Shown here: positions 1 to 64,000 of the stretch, one piece after another | How positions within the stretch are numbered: position 1 is the first letter of the stretch | Layout: the number at the start of each line of letters is the position of its first letter | Origin: Curtobacterium pusillum | GTDB lineage: Bacteria > Actinomycetota > Actinomycetes > Actinomycetales > Microbacteriaceae | Assembly (NCBI GenBank): GCA_002025645.1 | Contig: CP018783.1 | Location: forward strand, 3,472,001-3,536,000 | Reading direction: 5' to 3' | DNA length: 64,000 nucleotides | The notes under the pieces: model-generated | What the model saw: only the letters and a program-made list of their open reading frames with translations | What the model was told of the DNA's origin: nothing | The model's database searches: none | Translations under genes and position numbers: made by a program

Positions 1-1148
1 CCGTTCGTCACGACGGGGACGAGCAACGGGCGCTCGTCGGGTCCGACCTGCCCCGTGGTGAGGACCACCTCGGCCGTGGCGATCCCGTTCCGCAGCCGAC
101 GCCCGGCCTCCTTCCGGCCGCCGAGCGACGCCTTGTCGGCGGACTTCTTCGCGACCGGGACCCAGTCGCCGCCGTCCTCCTTGTGGGCGACCAGCTTGAA
201 CACCATCCCCGCGGCGGGGTGCCCGGAGCCGGACACGACCGAGGTCCCGACGCCGTAGGAGTCGACGGGTGCCGCACGGAGCGCGGCGATCGTGTACTCG
301 TCGAGGTCGTTCGTCACCGTGATCTTCGTGTCCGTGGCACCGAGCCGGTCGAGCTGTGCGCGTACCGACGCCACGACGGACGGCAGATCGCCGCTGTCGA
401 TGCGGACGGCGCCGAGCTTGCCCTCGGTCAACCGGACGGCGGTGTCGACGGCTGCCTCGATGTCGTACGTGTCGACGAGCAGCGTCGTGCCCGTTCCGAG
501 GGCGTCGAGCTGCGAGCGGAACGCAGCCTCCTCGGAGTCGTGCAGGAGCGTGAAGGCGTGCGCCGCGGTGCCCATCGTGGGGATTCCCCAGGTGCGCCCG
601 GCCTCGAGGTTGCTCGTCGCACCGAACCCGGCGATGTACGCGGCGCGGGCGGCGGCCACGGCGTTCCACTCACCGGTCCGCCGGGAGCCCATCTCGGCAA
701 GAGGACGCTTGTCGGCCGCTGACACCATGCGCGCCGCGGCGGAGGCGATCGCGGAGTCGGCGTTGAAGATGCTCAGCGCGAGCGTCTCGAGCACCACGGC
801 CTCGGCGAAGGTCCCCTCGACCTGGAGCACGGGGGAGTTCGGGAAGAAGACCTCGCCCTCGCGGTAGGCGCGGACGTCGCCGGTGAAGCGGTAGTCGGCG
901 AGGTACGCGGCCGTCCCGGCGTCGATGACGTCGCGGTCGCGCAGGAAGCCGATCTCCTCGTCGCCGAACCGAAAGTCGGTCAGTGCCGTGAGGAACCGAC
1001 CGAGGCCCGCGACCACGCCGTAGCGCCGGCCGTCGGGGAGCCTGCGGGCGAAGACCTCGAAGACGCAGCGGCGGTCGGCCGTGCCGTCCTTGAGGGCCGC
1101 ATCGACCATGGTCAGTTCGTACTGGTCCGTGAGGAGCGCGCTGGTCAC
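1..1148 (-). CDS. pncB: Nicotinate phosphoribosyltransferase (3' end cut by window edge)
   Basis: Joins nicotinate to PRPP to give nicotinate mononucleotide in the NAD salvage pathway (cytosolic). I translated the minus strand by hand. It begins [19 protein letters not shown], the usual family N-terminus, and 382 codons stay open to position 3. Further along are [25 protein letters not shown] (phosphate/PRPP-binding region), VRIDSGDL and YGVGTS, all typical of the family. The start is GTG at 1148; GGAGAG lies almost against it, so the ribosome site is poorly spaced and a leaderless start is possible. Divergent from murI across 550 nt of repeats. The C-terminus lies outside the window. Confidence 0.93.
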
Positions 1149-1203
1149 CTCTCCGACACTACTGTCGCGGCCTCCGGGAGGCGCGGATTGCGTCGTCGGG
1201 CGC

Positions 1204-1262
1204 GCGAGCGGGCGGAATGCGTCCCGTCCGCGCGTTGCGGGGGACGTACTTCGCCCGCTCGC
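1204..1262. repeat. 59-nt palindrome, copy 1
   Basis: Arms GCGAGCGGGCG and CGCCCGCTCGC. Pairing continues inward through GAATGCGTCCC against GGGACGTACTT, giving about 22 base pairs with two G-T pairs and one mismatch. The interior is nearly identical to copy 2. Confidence 0.9.
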
Positions 1263-1286
1263 GTGGGCTGGGCAGTGGAGGTGGCC

Positions 1287-1333
1287 GCCTGGAGGCGCGG
1301 GCCGGCCCCGCGAGTCGGGTCGCGCCTCCAGGC
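1287..1333. repeat. Palindrome related to the 42-nt family (47 nt)
   Basis: Perfect 13-nt arms GCCTGGAGGCGCG and CGCGCCTCCAGGC flank a 21-nt centre. It shares the arms of the 42-nt family but is longer, and it lies between 59-nt copies 1 and 2. Confidence 0.8.
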
Positions 1334-1354
1334 AGTCGGGTTCACCGCGTCGGC

Positions 1355-1413
1355 GCGAGCGGGCGGAATGCGTCCCGTCCGCGTGTTGCGGGGGACGTAC
1401 TTCGCCCGCTCGC
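1355..1413. repeat. 59-nt palindrome, copy 2
   Basis: Same arms as copy 1; the interior differs from copy 1 at a single position near the centre (CGTGTTG versus CGCGTTG). Confidence 0.9.
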
Positions 1414-1439
1414 GTGGGACCGGCGCGGCGCGCACCCCG

Positions 1440-1498
1440 GCGAGCGGGCGGAATGCGTCCCGTCCGCGGGCTGATGAGGACGTACTTCGCCCGCTCGC
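1440..1498. repeat. 59-nt palindrome, copy 3
   Basis: Same arms and outer interior as copies 1 and 2, with a changed centre (GGGCTGATGAGG). Total length is still 59 nt. Confidence 0.9.
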
Positions 1499-1621
1499 GT
1501 GGACGTGGACGTGGACGCGGACGCGGGCGCGGCGGGGCGGCGCGGGCCGACGGCCTGGAGGAACGGCGCCGGTCCGGCGGATCCGGTCGCGTTCCGCGGG
1601 GCGCGAGCCCACTGCATCCGC

Positions 1622-1680
1622 GCGAGCGGGCGGAAGACGCTCAGCGGGCGCGCTGCGGCGGACGCATTCCGCCCGCTCGC
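1622..1680. repeat. 59-nt palindrome, copy 4, inverted
   Basis: Its right half (GGACGCATTCCGCCCGCTCGC shortened by one base is the inverse of the left half of copies 1-3), so the element lies in the opposite orientation. The left arm GCGAGCGGGCG is intact. It ends 5 nt before the murI -10 box. Confidence 0.88.
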
Positions 1681-1685
1681 GTCGG

Positions 1686-1691
1686 TACGCT
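1686..1691 (+). promoter_or_regulatory. murI -10 box, leaderless
   Basis: TACGCT followed by 7 nt and then the GTG start of murI. No ribosome-binding site is present, so transcription probably begins at the start codon. Confidence 0.6.
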
Positions 1692-1698
1692 GGTCACC

Positions 1699-2544
1699 GT
1701 GACGGATGCACCGATCGGAGTCTTCGACAGCGGGGTCGGCGGGCTCACGGTGGCCCGCGCGATCATCGACCAGCTGCCGCGCGAGAGCATCCGGTACGTC
1801 GGGGACACCCTCCACTCGCCGTACGGCCCGAAGCCGATCGCCGACGTCCGCCGGTACGCGCTCGAGGTCATGGACGACCTCGTCGACCAGGGCGTGAAGG
1901 CCCTCGTGATCGCGTGCAACACGGCATCGTCCGCCGTGCTCCGGGACGCCCGCGAACGGTACGAGCAGGCGTACGGCATCCCCGTGGTCGAGGTCATCCA
2001 GCCCGCAGCCCGCGCCGCCGTGAAGCAGACCCGCACCGGGCGCATCGGGGTGATCGGCACCGTCGGCACCATCGCGTCCCGGTCGTACGAGGACGCCTTC
2101 GCCGTCGCCTCGGACGTCACCCTCACCCTGGCGGCCTGCCCCCGGTTCGTGGAGTTCGTCGAGACGGGCGACACGTCGTCGCCGGCCCTCCGCACCGTCG
2201 CCGAGCAGTACCTCGCCCCGATCCGCCAGGCGGACGTCGACACGCTCGTGCTCGGCTGCACCCACTACCCCCTCATGTCCGCCGCGATCCAGTACGTGAT
2301 GGGGCCGGACGTGACCCTCGTCTCCAGCGCCGAGGAGACCGCCAATGACGTGTACCGGCGACTCGTCGAGCACGGGCTCGAGCGCACCACCCCGGAGCCG
2401 CCCACGTACTCGTTCGAGGCGACCGGCGACGACAAGAACGGCTTCATCCGACTCGCCCGACGCTTCCTCGGCCCCGAGGTCTCCAGCGTCGGCCACCTCC
2501 AGACCGGGGCCATCACGCTGCCCCGCATCGAAAGGACCCCATGA
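1699..2544 (+). CDS. murI: Glutamate racemase
   Basis: Interconverts L- and D-glutamate, supplying D-Glu for peptidoglycan. The 281-residue protein starts [19 protein letters not shown], the standard N-terminal motif. It carries both catalytic cysteines in their usual settings, ACNTAS near residue 75 and GCTHYPL near residue 185. The frame is open further upstream, but that part translates the palindromes; GTG at 1699 places the start at the family position and 7 nt after a TACGCT box. The stop overlaps the rph start (ATGA), so murI, rph and rdgB form one translationally coupled operon. Confidence 0.95.
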
Positions 2545-3275
2545 GCGACATGCTCCGCATCGACGGCCGCACCGCGACCGACCACCGTCCCGTCACGATC
2601 GAGCGGGGGTGGAGCACGCAGGCCGAGGGCAGCGCGCTCATCTCGTTCGGCAACACCCGGGTGCTCTGCACCGCGTCCTTCACGAACGGCGTCCCGCGCT
2701 GGCTCGCCGGCAAGGGCACCGGCTGGGTCACCGCCGAGTACTCGATGCTGCCCCGCTCGACGAACGAGCGCATGCAGCGCGAGTCGATCAAGGGCAAGGT
2801 CGGCGGCCGCACGCACGAGATCTCCCGCCTGATCGGCCGGTCGCTCCGCGCGGTCATCGACACGAAGGGCCTCGGCGAGAACACCCTCGTCATCGACTGC
2901 GACGTCCTGCAGGCCGACGGAGGCACCCGGACCGCGTCGATCACCGGCGCGTACGTGGCGATGGTCGACGCGATCGAGTGGGGTCGCGAGAAGGGCTTCA
3001 TCGGCAAGAAGGCCACGCCGCTCACCGACAGCGTGCAGGCGATCTCGGTCGGCATCGTCAAGGGCGAGCCGATGCTCGACCTGGCCTACACCGAGGACTC
3101 GGCGGCCGACACCGACATGAACATCGTCACGACCGGGTCCGGCAAGTTCATCGAGGTGCAGGGCACCGCCGAGCACGCGCCGTTCGACCGCGACGAGCTG
3201 AACACGCTGCTCGACCTCGGGCTCGCCGGCAACCAGTCCCTCGCCGCCATCCAGCGCGAGGTGCTGGGGCTGTGA
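2541..3275 (+). CDS. rph: Ribonuclease PH
   Basis: Phosphate-dependent 3'-5' exoribonuclease that trims the 3' ends of tRNA precursors. The 244-residue length is normal for the family. Visible motifs are [12 protein letters not shown] near the N-terminus, [23 protein letters not shown] and the phosphate/metal region [16 protein letters not shown]. The site AAAGGA precedes the ATG by about 6 nt. It overlaps murI by 4 nt upstream and rdgB by 4 nt downstream (GTGA). Confidence 0.96.
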
Positions 3276-3862
3276 CCGGCACCGTCGTCCTCGCGACGCA
3301 CAACCAGGGCAAGGTCGTCGAGCTGCGCGAGATCCTCGGGTCGGCGTTGGGTGAGGGCGTCGAACTCGTCGGCTACGACGGTCCCGAACCGGTCGAGGAC
3401 GGCGACACCTACGCGGCGAACGCCCTCATCAAGGCGCGTGCCGCGGTCGCGCACACCGGGCTGCCGGCGCTCGCCGACGACTCCGGGATCGCGGTGGACG
3501 CCCTCGGCGGCGCGCCCGGGATCCACTCGGCCCGGTACGCCGGCACCCGCGTGGACGCGGACAACATCGCGCTGTTGCTGCGGAACCTCGAGGGCGTCGT
3601 CGAGCGCACGGCGGCCTTCGTCTGCGCCGCGGCGTTCGTGACGCCCGACGGCACCGAGCACGTGTTCGAGGCCGTGTGGAACGGCGAGGTGACGACCGAA
3701 CCGATCGGCGACGGCGGGCACGGGTACGACCCGGTGTTCCGACCGGACGACGCCGACCGGACCTCGGCGGAGCTCACGCGCGACGAGAAGAACCAGCTGA
3801 GCCACCGCAGCAAGGCCTTCCGGGGCATCGCTCCGATCGTGCGGGAGCACTTCGGCGTCTGA
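3272..3862 (+). CDS. rdgB: XTP/dITP diphosphatase (RdgB/HAM1 family)
   Basis: Hydrolyses non-canonical purine triphosphates (dITP, XTP, ITP) to monophosphates and keeps them out of DNA and RNA. The 196-residue protein opens [18 protein letters not shown], the nucleotide-binding N-terminus. It contains [25 protein letters not shown] and the C-terminal GYDPVFRP and HRSKAF motifs. The GTG start overlaps the rph stop. It is the last gene of the operon and is followed by a 42-nt palindrome. Confidence 0.95.
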
Positions 3863-3893
3863 CGCCGCGGGCGTCGCGCCGTGACCGGCAGAC

Positions 3894-3935
3894 AGACGGG
3901 AGGCGCGGTGCCAGCTGGCACCGCGCCTCCTGTCC
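3894..3935. terminator. 42-nt family palindrome between convergent rdgB and dedA
   Basis: The inner 32 bases (3899-3930, GGAGGCGCGG...CCGCGCCTCC) are a perfect palindrome; the outer 5 bases on each side are only partly paired. It lies 31 nt after the rdgB stop and 16 nt beyond the dedA stop, the place for a bidirectional terminator, although no T-run follows. Confidence 0.75.
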
Positions 3936-3950
3936 GTCGGGTGGGGACCG

Positions 3951-4646
3951 TCAGTGCTGCGGTTCGGTCCCCGCGTCGGCCTCCGTCGTGCGCTTGGCCT
4001 TGCGGGCGTTGCGGAAGTACGTCAGCGCCATCGGCACGACCGTGACGACGACGGCCGCCAGCAGGATGATGTCGATGTACTCGCGGACGATGTGCGCCAC
4101 GAACGGGATGTGCCCGATGAAGTAGCCGAGGAACGTGACGCCGACGCCCCAGATCACGGCGCCGATCGCGTTGTACAACGAGTACTTCTTGTAGTTCATG
4201 CGTCCGACGCCGGCCGCGATCGGCAGGAACGTCCGGACCACGGGAACGAAGCGGGCGAGGATGACCGCGAGGGGACCGAAGCGGTGGAAGAAGGCGTTGG
4301 TGCGGTCGACGTTGGCCTTGGAGAACAGGCCGCTCTCCTTGCGCTCGAAGATCGGCGGGCCGGCCTTCTTGCCGATGTAGTAGCCGAGTTCGCCGCCGAG
4401 GAACGCGGACGCGGCGATCATCAGTGCCGCGATCCAGACCGGGATCCCGCCGATCTCGCCGCCGCGGTCGAAGGCGAACAGGCCCGTGATCACCAGCAGG
4501 CTGTCGCCCGGGAAGATGAACCCGACGAGCAGCCCGGTCTCGGCGAAGATGATGGCGCACACCACGAACACGGCGATGGCGCCGAAGTTGTCGAGGATGT
4601 ACTGCGGATCCAGCCAGGGGATCAGGGCGAGTGCGACGGAGTGCAT
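3951..4646 (-). CDS. DedA family membrane protein
   Basis: Integral membrane protein of the DedA/SNARE-associated (VTT) family. Members are linked to lipid-carrier recycling and membrane homeostasis, but the exact substrate here is unknown. The 231 residues have hydrophobic segments near 20-45, 75-90, 155-180 and 190-210. The family signatures ASAFLGGELGYYIGKKAG and ILARFVPVVRTFLPIAAG are both present. The C-terminal tail is basic and then acidic. A TACCCT box lies about 50 nt upstream and GGAAG precedes the ATG. Confidence 0.9.
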   Translation of the reverse strand: MHSVALALIPWLDPQYILDNFGAIAVFVVCAIIFAETGLLVGFIFPGDSLLVITGLFAFDRGGEIGGIPVWIAALMIAASAFLGGELGYYIGKKAGPPIFERKESGLFSKANVDRTNAFFHRFGPLAVILARFVPVVRTFLPIAAGVGRMNYKKYSLYNAIGAVIWGVGVTFLGYFIGHIPFVAHIVREYIDIILLAAVVVTVVPMALTYFRNARKAKRTTEADAGTEPQH

Positions 4647-4776
4647 GGTTCTTCCGGTCGTGGTGGCGGGGTCACGGGGAGGACTCCCGCGTGACGAGGG
4701 TACCGTCCGGGGGTTGCGACCCCATCCCTCGCGGGTATGACTTCCCCCGATGGTGCGGGCAGGGTGCGGGGAACCG

Positions 4777-4857
4777 TGCGGAAGGAGGGACTCGAACCCT
4801 CACGCCTGGGGCACAGGAACCTAAATCCTGCGTGTCTACCGATTCCACCACTCCCGC
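4777..4857 (-). tRNA. tRNA-Leu, anticodon UAG
   Basis: A class II tRNA fold can be drawn. The acceptor stem is GCGGGAG with CTTCCGC (one G-T pair), the D loop contains GGAATCGGTAGAC, the anticodon stem is CAGGA/TCCTG with loop TTTAGGT (anticodon TAG), there is a long variable arm, and the T loop is GGTTCGAGTCC. The discriminator is A and no CCA is encoded. A TAGACT -10 box (minus strand, 4873-4868) lies about 10 nt upstream of the 5' end. Confidence 0.93.
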
Positions 4858-4867
4858 GAGCAGCGGC

Positions 4868-4873
4868 AGTCTA
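4868..4873 (-). promoter_or_regulatory. -10 box of tRNA-Leu
   Basis: TAGACT on the minus strand, about 10 nt before the mature 5' end. No clear -35 box was seen. Confidence 0.5.
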
Positions 4874-4949
4874 CCGAGCGCGGGCCGACGTGCCGGACGC
4901 GATCCGTGCCTCCAGGCCGCCCTGCGCAGCGCCGCCGCGCCGCTGCGCG

Positions 4950-6311
4950 TCAGCGCAACCGACGGGGGAGGTACCGCGGGACGTACCGCAGCAGGATGCC
5001 CGCGCCGACCAGGCCGAGCACGCCCATCACCCCGCTCGCCACCGCGATCGACGCGACGGCAGTGACCCCCGAGATCACCAGCGGCGCAGCCGCCTGCCCG
5101 AAGTCGCCGGTGAACCGCCACGCGCCGAGGAAGGGCGCCGGGTGGTCCCGCGGCGCGAGGTCCGCCCCGAGCGTCATGAGGATGCCGGAGCCGACGCCGT
5201 TGGCGAGCGACATGCCCATCGCGATCGCGACGAACCAGCCCACCCGGGCGTCGAGGTGCCCGGACCACGCGAGCAGGAAGTAGCTCACGCTCAGGCCGAG
5301 CATGCAGGGGAGCGCGCTCGCCAGGCGGCCCCAGCGGTCCATGATCTGGCCGCTCGTGTAGAAGAGCGCGAAGTCGACCGCGCCGGCGATGCCGATGACG
5401 AGGGCGGCGGTCGAGTCGTCGAGTCCGACGCTGACGGCCCAGAGCGGCAGGATGACCTGCCGTCCGGCGCGGAGTGCGCCGATCAGGCCGGCGCCGCTGC
5501 CGAGCCGGAGCAGGACGGCCCGGTTCGCGCGGATGGTGCGGAAGAGGCCGTGTGCCTCCTCTTGCACGAACTGCGCGCCGGTGTCGGTGGGCGGCTCGGT
5601 CGGGCGGCCCGCGTCCGTCGTCGTGCTGGGTGACGGCCTGGGCCCACGCCGCCGGTTCCCGGACGACGCGCCAGCGGCGTCCGGGCCGTGCCGGTGGGGA
5701 GAGGCGCGGGGCGGCCTGCGGAAGCCGCGTGCGCCCGTCGCGGGGTCGCGCAGGACGAGCAGTACCACCGCTGCCAGGAGGCAGCAGACGATGTGGATCC
5801 AGAAGGCGCTCTGCGTGGTGCCGGTCAGGTGCACGACGCCGGCGGCGATGAACGGGCCGACGAAGTAGCCGAAGCGGAACACGCCACCGAGGCTCGACAG
5901 GGCACGGGCCCGGATGGCGAGCGGGATCGCGGTCGTCATGTACGCGTGCCGGGCGAGGGCGAAGACGGCCGTGGAGACACCGACGAGGAACACGCCGAGC
6001 GCCAGGACCCAGGCGTTCGGCGCCACGGTGCAGACCAGGAGCCCGACGACGGAGACGGCCGCTGCGCCGATCATCGCGTTCCGCTCGCCGATCCGCGCGA
6101 CGACGACTCCGGACGGCACGTCCCCGATGAGCTCGCCGACGAGGATGAGGGCCGCGACGAAGCCCGCGAACGCCAGGCTGGCCCCGAGGGAGCTCGCCGC
6201 GATCGGGATGATCGGGATGATGGCGCCCTCGCCGATCGCGAAGAGGGCTGCGGGCAGGAAGCCGGACAGCAGCACCGCCCGGAAGTCGAAGGCGGGGGTC
6301 TCGGAGGTCAT
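4950..6311 (-). CDS. MFS transporter
   Basis: Major facilitator superfamily exporter of 453 residues with about 12 membrane segments in two halves. The loop after TM2 carries [14 protein letters not shown], close to the MFS motif A (GxxxDRxGRR), and the second half has a matching [13 protein letters not shown] long, low-complexity, charged loop (about residues 205-265) separates the halves. The frame is open far upstream, but ATG at 6311 gives the normal N-terminus. It is divergent from mnmA with only 39 nt between starts, so the two promoters overlap. The substrate cannot be deduced. Confidence 0.85.
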
Positions 6312-6338
6312 CGCTCGTGCAAGGGTACGCGGCTCGCT

Positions 6339-6344
6339 TACCCT
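6339..6344 (+). promoter_or_regulatory. mnmA -10 box, leaderless
   Basis: TACCCT, 6 nt before the ATG of mnmA, with no ribosome-binding site. Confidence 0.6.
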
Positions 6345-6350
6345 GGTTGC

Positions 6351-7457
6351 ATGCGAGTACTTGCAGCGATGAGCGGTGGCGTCGACTCGGCGGTGGCCGC
6401 CGCCCGGGCCGTCGACGCCGGACACGACGTCGTCGGCGTCCACCTCGCACTGAGCCGGATGCCGGGCACACTGCGCACCGGCAGCCGTGGGTGCTGCACG
6501 ATCGAGGACTCGATGGACGCCCAGCGCGCCGCGTCCGCGCTCGGCATCCCGTACTACGTCTGGGACTTCTCGGCGCGGTTCAAGGAGGACGTCGTCGACG
6601 ACTTCGTGGCCGAGTACCAGGCCGGGCGCACGCCGAACCCCTGCATGCGGTGCAACGAGCGGATCAAGTTCGCGGCGTTGCTCGAGAAGGCGCTCGCCCT
6701 CGGGTTCGACGCGGTCTGCACCGGCCACTACGCCTCGATCGTCACCGGTCCGGACGGCGCCCGCGAGCTGCACCGGTCGGCGGCGTGGGCGAAGGACCAG
6801 TCGTACGTCCTCGGCGTCCTGACCGCGGAGCAGCTCCAGCACGCGATGTTCCCGCTCGGGGCGACCCCGTCGAAGGACGAGGTCCGGGCCGAGGCAGCCG
6901 CGCGTGGGCTCACCGTCGCGCAGAAGCCCGACTCGTACGACATCTGCTTCATCCCCGACGGCGACACCCGCGGCTGGCTCGCCGACCGGGTGGGCACGAC
7001 CCCCGGTGACGTCGTCGAGCGGGACGGCACGGTCGTCGGCTCGCACGACGGGGCGACCGGCTACACGGTCGGGCAGCGGCGGGGGCTCGCGCTGGGTCGG
7101 CCCGCCGCCGACGGCAAGCCGCGCTTCGTGCTCGAGATCCGCCCGAAGGACAACACCGTCGTCGTCGGCCCGAAGGCGGCGCTCGACGTCACCTCGATGT
7201 CGGGCTCCCGGTTCACGTGGGCCGGCACCGCCCCGGCGGACCCGTCCGTGCCGTTCGCGTGCGACGTGCAGATCCGGGCGCACGCCGACCCGGTGCCCGC
7301 GACCGCGCGGGTGACCGACGGGCAGCTCGTCATCGATGTCGACGAGCCGCTCTCCGGTGTCGCACCGGGGCAGACCGCGGTGGTCTACGTCGGGACCCGT
7401 GTGCTCGGGCAGTGCACGATCGACGCGACGGTGTCGGCGGTGCCCGTCTCCGCCTGA
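6351..7457 (+). CDS. mnmA: tRNA-specific 2-thiouridylase
   Basis: Thiolates U34 of tRNA(Lys/Glu/Gln) using ATP and a persulfide sulfur. The 368-residue protein has the PP-loop [13 protein letters not shown] at the N-terminus, then [14 protein letters not shown] with the first catalytic cysteine near residue 100, GHYASI, and SYDICFIP with the second catalytic cysteine near residue 200. The C-terminal RNA-binding region [10 protein letters not shown] is present. The start is leaderless (TACCCT plus 6 nt). It precedes ligA by 36 nt in the same direction. Confidence 0.96.
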
Positions 7458-9818
<2,361 letters not shown>

Positions 9819-9999
9819 GCGGGACTCCGAAGCACGTCGCGCGACTGTCCGCACGCCGCGGCGCGCCTCGTGACGCACCCAGTTCAGGGGTCAAGTTGCA
9901 TCCCGCACACCCTCCGAGGGCCATTCTCCTTACACTCGACAGAGCATCACCTGTCGCCTGCAGGGAGACGACAGGACGGCCTTCCCGGGGGAGACCCGA
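9819..9999. other. Intergenic region with promoter of the DUF1023 gene
   Basis: A TACACT box near 9934-9939 is the best -10 candidate and would give a leader of about 60 nt. A clear ribosome site GGGGGAG lies at 9987-9993. Nothing else is recognisable. Confidence 0.5.
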
Positions 10000-11358
10000 T
10001 TGCTGCTCATCGCCGCGGCTCTGCTCACCGCCTCGATGCACTCGTTCGGAGTGGTCGAGGCCCCCGTCGCGCCCGCTCCGCACTCGACGGTCGTCGTCGC
10101 CGCGGTGGCGAAGGTACCTGAGGAGAATTCAGTACCCCGGCCGGTCATGACCGGGGTACAGATCACGGTGAACGACCTGGCGGTGGCGCACGGGCGCACG
10201 TTCCTCACCGACCTGACCGAGCTGGGCCGCTCCGACCTCCTGCAGGCCGGTCGGGACCGTCGCGTGCTCGCCACGGCGCAGGACGCACCGCCGACCGCGG
10301 CCGAGGTCACCACGTGGTGGGCGGGACTCGGTGCAGAGGACCGCCAGCGGCTCGAGACCTTCGCACCGTCGGTGGTCGGGAACCTCGACGGCGTCCCGTA
10401 CGCGGTTCGCGACCGGGCGAACCGCGCGGTGCTCACGACCGGGCTGGCGGACCCCGCGGCGCCGGCAGCTCGCGCGGCGATGCTCGGACAGGTGCGGGAC
10501 TCGTTGCGGCACGACGTGGGTGCTCCGGACCGGTACCTCATCACCCTCGACACCCGCGGGTCCGGCCGCGCGGCGATCGCCATCGGCGACCTCGACACCG
10601 CAGCCGACGTCACGGTCGTGGTGCCCGGCATGTTCTTCACCGTCACGGGCCAGATGCCGGACTTCACGAACACCGCGAACGACCTGTACAGCGAGCAGGC
10701 AACGCTCGCCGGCATCGCCGCACCGGGCTCGGGCAGCGGCGTCGCCGTGGTGGCCTGGATGGGGTACCGCACACCGGACCTGTCCAACATCCTGTCGCTC
10801 GGACTCGCGAAGACCGGGGCGGCGCGGCTCGAACGTGCCGTCGACGGCGTCCGGCAGGTCCGGGACGGCGACGAGCCCCGCGTGAACATCGTCGCCCATT
10901 CGTACGGTTCGACCACCGCCCTGATGGCACTGGCCTCCGGCAAGATGCGCGCCGACACCCTGACGGTCCTCGGCTCCCCGGGAAGCGACGTGCAGCACGC
11001 GGGCGACCTCGCTGTGCAGCGCGACCAGGTCTTCGTCGGCGACGCCCACAGCGACCCGATCGCCGGGTCCGGGTACTTCGGCACCGACCCCGGGTCCGCG
11101 GCGTTCGGGTCGACGCTGCTCGACCTCGCCGGGGGAGCCGACGCGCAGGACGCCGGTGACGTGTTCCGACGTCCGGTCGGACACAACGACTACCTCAAGC
11201 CCGGCACGGCCTCGCTGCACGACGTGGCACTCATCGCGGTCGGGCGGGGCGACCTCGTCCGCGAGCAGGTGCGTCGCGGCGAGGGCGGCCGGGACGGTGT
11301 GCCGCAGTCGCCGGACATGTACCTCGTCCGACCGCAGGACCTGCAGCAGCGCGACTGA
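10000..11358 (+). CDS. Secreted alpha/beta hydrolase, DUF1023 family
   Basis: The 452-residue protein has a hydrophobic N-terminus (LLIAAALLTASMHSFG) that looks like a signal peptide. The DUF1023 core runs from VTVVVPGMFFTVTGQM through VAVVAWMGYRTPD to NIVAHSYGSTTALMAL, in which the serine of SYGS is the likely nucleophile. Downstream GDAHSDPIAG and GHNDYLKPGTASLHD could supply acid and histidine. The start is TTG with a good ribosome site (GGGGGAG) 6 nt away. The substrate is unknown. It stands alone, upstream of the penicillin-binding protein. Confidence 0.8.
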   Translation: MLLIAAALLTASMHSFGVVEAPVAPAPHSTVVVAAVAKVPEENSVPRPVMTGVQITVNDLAVAHGRTFLTDLTELGRSDLLQAGRDRRVLATAQDAPPTAAEVTTWWAGLGAEDRQRLETFAPSVVGNLDGVPYAVRDRANRAVLTTGLADPAAPAARAAMLGQVRDSLRHDVGAPDRYLITLDTRGSGRAAIAIGDLDTAADVTVVVPGMFFTVTGQMPDFTNTANDLYSEQATLAGIAAPGSGSGVAVVAWMGYRTPDLSNILSLGLAKTGAARLERAVDGVRQVRDGDEPRVNIVAHSYGSTTALMALASGKMRADTLTVLGSPGSDVQHAGDLAVQRDQVFVGDAHSDPIAGSGYFGTDPGSAAFGSTLLDLAGGADAQDAGDVFRRPVGHNDYLKPGTASLHDVALIAVGRGDLVREQVRRGEGGRDGVPQSPDMYLVRPQDLQQRD

Positions 11359-11434
11359 CCGAGCCTGGGTGGCAACCTGAACACCGGTGCAGCCTCGACT
11401 CGTTCCACGGCAGAACCAGTACAGACCGCCCCCA

Positions 11435-11440
11435 TACGGT
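11435..11440 (+). promoter_or_regulatory. -10 box of the penicillin-binding protein gene, leaderless
   Basis: TACGGT followed by 7 nt and an ATG; this decides the start in favour of 11448 over the GTG at 11439. Confidence 0.6.
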
Positions 11441-11447
11441 GCGGTGC

Positions 11448-13730
11448 ATGCGTGTGGTGCGATGGCCTGGTGCTCTCCTGACGTTCGTCGCGATGTCGGC
11501 GCTGGCCGGCATGCTCGTCGCCGTCGCGGTCACGCCGGGGGTGGCGGTCGCGGGTGAGAGCACGTCCGGTGCGGTCTCCTTCTTCGAGGACCTGCCCAGC
11601 TACCTCGACATCCAGACCCCGCAGCAGGTGTCCTCGGTGTACGCGACGAAGGGCGGGCAGCAGGTCAAGATCGCGTCCTTCTACGCCGAGAACCGCACGA
11701 CCGTCGCCTCGAGCGCGATGGCGAAGTCCCTCAAGCAGGCGGCCATCGACACCGAGGACCCGCGCTTCTACGACGAGGGCGGCATCGACGTCGTCGGCAC
11801 CCTGCGTGGCGCTGCCGCGACCGTGGTCGGCGGGGACGTGCAGGGCGGTTCGAGCATCACGCAGCAGTACGTGAAGAACGTCCTCGTCCAGCAGTGCGAG
11901 GAGCTCACCGGCAAGAACGCGGCCGACACCGAGAAGAAGATCGCCGCGTGCTACCAGGATGCCGCCGGGGTCACCCCGCAGCGCAAGCTGCAGGAGATGC
12001 GGTACGCGATCGCCGTCAACAAGAAGTACTCGAAGGACCAGATCCTCACCGGGTACCTCAACCTCGTCGGACTCGGTGGCCGGGTCTACGGCGCCGAGGC
12101 CGGTGCCGAGTACTACTTCGGCGTGCACGCCAAGGACCTGTCGCTCGTGCAGTCCGCGACCCTCGTCGCGATCCTGAACAACCCCTCGAACCTGCGGATC
12201 GACCAGCCCTCCGACGCCGACAACGGCACCGCGAACGGGTACGCGGCGACGAAGGACCGCCGCGACTACGTGCTCCAGCGGATGTACGTGCACCACGACA
12301 TCACCAAGGCGCAGCTCGACGCGGCGAAGGCGACGCCGGTCACGCCGAAGATCACCGCAACCGCCAACGGCTGCTCGTCGGCCGCGACCGGGTACGACGC
12401 CGGCTACTTCTGCGACTACGTGCGCGACCAGGTCCTGCAGGACCCCGCGTTCGGCAAGACCGCCGCCGAACGCATCGCGACGCTCGACACCAAGGGGCTC
12501 GAGATCCACACCTCGCTCGACCTCGACCTGCAGGCGCAGGCCCAGACCGCACTGTCGACCTACGTCCCCGCGACCATGGCGGGCGTCGACGTCGGCGGCT
12601 CGAACGTCACGGTCGAACCCGGCACCGGACGGATCCTGTCGATGGTGCAGAACACCGCGTACACGCAGGGCGACAACGCGGCGGCCGGATCCACGGCGGT
12701 GAACTACAGCGCCGACAGCGGCTACGGCAACTCGGGCGGCTTCCAGACCGGCTCCACGTACAAGGTGTTCACGCTGGCGGAGTGGCTCGCCACGGGACAC
12801 ACCCTGTCCGAGTCCGTCTCGACGAGCGAGCACACGTTCGAGAACTCCGAGTTCACGAACTCCTGCCAGAACGTCAGCGGCGGGACCTGGCCCGTGTCCA
12901 ACGCCGAGAGCGTGCCCGCGTCGATGACCGTCCAGGCGGCGACCTCGGAGTCGATCAACACGGCGTACGCCCAGATGGGCAAGCAGCTCGACCTCTGCAA
13001 GATCGCGCAGCTCGCCCAGTCGATGGGCATCCACCCGGCGTCGGGCGGCCAGCTGACGCAGACACCGTCATCGATCCTCGGCGTGAACGACCTCTCGCCG
13101 ATCGACCTGGCCGAGGCCTACGCCGGGTTCGCCAACGGCGGCGTCGTCTGCACCCCGACCGCGATCGACTCCGTGACCGAGTCGGACGGCACGAAGATCA
13201 CCCCGTCGCCGTCGTCCTGCACGCAGGGCGTCTCGGCCGACGTCGCAGGCACCGTCGACTACGCGCTCCAGGGCGTCCTGACCGGCGCCGGCACGGCCGC
13301 GAGCGCGAACCCGGGCGACAGCACCCCGAAGTTCGCGAAGACCGGCACGACCGACGGCGACGTGCAGAACTGGCTCGTGGCGTCGTCCACCAAGTACACG
13401 AACGCGACCTGGATCGGCAACGTGCAGGGGGGCGTCAGCCTGGCGAACTGGCCGTTCCTGCAGGGCACGACCGGGTACAGCGCGAAGTTCGGGGTCGGGA
13501 AGTCGATGATGTCCTACCTCGACCAGACGGTCGGCGGGGGAGCGTTGCCCGCGCCGAACCAGGCGATGATCGGCCAGGCGAGCCACGCGTCGACCCAGTC
13601 GTCGGCACAGAGCACCGGCACCGGCACCGGCACCGGCACCGGCACCGGCACCGGCCAGTCGACGCAGTCGCAGCAGCAGAGTCAGCAGCAGTCTCCACAG
13701 AAGCAGCAGGGGAAGCAGAAGGGGAAGTGA
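11448..13730 (+). CDS. Class A penicillin-binding protein (glycosyltransferase-transpeptidase)
   Basis: Polymerises and cross-links peptidoglycan outside the membrane. The 760 residues have one N-terminal membrane segment (about 8-33). The glycosyltransferase domain shows IDTEDPRFYDEGG (near 100), GGSSITQQYVKN (near 133) and RKLQEMRYAIAVNKKYSK. The transpeptidase domain has STYK (SxxK, near 435), SIN (SxN, near 501) and KTGTT (KTG, near 630). The tail is low complexity: seven Gly-Thr pairs encoded by GGCACC repeats, then a Gln/Ser/Lys-rich end. Probably a PonA-type enzyme. Confidence 0.93.
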   Translation: MRVVRWPGALLTFVAMSALAGMLVAVAVTPGVAVAGESTSGAVSFFEDLPSYLDIQTPQQVSSVYATKGGQQVKIASFYAENRTTVASSAMAKSLKQAAIDTEDPRFYDEGGIDVVGTLRGAAATVVGGDVQGGSSITQQYVKNVLVQQCEELTGKNAADTEKKIAACYQDAAGVTPQRKLQEMRYAIAVNKKYSKDQILTGYLNLVGLGGRVYGAEAGAEYYFGVHAKDLSLVQSATLVAILNNPSNLRIDQPSDADNGTANGYAATKDRRDYVLQRMYVHHDITKAQLDAAKATPVTPKITATANGCSSAATGYDAGYFCDYVRDQVLQDPAFGKTAAERIATLDTKGLEIHTSLDLDLQAQAQTALSTYVPATMAGVDVGGSNVTVEPGTGRILSMVQNTAYTQGDNAAAGSTAVNYSADSGYGNSGGFQTGSTYKVFTLAEWLATGHTLSESVSTSEHTFENSEFTNSCQNVSGGTWPVSNAESVPASMTVQAATSESINTAYAQMGKQLDLCKIAQLAQSMGIHPASGGQLTQTPSSILGVNDLSPIDLAEAYAGFANGGVVCTPTAIDSVTESDGTKITPSPSSCTQGVSADVAGTVDYALQGVLTGAGTAASANPGDSTPKFAKTGTTDGDVQNWLVASSTKYTNATWIGNVQGGVSLANWPFLQGTTGYSAKFGVGKSMMSYLDQTVGGGALPAPNQAMIGQASHASTQSSAQSTGTGTGTGTGTGTGQSTQSQQQSQQQSPQKQQGKQKGK
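13616..13655 (+). repeat. Hexanucleotide repeat (GGCACC) in the PBP gene tail
   Basis: About seven tandem copies encode a Gly-Thr run. Because the unit is 6 nt, copy-number change would alter tail length without shifting frame. Confidence 0.9.
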
Positions 13731-13738
13731 CGCACCAA

Positions 13739-13744
13739 TAGACT
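13739..13744 (+). promoter_or_regulatory. -10 box of the gatCAB operon
   Basis: TAGACT, which would start a leader of about 28 nt containing the GGAG ribosome site of gatC. Confidence 0.5.
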
Positions 13745-13778
13745 GGTGGGCATTCCACGAACCGATCGACGGAGCACC

Positions 13779-14078
13779 ATGCCTGACATCACGAGCGAGC
13801 AGGTCGCCCACCTGGCGAACCTCGCGCGTATCGCACTCACGCCCGACGAGATCGAGAAGCTGACCGGGGAGCTGTCGCACATCGTCGAGAGCGTCGCCAA
13901 GGTCGCCGAGGTCGCGACCCCCGACGTCCCCGCGACGAGCCACCCCGTGCCGCTCGGCAACGTCACCCGACCCGACGTGGTCGGGCCGACGCTGACGCAG
14001 GAGCAGGCGCTCTCCGGGGCGCCGGACTCCGACGGCGAGCGGTTCCGCGTGACGGCCATCCTCGGCGAAGAACAGTAG
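13779..14078 (+). CDS. gatC: Asp-tRNA(Asn)/Glu-tRNA(Gln) amidotransferase subunit C
   Basis: Small stabilising subunit of the GatCAB complex that amidates mischarged tRNAs. The 99 residues contain [21 protein letters not shown], the family signature. The frame opens upstream, but ATG 13779 has GGAG 5 nt ahead and gives the normal N-terminus. First gene of gatC-gatA-gatB; an 11-nt gap to gatA is part of a short tandem duplication. Confidence 0.95.
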
Positions 14079-14093
14079 GGCGAAGAACAGTGA
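14064..14093 (+). repeat. Short tandem duplication across the gatC-gatA junction
   Basis: The sequence GGCGAAGAACAGT occurs twice in a row, 15 nt apart. The first copy is followed by AG (the gatC stop TAG) and the second by GA (within the gatA start GTGA), so the duplication created the gap between the two genes. Confidence 0.85.
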
Positions 14094-15637
14094 CCGACGA
14101 CATCACGAAGCTCAGCGCCGCGGCGCTCGCCGACGCCCTCGTGGCGCGCGACGTCTCGAGCGTCGAGGCCACGCGGGCCCACCTCGACCGCATCCAGGCG
14201 GTGGACGGCGACGTCCACGCCTTCCTGCACGTCAACCAGAACGCCATCGCCGCGGCGAAGTCGATCGACTCCCGCCGTGCCGCGGGCGACGACCTCGGTC
14301 CGCTCGCCGGCGTGCCGATCGCGGTGAAGGACGTCCTGTGCACGCAGGACATGCCCACCACCTCCGGCTCGAAGATCCTCGAGGGCTGGGTGCCGCCGTA
14401 CGACGCCACCCCGGTCGCGAAGCTCCGCGCCGCCGGTCTCGTGCCGCTCGGCAAGACCAACATGGACGAGTTCGCCATGGGCTCGACGACCGAGTTCTCG
14501 GCGTACGGCCCGACCCACAACCCGTGGGACCTCGACCGGATCCCCGGCGGTTCCGGCGGTGGCTCGGCCGCCGCGGTCGCCGCGCACGAGGCACCGCTCG
14601 CCCTCGGCTCCGACACCGGCGGCTCGATCCGCCAGCCGGGTGCGGTCACGGGCACCGTCGGCGTGAAGCCCACCTACGGCGGTGTCAGCCGCTACGGTGC
14701 GATCGCCCTGGCGTCCAGCCTCGACCAGATCGGCCCGGTCTCGCGCACCGTCCTCGACGCCGCGCTCCTGCACGACGTCATCGGCGGGCACGACCCGAAG
14801 GACTCCACGAGCATCCCGGACGCCTGGCCCTCGATGGCCGCCGCTGCGCGCGAGGGGCTGCAGGCCGACACGCTGCGCGGCCTCAAGGTCGGTGTCGTGA
14901 AGGAGCTCGCCGGGGGTGAGGGCTTCCAGGCCGGCGTCACCCAGCGCTTCCAGGAGACCGTCGCGATCCTCGAGTCCGCGGGTGCCGAGGTCGTCGAGAT
15001 CGACGCACCCTCGTTCGCCTACGCGATCAGCGCCTACTACCTCATCCTCCCGGCCGAGGCGTCGTCGAACCTGGCGAAGTTCGACTCGGTGCGCTTCGGC
15101 CTCCGCGTCACGCCGGAGAACGGCGCCACCGTCGAGGACGTCATGGCGGCCACGCGCGAAGCCGGCTTCGGTCCCGAGGTCAAGCGCCGCATCATCCTCG
15201 GCACCTACGCCCTGAGCGCCGGGTACTACGACGCGTACTACGGCTCGGCGCAGAAGGTCCGCACGCTCGTGCAGCGCGACTTCGCGGCCGCGTTCGAGCA
15301 GGTCGACCTGCTCGTCAGCCCGTCTGCCCCGACGACCGCGTTCCCGATCGGCGAGCGCATCGACGACCCGCTCGCGATGTACCTCAACGACCTCACGACG
15401 ATCCCGGCGAACCTCGCGGGTGTCCCCGGCATGAGCATCCCGAACGGCCTCGCGCCGGAGGACGGCCTGCCGACGGGTGTGCAGCTCATGGCACCGCAGC
15501 GTGAGGACGCCCGCCTCTACCGGTACGGCGCCGCACTCGAGCGACTGCTCGAGCAGCAGTGGGGTCGACCGCTCATCGACAGCATCCCGGACCTCGACCA
15601 GAGTCAGCAGTCCGCTGCGCAGGAAGGTGTGATCTGA
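14090..15637 (+). CDS. gatA: Asp-tRNA(Asn)/Glu-tRNA(Gln) amidotransferase subunit A
   Basis: Glutaminase subunit of GatCAB, releasing ammonia from glutamine. The 515-residue protein has the amidase signature: the catalytic lysine in [20 protein letters not shown], the serine-rich [13 protein letters not shown] and the nucleophile region [12 protein letters not shown]. It starts at GTG directly after the duplicated GAAGAACA segment. The TGA stop overlaps the gatB ATG by one base. Confidence 0.97.
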
Positions 15638-17142
15638 TGGCGCAGAAGGACGCGCTGATGGACTTCGACGAGGCACTCCGGCTGTACGAGCCGGTCCTCG
15701 GCTTCGAGGTCCACGTCGAACTCGCGACGAAGACCAAGATGTTCTCGGACGCACCGAACTTCTTCGGTGGCGAGCCAAACACGAACGTGACCCCGGTCGA
15801 CCTCGGGCTGCCCGGGTCGCTGCCGGTCGTGAACGCCCAGGCCGTGCGCTACTCGATCCAGCTCGGGCTCGCGCTCGGCTGCTCGATCGCCGAGTCCTCG
15901 CGGTTCGCCCGGAAGAACTACTACTACCCGGACAACCCGAAGAACTACCAGATCTCCCAGTTCGACGAGCCGATCGCGTACGAGGGTGAGGTCGAGGTCG
16001 AACTGGCTGACGGCACGATCTTCAACGTGCCGATCGAGCGCGCCCACATGGAGGAGGACGCCGGCAAGCTCACCCACGTGGGTGGTGCCACCGGCCGCAT
16101 CCAGGGTGCCGAGTACTCGCTCGTCGACTACAACCGCGCCGGCGTCCCGCTGGTCGAGATCGTCACGAAGCCGATCTTCGGCACCGAGGAGCGCGCCCCG
16201 GAGCTCGGCGCCGCGTACGTGCAGGTCATCCGTGACCTCGTCCGTGCGCTCGGCGTCTCCGAGGCCCGCATGGAGCGCGGCAACCTCCGCTGCGACGCGA
16301 ACATCTCGCTGCGCCCCCGCGGGCAGGAGAAGCTCGGCACCCGCACCGAGACGAAGAACGTGAACTCGTTCCGTGCCGTCGAGCGCGCCATCCGCTACGA
16401 GATCCAGCGTCAGGCCGCGATCCTCGCCGCGGGCGGTTCGATCACGCAGGAGACCCGGCACTGGCACGAGGACACCGGCCGCACCTCGGCCGGCCGTCCG
16501 AAGTCGGACGCCGACGACTACCGCTACTTCCCGGAGCCCGACCTGCTCCCCGTGGTGCCGGACCCCGCCGTGATCGAAGAGCTCCGAGCGTCGCTGCCGG
16601 AGGCCCCGGTCGCGCGTCGCCGTCGCCTCAAGGGTGACTGGGGCTTCACCGACCTCGAGTTCCAGGACGTCGTGAACGGCGGTCTGCTGGACGAGCTCGA
16701 GGGCACGGTCGCCGCGGGTGCCGCACCGCAGGCCGCCCGCAAGTGGTGGACCGGTGAGATCAGCCGCGTCGCGAACGCGCAGGACGCGGCCGCTGGCGAC
16801 CTCGTGTCGCCGACGCACGTCGCGGAGCTCATCGCGCTCGTCGAGTCCGGTGACCTCACCGACCGCCTGGCGCGCCAGGTGCTCGAGGGCGTCATCGCGG
16901 GCGAGGGCTCGCCGGCGCAGGTCGTCGAGTCCCGTGGGCTGAAGGTGGTCTCGGACGACTCGGCACTCACCGCCGCCGTCGACGAGGCACTGGCCGGCCA
17001 GCCCGACGTGCTCGCGAAGATCAAGGACGGCAAGGTCCAGGCCGCCGGTGCGATCATCGGTGCCGTCATGAAGGCGATGAAGGGGCAGGCGGACGCCGCC
17101 CGCGTCCGCGAGCTGGTGCTGGAGCGCGCGCAGCAGTCGTAG
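15637..17142 (+). CDS. gatB: Asp-tRNA(Asn)/Glu-tRNA(Gln) amidotransferase subunit B
   Basis: Kinase/amidotransferase subunit that activates the tRNA-bound Glu or Asp and receives ammonia from GatA. The 501 residues include [42 protein letters not shown] and the C-terminal YqeY-like domain. Two nearby methionines exist ([13 protein letters not shown]); the first, at 15637, has AGGAAGG about 9 nt upstream. Last gene of the operon, followed by a palindrome. Confidence 0.97.
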
Positions 17143-17154
17143 TCACGGTGGTGC

Positions 17155-17196
17155 GGACAGGAGGCACGGGGCGGTTCCGCCTCGTGCCTCCTGCTG
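17155..17196. terminator. 42-nt family palindrome after gatB
   Basis: AGGAGGCACG (17159-17168) pairs perfectly with CGTGCCTCCT (17183-17192), and the inner GGCGG/CCGCC extends the stem. The 34-nt inner part has exactly the length of the matching part of the other 42-nt copies, although its interior differs. Likely terminator of gatCAB; no T-run. Confidence 0.75.
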
Positions 17197-17236
17197 ATCC
17201 TGGGGACGCGTCAGCGATCCGGTGACAAGATGGGTC

Positions 17237-18379
17237 GTGACCGCAACGATCCGCGCCATCGGTACCGCCGTCCCCGCGACGACGCTCGACCAGGGCCGCG
17301 TGCGCGACCTCTTCTCCTCGCAGCCCGGCCTCGGCCGGCTCGGCAGCCGACTGGTGCCGGCGGCGTTCGACGCCTCCGCGGTGGACCACCGGCACACCGT
17401 CCTCGACGAGCTCGACTCCTCGCGGTCGGGCGGTGCCTTCCGGGACGACGACGGCACCCTGCGGTCCCCGACGACCGGGGCGCGCAACGACCGCTACCGC
17501 GAACTCGCACCGCCGCTGTTCGTCGCCGCCGCCCGCGACGCCGTCGAGCGAGCGGGCGTGGCACCGGAGCGGATCACGCACCTCGTCACCGTGTCCTGCA
17601 CCGGCTTCACGCAGCCGGGTCCCGACATCGACGTGGTCGAGCAGCTCGGACTCCCCGCCGGCGTCTTCCGCCACCACATCGGCTTCATGGGGTGCTGTGC
17701 GGCCTTCCCCGCGCTGCGGATCGCCGCCGCGTTCGCCGAGGCCGACCCGGACGCCGTGGTCCTCGTCGTCTGCGCCGAGCTGTGCACGCTGCACGTCCGT
17801 GCGTCCGACGACCCGGACCAGATCGTCGCGAACAGCGTCTTCGGTGACGGAGCCGCCGCGGCCGTCGTGGCGTCCGACGGCGCCGGGCTCCGGCTCGAGG
17901 GCTTCGCGACCGCGGTCGTCCCGGAGGGTGCGTCCGAGATGGCATGGAACATCGGCGACGAGGGGTTCGAGATGGTCCTGTCGACGGCGGTCCCCAAGCT
18001 CGTCGGCGCGCACGTCCCCGGCGCCGTCGCACCGCTGCTCGCACACGTCGGCGCGCCCGCGGACGTCCCGGTGTGGGCGGTCCACCCCGGTGGACGCGCG
18101 ATCCTCGACCGGACGCAGGAGGCCCTCGGGCTCCCCGACACCGCGATGGTCTCGAGCCGTCGGGTGCTCCGCGAGCACGGCAACATGTCCAGCGCGACGG
18201 TCCTCTTCGTGCTGCGCGACGCGGTCGACGCCGGCCTCGAGGACGGCAGCGGCGTCGTCGCCCTCGCCTTCGGCCCCGGGCTCACCGTCGAGTCGGCGCG
18301 CCTGACCGCGGTGCGGACCGAGGCCTCGCCGGCGGTCGAACCGGAGCGGGTGCCGGTCGTGACCACGGGAGCGGCGTGA
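17237..18379 (+). CDS. Type III polyketide synthase (chalcone/stilbene synthase family)
   Basis: Condenses an acyl-CoA starter with malonyl-CoA extenders on one active site. The 380 residues show the thiolase-fold triad: cysteine in HIGFMGCCAAFPALR (about 153), histidine in VWAVHPGGRAIL (about 282) and asparagine in REHGNMSSATVLF (about 315). VSCTGFTQPGPD is also typical. The start could be GTG 17237 (chosen, VTATIRAIGTAVP) or GTG 17222. The stop overlaps the next gene by 4 nt, so the polyketide is probably methylated by that enzyme. Product unknown. Confidence 0.88.
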   Translation: MTATIRAIGTAVPATTLDQGRVRDLFSSQPGLGRLGSRLVPAAFDASAVDHRHTVLDELDSSRSGGAFRDDDGTLRSPTTGARNDRYRELAPPLFVAAARDAVERAGVAPERITHLVTVSCTGFTQPGPDIDVVEQLGLPAGVFRHHIGFMGCCAAFPALRIAAAFAEADPDAVVLVVCAELCTLHVRASDDPDQIVANSVFGDGAAAAVVASDGAGLRLEGFATAVVPEGASEMAWNIGDEGFEMVLSTAVPKLVGAHVPGAVAPLLAHVGAPADVPVWAVHPGGRAILDRTQEALGLPDTAMVSSRRVLREHGNMSSATVLFVLRDAVDAGLEDGSGVVALAFGPGLTVESARLTAVRTEASPAVEPERVPVVTTGAA

Positions 18380-19098
18380 GCGGGCGGGACGGAGCCGAGG
18401 CGCGCCTCCAGGCCGTGGACCTGCGCACCCGCGCGCTCGACCTGACCGAACTCATGGACGACCCCGACTGCGACCCCCGCGCGCTGGAGCGCACCTTCCG
18501 TCGCTTCGCGCTCGTGAACGCACTCGTCAGCGGGTGGCGGGCGGCCTGGCGGACGCACGTCGTGCCCGCGTTGCCCGCGAACGGCCGGGGGCGGATCCTC
18601 GACCTCGGGTGCGGCGGCGGCGATCTCGCCCGCGCACTCGTGCGCTGGGCCGCGGCGGATGGGTTCGAGGTCGAGGTCGTCGGTGCCGACCCCGACGCCC
18701 GAGCCATTGACGCCGCGCAGCGCTCCACCCCACGCGGCGTCACCTTCCGACAGCAGTCCAGCCAGGAGCTCGTCGCCGCGGGGGAGCGGTTCGACGTCGT
18801 GGTGTCGAATCATGTGCTGCACCACCTCGGCGACGAGGAGCGGCGCGGGTTCCTCGCCGACTCGGAGTCACTGGCCGGCAGCCGGAGCCTGCACTCCGAC
18901 ATCCGGCGCTCCACCGAGGCCTACCGCCTGTACGCGATCGGGTCGGCGCTCGTCGCGGCGGGCACCTTCGTGCGCGTCGACGGGCTGCGCTCGATCCGCC
19001 GGTCGTTCACGCTGCCGGAGCTCCGGGACGCGCTGCCCACCGGGTGGCGGGCGGAGCGGGCGGCGCCGCACCGGGTCCTCGCCATCCGGGACGCCTGA
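18376..19098 (+). CDS. Class I SAM-dependent methyltransferase
   Basis: The 240-residue protein has motif I ILDLGCGGGDLARALV near residue 74, an acidic partner VVGADPDA, and VSNHVLHHL. It resembles UbiE-type small-molecule methyltransferases. It starts at GTG inside the polyketide synthase stop (GTGA), so it should act on that enzyme's product. Residues 8-13 (EARLQA) are encoded by GCGCGCCTCCAGGCC, a half copy of the 42-nt palindrome, giving a short N-terminal extension. Confidence 0.82.
   Translation: MSGRDGAEARLQAVDLRTRALDLTELMDDPDCDPRALERTFRRFALVNALVSGWRAAWRTHVVPALPANGRGRILDLGCGGGDLARALVRWAAADGFEVEVVGADPDARAIDAAQRSTPRGVTFRQQSSQELVAAGERFDVVVSNHVLHHLGDEERRGFLADSESLAGSRSLHSDIRRSTEAYRLYAIGSALVAAGTFVRVDGLRSIRRSFTLPELRDALPTGWRAERAAPHRVLAIRDA
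18397..18414 (+). repeat. Half copy of the 42-nt palindrome inside the methyltransferase gene
   Basis: GGCGCGCCTCCAGGCC lies within the first 15 codons. It matches one arm of the intergenic palindromes. Confidence 0.7.
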
Positions 19099-19130
19099 CA
19101 CCCGACGCCGGATGCCCGGGTCCGACGCGC

Positions 19131-19136
19131 TAGCGT
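19131..19136 (+). promoter_or_regulatory. -10 box of the GlxA-type regulator, leaderless
   Basis: TAGCGT followed by 7 nt and ATG. The same box and spacing occur before the aldo/keto reductase gene at 52418. Confidence 0.6.
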
Positions 19137-19143
19137 CGAGTCC

Positions 19144-20094
19144 ATGGCCTCGACACCGCTGCACCGCGTCGCGGTCCTCGTGCTCGACGGGGCGAAACCC
19201 CTCGACGTCGGGATCCCCGCGCAGGTGTTCTCCAACCGGCCGAGCATGCCGTACGAGGTTCGGGTGTGCGGCCCACGGGTCGGTCGGATCACGGGTGGGG
19301 ACGGACTCGCGTACGCGGTCGACCACGGACTGGACGCCCTCGAGTGGGCGCAGACGGTGTTCGTGCCGGGGTACCGGTTCCCCGCGGACACACCACCGCC
19401 TGCGGACGTGGTGGCCGCCCTCGCCCGGGCGCACGAGCGGGGTGTGCGGATCGCCGCGATCTCCACGGGGGCGTTCGCGCTCGCGGCTGCCGGGCTGCTC
19501 GACGGACGTCGGGCGACGACGCACTGGCACTACACGCGGGTGCTCAGGGACCGCTACCCCGAGGTCGACGTCGACGAGGACGTCCTGTTCGTGGACGCCG
19601 GCTCGGTGCTCACGAGTGCCGGGGCCGCGAGCGGGATCGACCTGTGCCTGCACATCGTGCGCCAGGACCACGGCGTCGCGCTCTCGAACCACGTCGCCCG
19701 GCGCCTCGTCAGCGCGCCGTACCGGAGCGGCGGGCAGGCGCAGTACGTACCGCGGAGCATGCCCGAACCCCTCGGTGACGTGTTCGCCGCCACGCGGGAG
19801 TGGGCGCTCCGGCACCTGGCCGACCCGCTCACGCTCGAGGTGCTCGCCCGGAACGCCCGGGTCTCGCCGCGCACGTTCTCGCGTCGCTTCGCGGAGGACA
19901 CCGGGTACACGCCGATGCAGTGGGTGCTCCGCGCCCGGGTCGACCTCGCCCGTGAGCTGCTGGAGCGCTCGGACCTGTCGATCGACCAGGTCGCCGAGCG
20001 CGCCGGCCTCGGGTCGGACGCGAACCTGCGGACGCACTTCCGGCGGATCCTCGGCACGTCGCCGACCGAGTACCGACGCACCTTCCAGGACTGA
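19144..20094 (+). CDS. GlxA family transcriptional regulator (DJ-1/PfpI domain plus AraC HTH)
   Basis: The 316 residues have an N-terminal DJ-1/PfpI domain (RVAVLVLDGAKPLDVGIPAQVF) and a C-terminal AraC-type double helix-turn-helix (LTLEVLARNARVSPRTFSRRF and SIDQVAERAGLGSDANLRTHF). In the DJ-1 domain the usual nucleophile cysteine of the xxICTGAFxL motif is serine (AAISTGAFAL), so it is probably a sensor rather than an enzyme. Ligand and targets are unknown; the GAPDH gene downstream is a possible neighbour target but has its own leader. Confidence 0.87.
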   Translation: MASTPLHRVAVLVLDGAKPLDVGIPAQVFSNRPSMPYEVRVCGPRVGRITGGDGLAYAVDHGLDALEWAQTVFVPGYRFPADTPPPADVVAALARAHERGVRIAAISTGAFALAAAGLLDGRRATTHWHYTRVLRDRYPEVDVDEDVLFVDAGSVLTSAGAASGIDLCLHIVRQDHGVALSNHVARRLVSAPYRSGGQAQYVPRSMPEPLGDVFAATREWALRHLADPLTLEVLARNARVSPRTFSRRFAEDTGYTPMQWVLRARVDLARELLERSDLSIDQVAERAGLGSDANLRTHFRRILGTSPTEYRRTFQD

Positions 20095-20202
20095 CGCGAC
20101 CCGCGCCCTGTTGGCGAGATCCTTTCGGAGGATGGCTTCCCTGCCACTGGAGCCGCGCCTCCAGGCCGATGAGCATGGACCGCGGAACGAAAGGAAGTCC
20201 GC
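20095..20202. other. Intergenic leader of the GAPDH gene
   Basis: Contains a small hairpin ATCCTTTCGGAGGAT (about 20117-20131), a CTGGAG/CTCCAG mini-palindrome (20148-20165) derived from the 42-nt family, and the ribosome site AAGGAAG at 20190. Confidence 0.5.
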
Positions 20203-21207
20203 ATGACCCGCATCGCCATCAACGGCTTCGGCCGCATCGGCCGCAACACCCTCCGTGCGCTCCTCGCGCGCGGGGGAGACGACCTCGAGGTCGTCGCCGT
20301 CAACGACCTGACCGCACCCGACACCCTCGCCCACCTGTTCCGGTACGACTCCGCGCTCGGCCCGTTCGCCGGCACCGTCGAGGTCGACGGCGACACGCTC
20401 GTGATCGACGGACGACGCGTCCGCGTCCTGGCGTCCCGCGAACCGGCGGAGCTGCCGTGGGCCGAGCTCGGCGTCGAGGTCGTCCTCGAGTCCACCGGGC
20501 GGTTCACGGCACGCGACGCCGCTGCCGGACACCTCACCGCCGGCGCCCGCCGGGTCCTCATCAGCGCGCCGGCGACCGGGGCCGACGCCACGATCGCCTA
20601 CGGCGTGAACACCGACGTGTTCGACCCGGCGGCGCACACCGTCGTCTCGAACGCCTCGTGCACGACGAACGCGCTCGCGCCGCTGGCGTCGGTGCTGGAC
20701 GACCTCGCGGGCATCGAGCACGGGTTCATGACGACCGTGCACGCGTACACGCAGGAGCAGAACCTGCAGGACGGGCCGCACCGCGACCTCCGTCGTGCGC
20801 GTGCTGCCGGGGTGAACATCGTGCCGACGTCGACCGGTGCCGCGAAGGCCATCGGGCTCGTGCTGCCGCGACTGTCCGGGAAGCTGTCCGGCGACGCGAT
20901 CCGGGTGCCCGTGCCGGTCGGGTCGATCGTCGAGCTGAACACCGTGGTGTCGCGGGACGTCACGGTCGAGGAGGTCAACGAGGCCTACCGTGCCGCTGCG
21001 GCCGGTCCGCTCGCCGGGGTGCTGGCGTTCACGGCGGACCCGATCGTGTCGACGGACATTACGGGGCGGCCGGAGTCGAGCGTGTTCGACTCGCTGCTCA
21101 CCCGCGTCGACGAGGGTCGTCACGTGAAGGTCGTCGCCTGGTACGACAACGAGTGGGGGTTCTCGAACCGCGTGGTCGACACGCTGGGGATGCTGGCGCG
21201 CGCGTAG
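20203..21207 (+). CDS. gap: Glyceraldehyde-3-phosphate dehydrogenase, type I
   Basis: Oxidises glyceraldehyde-3-phosphate to 1,3-bisphosphoglycerate with NAD. The 334 residues begin with the Rossmann motif RIAINGFGRIGRNTLRAL and contain the catalytic cysteine motif SNASCTTNALAPL. HAYTQEQNLQDGPHRDLRRARAA, NIVPTSTGAAKAI and WYDNEWGFSNRVVD follow. It is monocistronic rather than joined to pgk-tpi, so it may be a second, condition-specific GAPDH; the main copy would be elsewhere in the genome. Confidence 0.95.
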   Translation: MTRIAINGFGRIGRNTLRALLARGGDDLEVVAVNDLTAPDTLAHLFRYDSALGPFAGTVEVDGDTLVIDGRRVRVLASREPAELPWAELGVEVVLESTGRFTARDAAAGHLTAGARRVLISAPATGADATIAYGVNTDVFDPAAHTVVSNASCTTNALAPLASVLDDLAGIEHGFMTTVHAYTQEQNLQDGPHRDLRRARAAGVNIVPTSTGAAKAIGLVLPRLSGKLSGDAIRVPVPVGSIVELNTVVSRDVTVEEVNEAYRAAAAGPLAGVLAFTADPIVSTDITGRPESSVFDSLLTRVDEGRHVKVVAWYDNEWGFSNRVVDTLGMLARA

Positions 21208-21219
21208 GGCGGCCGTGGC

Positions 21220-21311
21220 GCGGAAGCGACACTGCGGCGGGTCTGCCCGTCGATCGAGCCGCGAAAGCGACAGTGTGCCGCCGATGATCGGCGGCACACT
21301 GTCGCTTTCGC
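21220..21311. repeat. GCGAAAGCGAC-family composite palindrome between convergent genes
   Basis: The core 21261-21311 is a 51-nt inverted repeat with two perfect 25-nt arms around one central base (21286), starting GCGAAAGCGACAGTG. An extra half copy, GCGGAAGCGACACTG, begins at 21220. It lies between the gap stop (21207) and the stop of the minus-strand kinase gene (21358) and probably ends transcription from both sides. Confidence 0.9.
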
Positions 21312-21357
21312 ATGGCGGGAGAGAGGGGACCGGCGGCGCCGCGCCGCGCCGCCCGCG

Positions 21358-22443
21358 TCAGCGGATGAGCGCCGTCGTGCTCGCGAAGGAACGGGAGCGC
21401 ACGGCCTCGCGGTAGCGGTCGAGTGCGGCCTCGTCAGCACCGACCGACTCCAGCGCCGCCAGCCCCGCGCCGAGCACCGGGGGATCGGTCACCCAGGTCG
21501 GGACGGCCCCTGGTACCCGCTCCGCGAGCCCCGCCACCACCCCGTCCACGAGCAACGGGTGCCGAGCGGCGAGCACCCCGCCGCCGAGCACGACGGGGAC
21601 CGGGTGGGCGGTCGACCCGCCGAGACCGAGCCGCTCGAGCGCCACTCCCGCGAGCAGGACGATCTCCTCCGCCTGGCGCTCCACGACGCTCCGGGCCACC
21701 ACGTCGCCGGCTCCGGCCACGTCGAAGAGCACCGGGCACAGTCGGTTGAACACCCGCTGGTCGAGGCGGCCGAAGTGAATGGCCTCGGTGACCTCGCGGA
21801 CGCTGCGGAGTCCGAGCGCCGCCGGCACCGCGTCGACCAGTGCCGTCGCCGGTCCGCGGCCGTCGTCGGCCCGGGCGGCGTGCCACAGCGCCCGGTTGCC
21901 GAGGTAGGCCCCGCCGCCCCAGTCGCCGGAGACGTCGCCGATGGCAGGGAACCGGGCGGTGGTGCCGTCGGCCCGTACGGCGAGCGCGTTGATGCCCGTC
22001 CCGCAGACCACGGCGGCTGCGTCCGGCGACAGGGTTCCCGCCCGCAACAGGGCGAACAGGTCGTTGTCGAGGACGTGCGGTGCACCGCCGTCGGACTCCC
22101 AGTGCGCGAGCGCCGTGGTGGCCGCGACGAGCTCGTCGTGCAGGTCGAGCCCGGCCAGGTACACGTGCGTCGTCCGGATCCGACGGTCGCCGAGCTCGTC
22201 GACGACCCGGGAACGGACGTCGTCGAGGATCGGTCCGGCGACGTCCCACCCGCGGGTCTGCGGGTTCGATCCCGGTCCGCGTGCGTGCCCGACGATCGAG
22301 CCGTCGAGTGCGATGGCGACGACGTCGGTCTTGCTCCCGCCGCCGTCGACGGCGAGGACGACGTCGCTCGGGTGCGGGGGGACCGTCGCCGGCGGCCGTT
22401 CGACCCGGGCGGTGCCCGACGGACCCCGGCTCAGCCCACCCAC
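21358..22443 (-). CDS. BadF/BadG/NagK-type sugar kinase
   Basis: An ATP-dependent kinase of the ASKHA fold. The 361-residue protein has VVLAVDGGGSKTDVVAIAL (phosphate 1 loop), an acidic VLDNDLFALLRAG, VVCGTGINALAV and GDWGGGAYLGNRAL, as in N-acetylglucosamine kinases. The GTG start at 22443 overlaps the end of the GH4 gene by 13 nt. It is the last gene of the sugar operon and probably phosphorylates the imported sugar or its hydrolysis product. The exact substrate cannot be read from sequence. Confidence 0.82.
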   Translation of the reverse strand: MGGLSRGPSGTARVERPPATVPPHPSDVVLAVDGGGSKTDVVAIALDGSIVGHARGPGSNPQTRGWDVAGPILDDVRSRVVDELGDRRIRTTHVYLAGLDLHDELVAATTALAHWESDGGAPHVLDNDLFALLRAGTLSPDAAAVVCGTGINALAVRADGTTARFPAIGDVSGDWGGGAYLGNRALWHAARADDGRGPATALVDAVPAALGLRSVREVTEAIHFGRLDQRVFNRLCPVLFDVAGAGDVVARSVVERQAEEIVLLAGVALERLGLGGSTAHPVPVVLGGGVLAARHPLLVDGVVAGLAERVPGAVPTWVTDPPVLGAGLAALESVGADEAALDRYREAVRSRSFASTTALIR

Positions 22444-23735
22444 GTCAACTGCTCCGATCGCGTCCACGGCAGGTGCTCCGCGTTCGCGGCCAGGAGCAGG
22501 TCGGTGAGCTTCTCGGCCTTGTCGACCTGTCCGACGAGGGGGTGTGCCCACATTGCCCGGAGCACGCGGTCGCGGCCACCGTGGACGGCTGCGTCGAGGG
22601 CGAGGCGTTCGTACCCGGCGACGTGCGACACGAGGCCGACCATGTCCGGGGCGAGCGGCGAGACCGGAAGCGGGGTGATCGCCTGGCGGGTGACGCGCGC
22701 CGGGACCTCGATCACGTGGTCGTCGGGCAGGAACGGGAACGTGCCGTCGTTCCGGACGTTGAGGACCTGCACGTCGCCGCGGTCGCCGAGGATCGAGGAC
22801 AGCACGTCGATGGCGGCCTCGGAGTAGTACGCACCTCCCCGCTGCTCCAGTTCGACCGGCTTCGTGACGACGGACTCGTCGGCGTACTTGGTCAGCAGTG
22901 CCGACTCGGTCTCCATCACGGCCTCGGCGCGGGTGCGCTCGTGGAGCTGTTCCTCGAGCACGACGTCGTGGCTGTAGAAGTAGCGCAGGTAGTACGAGGG
23001 GACGGCGTGCTGCAGGCGGATGAGGTCGGCGGGCATGTGCACGCTCTCCGCCATCCGGTCGAGGGCACCGGTGTCGGCGGCGAGCAACTCGGACAGCACG
23101 TCACGCTCACCGGAGGCGTCCGTGACGTGCACGCCGCGTTCCCACGTGAGGTGGTTGAGGCCGACGTGGTCGAGCCGGACGGCTGACGGGTCGACCTGGA
23201 ACTCCTTCGCGAAGCGCCGCTGGAACCCGATCGCGACGTTGCAGAGCCCGACTGCGCGGTGGCCGGCCTCGAGCAGGGCACGGGTGACGATGCCGACCGG
23301 GTTCGTGAAGTCCACGATCCAGGCATCCGGCTTCGCGTGCTTCCGGACGAGCTCCGCGTACTCGAGCACGACCGGCACGGTGCGGAGCGCCTTCGCGAAC
23401 CCGCCGGGGCCGGTGGTCTCCTGCCCGATGCAGCACGCCTCGTGCGGCCAGGTCTCGTCTTGCTGCCGGGCGGCCTGGCCGCCGATCCGGAGCTGGAACA
23501 TGACGGCGTCGGCGTCCGAGACCCCGGCCACCACGTCGTCGGTGACGTGGACCGTGCCGGGGTGGCCGGCGTGCGCGAACATCCGCTTGGCGACACCGCC
23601 GACGAGTTCGCGTCGGACGGGATCGGGGTCGACGAGCCAGAGCTCGTCGATGGGCAGCTGGTCGCGGAGCCGGGCGAAGCCGTCCACGAGTTCGGGGGTG
23701 TAGGTGGATCCGCCACCGATGACTGCGAGTTTCAC
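22431..23735 (-). CDS. Glycoside hydrolase family 4, 6-phospho-beta-glucosidase type
   Basis: GH4 enzymes cleave glycosides by an NAD- and Mn-dependent redox mechanism. The 434 residues start KLAVIGGGSTYTPELVDGF (NAD site). They continue with CCIGQETTGPGGFAKALRT, IVDFTNPVGIVTRALLE, the metal cysteine in VGLCNVAIGFQRR and the metal histidine in DHVGLNHLTWERG. The start is GTG with AAGGGA 10 nt upstream, 7 nt after the permease stop. These enzymes usually need a 6-phosphorylated substrate, yet here they sit with an ABC transporter and a kinase rather than a PTS. Confidence 0.92.
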   Translation of the reverse strand: MKLAVIGGGSTYTPELVDGFARLRDQLPIDELWLVDPDPVRRELVGGVAKRMFAHAGHPGTVHVTDDVVAGVSDADAVMFQLRIGGQAARQQDETWPHEACCIGQETTGPGGFAKALRTVPVVLEYAELVRKHAKPDAWIVDFTNPVGIVTRALLEAGHRAVGLCNVAIGFQRRFAKEFQVDPSAVRLDHVGLNHLTWERGVHVTDASGERDVLSELLAADTGALDRMAESVHMPADLIRLQHAVPSYYLRYFYSHDVVLEEQLHERTRAEAVMETESALLTKYADESVVTKPVELEQRGGAYYSEAAIDVLSSILGDRGDVQVLNVRNDGTFPFLPDDHVIEVPARVTRQAITPLPVSPLAPDMVGLVSHVAGYERLALDAAVHGGRDRVLRAMWAHPLVGQVDKAEKLTDLLLAANAEHLPWTRSEQLTWVG

Positions 23736-23742
23736 TGTGGTG

Positions 23743-24636
23743 CTATCCCTTCACGCCGGTGAGCGCGATGCCCTCGACGAATGCCTTCTGTGCGAAGAAG
23801 AAGATGACGACGACGGGGACCATGACGACGACGGTCATCGCCATCGTCATCGACCAGTCGGTGCCGTGCTGGCCCCGGAACGTCGCGAGTCCGTACGCCA
23901 CCGGCCAGGCGGCCTGGTTCTCGGACGCGTACAGGAGCGGGCCGTAGTAGTCGTTCCAGGAGTGGAAGAACATGAAGATCGCCGCCGACGCGATGCCCGG
24001 CCGCGCCATCGGCACGACGACCCGCCACAGCACGCCCCACTCACTGCAGCCGTCCATCCGGGCGGCGTCGCCGTACTCCTTCGGGATGGTCATGAAGAAC
24101 TGGCGGAGCAGGAAGATGCTGAACGCGTCGCCGAGCAGGTTCGGCAGGATGAGCGGCCAGAGCGTGCCGGTGAGGTGGAGCTGGGACCACATCACGTAGA
24201 CCGGCACCGCGGTGACCTGCGGGGGCAGGAGCATCGCGACGATGATCACGGTGAAGATGAGGTTCGCGCCCTTGAACTTGATCTGGGCCAGGGCGTACGC
24301 CGCCGGCACGGAGCTCAGGAGCATGAACGCGGTGGCGAGCACGGCGTACATCGACGAGTTGCCGAACCACTGCGCGAGCGGCAGCTCGGTGAACACCCTG
24401 GCGTAGTTCGAGAAGTCGAACGGGCGCGGCAGGATCGACGCCGTCAGGGCCTGGTTGCTCGACATGAGCGAGGTCAGGATGACGAACACGATCGGCGCGA
24501 TGGTCAGGACGCCGAGCGCGACGAGTGCGGCGTGCTCGGCGATCCAGACGAGCAGGCTGCGACGCGGACCGCGGGCGGAGCCGGGCGCCGCTCCGCGGGG
24601 AGCCCGGGCGAGCGGGGACTGGGACACGGCGGTCAT
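23743..24636 (-). CDS. Sugar ABC transporter permease (MalG type)
   Basis: The 297-residue inner-membrane protein has six predicted membrane segments. The EAA loop reads EYGDAARMDGCSEWGVLWRV, followed by PMARPG, which docks to the ATPase. The stop of the partner permease overlaps its ATG by 4 nt. No ATPase gene is in the operon, as is common in actinobacteria where a shared MsiK-like ATPase serves several sugar transporters. Confidence 0.92.
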   Translation of the reverse strand: MTAVSQSPLARAPRGAAPGSARGPRRSLLVWIAEHAALVALGVLTIAPIVFVILTSLMSSNQALTASILPRPFDFSNYARVFTELPLAQWFGNSSMYAVLATAFMLLSSVPAAYALAQIKFKGANLIFTVIIVAMLLPPQVTAVPVYVMWSQLHLTGTLWPLILPNLLGDAFSIFLLRQFFMTIPKEYGDAARMDGCSEWGVLWRVVVPMARPGIASAAIFMFFHSWNDYYGPLLYASENQAAWPVAYGLATFRGQHGTDWSMTMAMTVVVMVPVVVIFFFAQKAFVEGIALTGVKG

Positions 24637-25682
24637 CAGGACTCCTCGGGTCGGAAGACGGAGATGCGGCGCATCGTGAGGACGAGCACCACGGCGGTGA
24701 CCACGAACAGCACCACGGCCATCGCGGACGCGTAGCCGAACTGGAAGTTCGCGAAGCCGTGCTGGTAGAGCAGCTCGGTGTAGGTGAGCAGCGACGTGCC
24801 CGGGTAGCCGAGCTGCGCCGCGGTCCCACCGCCGATCGTCGCCTTGCCGCTGGCGACACCCGACGCGACTGCGGCCTCGGTGAAGTACTGCAGGGCCGCG
24901 ATCACCCCCGTGACGGCAGCGAACCCGATGACCGGCGCGATCGTCGGCAGCGTGATGTGCCGCACCTGCTGGACGCCGTTCGCACCGTCGAGCGACGCGG
25001 CCTCGTACAGGTCGCGCGGCACGTCGAGGAGCGACGCCAGGAAGATGATCATGATGTCGCCCATCACCCAGACGCCCATGATCACGAGCGAGGGCTTCGA
25101 CCACGCGGGGTCGTTGAACCACAGGGGGCCGTCGATGCCGAACACCCGGAGGATCTGGTTCACGGGGCCGGTGCCGGGGTTGAACAGGAACACGAACGCG
25201 ACGACGCTCGCGACCGGCGGCACCAGGGCGGGCAGGTAGAACAGCGTCCGCCAGAACCCGGTCGCCGTCTTCGCGCGGCTCAGCAGCCCGGCCACCAGGA
25301 GCCCGCAGACGATCCGGACCGGCACGAGGATGACCACGAACCACAGGGTGTTGATGACCGCGGGCCAGATCTGCGGGTCCTGCGTGAACAGGAACTTGTA
25401 GTTCAGCAGCCCGACGAACTCGGGTTCCTGCAGCTGGTTGTAGCGCGTGAAGGAGTAGAAGATCGATGCGACGAGCGGGTACGCGAAGAAGATCACGAGG
25501 CCCGCCACAGCCGGGGCCAGCATCGTCAGGGCGACCAGACGACGGCGGGACTCGGCGGAGCGGCGCCGACGTGGCCGGCTCCCAGGGGCCGTCGAACGCG
25601 ACCCGACGCTGGCCGGCGGCCGGGAGGCGCGGGTGGGCCGCGCCTCCAGGCTGCCGGTTTCAGGGGTGGTGACGTCCGTCAT
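24636..25682 (-). CDS. Sugar ABC transporter permease (MalF type)
   Basis: The 348-residue protein has six membrane segments after a 45-residue cytoplasmic N-terminus; the EAA loop is LYEAASLDGANGVQQVRHIT. The N-terminal tail (SLEARPTRASRPP) is encoded by an intact small palindrome of the 42-nt family (25623-25647), an apparent insertion into the coding region. ATG at 25682 follows the binding-protein stop by 2 nt. Confidence 0.92.
   Translation of the reverse strand: MTDVTTPETGSLEARPTRASRPPASVGSRSTAPGSRPRRRRSAESRRRLVALTMLAPAVAGLVIFFAYPLVASIFYSFTRYNQLQEPEFVGLLNYKFLFTQDPQIWPAVINTLWFVVILVPVRIVCGLLVAGLLSRAKTATGFWRTLFYLPALVPPVASVVAFVFLFNPGTGPVNQILRVFGIDGPLWFNDPAWSKPSLVIMGVWVMGDIMIIFLASLLDVPRDLYEAASLDGANGVQQVRHITLPTIAPVIGFAAVTGVIAALQYFTEAAVASGVASGKATIGGGTAAQLGYPGTSLLTYTELLYQHGFANFQFGYASAMAVVLFVVTAVVLVLTMRRISVFRPEES
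25623..25647. repeat. Short 42-nt-family palindrome inside the MalF-type permease gene
   Basis: GGAGGCGCGG and CCGCGCCTCC form perfect 10-nt arms around 5 bases. It is 7 nt shorter than the matching part of the intergenic copies and falls in the variable N-terminal tail of the protein. Confidence 0.8.
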
Positions 25683-25684
25683 GG

Positions 25685-27028
25685 TCACGGACCAGCCAGC
25701 TGGTTGGCGTTGTCGATGTCCGAGTCGAGCTTCTTGAGCTTGGCGTCGAGGTCGCCGCCGTTCTGCTGGTACGCCTGCCAGAACTTCGTGAACGTGCCGA
25801 TGTAGGCGGCGCCGTCCGCGGTGCCCGGCGAGGTCATGGTGTCCTTGTTGCCGGCGACGTCGACGAAGGTCTTGTAGTTCTCGTCGACCTCGAGCTTCGG
25901 CGACTGCAGGGCCGAGGTGAGCGTCGGGATGTTCTTCAGCCCGTTGCCCATCGTGACCTGCGCGTCGGTGTTCGTCGACAGGTACTTCAGCAGCGCCCAG
26001 GCCAGCTCGGGGTGCTTCGACCCCTTCGCGATGCCCGCCACGTTGCCCGCGATGTACGTCGAGCCGTAGTTGCCGAGACCATCCATCACCGGGGTCGGTG
26101 CGGTGCCGTAGTCGAGGTCCGGCTTCTGGTCCTTGATGAAGGCGGTGCGGTACTCGCCGTCGATCTGCATCGCGACCTGACCGGTCTGGAACGCGTTGTC
26201 GGCGGCGAACTCCTGCCCGAGCCCCGAGGTGAAGGCCTTGAGCTTGTCGTAGCCGATCTCGTCGACGAAGCCCTTCTGCCAGGTGATGAGCTTCTTCCAC
26301 GCGTCGGAGGTGCCGATCACGCTGTTGCCCTTCTTGTCGAGCCACGATCCGTCGACCATCGGGGCCCAGTGCTCGGGGGAGTTCTCGTAGAAGTCGATGA
26401 GCGGGTTGAAGCCGAGCTGCTTGATCGAGCCGTCGGCGTTGTACGTGGTGAGCTTCAGCGCGTCGGCCTTGAGCTCGTCGAGCGTCTTCGGCGGCGTCGT
26501 GATGCCCGCCTTCGCCAGGAGCGGCTTGTTGTACATCAGAGCACTCACGTCGGCGAGGGCCGGCAGGGTGCAGCGGGTGCCCTTGTACTGCGTGTACGAC
26601 TGCACGGCCTTCGGGATGTCGGACAGGTCGACCTTGTCGCGCTCGACGTACGGCGACAGGTCACGGAAGGCGCCCGACGAGCAGAAGCTGCCCACGATCG
26701 CCGTCGAGTAGGACAGTCCGACGTCGATGTTCTGCCCAGACGAGATCGCCTTCTGGAGCTTCTCGTCGTCCTGGCCGGCGTGGATGTCGACGGTGACGCC
26801 GGGGTTCGCCTTCTCGAAGCCGGCGACGGCGCTCTTCACGACACCGGCTTCACGCCCGGTGAAGAAGTGCCACAGCGACACGGTGCCCTTGAGCTCCTTC
26901 GGTGCGGTCTTGTCGATGGCGTCGGCGCTGCTCCCGGAGCTGCAGCCGGCGACGACGAGCGCACCGACGGCGGCGATGGCCGTGGCGGTGAGGATCCTCG
27001 TGGCGGATCGTTTGGCGGAGGGGTGCAT
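25685..27028 (-). CDS. Sugar ABC transporter substrate-binding lipoprotein
   Basis: The 447 residues begin with a lipoprotein signal whose lipobox is VVAGCSSG (cysteine near residue 29). The rest is a type 1 sugar-binding protein fold (KGTVSLWHFFTGREAG, ALMYNKPLLAKAGI, GQVAMQIDGEY, GNVAGIAKGSKHPELAWALLKYL). Two further cysteines near residues 118 and 155 may form a disulfide. First structural gene of the operon, 122 nt after the regulator. Confidence 0.93.
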   Translation of the reverse strand: MHPSAKRSATRILTATAIAAVGALVVAGCSSGSSADAIDKTAPKELKGTVSLWHFFTGREAGVVKSAVAGFEKANPGVTVDIHAGQDDEKLQKAISSGQNIDVGLSYSTAIVGSFCSSGAFRDLSPYVERDKVDLSDIPKAVQSYTQYKGTRCTLPALADVSALMYNKPLLAKAGITTPPKTLDELKADALKLTTYNADGSIKQLGFNPLIDFYENSPEHWAPMVDGSWLDKKGNSVIGTSDAWKKLITWQKGFVDEIGYDKLKAFTSGLGQEFAADNAFQTGQVAMQIDGEYRTAFIKDQKPDLDYGTAPTPVMDGLGNYGSTYIAGNVAGIAKGSKHPELAWALLKYLSTNTDAQVTMGNGLKNIPTLTSALQSPKLEVDENYKTFVDVAGNKDTMTSPGTADGAAYIGTFTKFWQAYQQNGGDLDAKLKKLDSDIDNANQLAGP

Positions 27029-27150
27029 CAGTACTCGCTCTCTGGTCTCGATTCGGCGGCTGCGTTTCCGGGCGCGCCGAAGAGCCCTGGGACAGGGCCG
27101 GGTGGTGGTGCCTCGAGTGGTGCGGGTGGAACTCCGCTGGGCGGAGCGGC

Positions 27151-28392
27151 TCAGGGGCGCTCGGCGGGGTCCGGTGCTGGCGCATCGTCGCTGATGCGTT
27201 CGAGCCGGTCCGCGAGCGCGGTGCGGACGACGTCGATGAGGACGTGCCGCGCACCGTGCAGGACGGGGGTGTCGGGGACGCCGGGTGCCACCACGGCGGT
27301 GGACCAGCGTGTGCGGGTCCGGAGCCAGGCGGTCACGGCGGCGGCCAGGGCGGGTCCACCCGCGATCCCGGTCGGGCCGTGCAGCACGACCGTCTCGGGA
27401 TCGGCGACGGCGAGGGCGGGGAGCACGTTGTGCCCCACGCGCTCGCCGAGGGCGGTGGTGAAGGGGTGCTGCTCGGGGAGCCCGGGCAGCTGCGGGAGCA
27501 CCTGGCGCCAGTCGGCTGCGGTGCCGTCCGGTGCCGTGATCCCGTGCTCGGCGGCCAGGGCGATGATCGCGGACTCGGAGATGAGGTCCGCGACGATCGT
27601 GGCCATCGGGTCGATGGAGCGTGCGTCGGCGGGCACGCTGAGGTAGCCGATCTCACCCGCGGCACCGGATGCGCCGGTGTGCAGGTGGCCGTGCAGGTCG
27701 AGGGCCATGCCGAGGCCCTCCGCCATCCAGAACAGGGCGAACGACCCGGGAGCCCGTCCGGCGCCCATGTTCCGCTCGGCGATCGCCGCGAGGTTGGCGT
27801 CGTTCTCGATGACAACCCGGACGCCGAGTGCAGCGGACAGGGTCGTCGAGACCTGGTCGCGCGGCCAGCCGGGCAGCCCGTCGGTGAAGATGAGGGTGTC
27901 GGTTGCGTGGTCGACACTCGCCTGGACCCCGACGGCGACCGCGGTGACGAGGTCCGGGTCGACGCCGGCGGCCGCAGCGGCCCGGCTGACGGCAGCGGCG
28001 ACGATGTCCTCGCCGGGGGCGCGCATCTCGTGCTCGTCCATCCGGTGCTCGGCGACCGGGTACGAGCGGCCGGTGGCGTCGACGACCGTCGACCGGACGT
28101 CGATGAGCTGGACGTCCACGGCGACGGCGAGGTCGCGGTCGGTCGTCGCCTCGTACACGACGGCGCTCGGGCCCCGGCGACCGGTCTGGGTCGCGGTGCC
28201 GGCTTCGTGGATGAGGTCGGCGGCCTCGAGTCGGCGGATGATCTCGGCAGCGGTGGGCTTGCTCAGGCCGGTGCGCTGGGCGATCTCGTTGCGGGTGAGC
28301 GGGCCGTCGTCGAGCAGGAGTTCGAGGGCCGCACGGTCGTTGAGGACACGCAGGAGGCCGGGCTGGCCGGGGGTGCGTCCTCGTGTGGTCAT
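27151..28392 (-). CDS. ROK family transcriptional regulator
   Basis: The 413 residues have an N-terminal winged helix (LTRNEIAQRTGLSKPTAAEIIRRLE, about 38-62) and a C-terminal ROK sugar-binding domain (VVIENDANLAAIAERNMGAG, SGAAGEIGYLSV). It probably represses the transporter operon it heads and releases DNA on binding the sugar or its phosphate. ATG 28392 is chosen because TACAGT ends 7 nt before it; the frame extends 7 codons further. A 6-bp inverted repeat over its promoter suggests autoregulation. Confidence 0.9.
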   Translation of the reverse strand: MTTRGRTPGQPGLLRVLNDRAALELLLDDGPLTRNEIAQRTGLSKPTAAEIIRRLEAADLIHEAGTATQTGRRGPSAVVYEATTDRDLAVAVDVQLIDVRSTVVDATGRSYPVAEHRMDEHEMRAPGEDIVAAAVSRAAAAAGVDPDLVTAVAVGVQASVDHATDTLIFTDGLPGWPRDQVSTTLSAALGVRVVIENDANLAAIAERNMGAGRAPGSFALFWMAEGLGMALDLHGHLHTGASGAAGEIGYLSVPADARSIDPMATIVADLISESAIIALAAEHGITAPDGTAADWRQVLPQLPGLPEQHPFTTALGERVGHNVLPALAVADPETVVLHGPTGIAGGPALAAAVTAWLRTRTRWSTAVVAPGVPDTPVLHGARHVLIDVVRTALADRLERISDDAPAPDPAERP

Positions 28393-28399
28393 GTCGAGG

Positions 28400-28405
28400 A
28401 CTGTA
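28400..28405 (-). promoter_or_regulatory. -10 box of the ROK regulator operon, leaderless
   Basis: TACAGT on the minus strand, 7 nt before the ATG. Confidence 0.6.
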
Positions 28406-28411
28406 ACGGAC

Positions 28412-28432
28412 AACCTTCTTTACTGAAAGGTT
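28412..28432. promoter_or_regulatory. Candidate ROK operator
   Basis: AACCTT and AAGGTT, inverted and 9 bases apart, cover about -21 to -41 of the regulator promoter, including the -35 zone. The AT-rich centre (CTTTACTGA) stands out in this GC-rich DNA. I found no second copy before the binding-protein gene, which fits one transcript for the whole cluster. Confidence 0.55.
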
Positions 28433-28514
28433 TGTTTACCGATTCGAAACACGCGTTCCGCTCCGCGAAACGTGCGGCGGCGGGACGGAGCCGAGACGGG
28501 CCCGGACGCAACCA

Positions 28515-28566
28515 CCACGGGCCTGGAGGCGCGGTGCGGGCCGGCACCGCGCCTCCAGGCCCGTGG
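28515..28566. terminator. 42-nt family palindrome downstream of the alcohol dehydrogenase
   Basis: A 23-bp perfect stem (outer CCACGG, inner GGAGGCGCGGTGC) around the 6-nt loop GGGCCG. The canonical 42-nt part spans 28520-28561. It lies 19 nt beyond the stop of the minus-strand dehydrogenase and shields the regulator promoter. Confidence 0.85.
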
Positions 28567-28584
28567 GGTGGTCGCGTGTGCGCC

Positions 28585-29634
28585 CTACGGGCGCAGCAGC
28601 ACCTTGATCGCACGACGCTCGTCCATCGCGCGGTACGCCTCGGCGGTCTCGTCCAGGGGCAGCTCGAGGTCGAACACCCGACCCGGCTCGATTGCACCCG
28701 AGAGCACGTCCGGCAGCAGCTCGGGGATGTACTTCCGCGCCGGGGCCATGCCGCCCGCGATCGTGATGTTCGTGTCGAAGAGGTACCGCGTGCCGATGGT
28801 CGGCACCCCGTGCGGGACCCCGACGAAGCCGAGGTTGCCGCCCGCGCGGACGGAGTGCAGCGCCTGGTCCATGCTCTCCTCGGTGCCGACGGCCTCGACC
28901 GCGCAGTCGGCCAGGTTGCCGCCGAGCAGGGCCTTGACGGCGGCGATGCCGTCCGCGCCGCGCTCCGCGACGATGTCGGTCGCGCCGAACTCCCGGGCGA
29001 GCGCCTGTCGGTCGGCGTGCCGGCTCATCGCGATGATGCGCTCGGCGCCGAGCCGCTTCGACGCGAGGACGGCGGAGAGCCCGACGGCGCCGTCGCCCAC
29101 GACGACGACGGTCTTGCCGGGGCCGACGGCTGCGGACACCGCGGCGTGGTGCCCTGTCGAGAACACGTCCGACAGGGTCAGCAGCGACGGCACGAGCGCC
29201 GGGTCGACCGGGCCGGGGACCGCGACCAGCGTGGCTTCGGCATCGGGGATGCGGACGTACTCGGCCTGGGCGCCGCCGACCGGGTCGCCGTAGGCGTCCT
29301 TCCCGCCGAAGCCGGACAGGTGGTCGCAGCCCGTGGTCATGCCGTTGCGGCAGGCCTGGCAGGTGCCCTCGTTCATGGTGAAGGGGGAGATGACGAAGTC
29401 ACCGACGTGCAGGTCCGTGACGTCGTCGCCGACCGCGACGACGGTCCCGACGAGTTCGTGCCCGATCGGGTGCGGCTCCTTCGTCTTCGTGACGCCGCGG
29501 TACGGCCACAGGTCGGAGCCGCACACGCACGCCGCGACGACCTCGACGACGACGTCCTTCGGCGTGATGAGGTCGGGCTGGTCGCGGTCCTCGACACGGA
29601 TGTCGTTCGGGGCGTGGATGATCGCTGCGCGCAA
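28585..29634 (-). CDS. Zinc-dependent alcohol dehydrogenase family protein
   Basis: NAD(P)-dependent medium-chain dehydrogenase of 349 residues. Catalytic zinc ligands are in VCGSDLWPY and PIGHELVGTV, and the Rossmann motif is VVVVGDGAVGLSAVLAS. The structural-zinc loop EGTCQACRNGMTTGC has only three cysteines, with Glu at the fourth position. The start is TTG with GGAAGG 6 nt ahead. Its start lies 18 nt from that of DUF3097 on the other strand, so the two divergent genes share a very short control region. Confidence 0.9.
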   Translation of the reverse strand: MRAAIIHAPNDIRVEDRDQPDLITPKDVVVEVVAACVCGSDLWPYRGVTKTKEPHPIGHELVGTVVAVGDDVTDLHVGDFVISPFTMNEGTCQACRNGMTTGCDHLSGFGGKDAYGDPVGGAQAEYVRIPDAEATLVAVPGPVDPALVPSLLTLSDVFSTGHHAAVSAAVGPGKTVVVVGDGAVGLSAVLASKRLGAERIIAMSRHADRQALAREFGATDIVAERGADGIAAVKALLGGNLADCAVEAVGTEESMDQALHSVRAGGNLGFVGVPHGVPTIGTRYLFDTNITIAGGMAPARKYIPELLPDVLSGAIEPGRVFDLELPLDETAEAYRAMDERRAIKVLLRP

Positions 29635-29652
29635 GGGGAGCCTTCCGTCGAG

Positions 29653-30651
29653 ATGGTGGGGGATCGGCCGGTCGACGTCGTCCGGAGCCCTCTCGACAGT
29701 ACCCTCGTGCGGGTGGACGACGACCGGTACGGCGGGGACGTGCTCTCGGGGGACTGGCGCTCCCGCGGGGTGAAGAAGGTGCGGCAGGTGCCGCTCGAAC
29801 GCGACATGGTGCTCGAGGACCCGGACTCCGGGTGGGCGGGTGCCGTCGTGGGGCTCGAGGCGGGCAACATCGCACTCGAGGACTGGAAGGGCCGCACGCG
29901 CTCCTTCCCCTTCACGGGGCAGTTCCTGCTCGAGGGGGAGCTCGTCACACTGGGACGCCCGCAGGCGCCGGTCGGGCGGTCTGCCGCGGCAGGGCGCGCC
30001 GCGTCCGGTCCGCACGGGACCGCAGCCGGGAGGCCCGGGGCCGCGCCCGCCGTCCGGCACGCGTCCGACGGTGGTCGCCTCCGCACCGCGTCCGGATCGT
30101 TCGCGGTGGAGTCGCAGCGTGCCCGGGTGGCGCTGCCCTCCCGGATCATGGTCGAGGGCAAGCACGACGCCGAGCTCGTCGAGAAGGTCTGGGGAGCCGA
30201 CCTCCGCGTCGAGGGCGTCGTCGTCGAGGAGCTCTCCGGCGTCGACAACCTGGCCGCGGTCCTCGACGACTTCCAGCCCTCGCGCGACCGCCGGGTCGGC
30301 GTGCTCGTCGACCACCTCGTGCCCGGCTCGAAGGAGTCCCGGTTCGCGTCCGCCGTGATGCAGGGGAAGTGGGTCGCGCACGTGCTCGTCGTCGGGCACC
30401 CGTTCGTCGACGTCTGGCAGTCCGTGAAGCCCGCCCGCGTCGGACTGCAGGCGTGGCCGACGATCCCGCGGTCCATCGAGTGGAAGAAGGGCATCTGCCA
30501 GGCGCTCGGGTGGCCGCACGCCGAGCAGGCCGACATCGCCCGCGCCTGGCAGCGGATCCTCGGGCAGGTGCGGACCTTCGCCGACCTGGAGCCGCAGTTA
30601 CTCGGTCGCGTCGAGGAGCTCATCGACTTCGTGACGGAGCCGAAGGCCTGA
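29653..30651 (+). CDS. DUF3097 domain-containing protein
   Basis: A 332-residue actinobacterial protein of unknown function. I recognise the family from VEGKHDAELVEKVWGADLRVEGVVVEEL, which resembles a TOPRIM-like acidic core (E...D), then GVLVDHLVPGSKESR, VGHPFVDVWQ and IEWKKGICQALGW. A variable Ala/Gly-rich linker occupies about residues 103-140. The frame is open for kilobases upstream, but that part is antisense to the dehydrogenase and regulator genes. Start chosen at ATG 29653, with AAGGGGAG about 12 nt upstream. Confidence 0.85.
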   Translation: MVGDRPVDVVRSPLDSTLVRVDDDRYGGDVLSGDWRSRGVKKVRQVPLERDMVLEDPDSGWAGAVVGLEAGNIALEDWKGRTRSFPFTGQFLLEGELVTLGRPQAPVGRSAAAGRAASGPHGTAAGRPGAAPAVRHASDGGRLRTASGSFAVESQRARVALPSRIMVEGKHDAELVEKVWGADLRVEGVVVEELSGVDNLAAVLDDFQPSRDRRVGVLVDHLVPGSKESRFASAVMQGKWVAHVLVVGHPFVDVWQSVKPARVGLQAWPTIPRSIEWKKGICQALGWPHAEQADIARAWQRILGQVRTFADLEPQLLGRVEELIDFVTEPKA

Positions 30652-30783
30652 CGCGGGGCGGCGCGCGCGCCGCGCGCGGCTCGCTGCGCGCCGCGCGCTC
30701 GCGCCGCGCGCTCGCGCCGCGCGCTCGCGCCGCGCGCTCGCTCGCTTCGCACGGTGCGAGGCGCGCGCCCGCCGTGTTGCAGT

Positions 30784-30844
30784 GTGCGAGGTTCCGCGCA
30801 GTGTGGGACCCGCACGACCCCGCACCGTGCCCGGAACCTCGCAC
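30784..30844. repeat. 61-nt palindrome (GTGCGAGGTTC family), copy 1
   Basis: Arms GTGCGAGGTTCCG and CGGAACCTCGCAC, with pairing extended outward by GCAGT/ACTGC to 30779-30849. The partner copy at 33189 is also 61 nt. Confidence 0.88.
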
Positions 30845-30970
30845 ACTGCGTCGCGCGTGGCTCGCGCCTCGCACGATGCGAGACGCCCCGCGCGACCCCG
30901 CACCGCGCCCGGAACCTCGCACACTGCGTCGCGCGTGGCTCGCGCCTCGCACGATGCGAGACGCCCCGCC
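30815..30970 (+). repeat. 78-nt tandem duplication
   Basis: Two adjacent 78-nt units (30815-30892 and 30893-30970) differ at only one position seen by eye (ACCGTG versus ACCGCG). Each holds a right arm of the 61-nt palindrome plus CTCGCACGATGCGAG. Confidence 0.88.
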
Positions 30971-31014
30971 GGCCCGCGCCCCCGGAAATCCGGGGGGATC
31001 CCGGGCGTGGCGCA

Positions 31015-31020
31015 TACCCT
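31015..31020 (+). promoter_or_regulatory. -10 box of the gene at 31027, leaderless
   Basis: TACCCT followed by GGAGGC and ATG. GGAGG is too close to the ATG to act as a ribosome site. Confidence 0.55.
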
Positions 31021-31026
31021 GGAGGC

Positions 31027-31677
31027 ATGGACGGCATCGACGGACGCGTGCGCGGCGCCGTCGACGTCTGGCTCCGCTGGCTCCCGCGGTGGCAGATCGG
31101 CACGGCTCGACCCCGCACGCGCATCTGCCGCAAGTGCACGGGCTCGCCGATCGCCACCGCCGCCGGGTTCGGCCCGGACGTCCCGCACGCCGTCCAGCAC
31201 GCCCTGATCGGCCGCATCTCGACCATCGTCGAGGACGCGGTCGACGACTACACCGCCCGGAACCTGCCCTTGCTCCAGCGCGAACTCGAGCGGGCCGCCG
31301 CACGGAAGCGGCACGCCGGGTACCAGCCGACCGAGGGCCTGCAGCCGGAGTTCCAGGGGCTCGACGTCGATCCCGAACCGTCGCCCGGTGAGCCCTTCCT
31401 GTTCACGCTCGGCGAGCTGACCGGCACCGGCGCGGGCGAGCAGGTTCCTCGTGAGCCGCTGTCGGACGAGGCGAAGTCGGCGCTCCGCCACGAGATCGAG
31501 CTGTCCGACGAGTGCGCCCAGGCCACCGGGGCCGCGGTCTGCCTGGCACTCATCGACCACCGACCGCGGATCGCCGAGGCCGTCGAACGCCTGGTCGAAC
31601 CCCAGATCGAGGCGCTCGTGTCGGACATGTTCCGAGGGTTCGACGGACCAGAGGCCCCGCGCGCCGGACTCTTCTGA
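31027..31677 (+). CDS. Hypothetical protein with a CxxC motif
   Basis: A 216-residue soluble protein I cannot assign. Near residue 36 it has TRICRKCTGSP, half of a possible zinc ribbon; near residue 165 SDECAQATGAAVCLALIDH gives two more cysteines that might complete it. The C-terminal half is acidic and helical. Coding is supported by normal GC third-position bias and by the promoter placed 6 nt ahead. Similar proteins in this bacterial family have, as I recall, sometimes been labelled spermidine/putrescine-binding, which nothing here supports. Confidence 0.7.
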   Translation: MDGIDGRVRGAVDVWLRWLPRWQIGTARPRTRICRKCTGSPIATAAGFGPDVPHAVQHALIGRISTIVEDAVDDYTARNLPLLQRELERAAARKRHAGYQPTEGLQPEFQGLDVDPEPSPGEPFLFTLGELTGTGAGEQVPREPLSDEAKSALRHEIELSDECAQATGAAVCLALIDHRPRIAEAVERLVEPQIEALVSDMFRGFDGPEAPRAGLF

Positions 31678-31681
31678 CGGG

Positions 31682-32083
31682 TCAGCGCACGGTGCGCCGG
31701 CGCGTCCCGCGGAGGACCAGTCGGGCGATCCCGCGCCACCCGAGCAGGAACACCCCGAGCACGATCGTCGCGACGATCACGAACGAGATCGGCAGGGGGT
31801 TGCCGTCCACGTCGCCCTGCCCCGTGGCGACACGGATGGCCAGCCCGATGAAGACGGTCAGTATCCACACCACGACACCGGTCGGCCAGAAGCGCAGCGG
31901 TCGGGCCCACGCACCACTCGTGACGTAGCCGACGGCCCAGCCCGCGAGGAACGGGTACGCAGTCGTCCACAGCGCGAGGGCGGAGTTCGTCTCACCGTGC
32001 GAGGAGCGCCCGATCAGGGCGAACAGGACGATGAGCACGACGTCGATCACGGCTGCGAGCCAGCCCCAGGTGCGTTCGGTCAC
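31682..32083 (-). CDS. DUF3054 family membrane protein
   Basis: A 133-residue protein with four hydrophobic segments (about 7-24, 40-55, 68-87 and 98-117) and a basic C-terminal tail, which fits DUF3054. The function is unknown. Start GTG 32083 (VTERTWGWLAAVIDV). The stop lies 4 nt beyond the stop of the convergent gene on the plus strand. Divergent from the DUF559 gene. Confidence 0.75.
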   Translation of the reverse strand: MTERTWGWLAAVIDVVLIVLFALIGRSSHGETNSALALWTTAYPFLAGWAVGYVTSGAWARPLRFWPTGVVVWILTVFIGLAIRVATGQGDVDGNPLPISFVIVATIVLGVFLLGWRGIARLVLRGTRRRTVR

Positions 32084-32129
32084 ACCCCATTCTCGCAGCC
32101 GACGACCGCCCCGGATTCCGTGCGGCGCC

Positions 32130-32158
32130 CCTGTGGACGGTTCGCGATCGTCCACAGG
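32130..32158. promoter_or_regulatory. Inverted repeat between divergent DUF3054 and DUF559 genes
   Basis: CCTGTGGACG and CGTCCACAGG are perfect 10-nt arms, 9 bases apart, lying between the two starts. It could be an operator or a hairpin; no protein can be named. Confidence 0.5.
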
Positions 32159-32194
32159 TCGCCCGTCGGTGGTCGCACCGTGCGACGCCACCAC

Positions 32195-32200
32195 GACGAT
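32195..32200 (+). promoter_or_regulatory. -10 box of the DUF559 gene, leaderless
   Basis: GACGAT followed by 6 nt and ATG; the same arrangement precedes the DUF2236 gene at 47030. Confidence 0.45.
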
Positions 32201-32206
32201 CGACCG

Positions 32207-33157
32207 ATGACCGAGTCGCCTGCCTTCCCCAACGTCCCCGACTGCCCCTGGCACGTCGTCAACGACGACCATCCCGACGTCGCCCGCGTCCTGCGAGCGC
32301 GCGCCCGCGCCGGGGAACTCCGACGGATCGCGCACGGCCGGTACGTCCCCGTCGAGGCGTGGGACGGTCTCCGACCGGAGCAGCGTCACCACGTCCTGGT
32401 CAGGTCCCTCGTCGACCGGATCCGGCCGCGCTTCGTCGTGTCGCACCTGTCGGCGGCCGCGGTGCTCGGCGTGCCGTTCCTCCACCCGTGGCCGGGACGC
32501 GTCCACCTGATCCGACCGGGTGAGGACGCACGCACCACGAGCGCGACCTGCATCGTGCACGCCGATCTCGACCCGACGATGCGCGGCACCTGGCGCTTCC
32601 GTTCGGACGACCTGCGGGTGACGAACTCCGAGCGCACCGCGGTCGACCTCGCGATGACCCTGCCGTTCCTCGACGGTGTGGTCGCCCTCGATCGCCTGCT
32701 GCGGCTCGGCGCTGACGTGCAGACCATCCAGGACGGCATCGAGCGCCGTTCCCCTCGCGGCCGTCGCCGTGCCCTCCGCGCGCTGGCCTTCGCGGACGGA
32801 GCAGCGGACACACCCGGGGAGTCCGTCGCTCGCGTGCGGCTCGACGAGTACGGCGCGCCGCCCCCGGTGACGCAACACCGGTTCCGGGAGCGCGGGCACC
32901 CCGACATCGTCGTCGACCTCTGGCTGCCGGACACCGGCGTCGCGATCGAGTTCGACGGCGAGGTGAAGTACCGCGACCGGGCGCTCCGCGCCGGCGCATC
33001 TCCCGAGGACGTCGTGATCGCGGAGAAGTACCGCGAGGACCGCCTGCGGGCGTTCGACGAGGTCCGCCAGGTCGTCCGGCTCTCGTGGGGTGACCTCTGG
33101 AGTGAGACGTCGTTCCGTGGGAAGCTCCGCCGCGCGCGGGTCCCGATGCGGCACTGA
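32207..33157 (+). CDS. AbiEi-like antitoxin / DUF559-type nuclease fold protein
   Basis: The 316 residues combine an N-terminal winged-helix-like region found in AbiEi antitoxins (ARAGELRRIAHGRYVPVEAW, FVVSHLSAAAVLGVPF) with a C-terminal region like DUF559/Vsr nucleases (PDIVVDLWLPDTGVAIEFDGEVKYRD). The spacing of Asp, Glu and Lys suggests a PD-(D/E)XK core. No AbiEii nucleotidyltransferase lies next to it, so a toxin-antitoxin role is unproven. A paralogue is at 51179-52123. Confidence 0.75.
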   Translation: MTESPAFPNVPDCPWHVVNDDHPDVARVLRARARAGELRRIAHGRYVPVEAWDGLRPEQRHHVLVRSLVDRIRPRFVVSHLSAAAVLGVPFLHPWPGRVHLIRPGEDARTTSATCIVHADLDPTMRGTWRFRSDDLRVTNSERTAVDLAMTLPFLDGVVALDRLLRLGADVQTIQDGIERRSPRGRRRALRALAFADGAADTPGESVARVRLDEYGAPPPVTQHRFRERGHPDIVVDLWLPDTGVAIEFDGEVKYRDRALRAGASPEDVVIAEKYREDRLRAFDEVRQVVRLSWGDLWSETSFRGKLRRARVPMRH

Positions 33158-33188
33158 CCCCGCACGGTGCGAGGTGACGACCCGAGCC

Positions 33189-33249
33189 GTGCGAGGTTCG
33201 GCGCAGTGTGCGAGGGAGCGCAGCTCCCACACTGCGCGGAACCTCGCAC
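33189..33249. repeat. 61-nt palindrome (GTGCGAGGTTC family), copy 2
   Basis: Arms GTGCGAGGTTC...GCGCAGTGTG pair over 22 nt with one mismatch, and an inner GGGAGC/GCTCCC hairpin closes the loop. It lies 32 nt after the DUF559 stop and may act as its terminator. Confidence 0.88.
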
Positions 33250-33315
33250 ACTGCGGAATCCGTGAGCGCAGCCGGCCGTTCACTCGCAGGCCACCTGCGG
33301 TTCGTCGCGGGTCAC

Positions 33316-33321
33316 CAGGAT
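33316..33321 (+). promoter_or_regulatory. -10 box of the GDPD-IMPase gene, leaderless
   Basis: CAGGAT followed by 6 nt and ATG. Identical boxes and spacing precede the AraC gene (35754) and the sensor kinase (40441). Confidence 0.5.
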
Positions 33322-33327
33322 GGGCCG

Positions 33328-34911
33328 ATGACGTCGACCATGCGCGCGCCCGTCACGTCCGTCACGACACGGGCAGCGGCCGGGAGGCACGGCGTGCGTC
33401 CGCCACGTCTCGTCGCCCACCGCGGTGCGCCGCGCGTCCGGCGCGAGAACACCCTGCCGGCGGTCGCGGTCGCGGAGGCCCTCGGCGCGGAGACCGTCGA
33501 GGTCGACGTCCGGCGGACGGCCGACGGCGTCGCGGTCCTGCTGCACGACGAGACCCTCGGGCGGATGTGGGGCGACGCCCGCCGGGTGTGCGACGTCGAC
33601 TGGTGCGACGTCGCCCGGCTCGGGAACGGCCTCGACCGCATCCCGCGCCTCGACGCCGTGCTCGAACGCCTCGACGGCTGCCGCTCGACCCTGCTCGTCG
33701 ACGTCGTGGACCCGGCGGACGCCGTCGTCGCTGCCCGGACCGTCGCGGGACACCGCGGCATGACGGGCGTCGCATGGCGCGGCACCCCCGCTGCGATGGC
33801 CGCCGTCCGTACCGAGCTGCCCGACGCGGACGTCTGGCTCGCGTGGGAGTCGCTCGTCCCACCGACCGCGGCCGACCTCGAGACGCTGGCGCCCTCCACG
33901 CTCGACCTCGACGTCGTGTTCCTCACCCCGCGGACCGTCGAGGCAGCGCACGCCCTCGGTCTCCGCGTCGCCGTCCGGGTCGTCGACGACGCCGAGCCCG
34001 CGCTCTGGGCTGCCCGCATCGGGGTCGACTCGGTCACGACGAACGACGTCGCGACGGTCCGTGCCGCGCTGGCCGAGGCCGAACGGGACGGCTGGCCCGA
34101 GCGCGAGCGTGAGCCCACCGAGACGGAGGTCGCCTCGCGCGCTCAGGCCCTCGCGCACCGGATCGCGCACGAGGTGATCGCCTTCACCCGGGAGCACCCG
34201 GTGGGCGAGGTCACGACCAAGGGGCACCCGGCAGACCTCGTCACCGACGTCGACCGGCTCGTCGAACAGCTCGTCCGTTCCCGGGTCCGGACGGTGTTCC
34301 CGACGCACGGGTTCACCGGGGAGGAGTACGGCGACGCCCCCGGTGACCGGCACCGGTGGTACCTCGACCCCGTCGACGGCACCACGAACCTGGCGAACGG
34401 CGTCCCGTGGACCTCGATGTCGCTCTGCCTCACCCGCTCCGGACGCCCGGTCGTCGGTGTCGTCGCCGATCCCTGGCGCGGCGAGGTGCTCGAGGCACGG
34501 CGCGGGCACGGCGCCACACTGCGGGACCGGACACTCCACCTCGACGACGCGCCGCGTGCGCTCGCCGGCGCCGTGGTGGGCACGGAGCTCGACGGAAACC
34601 GACCGTGGCCGGGGTTCGTCGCCTTCCTCGAGGCCCTCGCCGATCGCTCCTGCACGCTGCGTGTCCAGGGCTCCGGGACGCTCACGATCGCCCAGGTCGC
34701 CGCGGGGCGGGGCATCGGCGGGTGCGTGCCGGCGTTCGACCCGGTGGACCACGGCGCAGCCGTGCTGCTCGTGCACGAAGCCCGCGGGGTGGTCCTCACC
34801 CGCGGTGGCCCGGTCGACGGCTTCCCGCCGGTGGGGGAGCCGTTCCTCGTGGCGCACCCCGGCGCAGCGGACGAGCTGCACGCCGTGTGGACGGCGGCGC
34901 TCGCGCGCTAG
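33328..34911 (+). CDS. Glycerophosphodiester phosphodiesterase fused to inositol monophosphatase-family domain
   Basis: A 527-residue two-domain enzyme. Residues about 25-265 are a GDPD domain: the catalytic LVAHRGAP (His31), RENTLPA, ETVEVDVRRTADGVAVLLHDETL, and VDSVTTND at its end. Residues about 275-527 are an IMPase-fold phosphatase: GHPADLVTDVDRLVE, GEEYGD, the metal site WYLDPVDGTTNLANG (near 345) and AFDPVDHGAAVLLV. Both sets of metal ligands appear complete. Together they could strip a glycerophospho-sugar or inositol head group in two steps. The stop overlaps that of the convergent VOC gene. Confidence 0.88.
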   Translation: MTSTMRAPVTSVTTRAAAGRHGVRPPRLVAHRGAPRVRRENTLPAVAVAEALGAETVEVDVRRTADGVAVLLHDETLGRMWGDARRVCDVDWCDVARLGNGLDRIPRLDAVLERLDGCRSTLLVDVVDPADAVVAARTVAGHRGMTGVAWRGTPAAMAAVRTELPDADVWLAWESLVPPTAADLETLAPSTLDLDVVFLTPRTVEAAHALGLRVAVRVVDDAEPALWAARIGVDSVTTNDVATVRAALAEAERDGWPEREREPTETEVASRAQALAHRIAHEVIAFTREHPVGEVTTKGHPADLVTDVDRLVEQLVRSRVRTVFPTHGFTGEEYGDAPGDRHRWYLDPVDGTTNLANGVPWTSMSLCLTRSGRPVVGVVADPWRGEVLEARRGHGATLRDRTLHLDDAPRALAGAVVGTELDGNRPWPGFVAFLEALADRSCTLRVQGSGTLTIAQVAAGRGIGGCVPAFDPVDHGAAVLLVHEARGVVLTRGGPVDGFPPVGEPFLVAHPGAADELHAVWTAALAR

Positions 34912-35312
34912 GCCTGGGCGATCCGGACCATGTTGCCGGCGGGGTCCCGCACGGCGGCGTCGCGGACGCCCCAGAACTGGTCGGTCGGCTCCTGCAGCAC
35001 CTCGGCGTCGGGGCTCGCCGTGATGCGGTCGAACGTCGCGTCGAGGTCCGTCACGCGGAGCTGCAGCATGGAGAGGCCGCCCTTCGCGAGCAGCGCGGCG
35101 ATCGCGTCGCCGTCCTCCTGCGACCGGCCGGCGTGCGGCTCGGAGAGCACGAGCTCGAGGTCCGCGTGGTCGTCGCTCACGAGGGTCACCCACCGGAACC
35201 CGACGTTCTCGACGGTGTTGCGGACGGTGAAGCCGAGGACGTCGCCGTAGAACGCCACGGCGGCGTCGATGTCGTCGGCGAGCACGTGCACGCCACTGAT
35301 CTGGATCGTCAT
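34908..35312 (-). CDS. VOC family (glyoxalase/dioxygenase-fold) protein
   Basis: A 134-residue protein with the paired beta-alpha-beta-beta-beta units of the vicinal oxygen chelate fold: DIDAAVAFYGDVLGFTVRN, WVTLVSDDHADLELVLSEP, LQLRVTDLDATFDRI and DAAVRDPAGNMVRIAQA. His/Glu metal candidates are present but reaction and substrate are unknown. It follows an AraC gene by 10 nt in the same direction and is probably its partner. Its stop shares the bases CTAG with the stop of the convergent fusion gene. Confidence 0.85.
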   Translation of the reverse strand: MTIQISGVHVLADDIDAAVAFYGDVLGFTVRNTVENVGFRWVTLVSDDHADLELVLSEPHAGRSQEDGDAIAALLAKGGLSMLQLRVTDLDATFDRITASPDAEVLQEPTDQFWGVRDAAVRDPAGNMVRIAQA

Positions 35313-35322
35313 GGCAGCGACA

Positions 35323-35754
35323 CTAGGACCGCTGTGCGTCCCCGCGCTTCTCCGATCCTGCTCGGACCGGCCGGGTGACGACCATCGTGTGGCAGCTCCA
35401 CTGCCCGGCGAGGTCGTCGTGGTCGGCGGCGCGGTACTGCGTGGGGGTCATCCCGGCGAGTTCCGTGAACCGCGACGAGAACGACCCGAGGCTCGTCGCG
35501 CCGACGGCCATGCAGACCTCGGTCACGCTGAGGTCGGTGCTGCGGAACAGCGCCTGCGCCCGCTCGATCCGCCGGGTCATCAGGTAGGCGTACGGCGTCT
35601 CACCGTAGGCAGCGCGGAACCGGCGGCTGAAGTGCGCGGCCGACATGAACGCCGCCGCGGCGAGGGACGGCACGTCGAGGGGTTCGGCGTACTCGCGGTC
35701 CATCCGACTGCGGGCACGACGCAGCCGTCGGAGTTCGTCGAGGTCCGCTGCCAT
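35323..35754 (-). CDS. Short AraC family transcriptional regulator
   Basis: The 143 residues are almost entirely an AraC DNA-binding domain (LDVPSLAAAAFMSAAHFSRRFRAAYG and SVTEVCMAVGATSLGSFSSRFTEL, then GMTPTQYR) with a short C-terminal tail and no sensor domain at the front. ATG 35754 is chosen because CAGGAT lies 6 nt ahead; the open frame extends further upstream without similarity. Probably controls the VOC gene 10 nt downstream. Confidence 0.87.
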   Translation of the reverse strand: MAADLDELRRLRRARSRMDREYAEPLDVPSLAAAAFMSAAHFSRRFRAAYGETPYAYLMTRRIERAQALFRSTDLSVTEVCMAVGATSLGSFSSRFTELAGMTPTQYRAADHDDLAGQWSCHTMVVTRPVRAGSEKRGDAQRS

Positions 35755-35760
35755 GCCCAC

Positions 35761-35766
35761 ATCCTG
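35761..35766 (-). promoter_or_regulatory. -10 box of the AraC gene, leaderless
   Basis: CAGGAT on the minus strand, 6 nt before the ATG. Confidence 0.5.
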
Positions 35767-35825
35767 CACGACCGGCTCACGGAGGACTCTGTGCGGGCGT
35801 ACAGTCAGCGGTCGTCCGTGCTCCC

Positions 35826-35831
35826 TACTGT
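35826..35831 (+). promoter_or_regulatory. -10 box of the gene at 35838, leaderless
   Basis: TACTGT followed by 6 nt and ATG. Confidence 0.55.
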
Positions 35832-35837
35832 GGCGGC

Positions 35838-36566
35838 ATGGGATTCCTCGACCGCTTGCTCGGACGTCCGGACCGCGACCAGAACGGCGCCGCACGGTCC
35901 GGTGCGGCACAGAACCAGTGGGGGCAGCCGCAGTACGGCCAGCAGCCCCAGTACGGCCAGCAGTCGTACCACCAGCCCGCGCAGGCGCCCGGCCCGGCGG
36001 CGACCTCCGACGACGAGCGCGCGGTCGAGCGCTACCGCTACCTGCTCCGGACCGCCCCGCCGGAGCGCATCGAGGAGGTCCACGCCGAGGCGTTCGCGAC
36101 CCTGACGCCCGAGCAACGCCGGATGGTCTACGACGAGTTCACCCGCACGGCACCCGCGGGGGAGGCCCCGCGCGGCGACGACCCGCGCTCGCTCGCCCAG
36201 GCGGCGACCCGGTCCGAGATCCGGCAGCCCGGGTTCATGGAGCGCTCGCTCGGCGGCGTCCGTGGCGTCGGCGGTGCTGGAGCGCGATCGGGGCCGTCCT
36301 TCGGCAGCATGATCGGCGCCTCGATCCTCGGCACCGTGGCGGGCTACGTCATCGGTTCGGCGATCATGAGCGCCTTCCTGCCGGACCCGGGATCGTTCGA
36401 CGGCGGTACCGATGCTGCGGGTGACGGTGGTTCGGAGGACACTGGTGCCGACTCCGCTGACGCCGGCGCGTCCGACGGCGGTGGGGTCGAGAGCGCGGGC
36501 TGGGGCGACGGCGGATCCGATTTCGGCGGTGGCTTCGGTGACTTCGGCGGTGACTTCGACGTGTGA
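35838..36566 (+). CDS. Hypothetical protein with Gln/Tyr repeats and glycine-rich tail
   Basis: The 242 residues have a conserved-looking start MGFLDRLLGR, a low-complexity Gln/Tyr segment (GQPQYGQQPQYGQQ, about 29-42) and a helical middle (ERAVERYRYLLRTAPPERIEEVHAEAF). One hydrophobic stretch follows (SMIGASILGTVAGYVIGSAIM, about 156-176). The tail is acidic and glycine-rich (GGGFGDFGGDFDV). It may be an anchored scaffold or envelope protein. I do not recognise a functional family. Confidence 0.72.
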   Translation: MGFLDRLLGRPDRDQNGAARSGAAQNQWGQPQYGQQPQYGQQSYHQPAQAPGPAATSDDERAVERYRYLLRTAPPERIEEVHAEAFATLTPEQRRMVYDEFTRTAPAGEAPRGDDPRSLAQAATRSEIRQPGFMERSLGGVRGVGGAGARSGPSFGSMIGASILGTVAGYVIGSAIMSAFLPDPGSFDGGTDAAGDGGSEDTGADSADAGASDGGGVESAGWGDGGSDFGGGFGDFGGDFDV

Positions 36567-36621
36567 CGTGTCGGAGCTCCGACCGACCTACTGATATTCT
36601 CCTGGTCGACAAAGGAGCGAC

Positions 36622-37650
36622 ATGGCCATCATCGAAGCCTCCGGGCTGACGAAGACCTACCGTTCGAAGTCCGGGCCGGTCCACGCACTCGCGGGACTCG
36701 ACCTCTCCGTGCCGCAGGGCACCGTGAAGGCGCTGCTCGGACCGAACGGTGCCGGCAAGACCACGACCGTCAAGGTCCTGACCACCCTCATCACGCCGGA
36801 CGCCGGCACCGCGACCATCGACGGGATCGACGTCATCGCGGACCCCCAGGCCACGCGTCGGTCGATCGGGGTGTCCGGGCAGTACGCCGCGGTCGACGAG
36901 AACCTCACGGGGTTCGAGAACCTCGAGATGATCGGCCGCCTGTACCACCTGGGCCGCCGGACAGCGCGGGACCGCGCGCGCGAGCTCATCGACGTGTTCG
37001 ACCTGTCCGAGGCCGGCGACCGGCCCGTGAAGGGGTTCTCCGGTGGCATGCGCCGCCGGATCGACCTCGCCGGTGCGCTCGTGATGAACCCCCGCGTGCT
37101 GTTCCTCGACGAACCGACCACCGGCCTCGACCCCCGCAGCCGGCTGGCGCTCTGGGGCATCATCGAGGGCCTCGTGGCCGACGGCACCACCGTGCTGCTC
37201 ACCACGCAGTACCTGGAGGAAGCCGACCAGCTCGCCGACGACATCGCGGTGATCGACGGCGGGACCGTCATCGCCGAAGGCACCTCCGACCACCTCAAGG
37301 CGCAGGTCGGCGGACACCGGGTGGTCGTGACCCTGGTCGACCAGACGGACGGTGACGCCGCGACGACCGTTCTTCGTCGGTACGGCACCGGCGACGTCGA
37401 GGTCTCCGGCGACGGCCGCACCCGTGCCGTCGCGGTGGACGCCGGCCCGTCGGCGCTCCAGCGAGTCCTCGCCGACCTGGGCGAGGCGGGCATCGACCTC
37501 CACGACGCCGGCATGCGCCGACCCACCCTGGACGACGTGTTCCTCCGGCTCACCGGGCACGCCGCGACCGACGACGACGGCGATCCGGACGACACCGCCA
37601 CGAAGGACAAGAAGCGCAAGCAGGACAAGCAGAAGGAGACGGCACGATGA
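36622..37650 (+). CDS. ABC transporter ATP-binding protein, DrrA/daunorubicin-resistance type
   Basis: Drives export of hydrophobic compounds with the permease that follows. The 342 residues have Walker A LLGPNGAGKTTTVKVL (near 48), a Q loop, signature FSGGMRRRIDLAGAL, Walker B RVLFLDEPTTGLDPRSR, and the DrrA-type C-terminal domain ending MRRPTLDDVFLRLTG. A Lys/Asp-rich tail of about 25 residues follows. AAAGGAG lies 5 nt before the ATG, and TATTCT near 36596 is the best -10. The stop overlaps the permease ATG (ATGA). The drug or lipid exported is unknown. Confidence 0.9.
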   Translation: MAIIEASGLTKTYRSKSGPVHALAGLDLSVPQGTVKALLGPNGAGKTTTVKVLTTLITPDAGTATIDGIDVIADPQATRRSIGVSGQYAAVDENLTGFENLEMIGRLYHLGRRTARDRARELIDVFDLSEAGDRPVKGFSGGMRRRIDLAGALVMNPRVLFLDEPTTGLDPRSRLALWGIIEGLVADGTTVLLTTQYLEEADQLADDIAVIDGGTVIAEGTSDHLKAQVGGHRVVVTLVDQTDGDAATTVLRRYGTGDVEVSGDGRTRAVAVDAGPSALQRVLADLGEAGIDLHDAGMRRPTLDDVFLRLTGHAATDDDGDPDDTATKDKKRKQDKQKETAR

Positions 37651-38495
37651 GCGCCACCACCACGGCGCTCGGTCGGCAGCTGCCGGTCGTCGTCACCTCG
37701 CCCGCCGCGGTCTGGTTCGAGGACGGCTGGACCGTCACGAAGCGGAACCTCATCAAGATCAAGCGGTCGCCGGACATGCTCGTGTTCGCTGTCCTGCAGC
37801 CGATCATGTTCGTCCTGCTGTTCAGCCAGGTCTACGGCGGCGCGATCGCGGTCGAGGGCACGGACTACACGCAGTTCCTGATGGCCGGGATCTTCGCCCA
37901 GACCGTGGTGTTCGGCGCGACGTTCTCCGGGTCCGCCATGGCGCAGGACCTCAAGGAGGGGCTGATCGACCGGTTCCGCACGTTGCCGATGTCGGCGTCC
38001 GCGGTGCTGGTCGGGCGGACGAACTCCGACCTCGTGCTCAACGGGATCTCGATGGCGATCATGATGCTCACCGGCCTCGCGGTCGGGTGGCGCGTGAACT
38101 CCTCGCCGCTGGAGTTCCTCGCCGGCATCGGCCTGCTGCTGCTGTTCAGCTACGCGTTCAGCTGGGTGATGGCCCTGCTCGGCATGAGCGTGAAGACGCC
38201 GGAGGTCATCAACAACGCCTCGTTCATGATCCTGTTCCCGCTGACGTTCATCTCGAACGCGTTCGTGCCGAGCGACACCCTGCCGCTGGTGCTGCGGGTG
38301 TTCGCGGAGTGGAACCCGGTGTCGTCGCTCGTGCAGGCCGCACGTGAGCTGTTCGGCAACGTCGGCTCGGCTCCCGTGCCGGACATCTGGACGATGCAGC
38401 ACCCGATCGTGACGGTCCTCATCGGCATCGCCGTGATGCTCGTCGTCTTCGTGCCCTGGGCGGTCAACAAGTACACCCGCATCAGCGCGAAGTAG
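37647..38495 (+). CDS. ABC-2 type transporter permease, DrrB type
   Basis: A 282-residue membrane protein with six hydrophobic segments. It has the ABC-2 features MLVFAVLQPIMFVLLFSQVYG, KEGLIDRFRTLPMSASAVLVGR and ISNAFVPSDTLP. It is translationally coupled to the ATPase gene upstream, and the pair is followed convergently by the response-regulator gene only 12 nt away. Confidence 0.9.
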   Translation: MSATTTALGRQLPVVVTSPAAVWFEDGWTVTKRNLIKIKRSPDMLVFAVLQPIMFVLLFSQVYGGAIAVEGTDYTQFLMAGIFAQTVVFGATFSGSAMAQDLKEGLIDRFRTLPMSASAVLVGRTNSDLVLNGISMAIMMLTGLAVGWRVNSSPLEFLAGIGLLLLFSYAFSWVMALLGMSVKTPEVINNASFMILFPLTFISNAFVPSDTLPLVLRVFAEWNPVSSLVQAARELFGNVGSAPVPDIWTMQHPIVTVLIGIAVMLVVFVPWAVNKYTRISAK

Positions 38496-38507
38496 GGACC
38501 GACCGGG

Positions 38508-39188
38508 TCAGAGCAGTTTCCGCTGGAGCGCCCACGCCGTCAGCTCGTGCCGGTTCGAGAGCTGCAGCTTCCGCAGCACCTTCGAGACGTGGGTCTCCAC
38601 GGTCTTCACCGAGATGAACAGGTCGCCCGCGACCTCCTTGTAGGCGTACCCGCGGGCGATCAGCCGCATGACCTCCTGCTCGCGGGCGGACAGGCGGTCG
38701 AGTTCGGTGTCGACCTGCGCGGTCTCGCCGCTCACGGCACCGAACGCGTCGAGCACGAAGCCGGCCAGCCGCGGGGAGAACACCGCGTCACCCTCGGCGA
38801 CACGGTCGATCGCCTCGGCGACGTCGGCCTCCGAGGAGCTCTTCGTGATGTACCCGCGGGCACCGGCCCGGATCACCCGGACGACGTCCTCCGCCGCGTC
38901 CGAGACGCTCAGCGCGAGGAACCGCGTCTCCGGGTGGTCGGGGGCGGACCGGGTGATCACCTCGGCGCCGCCGCCTCCGGCTCCGCCGGGCAGGTGCACG
39001 TCGAGCAGGACGACCCGCGGTGCGGTCGCCGCCACGAGATCGACCGCCTCGTCGACGGTGGCCGCTTCACCGACGACCTGGAGGCGCGGTGGCAGTCCGG
39101 CACGCACGCCGGCTCGGAAGATGGAGTGGTCGTCGACGATGGCGACCGTCAGCGGTCCGGCTTGCGGTTGCGGGGCGGGGTCGGTCAC
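38508..39188 (-). CDS. LuxR-family (NarL type) response regulator
   Basis: The 226 residues have a receiver domain with the phosphoacceptor Asp63 in VVLLDVHLPGG, acidic pocket IVDDH, and lysine in YITKSSSEADV. The C-terminal LuxR helix-turn-helix is LSAREQEVMRLIARGYAYKEVAGDLFISVKTVETHVSKVLRKL. GAAGGAG lies 6 nt before the GTG start, which overlaps the sensor kinase stop (GTGA). With the PspC-containing kinase it forms a LiaRS-like pair. Confidence 0.93.
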   Translation of the reverse strand: MTDPAPQPQAGPLTVAIVDDHSIFRAGVRAGLPPRLQVVGEAATVDEAVDLVAATAPRVVLLDVHLPGGAGGGGAEVITRSAPDHPETRFLALSVSDAAEDVVRVIRAGARGYITKSSSEADVAEAIDRVAEGDAVFSPRLAGFVLDAFGAVSGETAQVDTELDRLSAREQEVMRLIARGYAYKEVAGDLFISVKTVETHVSKVLRKLQLSNRHELTAWALQRKLL

Positions 39189-40441
39189 GAGGGCTCCTTC
39201 GTCGGTTGCCCCTCGGCGGGGCCCGCGGGCGGGTGGTCGTCGGCGCGGAGCGGCAGCGTGAGCCGGACCTCGGTGCCGGTGCGACCCGGCCCCGGTCCGA
39301 TCACGGCGGTGCCGCCGAGCCGGTCCATCCGACCGATGATCGACTCGCGGACGCCGTAGCGGCCCTCGGGGATCGTGTCCACGTCGAAGCCCGGTCCGCG
39401 GTCGCCGACGCTGACCTCGACCCGGTCGTTCGCGGTCTCGGCGTAGACGCTCACGGTGCCGCCGGCGTGCCGGGCGGCGTTGCGGACGGCCTCGCGTGCG
39501 GCGGCGACGAGTCCCTCGGGCAGGTCGGTGCGGGCGGGGCCGATCGCGATGACCTCGACCCGCGCCGGGTACTCCGTCTCGACCTCGGCGGCGACCGCAC
39601 GGAGCTGGGCGCCGAGGTCGCTCGCCGGCTCCGCCTGCTCGGTGAAGAGCCACGACCGGAGTTCCCGCTCCTGGGCGCGTGCGAGCCGGGCGGCGTCGGA
39701 GCCCGGCTCAGCCCGCTGCTGGATGAGCGCGAGGGTCTGCAGCACGGAGTCGTGGAGGTGCGCGGCCATCTCGGCCCGCTCGACGTCGCGGACCCGGGCG
39801 GCGCGTTCCTCGGCGAGGTCCCGCACGAGCCGGACGACCCACGGGGCGACGACGACGGCGACGCCGAGCAGCACGGCGGCCGCCGCGGTGAGCACGGTCC
39901 ACACGTTCGGGTGCGTGCTCGACGTGAAGAAGAGCAGGATGCCGAGCACGACGAGCACCAGCGCGCCGAGTGCACGGACGACGAGCGCCGAGGACCCGGC
40001 CGCGCGGACGTTGCGGAGCGCGTCGAGCTGCCGCCACGCCAGGGCTGCTCCCGTCGCGACGACGATCCCGGGCACGACGAACTCGAGCGGGACGTCGACG
40101 CCGAGGCGGGAGGCGACCATCGCTCCGCCCGCCGTGAGCAGGGCGATGCCGAGGAGGATCTCCACGACCGGCGCTCGGCGCTCGTGCTGCTCGGCGTCGG
40201 AGCCGCTCTCGACGGACGGCCGGGTGAGCATGGCCTTGAGGGACGTCGGTGTCGCCGGACCCTGGCTCGGCGTCGTCGCCCAGAGCCAGGCGTAGAGCAG
40301 GACCCCGGCCCCGCCGCACACGGCGAGGACCGCGGTCGCCAGGCGCACCGCGCCGACTGGCAGCCCGGTGTGGGCAGCGAAGCCGCCGCAGACGCCACCG
40401 ACGACCCGGAGGGCCGGGCGGGACATCGTGGCGGTCGGCAT
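39185..40441 (-). CDS. Sensor histidine kinase with N-terminal PspC domain
   Basis: The 418 residues begin with a PspC domain (RVVGGVCGGFAAHTGLPVGAVRLATAVLA). Several membrane segments follow (about 95-110, 120-140, 155-170 and 180-205), then a HisKA_3 dimerisation helix with the phospho-His in AAHLHDSVLQTLALI (near 228). A HATPase domain (AAREAVRNAARHAGG, VGDRGPGFD) ends the protein. This is the layout of envelope-stress sensors of the LiaS/CpeS kind. The start is leaderless (CAGGAT plus 6 nt). It is divergent from a second PspC protein. Confidence 0.93.
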   Translation of the reverse strand: MPTATMSRPALRVVGGVCGGFAAHTGLPVGAVRLATAVLAVCGGAGVLLYAWLWATTPSQGPATPTSLKAMLTRPSVESGSDAEQHERRAPVVEILLGIALLTAGGAMVASRLGVDVPLEFVVPGIVVATGAALAWRQLDALRNVRAAGSSALVVRALGALVLVVLGILLFFTSSTHPNVWTVLTAAAAVLLGVAVVVAPWVVRLVRDLAEERAARVRDVERAEMAAHLHDSVLQTLALIQQRAEPGSDAARLARAQERELRSWLFTEQAEPASDLGAQLRAVAAEVETEYPARVEVIAIGPARTDLPEGLVAAAREAVRNAARHAGGTVSVYAETANDRVEVSVGDRGPGFDVDTIPEGRYGVRESIIGRMDRLGGTAVIGPGPGRTGTEVRLTLPLRADDHPPAGPAEGQPTKEPS

Positions 40442-40447
40442 GGGCCA

Positions 40448-40453
40448 ATCCTG
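40448..40453 (-). promoter_or_regulatory. -10 box of the sensor kinase operon, leaderless
   Basis: CAGGAT on the minus strand, 6 nt before the ATG. Confidence 0.5.
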
Positions 40454-40542
40454 GCACCCTGCGTCGCCCGAACGTCGGCTCGGGGTCGGTGATCAGGGGA
40501 CGATCAGGGTGAACCCCGATGGTGCCGGGCGAGCGCTGCCGC

Positions 40543-40548
40543 GATGCT
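40543..40548 (+). promoter_or_regulatory. -10 box of the PspC/LiaF-like gene, leaderless
   Basis: GATGCT, 7 nt before ATG 40556; it overlaps the alternative ATG at 40544, which argues against that start. Confidence 0.4.
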
Positions 40549-40555
40549 GGTGGCC

Positions 40556-41959
40556 ATGACACAACAGGACACCGGCGGCCCCGCGTCGGCGACACGGTTC
40601 TTCGACTGGATCCGGGGCATCCGCGTCACCCGTTCCGACGACCGCTGGCTCGCCGGCGTGTGCGGCGCCGTCGCCGACCGGACGGGCCTCGACCCGCTCG
40701 TCGTCCGAGGCGTCGCGATCGTCGTGGCGCTCCTCGGCGGCCCGGTGTTCCTCGCCTACGCGGCGGGGTGGGCGCTGCTGCCGGACTCGTCCGGACGGAT
40801 CCACGTCGAGCGGATGATCCGCGGCGTGCTCGACCCGGCGCTCATCGCCATCGGTGTCCTCGTCGTGCTGACCTTCGTGCCGGCCGTCCAGGGCATCTGG
40901 TGGCGGGGTGTCCCGGTCGCGTGGGGGATGCCCGGCTGGCTCTCCGCCACGCTCGGCACCGCGTGGACCATCGCCCTCGTGGGCTGCGCGGTGTGGCTCG
41001 TGGTGGTCCTGGCGCGCCGGGGCTCGCAGCCTTCCCGCACCGACGGGGCCGACGCCGCCGGTGCCGGGGCGCGACGCGACTTCTGGACGAGCGCCGACGA
41101 GCCCGTGCCGACGGCGGGTCCCGTGCCGGCGGGCGCGACCGCGGGGGGAGGAACCGACCCCTCCGGGTCCGCGACGTCCGCGACGGACGCGGGTCGTGCC
41201 TCCTGGCAGTGGGCGGCCCCGACCAGCGCGGCGGACCGTCACCGTCAGCACGTCGACCGGATGCGTGCCGAGCGCGAACGCGCCGCGGAACGACGTGCGA
41301 AGCGGGCCGAGCGGCTCCCCGGTGCGGCGTTCGTCGCGGTGAGCGTCGGGCTCGCGCTCGTCGCCGGCGCCGGCGTCGCGGTCTGGGCGCAGCAGACCGA
41401 CCTGCCGGTCCCGGTGCTCGGGATCGCGGCCGCCGTCGCGGTGCTCGCGGTCGCGACCATCGTGGCGGGCGTGCGCGGACGGGAGAGCGGCGGACTCGGA
41501 CTGTTCGCGACCATCGGGGTCGTCGCACTCGTGGTCACGGGTGTGCTGCCCGGCGGGACGCAGGTCACGGTCATCGGCGGGACGACGTGGCGGGTGGACG
41601 ACGTCGGGCAGGGCGCCGAGCGGAACTACGCGATGGTGGTCGGGGGACCCACGCTCGACCTGCGCGGGCTCGGCGAGTCCGACGGCGGCGGGACGGTGAA
41701 CCTCTGGCTCGGCGCCGGGGGAGCCGAGGTGCTGCTGCCGACCGATGCGCCCGTCCGTGTGCAGGTGAGCGGCGTCGGGTACGGGGTCGACCTCCAACCG
41801 GACGACGACGCGGACGACAGCCTCGGCGGCGTGCTCGGCACGACGACCGTGGAGAACCGGGCAGCGCGATCGGCGGACGCTGCGGACATCACGACCGTGC
41901 ACGTGTGGGTCGTCGGCGGTGGCGTCGACGTCCCGCGCGGCCTGGCCGTCGACCAGTGA
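40556..41959 (+). CDS. PspC domain protein with LiaF-like C-terminal domain
   Basis: A 467-residue membrane protein. A PspC domain (VTRSDDRWLAGVCGAVADRTGLDPLVVRG) is followed by membrane helices, a charged coiled-coil-like linker (RMRAERERAAERRAKRAE, near 240) and more helices. The beta-rich C-terminus (VVGGPTLDLRGLGESDGGG, VGYGVDLQPDD) resembles the DUF2154/LiaF domain that restrains LiaS-type kinases. Divergent from a PspC-kinase, so it is a likely negative regulator or partner of that kinase. Confidence 0.85.
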   Translation: MTQQDTGGPASATRFFDWIRGIRVTRSDDRWLAGVCGAVADRTGLDPLVVRGVAIVVALLGGPVFLAYAAGWALLPDSSGRIHVERMIRGVLDPALIAIGVLVVLTFVPAVQGIWWRGVPVAWGMPGWLSATLGTAWTIALVGCAVWLVVVLARRGSQPSRTDGADAAGAGARRDFWTSADEPVPTAGPVPAGATAGGGTDPSGSATSATDAGRASWQWAAPTSAADRHRQHVDRMRAERERAAERRAKRAERLPGAAFVAVSVGLALVAGAGVAVWAQQTDLPVPVLGIAAAVAVLAVATIVAGVRGRESGGLGLFATIGVVALVVTGVLPGGTQVTVIGGTTWRVDDVGQGAERNYAMVVGGPTLDLRGLGESDGGGTVNLWLGAGGAEVLLPTDAPVRVQVSGVGYGVDLQPDDDADDSLGGVLGTTTVENRAARSADAADITTVHVWVVGGGVDVPRGLAVDQ

Positions 41960-41970
41960 GGAACGAGACG

Positions 41971-42270
41971 ATGACGAACGACGAGACCACCCCCGTTGAC
42001 CAGACCACCCCGGCCGGCCAGACCACCCCGGTCGGCCAGACCACCCCGGTCGAGCAGACCACCCCGGCGCCCCGCCCGCGTCGCACCCCGCGCTTCGGCA
42101 CGGTCTTCTGGGGCGTCGTCCTCCTGGTCTTCGCCGCGGCGATGGCCGTGACCGCCCTGCCGTGGTTCGACGTCGACCCGACGACGCTCCTGCTCGGCGC
42201 CTGCCTGGCGGCCGGGGTCCTGCTCGTGGTGGCCGGTGTCGCCGCGGTGATCGCGAGACCACGGCGCTGA
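41971..42270 (+). CDS. Small membrane protein with QTTP repeats
   Basis: A 99-residue protein. Residues 8-32 are four to five tandem six-residue repeats ([18 protein letters not shown]), encoded by near-perfect 18-nt DNA repeats (about 41998-42069). After a basic patch two membrane helices follow (about 45-63 and 72-93). ATG 41971 follows TGAGGAACGAG; a GTG at 41956 overlapping the upstream stop is the alternative. Co-oriented with and probably co-transcribed with the PspC gene. Confidence 0.72.
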
Positions 42271-42277
42271 GACGGCC

Positions 42278-42283
42278 TACGAT
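42278..42283 (+). promoter_or_regulatory. -10 box of the APC permease gene, leaderless
   Basis: TACGAT followed by 7 nt and the GTG start. Confidence 0.6.
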
Positions 42284-42290
42284 CGTCTCC

Positions 42291-44276
42291 GTGACCGCGA
42301 CTGACTCCGAGCGGGCCGCGGAACGCGACGCGACCGAGCCGTCCCCCGACCGCTCCACCCGGGTGCGCCGGTGGATGCTGCAGGGATCCGACCAGGGCGC
42401 CTCGCACCAGGGGCCGCACCAGGTCGAGGTCGAGAAGACCCACTCGTGGTGGCGGGTGATGTGCCTGACCGGCGTGGACTACTTCTCGACGCTCGGGTAC
42501 CAGCCCGCGATCGCCGCCCTGGCCGCCGGGCTCCTCTCACCGATCGCGACGATCGTCCTCGTGCTCGTGACGCTCTTCGGCGCGCTGCCCGTCTACCGCC
42601 GGGTGGCCCAGGACAGCTTCCGTGGCGCCGGGTCGATCATGATGCTCGAGAAGCTCCTGCCCTGGTGGGCCGGCAAGCTCTTCGTGCTCGTGCTGCTCGG
42701 GTTCGCGGTGACGGACTTCATGATCACGATGACCCTGTCGGCGGCGGACGCCACGGCGCACATCGCCGAGAACCCGTACACGCCGCACTGGTTCACCGAG
42801 ATCCCGGTGCCGCTCACCCTGGCGCTGCTCCTGCTGCTCGGCATCGTGTTCCTCCGCGGCTTCAAGGAGGCGATCGGCATCGCGGTCGCGCTCGTCGGGG
42901 TGTTCCTCGCCCTCAACGCGATCGTCGTCGTGGTCGCCCTGTGGCACGTGTTCGAGCACCCGATGGTGGCGAGCGACTGGTGGAGCGGCCTCACGGCGCA
43001 GCACAGCAACCCGCTCGTGATGATCGGCATCGCCCTCGTCGTGTTCCCCAAGCTCGCCCTCGGCCTGTCCGGGTTCGAGACCGGGGTCGCGGTCATGCCG
43101 CAGGTGCGCGGCGACGCCTCGGACGACACGAGCGCCCGACCGGAGGGCCGGATCCGCGGCACGAAGCGGCTGCTGACCGTCGCCGCGGTCATCATGAGCT
43201 CGTTCCTCATCACCTCGTCGATCGTGACGACGTTCCTCATCCCGCAGCACGAGTTCCAACCCGGGGGCGGGGCGAACGGTCGAGCGCTGGCGTACCTCGC
43301 GCACCAGTACCTCGGTGGCGTGTTCGGCTCGGTCTACGACTTCTCGACCGTCGCGATCCTGTGGTTCGCCGGCGCGAGCGCGATGGCGGGTCTGCTCAAC
43401 CTCGTGCCCCGCTTCCTGCCCCGCTACGGCATGGCACCGCAGTGGGCGCGCGCGACCCGACCGCTCGTCATCATCTTCACGCTCATCGCCTTCGTCATCA
43501 CGATCGTCTTCCAGGCGAACGTCGACGCGCAGGGTGGCGCCTACGCCACCGGCGTGCTCGTCCTCATCACGAGCGCCGCCGTCGCGGTGACCCTGTCGGC
43601 CCGGCGCAAGCAGCAGAAGAAGCGCACCATCGGCTTCGGGATCGTGACGGTCGTGTTCGTCTACACGACCGTCGCGAACGTCATCGAGCGGCCCGACGGC
43701 GTCCGGATCGCCGCGATCTTCATCGTCGCGATCGTCGTCGTCTCGCTGGTCTCCCGCGTCCGTCGGTCCTTCGAGCTCCGCGCGTCGTCGATCGAGCTGG
43801 ACGCCACCGCACGGCAGTTCATCGAGGCCGACGCCGACCAGTTCAGCTCGGTCTGCATCATCGCGAACGAGCCGGGTGCCGGCACCGCCGAGGCCTACCG
43901 GTCGAAGGGCCGAGAGGAACGCCGCGACTCCGGCATCCCCGCCCGCGTGCCGACGATGTTCCTCGAGGTGCTGCCCGCCGACTCCTCGGACTTCGAGGAG
44001 GACCTCGTGGTCGAGGGGCACGTGATCCACGGCCACCGCGTGCTCAAGGTCCGCTCCGGGAACGTGCCGAACACCATCGCGTCGACCCTCCTGGCGATCC
44101 GGGACATCGCCGGCGTCGTCCCGAGCATCTACTTCGAGTGGAACGAGGGCAGCCCGATCCGCAACGCGATCCGCTTCGTGTTCACCGGTGTCGGCGACGT
44201 CGCCCCCGTCACCCGTGAGGTCCTCCGCGAAGCCGAACCCGACGTGAACCGCCGACCGAGCGTCCACGTGTCGTGA
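42291..44276 (+). CDS. APC superfamily permease with large C-terminal domain
   Basis: The 661 residues have a 55-residue hydrophilic N-terminus, about 12 membrane segments (from [21 protein letters not shown] to about residue 480) and a soluble C-terminal domain of about 170 residues ([53 protein letters not shown]). It is an amino-acid/polyamine/organocation-type secondary transporter. The extra domain suggests cytoplasmic regulation; the substrate is unknown. The stop overlaps the next gene by 4 nt. Confidence 0.85.
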
Positions 44277-45265
44277 CGGGCGGGGCGGACGCGAGTCGTG
44301 CCTCCAGGCCGGTCGGCGGGATCGCGGCGGTCGTCGTCGCCGCTGCCGTCTGGGGGACCACCGGGACCGCGACGCACTTCGCGCCGGGCGTGCCGGCCTT
44401 CGTCTTCGGTGCGGTGACCTTCGGGCTCGGCGGCATCGTGCTCGCCCTCGGTGCCGGTCGCGGCAGCCTCCGTGCGGTCGCCGACCCGGCGACCAGGCGC
44501 TGGGTCCTGCTCGGCGCGGCATCGCTCGTCGTGTACGCGGTCGCGTTCTACGCGGCCCTCGCCGACGCGGGCGTCGCGCTGGGCACGACCGTGGCCATCG
44601 GGTCGTCCCCGGTGTTCGCAGGACTCGTCGAATGGGCGGCGGACGGGAGGCGCGTCACGCGCAGGTGGGTCGTCGCCACCCTGGTGAGCGTGGTCGGCAT
44701 GGTCGTCGTGACGCTCGCGCGGTCGGAGGGGTCAGGGTCGGCCGGCTCCGGGCCGGACGCCTCGCTCCTGCTCGGGCTCGGGAGCGCGTTGCTCGCCGGT
44801 CTGACGTACGCGTCGTACTCGTGGGCGGTCGCCCGCGGCATGCACGCGGTGTCCGGTCCGGTCGCGCTGCCGGGAGGTGCGTCCGTGGCCGATCGTGCGT
44901 CCCTGCCGGGTGAGCGCGGGCTCGTGGGCGCGGTGTTCGGACTCGCAGCGGTCCCGCTCGTCGTCCTCGCCGTCGTGGGCGGGCACGCCTCGCTCGGGGT
45001 CGCGTCGAACTGGCCGGTGTTCGTGTACCTGGCGCTCGTGCCGACGGTGCTCGGGCACTCGCTGTACGCGGTCGGGCTGCGGTCCGTGAGCGCCTCGGTC
45101 GCGACGCTGCTCTCGTTGTTCGAGCCCGTCGTGGCGGCGGTCCTCGCCGTGCTGGTGGTGGGCGAGCACCTCGGAGCCGGCGGGTGGGTCGGCATCGGGC
45201 TGGTGGTCGTCGGACTGGCCGTGCTGGCCGTGCCGTCACGGCCGGGGACGGCTAGTCGCCGATGA
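44273..45265 (+). CDS. EamA family (DMT) transporter
   Basis: A 330-residue protein with about ten membrane segments in two EamA halves ([22 protein letters not shown] and [22 protein letters not shown]), probably a metabolite exporter. The GTG start lies in the APC permease stop. Residues 5-12 (ADASRASRP) are encoded by GTGCCTCCAGGCCGG, a half copy of the 42-nt palindrome. Its 3' end overlaps the convergent acyl-CoA ligase gene by 14 nt. Confidence 0.85.
44300..44314 (+). repeat. Half copy of the 42-nt palindrome inside the EamA gene
   Basis: CGTGCCTCCAGGCCGG within the first 15 codons, the same position relative to the start as in the methyltransferase gene at 18376. Confidence 0.65.
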
Positions 45266-46934
45266 TCTGGTCGCGCACCTTCCGCCGCAGCACCTTGCCG
45301 ATCATCGAGCGGGGCAGGTCCTGCACCACGACGACCCGGCGCGGCACCTTGTAGGCCGCCAGGTGGTCCCGCGACCAGGCGCGGAGCGCATCCGCGTCGA
45401 AGGTCGCCGGGTCCTTCGGCACCACGGCGGCGACGACCTGCTCGTTGCCGGCCTGGGTGATGCCGACGACCGCGACCTCCTTGACGCTGGGGTGCTTGAG
45501 GAGGGCGTCCTCGACCTCCGACGGGGAGACGTTGAAGCCGCCCGTGATGATGAGCTCCTTGAGGCGGTCGACGATCCGGACGTACCCGTCGGCGCCGATC
45601 GCCACGACGTCACCCGTGCGGAACCACCCGTCGGACGTGAAGACCTCGTCGGTCGCCTCGGCCTTGCCCCAGTAGCCGCGGAACACCTGGGGCCCGCGGA
45701 CCTGGAGTTCGCCGGGCTCGTCGGTGCCGAGCACCTTCGTCGGGTCGTCGGGGTCGGCCACCCGTGCCTCGGTGGAGGACAGCGGCAGCCCGATCGACCC
45801 GAGCCGACGGTCGGGGGAGACCGGGTTCGCCATCAACACCGGGGAGCACTCGGACAGCCCGTAGCCCTCGACGAGGTAGCCGCCGGTGCGGGCCTCCCAC
45901 GGTTCGACGACGTCGGCCGACAGCGGCATGGCGCCGGAGATGCCGATCTCGATGCCCTCGAGCGAGACCTTCGCCGAGTCCGCCGCGTGCTGCAGTCGGG
46001 CGTAGATCGGGGGCACGGCCGGCAGGAACGTCGGCGGGTGCTTCTTCATCGCCGCGAGGACGAGCGCCGGGTCGAACGCCGGGAAGAGCACCAGGCGCGA
46101 GGCCATGCTCATCGCGAAGGTCAGGCACAGCGTCAGGCCGTAGGCGTGGAACATCGGGAGGACCGCGTACACGACGTTGTCGCCGCGGCGGATCTGCGGC
46201 ACCCACGCCCGGGCCTGGGCCGCGTTCGCGATCAGGTTCCGGTGCGTCAGCACGGCGCCCTTCGGGACACCCGTCGTGCCGGACGTGTACTGGATGAGCG
46301 CGGTGTCGTCGGTCGTCGGCCGCGGGTGCCGCTTCGACAGCTTCCGGGTCGACACGAGGTCGTCCCACTTCGTCGTCCCACGGACCTTCGTGGTCAGCTT
46401 GGCGCGGGACTCACGGGCCTTCGCGACCGGCAGCGACAGGGCGATCCGGGTGCCGCGCGGCATCGCCCGGGTGAGGTCCACCGAGACGATCGCGTCGAGC
46501 TTCACGTCGGCGGGGAAGTCCTGCAGCGTCGCGACGGACTTGTCCCACGCGATCGCGACCTTCGCGCCGTGGTCCTCGAACTGGTGGCGGAGCTCCCGTG
46601 GCGTGTACAGCGGGTTGTGCTCGACCACGATCGCCCCGAGCCGGAGCACGGCGTAGAAGGCGACGATGTGCTGCGGGCAGTTCGGCAGGACGATCGCCAC
46701 CCGGTCACCGGCCGAGACGCCCAGCTTGCGGAGCCCGTTCGCGGCACGGCTGATCTGCTCCTGCAGCTCCGCGTACGTCGTCGTGCGCTTGAAGAACTCC
46801 AGCGCGACCTGCTTCGGGAAGCGCCTGGCGGACTCCTCCACGATGTCGGAGAGGGAACCCGTGGGCTCCTCGATGTCGTGCGGGACCCCCGGGGCGTACG
46901 AGGCAAGCCAGGGACGAGGCGTGTCGATGCTCAC
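45252..46934 (-). CDS. fadD: Long-chain-fatty-acid-CoA ligase
   Basis: Activates fatty acids to acyl-CoA through an acyl-adenylate. The 560 residues carry the AMP-binding motif IQYTSGTTGVPKGAVLTHRN (near 220), VEGYGLSECSPV (near 365), GWFRTGDVVAIGADGYVRIVDR with the conserved Asp, and the C-terminal lysine motif SMIGKVLRRKVRD. Start GTG 46934, 7 nt after a TAGGTT box. The family includes other acyl-activating enzymes, so chain-length preference is open. Confidence 0.9.
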   Translation of the reverse strand: MSIDTPRPWLASYAPGVPHDIEEPTGSLSDIVEESARRFPKQVALEFFKRTTTYAELQEQISRAANGLRKLGVSAGDRVAIVLPNCPQHIVAFYAVLRLGAIVVEHNPLYTPRELRHQFEDHGAKVAIAWDKSVATLQDFPADVKLDAIVSVDLTRAMPRGTRIALSLPVAKARESRAKLTTKVRGTTKWDDLVSTRKLSKRHPRPTTDDTALIQYTSGTTGVPKGAVLTHRNLIANAAQARAWVPQIRRGDNVVYAVLPMFHAYGLTLCLTFAMSMASRLVLFPAFDPALVLAAMKKHPPTFLPAVPPIYARLQHAADSAKVSLEGIEIGISGAMPLSADVVEPWEARTGGYLVEGYGLSECSPVLMANPVSPDRRLGSIGLPLSSTEARVADPDDPTKVLGTDEPGELQVRGPQVFRGYWGKAEATDEVFTSDGWFRTGDVVAIGADGYVRIVDRLKELIITGGFNVSPSEVEDALLKHPSVKEVAVVGITQAGNEQVVAAVVPKDPATFDADALRAWSRDHLAAYKVPRRVVVVQDLPRSMIGKVLRRKVRDQIIGD

Positions 46935-46941
46935 GCGACCC

Positions 46942-46947
46942 AACCTA
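46942..46947 (-). promoter_or_regulatory. fadD -10 box, leaderless
   Basis: TAGGTT on the minus strand, 7 nt before the GTG start. Confidence 0.55.
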
Positions 46948-47017
46948 GCGGGCCACCCGGGCAGCCGCTGGGAGGGTGCGCCACCCCGACGCCGAGCGCG
47001 CTGTCAGGGGCAGGACG

Positions 47018-47023
47018 GACGAT
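47018..47023 (+). promoter_or_regulatory. -10 box of the DUF2236 gene, leaderless
   Basis: GACGAT followed by 6 nt and ATG. Confidence 0.45.
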
Positions 47024-47029
47024 GGCCGC

Positions 47030-47962
47030 ATGCCGTCCGTCGCCGATGCCTTCCGCTCCCGTCTCAACGACACGTTCACCGGGGGCGCCACGGAGCGCCC
47101 GGCCTGGATCGACGAGCTCGAACAGGGCACCGACGCCGGCTACTTCGGACCCGGTTCCGCCACCTGGTCGGTGCACGGCGGTCGGCAGACGATCCTCGCC
47201 GGGGTCCGCGCGCTCCTCGTCCAGGCACTGCACCCCGGGGCGCTCGCCGGCGTCGCCGACCACTCCCGCTACCGCGAGGACCCGTTCGGACGCCTCGCCG
47301 GCACGATCCGGTGGATCTACACGGTGTCGCACGGGGACACCGCGGCGGCCGACGGCGCGAGCGCGTGGGTGCGGAAACTGCACGAGCGGGTCCGCGGGGA
47401 GTACGTCGACGGCCACGGTGTGACGAAGCCGTACGCCGCGAACGACCCGGACCTCGCCCGGTGGGTGCACCTCGCCTTCACGGACGCCTTCCTCCGCAGC
47501 GCACAGCTCTGGGGTGAACCCATCCCGGGAGGCGCCGACGCCTACGTCCGGGAGTGGGCGATCGCCGGACGGCTCATGGGCGTCGCGGATGCACCGGAGT
47601 CGGACGCCGAGCTCCGCGAGCAGATGAACGGGTACCTCGACCGAGGCGAACTCGCCGTGACCGCCCGCACGCTCGACGTCGTCCGCTTCATCAAGGACCC
47701 ACCGCTCGCCTCCATGCTGCGGCCCGGGTACCGCGCGCTCTTCGGTGGCGCGGTCGCGTCGCTCGACCCGCGGCACCGCTCGATGCTGCGGCTGCGGACG
47801 CCGGCCGTGGGGCCGGTCGAGTTCCCGGTGAAGCGGACCGCCGGGCTCGTGCTGGACGGCATCGGTGCCGTGCTCGGTCACCAACCCGGGACGGAGCGCG
47901 CGGCGCTCGTCCGGATCGCGCGGCTGGACAGCGCGCGCGGGGCTCCGGAAGCGACCGTCTGA
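47030..47962 (+). CDS. DUF2236 (MpaB-type oxygenase) family protein
   Basis: The 310 residues match the DUF2236/latex-clearing-protein-like group of b-type heme oxygenases: ATWSVHGGRQTILAGVRALLVQALHPGALAGVADHSRYREDPFGRLAGT near the N-terminus, with histidines as possible heme ligands, VHLAFTDAFLRSAQLWG and RWIYTVSHGD. The frame is open 18 codons upstream, but ATG 47030 has the local promoter. The substrate is unknown. It is followed by a 42-nt palindrome. Confidence 0.8.
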   Translation: MPSVADAFRSRLNDTFTGGATERPAWIDELEQGTDAGYFGPGSATWSVHGGRQTILAGVRALLVQALHPGALAGVADHSRYREDPFGRLAGTIRWIYTVSHGDTAAADGASAWVRKLHERVRGEYVDGHGVTKPYAANDPDLARWVHLAFTDAFLRSAQLWGEPIPGGADAYVREWAIAGRLMGVADAPESDAELREQMNGYLDRGELAVTARTLDVVRFIKDPPLASMLRPGYRALFGGAVASLDPRHRSMLRLRTPAVGPVEFPVKRTAGLVLDGIGAVLGHQPGTERAALVRIARLDSARGAPEATV

Positions 47963-48004
47963 GGCCTGGAGGCGCGGTGCCAGCTGGCACCGCGCCTCCA
48001 GGCC
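47963..48004. terminator. 42-nt palindrome, perfect copy
   Basis: Two perfect 21-nt arms (outer GGCCTGG, inner GGTGCCAG) with no loop beyond the centre. It lies between the convergent DUF2236 and aldo/keto reductase genes, 1 nt after one stop and 15 nt from the other. Confidence 0.88.
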
Positions 48005-48018
48005 GTCTGGTGGGTGCG

Positions 48019-49119
48019 TCAGAAACCGGACGGCACCCGGGGCGTGTACGCGGACTCGAGTCGCGTCACCTCGTCGTCCGTGAGCGTGATCGCCGTGGCT
48101 GCCACCGCGTCGTCGATGTGGTGCTCCTTCGTCGCGCCGACGATCGGGGCGCTCACCGCGGGCTGCCGCATCACCCAGGCCAGGGCGATCTGCGCCATGC
48201 TCGCCTCGTGGGCCTCGGCGACCTGCTGCACCGCGTCGACGATCGCGCGGTTCGCGTCCTCGTCCTGCCGGTAGAGGGTCTTGCCGAACTCGTCGGTGTC
48301 CGCCCGGCTCCCGGAACCCTGCGCGTCCCACGGTCGGGTGAGCTTGCCGCGGGCGAGGGGGCTCCACGGGATCACGCCGACGCCGGTGTGCGCGCAGAAG
48401 GGGTGCATCTCGCGCTCCTCCTCGCGTTCGAGGAGGTTGTACTGGTCCTGCATGCTCACGAACCGCGTCCAACCGTGCCGCTCGGCGACGTGCTGCATCT
48501 CGGCGAACTGCCACGCCCACATGCTGCTCGCGCCGATGTAGCGGGCCTTGCCGGCCTTCACGACGTCGTGCAGGGCCTCCATCGTCTCCTCGACCGGGGT
48601 GTGCGGGTCGAAACGGTGGATCTGGTACAGGTCGACGTAGTCCGTGCCGAGCCGGGTCAGCGACGCGTCGATCTCGTGCATGATCGCGGCGCGGGACAGC
48701 CCGGCGCCGTTCCGGCCCGGTCGCATCCTGCCGTTGACCTTCGTGAGGACCTGGACGTCCTCGCGCGGGGCGAGCTCCTTGAGGAGGGTGCCGGTGATCT
48801 CCTCGCTGGAGCCGTCGGAGTACACGTTCGCGGTGTCGAAGGTCGTGATGCCGGCCTCGAACGCGCGGCGGACGAAGGGGCGTGCCTCGTCGATGCCGAC
48901 GCTCCAGGGGTGGGCGCCGCGGTCGGGGTCGCCGTAGGACATCATGCCGAGGACGACGCTGCTGATCTCGAGGCCGGTGGCGCCGAGGCGGGTGGTCGCG
49001 GTCGCTGGTGTCGTTTCCGTTTCCGTTTGCGTCTGCCTACTGCCCGAGCGGGCGTTTTCGGCCGGGCTCGAGCGGGCGTTTTCGGTCGCGCTCGAGCGGG
49101 CGTTTTCGGCCGCGCTCAT
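48019..49119 (-). CDS. Aldo/keto reductase with repeat-derived N-terminal extension
   Basis: NADPH-dependent carbonyl reductase with a TIM-barrel fold. The catalytic core starts near residue 45 (RLGATGLEISSVVLGMMSYG) and has the Asp (FDTANVYSDG), Lys (VLTKVNGRM) and His (LYQIHRFD) of the family. The first 42 residues are not part of the family: three 8-residue repeats (AENARSS, TENARSS, AENARSG) from a 24-nt DNA repeat, then a QTQTETETT run. The ATG overlaps the upstream stop (ATGA), supporting this start; a CAGGGT box also lies 6 nt ahead. Confidence 0.88.
   Translation of the reverse strand: MSAAENARSSATENARSSPAENARSGSRQTQTETETTPATATTRLGATGLEISSVVLGMMSYGDPDRGAHPWSVGIDEARPFVRRAFEAGITTFDTANVYSDGSSEEITGTLLKELAPREDVQVLTKVNGRMRPGRNGAGLSRAAIMHEIDASLTRLGTDYVDLYQIHRFDPHTPVEETMEALHDVVKAGKARYIGASSMWAWQFAEMQHVAERHGWTRFVSMQDQYNLLEREEEREMHPFCAHTGVGVIPWSPLARGKLTRPWDAQGSGSRADTDEFGKTLYRQDEDANRAIVDAVQQVAEAHEASMAQIALAWVMRQPAVSAPIVGATKEHHIDDAVAATAITLTDDEVTRLESAYTPRVPSGF
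49043..49115 (-). repeat. Three 24-nt tandem repeats in the aldo/keto reductase 5' end
   Basis: On the minus strand each unit contains GAAAACGCCCGCTCG. CGCCCGCTCG is the right arm of the 59-nt intergenic palindrome. Confidence 0.85.
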
Positions 49120-49682
49120 GCAGTCACCCTGGCATCGCGGCCTGTGACGGCGAGGAGGCGGACCTGGAGCGGAGCGTCCTCGCCGACCTCGACGGGGGCT
49201 GCGTAGAGGCCGGTGGCCGCGAGGTCCTCGATCTGCGGCTCGAAGTACTCCCACACGGCGCGCACGAGCTCGTCCGGCAGTGACTCGTCGCTCCCCGTCG
49301 CGCGGGCGAGGTCCCACGTGTGGATCGTGATGTCGCTCGTCTGCTCCGTGAGGTACTCGCCGGCGGGCACGACGTCCGTGCTGAGGTGCACCGGGACGTC
49401 AGCGGGCGTTTTCCGCCAGGCTTCGGTCGCTGCCGTGGCGAACTTCGCCCACTCGGCGGCGAGGTCGTCGCCGATCGACTCGAGGTCCGCTTCGGCCTGG
49501 GCGTAGTCGCACCCCGTGAGGAGCTTCGGGATCCAGCGCTGCTCGTCGACGACGTGCTGCACGAGGTCGCGGGTGGTCCACTCGGAGTCGGGAGTGGAGG
49601 CGTCCCAGTCCGTCACGGCGGCGACGCGGCGGCCGAACTCGGCTGCCGCGAGGGCCTGCAACGCGATCCAGTCGGTGGCCAT
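49116..49682 (-). CDS. DinB-fold TIGR03086-type metal-binding protein
   Basis: The 188 residues form a four-helix DinB/mycothiol-dependent maleylpyruvate isomerase-like fold with possible metal histidines: DLVQHVVDEQRWIPKLL, and DITIHTWDLARATG. The likely role is thiol-dependent chemistry or detoxification; the substrate is unknown. AGGAG lies 7 nt before the ATG. It is translationally coupled to the aldo/keto reductase downstream. Codons for KTPADV and the preceding residues come from GAAAACGCCCGCTGACG, again resembling the repeat arm. Confidence 0.8.
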   Translation of the reverse strand: MATDWIALQALAAAEFGRRVAAVTDWDASTPDSEWTTRDLVQHVVDEQRWIPKLLTGCDYAQAEADLESIGDDLAAEWAKFATAATEAWRKTPADVPVHLSTDVVPAGEYLTEQTSDITIHTWDLARATGSDESLPDELVRAVWEYFEPQIEDLAATGLYAAPVEVGEDAPLQVRLLAVTGRDARVTA

Positions 49683-49734
49683 GGTGGTGCTCCTGTTCGT
49701 GAGGTGCGTCGTGCGCGTGTTCGGTTTCGGGGTG

Positions 49735-49764
49735 GCTCTTGCTTTTGCTCTTGCTCTTGCTCGT
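49735..49764. repeat. GCTCTT hexanucleotide repeat
   Basis: Five imperfect 6-nt units (GCTCTT, GCTTTT, GCTCTT, GCTCTT, GCTCGT) upstream of the DinB-fold gene. Confidence 0.75.
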
Positions 49765-49891
49765 TCGGCGTCGGGGTGTCCGGCGCGCGAGCGGGTCTTT
49801 CCTGCAACCGCCCGTCGGTGACGTCGATTCCCCGAGCCGGCGAGCGGGCGAAGTACGCGGGCGTGTCCTCACGCTACTGCTCGCGCGGGTC

Positions 49892-49950
49892 GCCGCGCGG
49901 GCGAAGTACATCCGCTTCTGTCGGAGACCGAACGCTTTCCGCCCGCTCGC
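49892..49950. repeat. 59-nt palindrome, copy 5
   Basis: The right arm CGCCCGCTCGC is intact and the left arm is degenerate (GCGCGGGCGAA). The interior is unlike the other copies but the length is kept. Confidence 0.72.
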
Positions 49951-50023
49951 GCGTCCCCGGGCGCGCATCCGCTGGGTTGTGCGCTCCCGTCGGTCCGGCT
50001 GCGATCCCTGGAGCTTCGTCGGC

Positions 50024-50082
50024 GCGAGCGGGCGAAGTACACGGTGGAAAGGCGGGATCGGCTACCGATTCCGCCCGCTCGC
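50024..50082. repeat. 59-nt palindrome, copy 6
   Basis: Perfect 11-nt arms, plus GAA/TTC pairing; the interior GTGGAAAGGCGGG is unrelated to copies 1-4. Confidence 0.88.
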
Positions 50083-50148
50083 CCGGCCGGCTGTGAGGTC
50101 GAGCGACTGCCGCCCGAGTGCGTCCGTGACATCCCGGGAAGCCGGGCG

Positions 50149-50207
50149 TCGAGCGGGTCAATTCGTGTGCGTTCAGGCCCGAGGGCGTGTGTGTTTCGCC
50201 CGCTCGC
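50149..50207. repeat. 59-nt palindrome, copy 7
   Basis: Left arm TCGAGCGGGTC carries three changes; right arm CGCCCGCTCGC is intact. Its right end overlaps the tandem array that follows. Confidence 0.75.
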
Positions 50208-50312
50208 GCGCGGCGAGGCCCCCCCCGCTCGCGCGCGGCGAGGCCGCCCCCCCGCTCGCGCGCGGCGAGGCCGCCCCCCCCGCTCGCGCGCGGCGAGGCC
50301 GCCCCCGCCCCC
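50202..50312. repeat. Four 25-28-nt tandem repeats with C-runs
   Basis: The unit is GCTCGCGCGCGGCGAGGC followed by C-runs of 7-8 bases; the units start at 50202, 50227, 50254 and 50282. Unequal spacing comes mainly from the C-runs, which are prone to slippage. Each unit starts with the right arm of the 59-nt palindrome. Confidence 0.85.
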
Positions 50313-50367
50313 GCCCGCCCTCGCCCCCGAACGGGGCGGACCAGCGCGCAGGCGCGGCGGACACGGC

Positions 50368-50403
50368 GAACGGCCCGGCTCCTGGGGAGGAGCCGGGCCG
50401 TTC
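50368..50403. terminator. Terminator hairpin of yceI
   Basis: GAACGGCCCGGCTCC pairs perfectly with GGAGCCGGGCCGTTC around a 6-nt loop, 87 nt beyond the yceI stop. The outer GAACGGCC/GGCCGTTC is shared with the hairpin at 61588. Confidence 0.75.
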
Positions 50404-50489
50404 GTCTCGGGTGCTGCAGGGTGCTGCGGTTCGGTGCCCTCAGGTCATGCGCGTCGCACGGACCTGGGGATCGAGGAGTCCGTCGGGCG

Positions 50490-51050
50490 TCAGGCTGCCT
50501 GGAGGACGAACTGGACGTCGAGGTTGATCGTGACGTCGTTGCCGAGCGTGAAGCCGCCGGCCTCGAGCGCTGCGTTCCAGTTCACGCCGAACTCGGTGCG
50601 GTCGATCTTCGTCGTCGCCTCGGCGCCGAACTTGACCTGGCCGTAGCCGTCGGTCGTGAAGCCACCGAGCTCGGCCTTGAGGATGACCGGCTTGGTGACG
50701 CCGCGCAGGGTGAGGTCACCGGCGATGTGCAGGTCGTCGCCCTTGGCCTCGATGCCCGTCGAGCGGAAGGTGAGCTGCGGGTGCTCCTCGGTGAGGAAGA
50801 AGTCGCTCGTCTTGAGGTGCTGGTCGCGCTGCTCCTGGCCGGTGTTGATCGACGCGACGTCGATGTTCGCCTCGACGGTCGACTCGAGCGGGTTCTCGGC
50901 GGTGACGACGGTGGCGTCGAACGTCTCGAACTTGCCCTTGACCTTGCTGATGGCGAGGTGGCGGACCGAGAAGGTGACCTCGGAGTGGGTGGGGTCGATC
51001 TTCCAGGTGCCGGTCTGGTAGCCGGGGATGGTGGTGGCGGTGAGCGTCAT
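50490..51050 (-). CDS. YceI family lipid-binding protein
   Basis: The 186 residues form the lipocalin-like YceI fold that binds isoprenoid-type lipids: GTWKIDPTHSEVTFSVRHLAISKVKGKFETFDA, FFLTEEHPQLTFRSTGIE, IAGDLTLRGVTKPV and DRTEFGVNW. No signal peptide is seen, so it is probably cytosolic. AAGGAG lies 5 nt before the ATG. A strong promoter with an overlapping operator lies upstream. Confidence 0.93.
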   Translation of the reverse strand: MTLTATTIPGYQTGTWKIDPTHSEVTFSVRHLAISKVKGKFETFDATVVTAENPLESTVEANIDVASINTGQEQRDQHLKTSDFFLTEEHPQLTFRSTGIEAKGDDLHIAGDLTLRGVTKPVILKAELGGFTTDGYGQVKFGAEATTKIDRTEFGVNWNAALEAGGFTLGNDVTINLDVQFVLQAA

Positions 51051-51155
51051 GGTGACTCCTTCGAAGCTGTGGTCTGCGTTCCCGAGCAGGCGTCGGACGG
51101 AACCCCAGTTCCATGCGCCTGCATCGAAGCTGATGCTAGCCCATTGTGCACTCGT

Positions 51156-51175
51156 TTGGTTGAAGCGTCAACCAA
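51156..51175. promoter_or_regulatory. yceI operator over its -35 box
   Basis: TTGGTTGA and TCAACCAA are perfect 8-nt inverted arms around 4 bases. On the minus strand the operator contains TTGACG (-35), followed after 17 nt by CACAAT (-10, about 51147-51142). The TTGA(N4)TCAA core is the shape bound by MarR-family regulators, which often control yceI genes. Confidence 0.65.
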
Positions 51176-51178
51176 TGT

Positions 51179-52123
51179 TCATCTCAATGTCGCGAGCCGA
51201 CGTCTCGGACGCGTGTCGTGCCTCCCGGTCGACGCCCCGTCGATCAGGTGACGGACCCGCGAGACGAACACCTCGACGCCCGCGCCGACGTCGTCGGCGG
51301 TGGCGCGGACAAGCCACCATCCGACGTCCTTCAGGTGTTCGCCGCGGGTGAGGTCCTTGCGGAACGTGCGATCGTCCGTGCGGCGCAGGTCGCTCTCGTA
51401 CTCGATCGCCACCCGGGCCGCCGGGTACGCGAGGTCGACACACGCGACCCAGCGGCCAGCGACGACGACGTCGTGGTTCAGCTCGGGCTGGGGGAGGCCC
51501 CGCCGCGTCAACGCCAATCGGAGGCGTGTCTCGCCTGGGGAGCGCGAGCCCGGGCGGATCTCCTCCAGCGCTGCGCGGACCCGGCGGATGCCCCGCGCGC
51601 CGCGGTAGCGACGGGCCGCTGCGACGAGTTCATCCCGATCGCACCAGCCGAGCCACCCGACGAGTGCGTCGCCGACCACGATCAACTCGTCGCGGCTGAG
51701 GAGCGTTGCCAGAGCGATGAACGTGTCGGCCGGATGCGTGAGGGCTGCTGTCCCCGAGTGGACGATGTGGACGCGTCCGCGGCGTGCGCGATGCCCGACC
51801 GTCCCGCGAACCCGGATTGCCTGGTCGGTTCCGAGGGTCGTCACGTGGATACGGGGATCGCGTTCGAGTCGACGCGGGAGCGGGATGCCGAGGATCGCCG
51901 CAGCCGTGGTGTGGCTGAACGCCTGGTCGGGGCGCAGGCGGGGGAGGACCGCACGTGCGCGTTGCTCGTGGGTGGTCGGGCGCGTCCACGCACGGATGCC
52001 GTGGAACGGGCGGAGGAGTGCGCGAGTCCGGAGGCGGCCGGCGCTGACGCCGCGGTGGAGGGCCTCACGGACGCGGAACGGGCGGCCCCGGAGGGCCATC
52101 GGGAACGTCGCCTCGAGCTGCAT
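51179..52123 (-). CDS. DUF559-type protein (paralogue of 32207-33157)
   Basis: The 314 residues have an N-terminal AbiEi-like region (FRVREALHRGVSAGRLRTRALLRPFHGIRAW, AFSHTTAAAILGIPL) and a C-terminal Vsr/DUF559-like core (ACVDLAYPAARVAIEYESDLRRTDD...RKDLTRGEHLKDVGWWLVR). The layout matches the gene at 32207, with low identity. No toxin partner adjoins. ATG 52123 follows AACGCT by 6 nt (leaderless). Confidence 0.75.
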   Translation of the reverse strand: MQLEATFPMALRGRPFRVREALHRGVSAGRLRTRALLRPFHGIRAWTRPTTHEQRARAVLPRLRPDQAFSHTTAAAILGIPLPRRLERDPRIHVTTLGTDQAIRVRGTVGHRARRGRVHIVHSGTAALTHPADTFIALATLLSRDELIVVGDALVGWLGWCDRDELVAAARRYRGARGIRRVRAALEEIRPGSRSPGETRLRLALTRRGLPQPELNHDVVVAGRWVACVDLAYPAARVAIEYESDLRRTDDRTFRKDLTRGEHLKDVGWWLVRATADDVGAGVEVFVSRVRHLIDGASTGRHDTRPRRRLATLR

Positions 52124-52129
52124 GGGGAC

Positions 52130-52135
52130 AGCGTT
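52130..52135 (-). promoter_or_regulatory. -10 box of the DUF559 gene, leaderless
   Basis: AACGCT on the minus strand, 6 nt before the ATG. Confidence 0.4.
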
Positions 52136-52233
52136 GCGGGGATGGCCGCCAGGCGGGGCGCCCGCGGGTCGATCTGTGGACGAAGCCGAGCGGAGCGGGA
52201 TTGTGGAGGAACGGCCCGGCCTGGAGGCGCGGG

Positions 52234-52292
52234 GCGAGCGGGTGGAAAGCGTCCGGTTCCGGGGCGGTCGCGTGGGTATACCGCCCGCTCGC
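52234..52292. repeat. 59-nt palindrome, copy 8
   Basis: Left arm GCGAGCGGGTG (one change), right arm CGCCCGCTCGC. It abuts a half copy of the 42-nt family on its left. Confidence 0.83.
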
Positions 52293-52404
52293 GGTCAGGA
52301 CGGCCAAGAACGCCGAGCCCAGCCTCCAGCCCCGGTCCGCGCGTGGCCCGCGCGCGCCGTGCGGCAGGTACTCGCACGGCCCCTCAGGGCGTCCGGGGGA
52401 CCGG

Positions 52405-52410
52405 TAGCGT
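52405..52410 (+). promoter_or_regulatory. -10 box of the second aldo/keto reductase, leaderless
   Basis: TAGCGT followed by 7 nt and ATG. Confidence 0.6.
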
Positions 52411-52417
52411 CGACACC

Positions 52418-53422
52418 ATGGAATTCAGGTACCTGGGCAACTCCGGACTCAAGATCTCCGAGATCACCTACGGCAACTGGCTGACGCACGGTTCGCAGGT
52501 CGAGAACGACGTCGCCACCCAGTGCGTACGGGCAGCGCTCGACGCCGGCATCACGACGTTCGACACGGCCGACACGTACGCCAACACGAAGGCCGAGACG
52601 GTCCTCGGCGAAGCACTCAAGGGCGAGCGTCGTCAGTCGCTGGAGATCTTCACGAAGGTCTACTGGCCGACCGGTCCGAAGGGCCACAACGACACCGGCC
52701 TCAGCCGGAAGCACATCATGGAGTCGATCGACGGCTCGCTCGAGCGGCTGCAGACGGACTACGTTGACCTCTACCAGGCGCACCGCTACGACCACGAGAC
52801 CCCCCTCGAGGAGACGATGCAGGCCTTCGCCGACGTCGTCCGCCAGGGCAAGGCGCTCTACATCGGCGTCAGCGAGTGGAACGCCGAGCAGATCCGTGCC
52901 GGAGCCGCCCTCGCGAAGGAACTCGGCTTCCAGCTCATCTCGAACCAGCCCCAGTACTCGATGCTGTGGCGGGTCATCGAGGGCGAGGTCGTCCCGGCCT
53001 CGAAGCAGCTCGGTCTGTCGCAGATCGTCTGGTCGCCCATCGCCCAGGGCGTGCTCACCGGCAAGTACAAGCCCGGTCAGCCGCTCCCCGAGGGCTCGCG
53101 CGCCACGGACGAGAAGGGCGGCGCCGACATGATCAAGCGGTTCATGCGCGACGAGGTCCTCGAGGCCGTCCAGCGCCTCCAGCCCGTCGCCGACCAGGCC
53201 GGGCTCACGCTCGCGCAGCTCGCGATCGCGTGGACGCTCCAGAACGAGAACGTCGCGAGTGCGATCGTCGGCGCCTCGCGTCCGGAGCAGGTCACCGACA
53301 ACGTGAAGGCCGCGGGCGTCACGCTCGACGCCGACGCGCTCGCCGCGATCGACGCGGCCCTGGGGGACATCCCGGAACGCGACGCGTCGAAGACGGTCAG
53401 CCCGGCGTCGCGCCCCGCGTAG
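52418..53422 (+). CDS. Aldo/keto reductase (voltage-gated K channel beta-like)
   Basis: The 334 residues start directly with the family motif MEFRYLGNSGLKISEITYGNW, with no extension, unlike the reductase at 48019. It shows FDTADTYANTKAE, IFTKVYWPTGP (Lys), DLYQAHRYDHETPLEE (His), ISNQPQYSMLWR and AIVGASRPEQV. The physiological substrate is unknown. It is followed by a perfect 42-nt palindrome. Confidence 0.93.
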   Translation: MEFRYLGNSGLKISEITYGNWLTHGSQVENDVATQCVRAALDAGITTFDTADTYANTKAETVLGEALKGERRQSLEIFTKVYWPTGPKGHNDTGLSRKHIMESIDGSLERLQTDYVDLYQAHRYDHETPLEETMQAFADVVRQGKALYIGVSEWNAEQIRAGAALAKELGFQLISNQPQYSMLWRVIEGEVVPASKQLGLSQIVWSPIAQGVLTGKYKPGQPLPEGSRATDEKGGADMIKRFMRDEVLEAVQRLQPVADQAGLTLAQLAIAWTLQNENVASAIVGASRPEQVTDNVKAAGVTLDADALAAIDAALGDIPERDASKTVSPASRPA

Positions 53423-53436
53423 ACGCGACCAGCCCC

Positions 53437-53478
53437 GGACTGGAGGCGCGGTGCCAGCTGGCACCGCGCCTCCAGTCC
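53437..53478. terminator. 42-nt palindrome, perfect copy
   Basis: Two perfect 21-nt arms (outer GGACTGG, inner GGTGCCAG). An outer GACGCGACC/GGTCGCGTC pair (about 53422-53430 and 53487-53495) could lengthen the stem. It lies 15 nt after the reductase stop. Confidence 0.85.
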
Positions 53479-53598
53479 GTCGTGGGGTCGCGTCCACCGC
53501 GACCCGCATGTGAACAGCAGGTGTCGCGAAACTGGCAGAAGCCTCCGTAAGCCTGTACCCCTCCCAAACCGCACCCCCACGTCCCCCGAATCGGGGGC

Positions 53599-54123
53599 AT
53601 GACCCGAACCGATACCCCCGTTGTGGTGTCATCCGCCACCGGAGCGGTGCCCGTCCCGCCGCGCGCGACCCTCGCGCGGCTGGTGACCCTCGCCCGCCAG
53701 CTGGTCTCCTTCGGGAGCATCGGCGCCGTCTGCTTCGTCATCGACCTCGGCGTCTACAACCTCCTCCGCGCGACCGTGATGCCCGACGGGCCCATCGCCG
53801 CGAAGATCGTCTCCGCCGTCGTGTCCACGGCCGTCGCCTGGGTCGGCAACCGGTTCATCACCTTCCGCGCCGAACGCCAGACGGGCCGGCGCGAGACCCT
53901 CCGCGAAGGGCTCCTCTTCGCGGCCACGAACCTCATCGGCCTCGGCATCGCCGCCGCCTGCCTGTTCGTCTCGCACTACGTCCTCGGATTCACCTCCACC
54001 CTCGCCGACAACGTCGCCGGCAACGGGGTGGGTCTCGTGCTCGGCACCGCGTTCCGGTTCGCCGCGTACAAGGCCCTCGTCTTCCGTTCCACCGACGCTC
54101 ACGCGAAGGAGCTCGCCGAATGA
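53599..54123 (+). CDS. GtrA family membrane protein
   Basis: A 174-residue protein with four membrane helices (LVSFGSIGAVCFVIDLGVYNLL, AKIVSAVVSTAVAWVGNRFITF and two more), typical of GtrA proteins that move or hold polyprenol-linked sugars. It heads a coupled operon and overlaps the GT2 gene by 4 nt (ATGA). A CCCCCGA/TCGGGGG palindrome lies immediately before the ATG. Confidence 0.88.
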   Translation: MTRTDTPVVVSSATGAVPVPPRATLARLVTLARQLVSFGSIGAVCFVIDLGVYNLLRATVMPDGPIAAKIVSAVVSTAVAWVGNRFITFRAERQTGRRETLREGLLFAATNLIGLGIAAACLFVSHYVLGFTSTLADNVAGNGVGLVLGTAFRFAAYKALVFRSTDAHAKELAE

Positions 54124-55610
54124 CCATCTCCGCCACGCTGCTGACGGCCGCCGGGCCGCTGCTCCAGCCCAACGAGGGGACCGCTCCGTCGGGCGTCCCG
54201 AACCGGGGCACGACCGACGTGCCGACGGGAGGCTCGGGTCAGATCTCGCAGGGAGCCTGGTCGCTGGGCGAGTGGATCGGGTACTCGACCCTCGTCGCCG
54301 TGTCCGTGCTGCTCACGATCATCGCGCTCACCACCCTCTGGTGGATGCTGCACGCATGGCGGTCGCGGGACGCGCTGAAGTCGACGAGCTTCAGCCAGAG
54401 CCCGCGCCCGGCCGCGCACCGGTTCACGCTGCTCGTGCCCGGCCGCCACGAGCAGGACGTCATGGGCGAGACGCTCGACATGCTCGCCAAGCAGGACCAC
54501 CCCGACTTCGAGATCATCGCGATCGTCGGCGAGGACGACCCCGAGACGGACGCCGTCGTGCGTGCCGCCGCGGCCCGCCACCCCTCGCTGATCCGCGTCG
54601 TGGTGGACGACACGGCGCCGAAGAACAAGCCGAAGGCGATGAACCTCGCGCTGCAGTACGCCACTGGTGACATCGTCGGCGTGTTCGACGCCGAGGACGA
54701 GGTCTACCCGCGCCTGCTGTCCCTGGTGGACTCGCGCTTCCAGGAGACCGACGCCGACGTGGTGCAGGGCGGCGTGCAGCTCATGAACTTCAAGTCGAGC
54801 TGGTGGTCGCTCCGCAACGTGCTCGAGTACTACTTCTGGTTCCGCTCGCGTCTGCACTTCCACGCCGGCTCGAAGTTCATCCCGCTCGGCGGCAACACCG
54901 TCTTCGTCACCCGATCGCGGCTCGAGTGGTCCAACGGGTGGGACGCGCACTGCCTCGCCGAGGACTGCGAGCTCGGCGTCCGGCTCTCCGCCGACGGCGC
55001 CAAGGTCGTCGTCGCGTACAGCCCCGAGGCCGTCACCCGTGAGGAGACCCCGCCCACCTTCGCCTCCCTGCTCAAGCAGCGGACCCGGTGGAACCAGGGC
55101 TTCCTGCAGGTGCTCGGCAAGGGGGAGTGGAAGAAGCTGCCGAGTTTCCGACAGCGGTTCTTCGCGCGCTACATGCTGACGATGCCGTTCATCCAGGCGG
55201 CCACCGGGCTCCTCATCCCGCTGAGCGTCGTGATGATCCTGTTCGTCAAGGTGCCGACGGCGATCGCCCTCGTCTCCTTCGTGCCGCTCGCGCCGACGCT
55301 GATGCTCCTCGCGGTCGAGGTCGTCGGCCTCAACGAGTTCGGTCGGATCTACGGCGAACGAGTGCGGGTGCGCGACTACGTGAAGCTCGTGCTCGGCCTC
55401 GTGCCCTACCAGGTGTTCCTCGCCGCTGCCGCCGTCCGGGCCGTCGTCCGGCACGCCAAGGGGCAGAACGGGTGGGAGAAGACGGAGCACACCGGGCAGC
55501 ACCGGACGGCTGGGCAGCCGGCCGAGGTCGTGGGGTTCGCGAACGCCGTCACGACCGACAGCTCGGACGAGCGTGAGCTCGCCGGTTCGACCACTGGAGG
55601 GACCCGATGA
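54120..55610 (+). CDS. Family 2 glycosyltransferase, cellulose-synthase-like
   Basis: The 496 residues have a membrane helix near 45-75, a GT2 catalytic domain and three C-terminal helices (about 355-445). Processive-synthase motifs are present: RFTLLVPGRHEQD, DAEDE (near 190), CLAEDCELGVRL and KQRTRW (Q-x-x-R-W, near 320). It probably polymerises a beta-linked glycan at the membrane. It is translationally coupled to GtrA upstream and to the GT39 gene downstream. Confidence 0.9.
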   Translation: MTISATLLTAAGPLLQPNEGTAPSGVPNRGTTDVPTGGSGQISQGAWSLGEWIGYSTLVAVSVLLTIIALTTLWWMLHAWRSRDALKSTSFSQSPRPAAHRFTLLVPGRHEQDVMGETLDMLAKQDHPDFEIIAIVGEDDPETDAVVRAAAARHPSLIRVVVDDTAPKNKPKAMNLALQYATGDIVGVFDAEDEVYPRLLSLVDSRFQETDADVVQGGVQLMNFKSSWWSLRNVLEYYFWFRSRLHFHAGSKFIPLGGNTVFVTRSRLEWSNGWDAHCLAEDCELGVRLSADGAKVVVAYSPEAVTREETPPTFASLLKQRTRWNQGFLQVLGKGEWKKLPSFRQRFFARYMLTMPFIQAATGLLIPLSVVMILFVKVPTAIALVSFVPLAPTLMLLAVEVVGLNEFGRIYGERVRVRDYVKLVLGLVPYQVFLAAAAVRAVVRHAKGQNGWEKTEHTGQHRTAGQPAEVVGFANAVTTDSSDERELAGSTTGGTR

Positions 55611-57595
55611 CCGCCAGCATCACCAACACGACCGGCATCCCGATCCGTGGTGCCGTCGCGGGCCAGCGCTCCGGCGTCGGCGCCTGGTTCCGTCGGCACG
55701 CCGCGAGCCTCGGCTGGCTGCTGCCCGTCCTCGCCGTCACGGTCGTCGTGCAGGCGTGGAACATGTCCGGCACGCCGCAGCGCATCGACGACGAGGGGAC
55801 GTACACCGCGCAGGCGTGGGCGATCGCACACCTCGGCGAGATCACGCACTACACGTACTGGTACGACCACCCGCCGCTCGGGTGGTTCCAGATCGCCGGG
55901 TACACCTCGCTGACCGGGGCGTTCGCGCGCTACCCGTTCGCCGTCGAGGCCGGCCGTGAGGCGATGGTCTTCTTCGCCGCCGTGTCGAGCATCCTGCTGT
56001 TCGTCCTCGCCCGCCGTCTCGGCACGGGCCGGGCGACCGCGGCCGCCGCAGGCCTCGTCTTCGCCCTGTCGCCGCTCGCACTGCAGTACCACCGCACCGT
56101 GTACATCGACAACGTCGCGACGCCCTGGCTCCTCGCCGCGTTCGTCCTCGTGCTGAGCCGACGTCAGCAGCTGGCCGGGTTCGCCGGGGCTGCCGCGTGC
56201 CTCGGGATCGCCGTGCTCTCCAAGGAGACGTACCTGCTCGCGCTGCCGTTCCTCATCTGGATCGCGGTGCGCCGGGCCGACAAGAGCACCCGCCGGTACA
56301 CGCTGAGCGTCGCCGGGGCCGTGCTCGCCGTGATCGGCGGCGGCTACCTGCTGCTCGCCGCGGTGAAGGGCGAGCTCCTGCCCGGGACCGGACGGGTCAG
56401 CCTGTTCGAGGGCATCACCTACCAGCTCGGGTCCCGAGCGGCCTCGGGGTCGGTGTTCGACTCGGGGAGCCTCGCGAACGAGGCCGCCTCCCAGTGGTGG
56501 GCCCTCGACCCCGTGTTCATCGTGCTCGGGTCCGTGGCCGCCGTCGTCGGGCTCTTCCTGCGCCGGGTCCGCCCGATCGCCGCGATGCTCGTGTTCCTGC
56601 TGCTCATGATGTTCCGGCCGAACGGGTACCTGCCCGTGCCGTACGTCATCATGCTCATCCCGTTCGCGGCGCTGCTCGTGGCGTACACCGCCGAACGCGC
56701 CGTCCTCGCGATCGCCGGGCGCACCCGGACCCGCACGCGCCTCGGCGGAGCCACCCGCCGTGGCCTCGGCATCACCTGGCTGGCGGCCACCACCGCGGCG
56801 CTCGTCGTGGCGGTCCCGCTCTGGGGCGGCCAGCTGCGCGGGTTCGTGCTCGGCAACCTCGACCTGCCGATGCAGCAGGCCGAGGAGTGGGTGGGCGACA
56901 ACGTGCCGAAGTCCTCCCGGCTGCTCGTCGACGACGCCATGTGGGTCGACCTCGTGCAGGACGGCTTCGCCCGGAACAACGTCGTCTGGTACTACAAGCT
57001 CGACACCGACGCCGCGGTCGAACGCCAGTCGCCGAACGGGTGGAAGGACGCGGACTACGTCGTCACGACTGACTCCATGCGGACCGGCGGCAACTCGTCG
57101 TCCGACATCCGGCAGGCGATCGAGAACTCGACGTCCGTCGCCGCGTTCGGCACCGGGAACCAGCGGGTCGACGTCCGTCGGATCCACTCCGAGGGCACGA
57201 CCGCCGCGAACGCTGCGATCACCCGCGCGACCGACCTCCGCAAGACGATGGGCACCCAGCTCGCCGCGAACCCGGCACTCCGGGCGGACGGCGGGACGAA
57301 GTCGCAGTTCCGTGCCGGCCAGGTCGACTCGCGGGCGATGATCGCGCTCGGCCAGGTGCTCGCCGACCGGGCGATCGGTGTCGACCGCTTCACGCCGCTC
57401 GAGGGGGAGACCGGGCAGCCGTTCCGCCGGGTGGTCCTCGACGCGTCGGACGCCTCGGCTGCCGCACGGGTCGCCGCCACGCTCGACGCGATGTCCGACG
57501 CCTTCCGCCCCGCCTCGGTGGAGCGCGACGGCTCGGAGCTCACCGTCACGTACCTGCCCGCCGACCCCACCACGACCGCGACGAGCGCCACGTGA
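55607..57595 (+). CDS. Family 39-like glycosyltransferase
   Basis: A 662-residue polytopic enzyme that would use a polyprenyl-phosphate sugar outside the membrane. The first external loop carries the acidic RIDDEGTYTAQAWAI, then HYTYWYDHPPLGWFQ, YHRTVYIDNVATPWLL and SKETYLLALPFLIW, as in ArnT/PMT-type enzymes. A soluble C-terminal domain covers about residues 425-662. Third gene of the coupled gtrA-GT2-GT39 set. Confidence 0.88.
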   Translation: MTASITNTTGIPIRGAVAGQRSGVGAWFRRHAASLGWLLPVLAVTVVVQAWNMSGTPQRIDDEGTYTAQAWAIAHLGEITHYTYWYDHPPLGWFQIAGYTSLTGAFARYPFAVEAGREAMVFFAAVSSILLFVLARRLGTGRATAAAAGLVFALSPLALQYHRTVYIDNVATPWLLAAFVLVLSRRQQLAGFAGAAACLGIAVLSKETYLLALPFLIWIAVRRADKSTRRYTLSVAGAVLAVIGGGYLLLAAVKGELLPGTGRVSLFEGITYQLGSRAASGSVFDSGSLANEAASQWWALDPVFIVLGSVAAVVGLFLRRVRPIAAMLVFLLLMMFRPNGYLPVPYVIMLIPFAALLVAYTAERAVLAIAGRTRTRTRLGGATRRGLGITWLAATTAALVVAVPLWGGQLRGFVLGNLDLPMQQAEEWVGDNVPKSSRLLVDDAMWVDLVQDGFARNNVVWYYKLDTDAAVERQSPNGWKDADYVVTTDSMRTGGNSSSDIRQAIENSTSVAAFGTGNQRVDVRRIHSEGTTAANAAITRATDLRKTMGTQLAANPALRADGGTKSQFRAGQVDSRAMIALGQVLADRAIGVDRFTPLEGETGQPFRRVVLDASDASAAARVAATLDAMSDAFRPASVERDGSELTVTYLPADPTTTATSAT

Positions 57596-57607
57596 CCGCC
57601 CCCGGTC

Positions 57608-57666
57608 GCGAGCGGGCGAAACACGCGGGGTCCCGCCTCGGATCCGGACCGGAAAGGCCCGCTCGC
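57608..57666. repeat. 59-nt palindrome, copy 9
   Basis: Left arm GCGAGCGGGCG; right end GGCCCGCTCGC, one change from the usual arm. The interior (ACACGCGGGGTCCCGCC, GGATCCGGACCGG) is itself palindromic and shared with copy 10. Confidence 0.87.
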
Positions 57667-57700
57667 GCGGACATCGTCGGGAGTCGGGGGAGCGCGTCCC

Positions 57701-57759
57701 GCGAGTGGGCGGAACACGCGGGGTCCCGCCCCGGATCCGAACCGGAAAGGCCCGCTCGC
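57701..57759. repeat. 59-nt palindrome, copy 10
   Basis: Left arm GCGAGTGGGCG. The interior is nearly the same as copy 9 with a few substitutions and no length change. Confidence 0.87.
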
Positions 57760-57846
57760 GCGGAGGCTCGCGCGGACGCAGACGCTCGCGGCAGGACCGA
57801 AACCCAGCAGCACCAGACCCGAACCACGACCAGAAGGAGCACCACC

Positions 57847-58689
57847 ATGCCCACACCTCGTCGCACCCGCACCCGCACCCTCGCGGTCGGAGCCCTCGCC
57901 GCGAGCCTCGTGGCCGCCGCCGTCGGCCTCGCCCCGCAGGCGGCAACCGCAGCCACCGCCGCCGCCCCCGCAGCCACCACGAGCGACGAGGGCTGGCTCC
58001 GCGTCGGCCACCTCTCCCCGGACACGAAGGGCGTCGACGTCGAACTGTCGAGCCTCTCCGGCGGCACGAAGGTGTTCGAGCTCGACGACGTCACCTACGG
58101 CCAGGTCAGCCCGTACCAGGAGCTCCCGGTCGGCACCTACGTCCTCTCGATGCGCGCCGCGAACGCGCCCGACTCGACGCCCGTGATCTCCACCGACGTC
58201 ACGGTCGACAAGGGCGACGCGAGCACCGTCGTCGCCTACGGCAAGAACGACTCCCTGAAGACGACGGCGTTCACGGACGACCTGCAGCAGCCGGGCGACG
58301 GCAAGGCGAAGCTCCGGCTCGTCCAGGCCGCGACGACCGCGAAGAAGGTCGACGTGAGCACCTCCGAGGGCACCGCCGTCGCCGAGGGGGCCGCGTTCGG
58401 CACCGCCACGAAGTACGCCACCGTCGACGCCGGCAAGTGGACGCTGGACGTCTCGGGCAGTGGGCAGCAGGGCACCACGAAGGTCGACCTGGCCGGCAAC
58501 ACCGTCTCGACGCTGTTCGTGCTCGACGACAGCAAGGGCGACCTCACGGTCGTCCCGGTCACGGACGCTGCGGCCACGGCCTCGACACCGTCCGGCGGCG
58601 TGCAGACCGGTGGCGGCGGCGCAGCCGCCGACCCGACCACGCAGGCGGTCCACGCGGCCATCGCGACCCTCCGTTCGCTGTTCCGCTGA
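57847..58689 (+). CDS. Secreted DUF4397 domain protein
   Basis: The 280 residues have a Sec signal (RTRTRTLAVGALAASLVAAAVGLAPQAATA given here in parts: basic start, hydrophobic 10-28, Ala-rich cleavage region). The DUF4397 beta-domain follows (GWLRVGHLSPDTKGVDVELSS shortened to its core GHLSPD and VDVELS; VGTYVLSMRAA; KLRLVQAA). A glycine-rich linker precedes a short C-terminal helix (VHAAIATLRSLF). No LPxTG-type sorting motif is visible although a sortase gene follows. Probably a cell-surface protein. Confidence 0.82.
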   Translation: MPTPRRTRTRTLAVGALAASLVAAAVGLAPQAATAATAAAPAATTSDEGWLRVGHLSPDTKGVDVELSSLSGGTKVFELDDVTYGQVSPYQELPVGTYVLSMRAANAPDSTPVISTDVTVDKGDASTVVAYGKNDSLKTTAFTDDLQQPGDGKAKLRLVQAATTAKKVDVSTSEGTAVAEGAAFGTATKYATVDAGKWTLDVSGSGQQGTTKVDLAGNTVSTLFVLDDSKGDLTVVPVTDAAATASTPSGGVQTGGGGAAADPTTQAVHAAIATLRSLFR

Positions 58690-58697
58690 CGCACCGG

Positions 58698-58752
58698 CCT
58701 GGAGGCACGGATCACCGCAGCCGATCCGCTCACGTGATCCGTTCCTCCAGTC
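58698..58752. terminator. Palindrome with 42-nt-family outer arms
   Basis: CTGGAGGCACGGATCAC pairs with GTGATCCGTTCCTCCAG with one mismatch around an 18-nt loop. The outer CTGGAGG/CCTCCAG is the 42-nt family arm, but the length differs. It lies between the DUF4397 and GH8 genes. Confidence 0.72.
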
Positions 58753-58785
58753 CGACCCCCGCACCCACTCAGGAAGGCAGGCCGC

Positions 58786-59937
58786 ATGACCCGCAGGACC
58801 TGGATCCCCGTGACCGCCGCCGCCGCGCTGGTCGTCGCCGTCGGCATCGCGCTCGTCGCGGTGCGCCCGTGGGGCGACCCCGCGCCGCAGGCCGGAGGTG
58901 CGTCGACCCCGACGTCCTCCGCGGCACCGGACGCGGCGCGCTCGCCGGAGCAGCTGCGGACGGACTTCCTCGACCGGTACGTCCGCGACGGCCGCGTCGT
59001 CCGCACCGACCAGGGCGGCGACACCGTCAGCGAGGGGCAGGCCTACGGGTTGCTCATCGCCTACGCGAACGGTGACCGGAAGACGTTCGACGAGATCTGG
59101 TCGTGGACGAAGCGGCACCTGCTGACCGACGACGACCTGCTCGCCTGGCGGTGGACGCCCGACGAGGGCGTCGCCGACGGGCAGTCCGCGAGCGACGCCG
59201 ACCTCGACGCCGCGCGGGCCCTCGTGCTCGCCGGTTCGGAGTGGGGCGAGTCGCGGTACACGGCGGCGGGGAAGACCATGGCGTCCGCGATCCTCGAGCA
59301 CGAGACCGCGACGACCGACCTCGGCACGATCCTGCTCCCGGGGCCGTGGGCCGACTCGGAGCCGTACCGGTACGACGCCTCGTACGCATCACCCGCGGCG
59401 TTCGAGGTCCTCGCGAAGGCGACGGGCGACGACCGCTGGACGGCGCTGTCGGCGGGGTCCCGTGCGGTCACCGGGGCGGTGCTCGACGAGTCCGACCTGC
59501 CGAGTGACTGGTCGCAGGTGCACGCCGACGGCAGCGTCGACCCGATGCCGGCGACCGGTGGCGACGGACGCGTGCTGTACGGCTACGACGCGATGCGGAT
59601 GCCGCTCCGGTACGCCGAGGGGTGTGCGGCGGCGGACCGGTCCCTCGCGGGGTCGATCGCGCCGACGCTCCGGCGGAGCACGCAGCTCGCGGCGCAGCTC
59701 GACCTCGGCGGCACGGCCGTGACCGGGGACACGAGTGCCCTGGCGTACGTGGCCCGGGCCGCGGCGGAGCAGGCGGCGGGGCAGTCCTCCGCGGCGACCA
59801 CCGACCTGCGCCGGGCGGACCGGACGGCCGCGACCACGCCGACGTACTACGGGGACGCGTGGGCGGCGCTCGGCGCGACCATGCTGACGTCGGACGTGCT
59901 CGGCGGGTGCGGGACCTCGGCGGGAGGGGCGTCGTGA
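58786..59937 (+). CDS. Glycoside hydrolase family 8
   Basis: A 383-residue exported enzyme with an N-terminal hydrophobic anchor (about 8-27) and Pro/Ser linker. GH8 features are VSEGQAYGLLIA with the general-acid glutamate (near 83), ASDADLDAARAL with the catalytic Asp region, and YDASYASPAAFEVLA. GH8 members include BcsZ-type endoglucanases in cellulose loci, so it probably trims the polymer made by the GT2 protein. AGGAAGG lies 9 nt before the ATG; the stop overlaps the sortase start. Confidence 0.85.
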   Translation: MTRRTWIPVTAAAALVVAVGIALVAVRPWGDPAPQAGGASTPTSSAAPDAARSPEQLRTDFLDRYVRDGRVVRTDQGGDTVSEGQAYGLLIAYANGDRKTFDEIWSWTKRHLLTDDDLLAWRWTPDEGVADGQSASDADLDAARALVLAGSEWGESRYTAAGKTMASAILEHETATTDLGTILLPGPWADSEPYRYDASYASPAAFEVLAKATGDDRWTALSAGSRAVTGAVLDESDLPSDWSQVHADGSVDPMPATGGDGRVLYGYDAMRMPLRYAEGCAAADRSLAGSIAPTLRRSTQLAAQLDLGGTAVTGDTSALAYVARAAAEQAAGQSSAATTDLRRADRTAATTPTYYGDAWAALGATMLTSDVLGGCGTSAGGAS

Positions 59938-60620
59938 CCGGCGGGCTGCGGCTCTCGCGTCGCGGAGCGCTCGTCGCGGGGGTCGTCGCGGGCGTGCTCG
60001 TCGTCGGCGGGGTGGCCGGGGTGGCCGTCGCGACGACGAACGGGTCGGCCCAACCGACCGCGGCGGCGTCCGCTTCCGCCTCTGCTCCAGCTTCCGGTTC
60101 CGCTTCCGGTTCCGCTGCGGGGAACAGCGGCACCGCGGGGTTCCAGGACCCGGCCGCGCCCGCCGACCGTTCCGACGCGACCCCGGTCAGCGTGGCCATC
60201 CCGGCCATCGGGGTGTCGTCCTCCCTCGAGGACCTCCACCGCGGTGCCGCCGGCGAGCTCGACCCGCCGAAGGACTGGGACAGCGCCGGCTGGTTCAGCG
60301 ACGGCATCGTCCCCGGACAGGTCGGCCCCGCCGTCATCGCCGGGCACGTCGACAGCCCCACCGCCGCGGCCGTGTTCTTCCGGCTCGACGAACTGGTCGC
60401 CGGCGACGAGGTCCACGTCGCCATGTCCGACGGCACCACCCGGACCTTCACGGTCGACCGATCGGAGCGCGCCGCGAAGTCCGCGTTCCCGACGAGCGAC
60501 GTCTACGGCACCACACCCACCCCGCAGCTGCGACTCATCACCTGCGACGGCACGTTCGACACGGCCACAGGGCACTACACGGACAATCTGATCGTGTTCG
60601 CAGACCTCTCGTCGGATTGA
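59934..60620 (+). CDS. Class F-like sortase
   Basis: The 228-residue protein has an N-terminal membrane anchor (about 9-35), an Ala/Ser/Gly linker coded by imperfect hexanucleotide repeats, then the sortase barrel: the catalytic His in VIAGHVDSP (near 138) and Cys in LRLITCDGTFD (near 202). At the end HYTDNLIVF, threonine stands where I would look for the catalytic arginine, but my alignment is by eye. GTG start within the GH8 stop. It would attach surface proteins or act on the DUF4397 protein. Confidence 0.8.
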   Translation: MTGGLRLSRRGALVAGVVAGVLVVGGVAGVAVATTNGSAQPTAAASASASAPASGSASGSAAGNSGTAGFQDPAAPADRSDATPVSVAIPAIGVSSSLEDLHRGAAGELDPPKDWDSAGWFSDGIVPGQVGPAVIAGHVDSPTAAAVFFRLDELVAGDEVHVAMSDGTTRTFTVDRSERAAKSAFPTSDVYGTTPTPQLRLITCDGTFDTATGHYTDNLIVFADLSSD

Positions 60621-60665
60621 CGCAGCACCCGACCGATATCTTCGATGTCAAGCGCAAGGAGCATC

Positions 60666-61460
60666 ATGAGCACGACCTTGGTCATCATCCCGACCTACGA
60701 CGAGGCGGAGAACGTCCGACCCATCGTCACGCGCACACTCGCCGCCACCGACGACACCGTGCACGTGCTCGTCGTGGACGACAACTCCCCGGACGGCACC
60801 GGCGACATCGCCGACGCGATCGCCCGCGAGACCGACCGGGTCCACGTGATGCACCGCACCGTCAAGGACGGCCTCGGCGGCGCGTACCTCGCCGGCTTCG
60901 CCTGGGGTCTCGAGCACGGCTACGACAAGCTCGTCGAGATGGACGCGGACGGCTCGCACCACCCCGAGTACCTGCCCTGGATGATCGAGCTGGCGGACAC
61001 GAACGACCTCGTCCTCGGGTCCCGCTGGATCAAGCACGGCAAGGTCGAGAACTGGCCGTGGTACCGCGAGATGCTCTCCCGCGGCGGCAACCTCTACACG
61101 CGCCTCGCCCTCGGCATCGCCGTGCGGGACGCGACCGGCGGCTTCCGGGTGTTCACCTCCCGGGCGTTCGAGCGCATCGACCTGGCCGGTGTCGCGTCGA
61201 AGGGGTACTGCTTCCAGGTGGACCTCTGCTGGCGTGCCCTCGAGGCAGGCCTGCGCGTCGTCGAGACACCCATCACCTTCACCGAACGCGAGTTCGGCGT
61301 CTCGAAGATGAGCGGCAACATCGTCCGCGAGAGCCTCACGCTCGTCACGAAGTGGGGCATCGACCGGCGGCTGCGCGAAGCGCGCTCCCTGGTCAAGGAC
61401 CACCGCCGGCTGCCGTCCGTGCGGGCGAACGCGCACGCGGTCGCCGACCACGCGGCCTGA
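60666..61460 (+). CDS. Polyprenol monophosphomannose synthase
   Basis: GT2 enzyme that makes polyprenyl-phosphate-mannose, the donor for GT39-type enzymes. The 264 residues contain TLVIIPTYDEAENV, VLVVDDNSPDGTGDIAD, GLGGAYLAGFAWG, the metal-binding EMDADGSHHPEYLPWM and GYCFQVDLCWRA. AAGGAG lies 6 nt before the ATG. It follows the sortase by 45 nt and could feed the GT39 protein at 55607. Confidence 0.93.
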   Translation: MSTTLVIIPTYDEAENVRPIVTRTLAATDDTVHVLVVDDNSPDGTGDIADAIARETDRVHVMHRTVKDGLGGAYLAGFAWGLEHGYDKLVEMDADGSHHPEYLPWMIELADTNDLVLGSRWIKHGKVENWPWYREMLSRGGNLYTRLALGIAVRDATGGFRVFTSRAFERIDLAGVASKGYCFQVDLCWRALEAGLRVVETPITFTEREFGVSKMSGNIVRESLTLVTKWGIDRRLREARSLVKDHRRLPSVRANAHAVADHAA

Positions 61461-61478
61461 CGGCCCGACGGCGGTGCC

Positions 61479-61569
61479 GCGAAAGCGACTCCGTGCGGAT
61501 CCGCGTGGCGTTCCTGGCGGCAGCGCGACAATCTGCCGGAGGATCGCCGCGGGAATCTGTCGCTTTCGC
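61479..61569. repeat. GCGAAAGCGAC-family composite palindrome, second copy
   Basis: GCGAAAGCGAC starts at 61479 and GTCGCTTTCGC ends at 61569 (91 nt). The right 51 bases align without gaps to the core palindrome at 21261-21311, though with many differences on the left side. The 40-nt offset of the extra left arm also matches (41 there). Confidence 0.78.
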
Positions 61570-61587
61570 GAGGGGCCGCGGGCAGAC

Positions 61588-61621
61588 GAACGGCCCGCGG
61601 CGGACTCGCCACGGGCCGTTC
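61588..61621. terminator. Terminator hairpin between convergent genes
   Basis: GAACGGCCCG and CGGGCCGTTC, 14 bases apart, between the mannose synthase stop and the treZ stop. It has the same outer arms as the yceI terminator. Confidence 0.7.
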
Positions 61622-61633
61622 TGCCAGCGCTGG

Positions 61634-63388
61634 TCAGCGCAGGACGACCACGCCTCGGCCGGTGAAGCGCACGCAGTCCGTCGCGACCTCGGCCTTGCCG
61701 AAGCGGTAGAGCTCCTCGCCGGTGGCGCCGGGGACGGGGACCTCGGCGGCGTCGTCGAGGAAGTTCACCACGACGTGCACCGGTCGGACGTCGGGTCCGA
61801 GCAACCCCCGCGTGAGCACGAGCCAGCGGCGGTCCTCGCTGAACCGCACGGCGTTCGCCTCGTACCGCGGGTCGACGAACGCCTGGTCCGTGCGGCGCAG
61901 CGCGACGAGCACCCGGTAGGCACGGAGGATCCGCGCCCCTCGGTCGGAGTCCACGTCCGCCCAGTCCAGCTTCGAGTTCGTGAACGTCGACGGGTCCTGC
62001 GGGTCCGGCACGGCGGACTCGTCCCACCCGTGCTCCGCGAACTCCCGGATGCGGCCCTCGGCGGTCGCCTTGCCGAGCTCGGGCTCCGGGTGCGAGGTGA
62101 AGAACTGCCACGGCGTCGTCGCGGCGAACTCCTCGCCCATGAACAGCATCGGCGTGAACGGCCCGAGCAGGGTGAGGGCCGCGGCGATCACGAGCCCCTC
62201 GTCGCTCACGGTCGCGGCCAGGCGGTCGCCCGCGGCACGGTTGCCGATCTGGTCGTGGTTCTGGTTCGCCACGACGAGCGCGGTCGCGGGGGAGGTCCCG
62301 CGGTCGATCGGCCGCCCGTGCCGCTTCCGCCGGAACGACGACCAGGTGCCGTCGTGGAAGAACCCGTGGTCGAGGACCTTCGCCAGCGCCGACAGCGGGG
62401 CGAAGTCGGCGTAGTAGCCGTTCGTCTCGCCCGTGAGCGCCACGTGCACCGCGTGGTGGAAGTCGTCCGACCACTGCCCGGCGAGGCCGTACCCCGAGGC
62501 CTCCTGCGGGCGGAACATGACCGGGTCGTTGAGGTCCGACTCCGCGACGAGCGACAGCGGCCGCCCGACGAAGGCCGAGAACGCGTCGGTCTCCGAGGCC
62601 ATGTCCTGCAGCACGTGCGGCCGGGTGGTGTCCCGGATCGCGTGCACCGCGTCGAGCCGGAGCCCGTCGACGTGGTGGTCCCGGAACCACATCCGGACGT
62701 TGTCGAGCACGTACCGGCGGACCTCGGGGTGCTCGACGTTGACGGAGTCGCCCCACGTGTTCGCGAGTCCCTGCACCAGGTACGGGCCGTACAGGGGGAG
62801 GTAGTTGCCGCTCGGTCCGAGGTGGTTGTAGACGACGTCCTGGATGACGCCGAGACCCAGCGCGTGCGCGCGGTCGACGAACCGGTCGTAGGCGTCCGGG
62901 CCGCCGTAGGGGGCGTGCACCGCGAACCACGCGACCCCGTCGTAGCCCCAGTTCCACTCGCCGTTCACGCCGTTGACCGGCAGGAGCTCGACGAACTCCA
63001 CGCCGAGCTCGACGAGGTGCTCGAGCTTGGCGGCCGCGGCGTCGAGCGTGCCCTCGGGCGTGTAGGTGCCGACGTGCATCTCGTAGACGACGCCCCCGCG
63101 CGCCGGGCGCCCGGTCCAGGCCTCGTCGGTCCACGAGAACCGTTCGGGGTCGACGACCTCGGACGGGCCGTGGACGCCCTCGGGCTGGTACCGGCTGCGC
63201 GGATCCGGCCGCACGGCGTCGTCGTCGCCGAGGCGGAACCCGTAGCGGGCGCCGACGACGGGGACGACCGCGTCGGTGGTCCACCAGTCGTCGTCCCCGC
63301 GGGTGAGCGGGTACTCGGTGCCGTCGACGACCAGGCGGACGCGCTCCGGCGTCGGGGCCCAGACGGCGTAGCGGTCGGGTGCGGTCAT
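61634..63388 (-). CDS. treZ: Malto-oligosyltrehalose trehalohydrolase
   Basis: Releases trehalose from the maltooligosyl-trehalose made by TreY. The 584 residues start with a beta-sandwich ([18 protein letters not shown]), followed by a GH13 barrel. Catalytic regions are [12 protein letters not shown], nucleophile [12 protein letters not shown] (near 245), acid VAESDLND (near 281) and [19 protein letters not shown] 63388 overlaps the treY stop (ATGA), so both are made from one mRNA. Confidence 0.95.
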
Positions 63389-64000
63389 GCGTGGCCCTCC
63401 AGGATGTCGATCTCGGCCTGCGCGTCGGACTCGGTGACCGGCGTGGTGGCGGACGTTGCTCCGCCTTCCGCTTCGGTCGAGGCCTCCGTGCCGTGGTCGG
63501 TCGGCTCGACGACGTGCGCCGGGACGAGCAACGCGACCGGGTAGTCGGTGAGGAGCTCGGCGAGCGCGATGCCCCGACCCGCCGGGACGCTCCGACCGGT
63601 GAGCAGGTCGACGCGGTCCAGCGGAACGGCGTGCACGAGCGTGTCGCCCCAACCGCCGACCCGCTCGAGTCCGATCGGGAGTCGTGTCGCGATCGTCACG
63701 GCACCACCGCGGTCGAACGCGAGCACGTGGTCCGCCGCGCTGCCCGTCGCCTCGAGCGCCAGGTACCTGCTGAAGAGCTCGGGGTGGTCCCGCCGGAGAC
63801 GGAGCGCACGGCTGGTCACGAGGAGCTTCGCCGCCCCGTCGATGCCGATGGCCGGCAGGTGCTCGGGACCGTCGTCGTCCGGGCCGTCGAGTTCCGCCAG
63901 GACGTGCCGTCGCTCGGTGTAGTCCACGGGGCGACGGTTGTCCGGGTCGACGAGCGAGCGGTCCCAGGACTCGGTGCCCTGGTAGACGTCGGGGACGCCG
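63385..64000 (-). CDS. treY: Malto-oligosyltrehalose synthase, C-terminal part (cut by window edge)
   Basis: Converts the reducing end of maltooligosaccharides to a trehalose linkage. The last 205 codons are visible: [27 protein letters not shown], the GH13 C-terminal barrel motif of TreY (kept here as its core PDVYQGTE and [10 protein letters not shown]), then [22 protein letters not shown] and the terminal beta domain. A Thr/Glu/Ala-rich tail of about 40 residues ends the protein. Overlaps treZ by 4 nt. Confidence 0.93.

Follow-up and report, generated by a model that had tools for sequence, protein, structure and literature searches.

Length-constant palindromes in Curtobacterium as candidate sites of a dedicated nuclease-like protein

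We found that a family of dispersed palindromes in Curtobacterium, here called family A, is real and constant in length. These palindromes are probably (at roughly three chances in four) the bipartite, double-stranded sites of a dedicated nuclease-like protein, the two together forming a pair that would resemble the REP/RAYT systems while being of unrelated make. The candidate protein, nuclease-1 (314 aa), is encoded at 51179..52123 on the minus strand of the window, by which we mean the 64,000-nt stretch of the Curtobacterium pusillum contig CP018783.1 that was analysed.

Ten copies of 59 nt with shared arms had been predicted in the window. An element was found at each of the ten places, but both arms are exact in only five of them: 1204..1262, which lies in the divergent gap between the nicotinate phosphoribosyltransferase gene and murI, 1355..1413, 1440..1498, 1622..1680 and 50024..50082 (59 nt each; palindromes are given without strand throughout). 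Four further copies are also 59 nt long and have mismatches in their arms: three mismatches at 50149..50207, one at 52234..52292 (110 bp upstream of the nuclease-1 gene), one at 57608..57666 and two at 57701..57759. The tenth copy, placed at 49892, has a degraded left arm, and a 58-nt element at 49893..49950 with two mismatches fits better. With up to two mismatches per arm and three in all, the window holds eight arm pairs of length 59 against none in 20 dinucleotide shuffles, and the arms are thus more frequent than expected by chance for this base composition; across lengths 44-74 there are 13 pairs, against a mean of 0.7 and a maximum of 4 in 20 such shuffles.

The constancy of length holds beyond the window. 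In a scan of the window's genome in which the spacer was left free between 22 and 52 nt, all ten exact copies measured 59 nt, with no broad spread of arm-to-arm distances, and a reversed-arm control gave none. Among 368 distinct matches in Curtobacterium loci, lengths of 59 (201 matches), 60 (67) and 58 nt (15) dominate; the reversed-arm control in these loci, which was not deduplicated, peaks at 63-64 nt and has four matches at 59 and two at 60. A small additional peak at 73-74 nt includes matches with doubled arms. The spacers between adjacent copies, in contrast, vary widely (5-95% range 12-128 nt among 226 spacers of at most 160 nt).

The interiors had been described as falling into unrelated types. 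The centre does vary, but a consensus extends into the interior at positions 12-18 and, in some genomes, at positions 22-23. The half-site consensus comprises an 11-nt core, A or T at positions 13-14, and G or C at position 18 depending on the genome; in 645 of 708 half-sites, the base at position 18 is the one that predominates in that genome. We compared copies in place between the window's genome and a second genome, G060, in which nine of 16 copies could be aligned. Substitutions affect 10 of 198 arm positions, 63 of 207 centre positions and 235 of 1215 spacer positions, and there is one indel event per 531 bp in the elements against 39 per 1215 bp in the spacers. On this comparison, arms and length are kept in place while the centre drifts.

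Most copies had been thought to lie upstream of genes, a placement that is not borne out. The 261 distinct copies divide into 128 in tandem gaps, 48 in convergent gaps, 40 in divergent gaps, six in predicted genes and 39 at locus edges; the three gap shares are close to those of the gap DNA available (68,350, 20,407 and 28,764 bp, respectively). Upstream regulatory sites were rejected on this placement, and terminators on the occurrence of copies in divergent gaps. Orthologous gaps can differ in type between species, some having G-type copies there and others C-type ones.

Nuclease-1 is probably a nuclease of the MTES_1575/DUF559 type (PD-(D/E)XK, Vsr-like) with a distant resemblance to AbiEi. 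The window's own protein (P0001) matches MTES_1575 weakly at residues 235-279 (E = 0.022; 15.3 bits, below the curated cut-off of 38.2). AbiEi models did not match it, either in Pfam (searched to E = 10) or in PADLOC (to 0.1). Among 37 aligned members, MTES_1575/DUF559 was matched in 27 with E values no higher than 1 (best 4.9e-5) and Pfam AbiEi_4 in four (best 1e-4). When eight nuclease-1 proteins were compared one at a time with AbiEi models, four, all C-type, matched at 0.0012-0.025, and the other four, all G-type, did not match.

Several observations couple this gene to family A. Of the 35 genomes with A elements, 33 have a close nuclease-1 ortholog, and none of the five genomes without them has one (P = 3.2e-5, Fisher's exact test); those five had been recorded ahead of the nuclease gene search; the two genomes with elements and no close ortholog are G008 and G023 (73% complete). 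Independent phylogenetic contrasts, few in number, gave two in favour, none against and one neither way. The nuclease-1 protein tree splits exactly into G and C clades (support 100/98), requiring one change over 32 genomes, whereas the tree of the nicotinate phosphoribosyltransferase/murI neighbourhood, a single and possibly recombined locus, requires four G/C changes over 31 typed genomes and rejects a single C clade (P = 0.00028). On these trees, element type tracks the nuclease-1 allele and not the tree of one neighbouring locus. Copies also cluster around the gene: 29 of 39 lie within 50 kb of it in G017 (1.1 expected), 10 of 23 in G000 (0.6 expected) and 11 of 21 known places in G001 (0.6 expected). 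In the window itself, nuclease-1 has a nearby palindrome on one side only. Taken together, these sequence comparisons indicate that the window gene likely reads the A palindromes.

A protein that reads these sites might do so purely as a DNA-binding regulator or nucleoid organiser, an AbiEi-like autorepressor for which the palindromes serve as operators or architectural sites and whose nuclease fold has no role in their upkeep. AbiEi is a known autorepressor acting on such a repeat, according to passages of PMC3985639; the copy upstream of nuclease-1 would suit an operator; and several species have copies at the same gap positions. However, copies occur in every type of gap beside functionally unrelated genes, and in one gap some species have no 59-nt copy and others up to about seven (copies are present in 12 of 39 sequences). 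Moreover, E198, D230, E241, D257 and R260 are invariant in the 37 aligned proteins, which suggests that an active site has been kept; the invariant acidic residues are also in keeping with a PD-(D/E)XK nuclease. We therefore regard regulation alone as unlikely.

The inverted ends and local clustering of the elements would also suit MITEs mobilised by an unseen transposase, with the nuclease gene as a bystander. This is highly improbable, given that element type follows the nuclease allele and that the half-sites GCGAGCGGGCGRAW are almost confined to the elements. Only three of 47 exact matches in two genomes lie outside them, which implies that those two genomes have no resident transposon with such ends, and no autonomous element sharing the A ends was found there. 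An IS200-like transposase had been proposed as a partner, and the data speak against it: the Y1 transposase family PF01797 was detected in none of 40 genomes and in five of 14 control genomes. No transposase or recombinase was found among the part of the window's genes that was scanned.

We also asked whether the two halves of an element are selected to pair with each other. Against global re-pairing, position 18 gives z = 13.6, and the resulting 18:42 covariation at first looked like that of a stem. Once re-pairing is confined to single genomes (236 dereplicated elements in 48 genome/length groups), it disappears: z is at most 0.7 at every position from 12 to 29, and the largest z is 0.5 when re-pairing is repeated with different elements only. 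The signal was thus shown to be a genome-specific consensus; halves within one genome match no better than halves taken from different copies. By this test, the A halves are under no selection to pair. That the palindromes act as REP-like hairpins of RNA or single-stranded DNA with a selected stem is barely credible in spite of their near-perfect arms and the apparent 18:42 covariation, as that covariation is lost within genomes, positions 13 and 14 often show A-A or T-T, and the window contains no Rfam family other than one tRNA at gathering thresholds. An RNA family identity for A was dropped on the same Rfam result. Other palindrome families, E among them, do resemble hairpins, and for this reason the rejection applies to A only.

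The original prediction of selection on arm spacing by a protein bridging two sites, perhaps an element-measuring nuclease, finds support in the absence of selection for pairing, in the conservation of arms and length in place, and in the nuclease-like gene that tracks the elements. In the reading of A as sites of nuclease-1, the putative PD-(D/E)XK domain follows an N-terminal part resembling AbiEi DNA readers. Each half-site of about 23 nt would be read by one monomer, with a winged helix contacting the 11-nt core in the manner suggested for AbiEi, and two monomers would sit face to face across the element; element length would then be held constant by the distance that the dimer imposes. 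More speculatively, the nuclease might cut or nick the variable centre, with other copies serving as templates for repair, and the palindromes might in this way be converted, multiplied and locally spread. It is such cutting and repair-driven copying that would make the pair a REP/RAYT-like system of unrelated make. Binding, cutting and spreading by nuclease-1 are here inferred from sequence.

A paralog in the window suggests a parallel case. Nuclease-2 (316 aa; 32207..33157, plus strand) shares 27% identity with nuclease-1 over part of its length (E = 3e-07) and has a firmer AbiEi-like match, at residues 27-150 (2.4e-5). It is a candidate reader of a second family, B, whose 61-nt palindromes lie at 33189..33249, 31 bp past the nuclease-2 stop codon, and at 30784..30844, on the opposite side and beyond a gene at 31027-31677. 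Of 14 genomes with nuclease-2, 12 have B palindromes, as do three of the 26 genomes without it (P = 6e-6); B occurs without nuclease-2 in G024, G030 and G060, and nuclease-2 without B in G009 and G021. Independent contrasts gave about three in favour, one against and two neither way, and no clear link was found between the inner-block type of B and nuclease-2 clade.

Among 20 paralog loci hand-picked from nuclease homolog lists, an exact-word search for palindromes shared by both sides succeeded at four (k = 9) or five (k = 8), against none of 321 controls. As more families recurred by eye, mismatches were allowed in a second test: with at most one mismatch in 11, the same palindrome arm lies on both sides at nine of the 20 loci against one of 220 control genes, leaving 11 loci without one. 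At looser thresholds the figures are 10 of 20 against nine of 220 (two mismatches) and 12 against 27 (three mismatches).

The arrangement also appears in two other lineages. At one locus each of Mycobacterium shimoidei and of an actinobacterial MAG (loci L144 and L090), a homolog is bracketed by a pair of 60-nt palindromes whose arms are nearly those of family A; among palindrome-bearing loci from other organisms, two of 21 have a homolog and 19 have none. Six viral contigs carry the arms, one of them (L247) with a 59-nt palindrome. A phage or plasmid origin of A was rejected, as no similar record was found.

This enzyme-and-repeat partnership in Curtobacterium appears not to have been described previously, and we found no paper in the open-access literature linking these nucleases with palindromes. 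Tentatively, and at slightly less than even odds, we suggest that Actinomycetota harbour a new class of selfish enzyme-and-site systems, in which several AbiEi-like nuclease paralogs per genome would each spread a private palindrome of set length through cutting of the centre and repair copying, and replacement of an enzyme allele would lead to genome-wide turnover of its sites. If true, the palindromic repeats of bacteria would have a second, unrelated enzymatic basis, AbiEi/DUF559-type genes whose function is unknown would have a possible one, and protein-site pairs would form a natural series with specificity readable from sequence alone. How short intergenic palindromes are maintained without a RAYT becomes a directly testable question.

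Family A and nuclease-1 resemble REP/REPIN repeats and their RAYT (TnpAREP) enzymes in several respects described in PMC2817692. There, the enzyme gene lies near or between its own repeats, an arrangement found here in part (the paralog loci above, L144 and L090). Enzyme and repeat co-evolve, the enzyme diverging faster than its neighbours, and co-evolution is seen for A in the one change on the nuclease tree against four on the neighbourhood tree. Enzyme presence also tracks repeat abundance. Family A differs in having no Y1/HUH transposase, no selection for a folded hairpin, a probable PD-(D/E)XK nuclease and a length nearly fixed at 59-60 nt. The CGTC-tagged REPs likewise include palindromes without a known dedicated transposase; they have 8-9 bp stems, 4-5 bp loops and a CGTC tag (excerpts of PMC3733652), whereas the A consensus has neither such a stem-loop nor the tag. 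The MTES_1575 REase, described as a novel Vsr REase in parts of PMC3710099, whose main text does not contain 'palindrom', and the DUF559 Vsr-like nucleases share the weak C-terminal domain match of the nuclease-1 family, whose protein is, unlike that REase, small and single. Finally, the site bound by Streptococcus AbiEi of the type IV toxin-antitoxin system is an inverted repeat of 11 bp that extends to 23 bp, with one monomer proposed per half (PMC3985639), and the A elements likewise have an inverted 11-bp core within a half-site of about 23 bp; in their logos the outer 11 nt are clear, and the inner part to position 23 is clear in C-type genomes only and less so in G-type. The published operator is arranged 23-3-23, whereas a half-site of 23 nt would give A a layout of about 23-13-23 or 23-14-23; A has many dispersed copies, and the window's nuclease-1 is flanked by genes for YceI and an aldo-keto reductase, not by AbiEii.

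The palindromes of family A (two 11-nt arms around a variable centre, 59-60 nt in all) were found in the window where the original prediction had placed them. The uniformity claimed for the ten listed copies held in part: both arms are free of mismatches in five, one to three arm mismatches occur in four, and the copy reported at 49892 fits better as a 58-nt copy at 49893. Searching the window's genome with exact arms and a free spacer of 22-52 nt yielded 10 copies, all of 59 nt, and no matches to the reversed arm pattern; at length 59 with up to three mismatches, 23 copies were found against three in this control. The exact pattern is present in 28 of the 59 genomes searched, every one Curtobacterium, and has no match in 23 genomes of other genera. 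Among 368 distinct matches in Curtobacterium loci, 201 measure 59 nt, 67 measure 60 nt and 15 measure 58 nt, bearing out the expected narrow arm-to-arm distance; the reversed control peaks at 63-64 nt. The window has eight such arm pairs, and its 20 shuffled versions have none. From one copy to the next, the spacers differ greatly in length. The half-site consensus reads GCGAGCGGGCG, then a purine, two A/T positions and a less strict stretch in which position 18 is G or C.

Positions 18 and 42 appeared to covary against global shuffles, as in a hairpin stem; this signal disappeared once halves were re-paired within genomes. Swapping halves only among copies of one genome and one length class (236 dereplicated elements in 48 groups) showed no position from 12 to 29 at which true halves paired better than swapped ones (largest z 0.7). 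As this shuffle could by chance rejoin a copy's own halves, a second version joined different copies only, with the same outcome (largest z 0.5), and here pairing was poorer at positions 17, 21 and 25 (z about -3 to -4). Genomes differ in carrying G or C at position 18, and 645 of 708 half-sites match their own genome's majority. Judged from these pairing statistics, family A is not a hairpin; the absence of extra pairing within genomes, together with the genome-specific base, suggests that each half is read separately, by a reader that differs between genomes.

In-place divergence was measured on copies that could be aligned across species by their two flanks, other copies being dropped. From the window's genome to its close relative G060 (9 of 16 copies), changes numbered 10/198 in arms, 63/207 in centres, 235/1215 in spacers and 26/684 in coding DNA, with one indel event per 531 bp of elements versus 39 per 1215 bp of spacers. 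From G032 to G001 (10 of 11 copies), the values were 6/220, 43/238, 284/2264 and 14/411, with two indel events per 597 bp versus 70 per 2264. The reverse comparisons agree but are noisier and include a few poor alignments (G060 to the window's genome, 11 of 21 copies: arms 18/242, six indel events per 645 bp; G001 to G032, 12 of 16 copies: arms 15/263, seven per 712 bp).

On a gene map built with our own gene finder, 261 copies fall into tandem (128), convergent (48) and divergent (40) gaps, predicted genes (6) and locus edges (39), roughly following each gap type's share of gap DNA; no common function is evident among the flanking genes. Between nicotinate phosphoribosyltransferase and murI lies a gap of 39 to 1,075 bp, depending on the species, in which 12 of 39 species (the window's among them) have copies and 27 have none. 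All six gaps of the region that are occupied in the window's genome are occupied in G060 too, which has copies in one extra gap; copy numbers in shared gaps differ, and in one gap a species-specific change is common to both copies. Separately, the murI match is flagged with an internal TGA in three genomes (G019:C1:1910302-1911144, G034:C2:28109-28951, G035:C1:904118-904960), and a 59-nt palindrome of family A type lies in a viral contig, close to where the retrieved portion ends (L247, 14120-14178).

Length and base type switch genome-wide. Counts of 59- and 60-nt copies (up to three mismatches) are 39/0 in G017 and 1/23 in G029, some genomes being mixed (G002, 11/11); G004, G010, G019, G028 and G035 total 1-3, against 1-6 in reversed controls. 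Several orthologous gaps hold G-type copies in some species and C-type copies in others. The flank tree of nicotinate phosphoribosyltransferase and murI, a single locus, implies at least four type changes among 31 typed genomes and rejects a single C clade (P = 0.00028).

The gene linked to these elements encodes a probable nuclease, nuclease-1 (51179-52123, minus strand); the palindrome at 52234 is 110 bp away. A close ortholog (at least 65% identity) occurs in 33 of 40 genomes searched and is absent in all five without family A palindromes, which had been noted before the gene search (P = 3.2e-5, Fisher's exact test); this association involves few independent phylogenetic contrasts, and G008 and G023 (73% complete) have palindromes and no close ortholog. 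The nuclease-1 protein tree, built from 32 genomes (three assigned a type solely from element length, two by eye from listings), splits into a G clade and a C clade (support 100/98) with one type change. G018 and G033 are near the window's species in the murI region, yet their nuclease-1 and elements are both C-type; in the RNase_T and MFS genes, G018 resembles the window's species more closely (96.2 and 97.6%) than do G017 and G026, with the C-type G001 close behind (95.3 and 94.7%). Nuclease-1 diverges faster than its neighbours (93.9% versus 97.9-99.7% in G060). Copies within 50 kb of it number 29 of 39 in G017, 10 of 23 in G000 and 11 of 21 with known places (24 counted) in G001, where an even spread predicts about one or less. 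These comparisons show family A to be, as far as sequence can tell, bipartite sites whose arms and spacing are under selection and which co-occur and co-evolve with a gene.

Domain matches of the nuclease proteins score weakly. In an alignment of 27 of the 33 nuclease-1 proteins and 10 proteins of its paralog nuclease-2, 27 of 37 members match MTES_1575 at E<=1 (best 4.9e-5), six DUF559 (0.0071) and four AbiEi_4 (1e-4); E198, D230, E241, D257 and R260 are invariant. Searched singly, the window's nuclease-1 (P0001) and three other G-type proteins matched no PADLOC model, four C-type proteins matched an AbiEi model over their N-terminal half (0.0012-0.025), and the window's nuclease-2 did so at 2.4e-5.

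Nuclease-2 (32207-33157; 27% identity to nuclease-1) is followed 31 bp past its stop codon by a 61-nt family B palindrome, and a second copy lies at 30784. Of the 14 genomes with a close nuclease-2 ortholog 12 have family B, as do 3 of the 26 without one; here too the independent phylogenetic contrasts are few, and exceptions run in both directions. G060 has family B and lacks the nuclease-2 region in alignment. A copy about 30 bp past the stop codon also occurs in G003, G006, G002 and G032. Among 20 further paralog loci from nine genomes, nine are bracketed by one and the same palindrome arm (up to one mismatch) versus 1 of 220 control genes, a contrast that shrinks at looser thresholds; with exact words the figures are 4/20 and 0/321. 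Other palindromes were seen along the way. Family E (arms GTGAGCAGAA; L296 1950-2004, L171 6689-6739, L178 6475-6525, L011 1359-1409) measures 51 nt in all 14 distinct copies found, with near-perfect stems, and one copy adjoins a nuclease paralog in G001. A CCGAGGTCGCACG family (L225 11600-12250 and L304 in G019, L308 in G007) lies on both flanks of a nuclease paralog in G019 and in G007, the G019 cluster lying tens of kb away from murI. Families built around GGAGGCGCGG, in most cases 38-40 or 46 nt long, occur in the window at 28522-28559, 47965-48002 and 53438-53477; some may be terminators.

Outside Curtobacterium, the matches listed by the arm scan include Mycobacterium shimoidei, Knoellia, Kocuria and an actinobacterial MAG, besides scattered single matches of varied length. 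By tblastn, 2 of 21 palindrome-bearing loci from other bacteria hold a nuclease homolog, in M. shimoidei (19 exact copies, 18 of 60 nt and one of 61 nt) and the MAG (four, all 60 nt). A 60-nt palindrome stands on either side of each homolog, the second of the pair with two arm mismatches, and in the MAG one palindrome overlaps the homolog's end. Because the search fixed the arms, their likeness alone is no evidence; the common length and the presence of the homolog are. Knoellia loci (L062, L091, L118, L120, L134, L147) have 46-48-nt palindromes whose 11-nt arms are the same and whose stems are near-perfect, and no nuclease homolog within the fetched DNA.

Two AbiEi-like readers may sit on the inverted half-sites, their dimer setting the distance, and the nuclease domains may cover the variable centre; concerted change, tandem growth and local spread would come from repair that uses sister copies. 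Our search of open-access papers found no published link between these nucleases and palindromes. REP/RAYT systems (palindromic repeats with their Y1 transposase) work in a like way, but the family A system differs in both enzyme and hairpin and for that reason is not classed with them. For AbiEi of Streptococcus, PMC3985639 describes an 11-bp core inside 23-bp inverted repeats and proposes one monomer per half; against that description, the half-site anatomy of family A is similar and its spacing wider.
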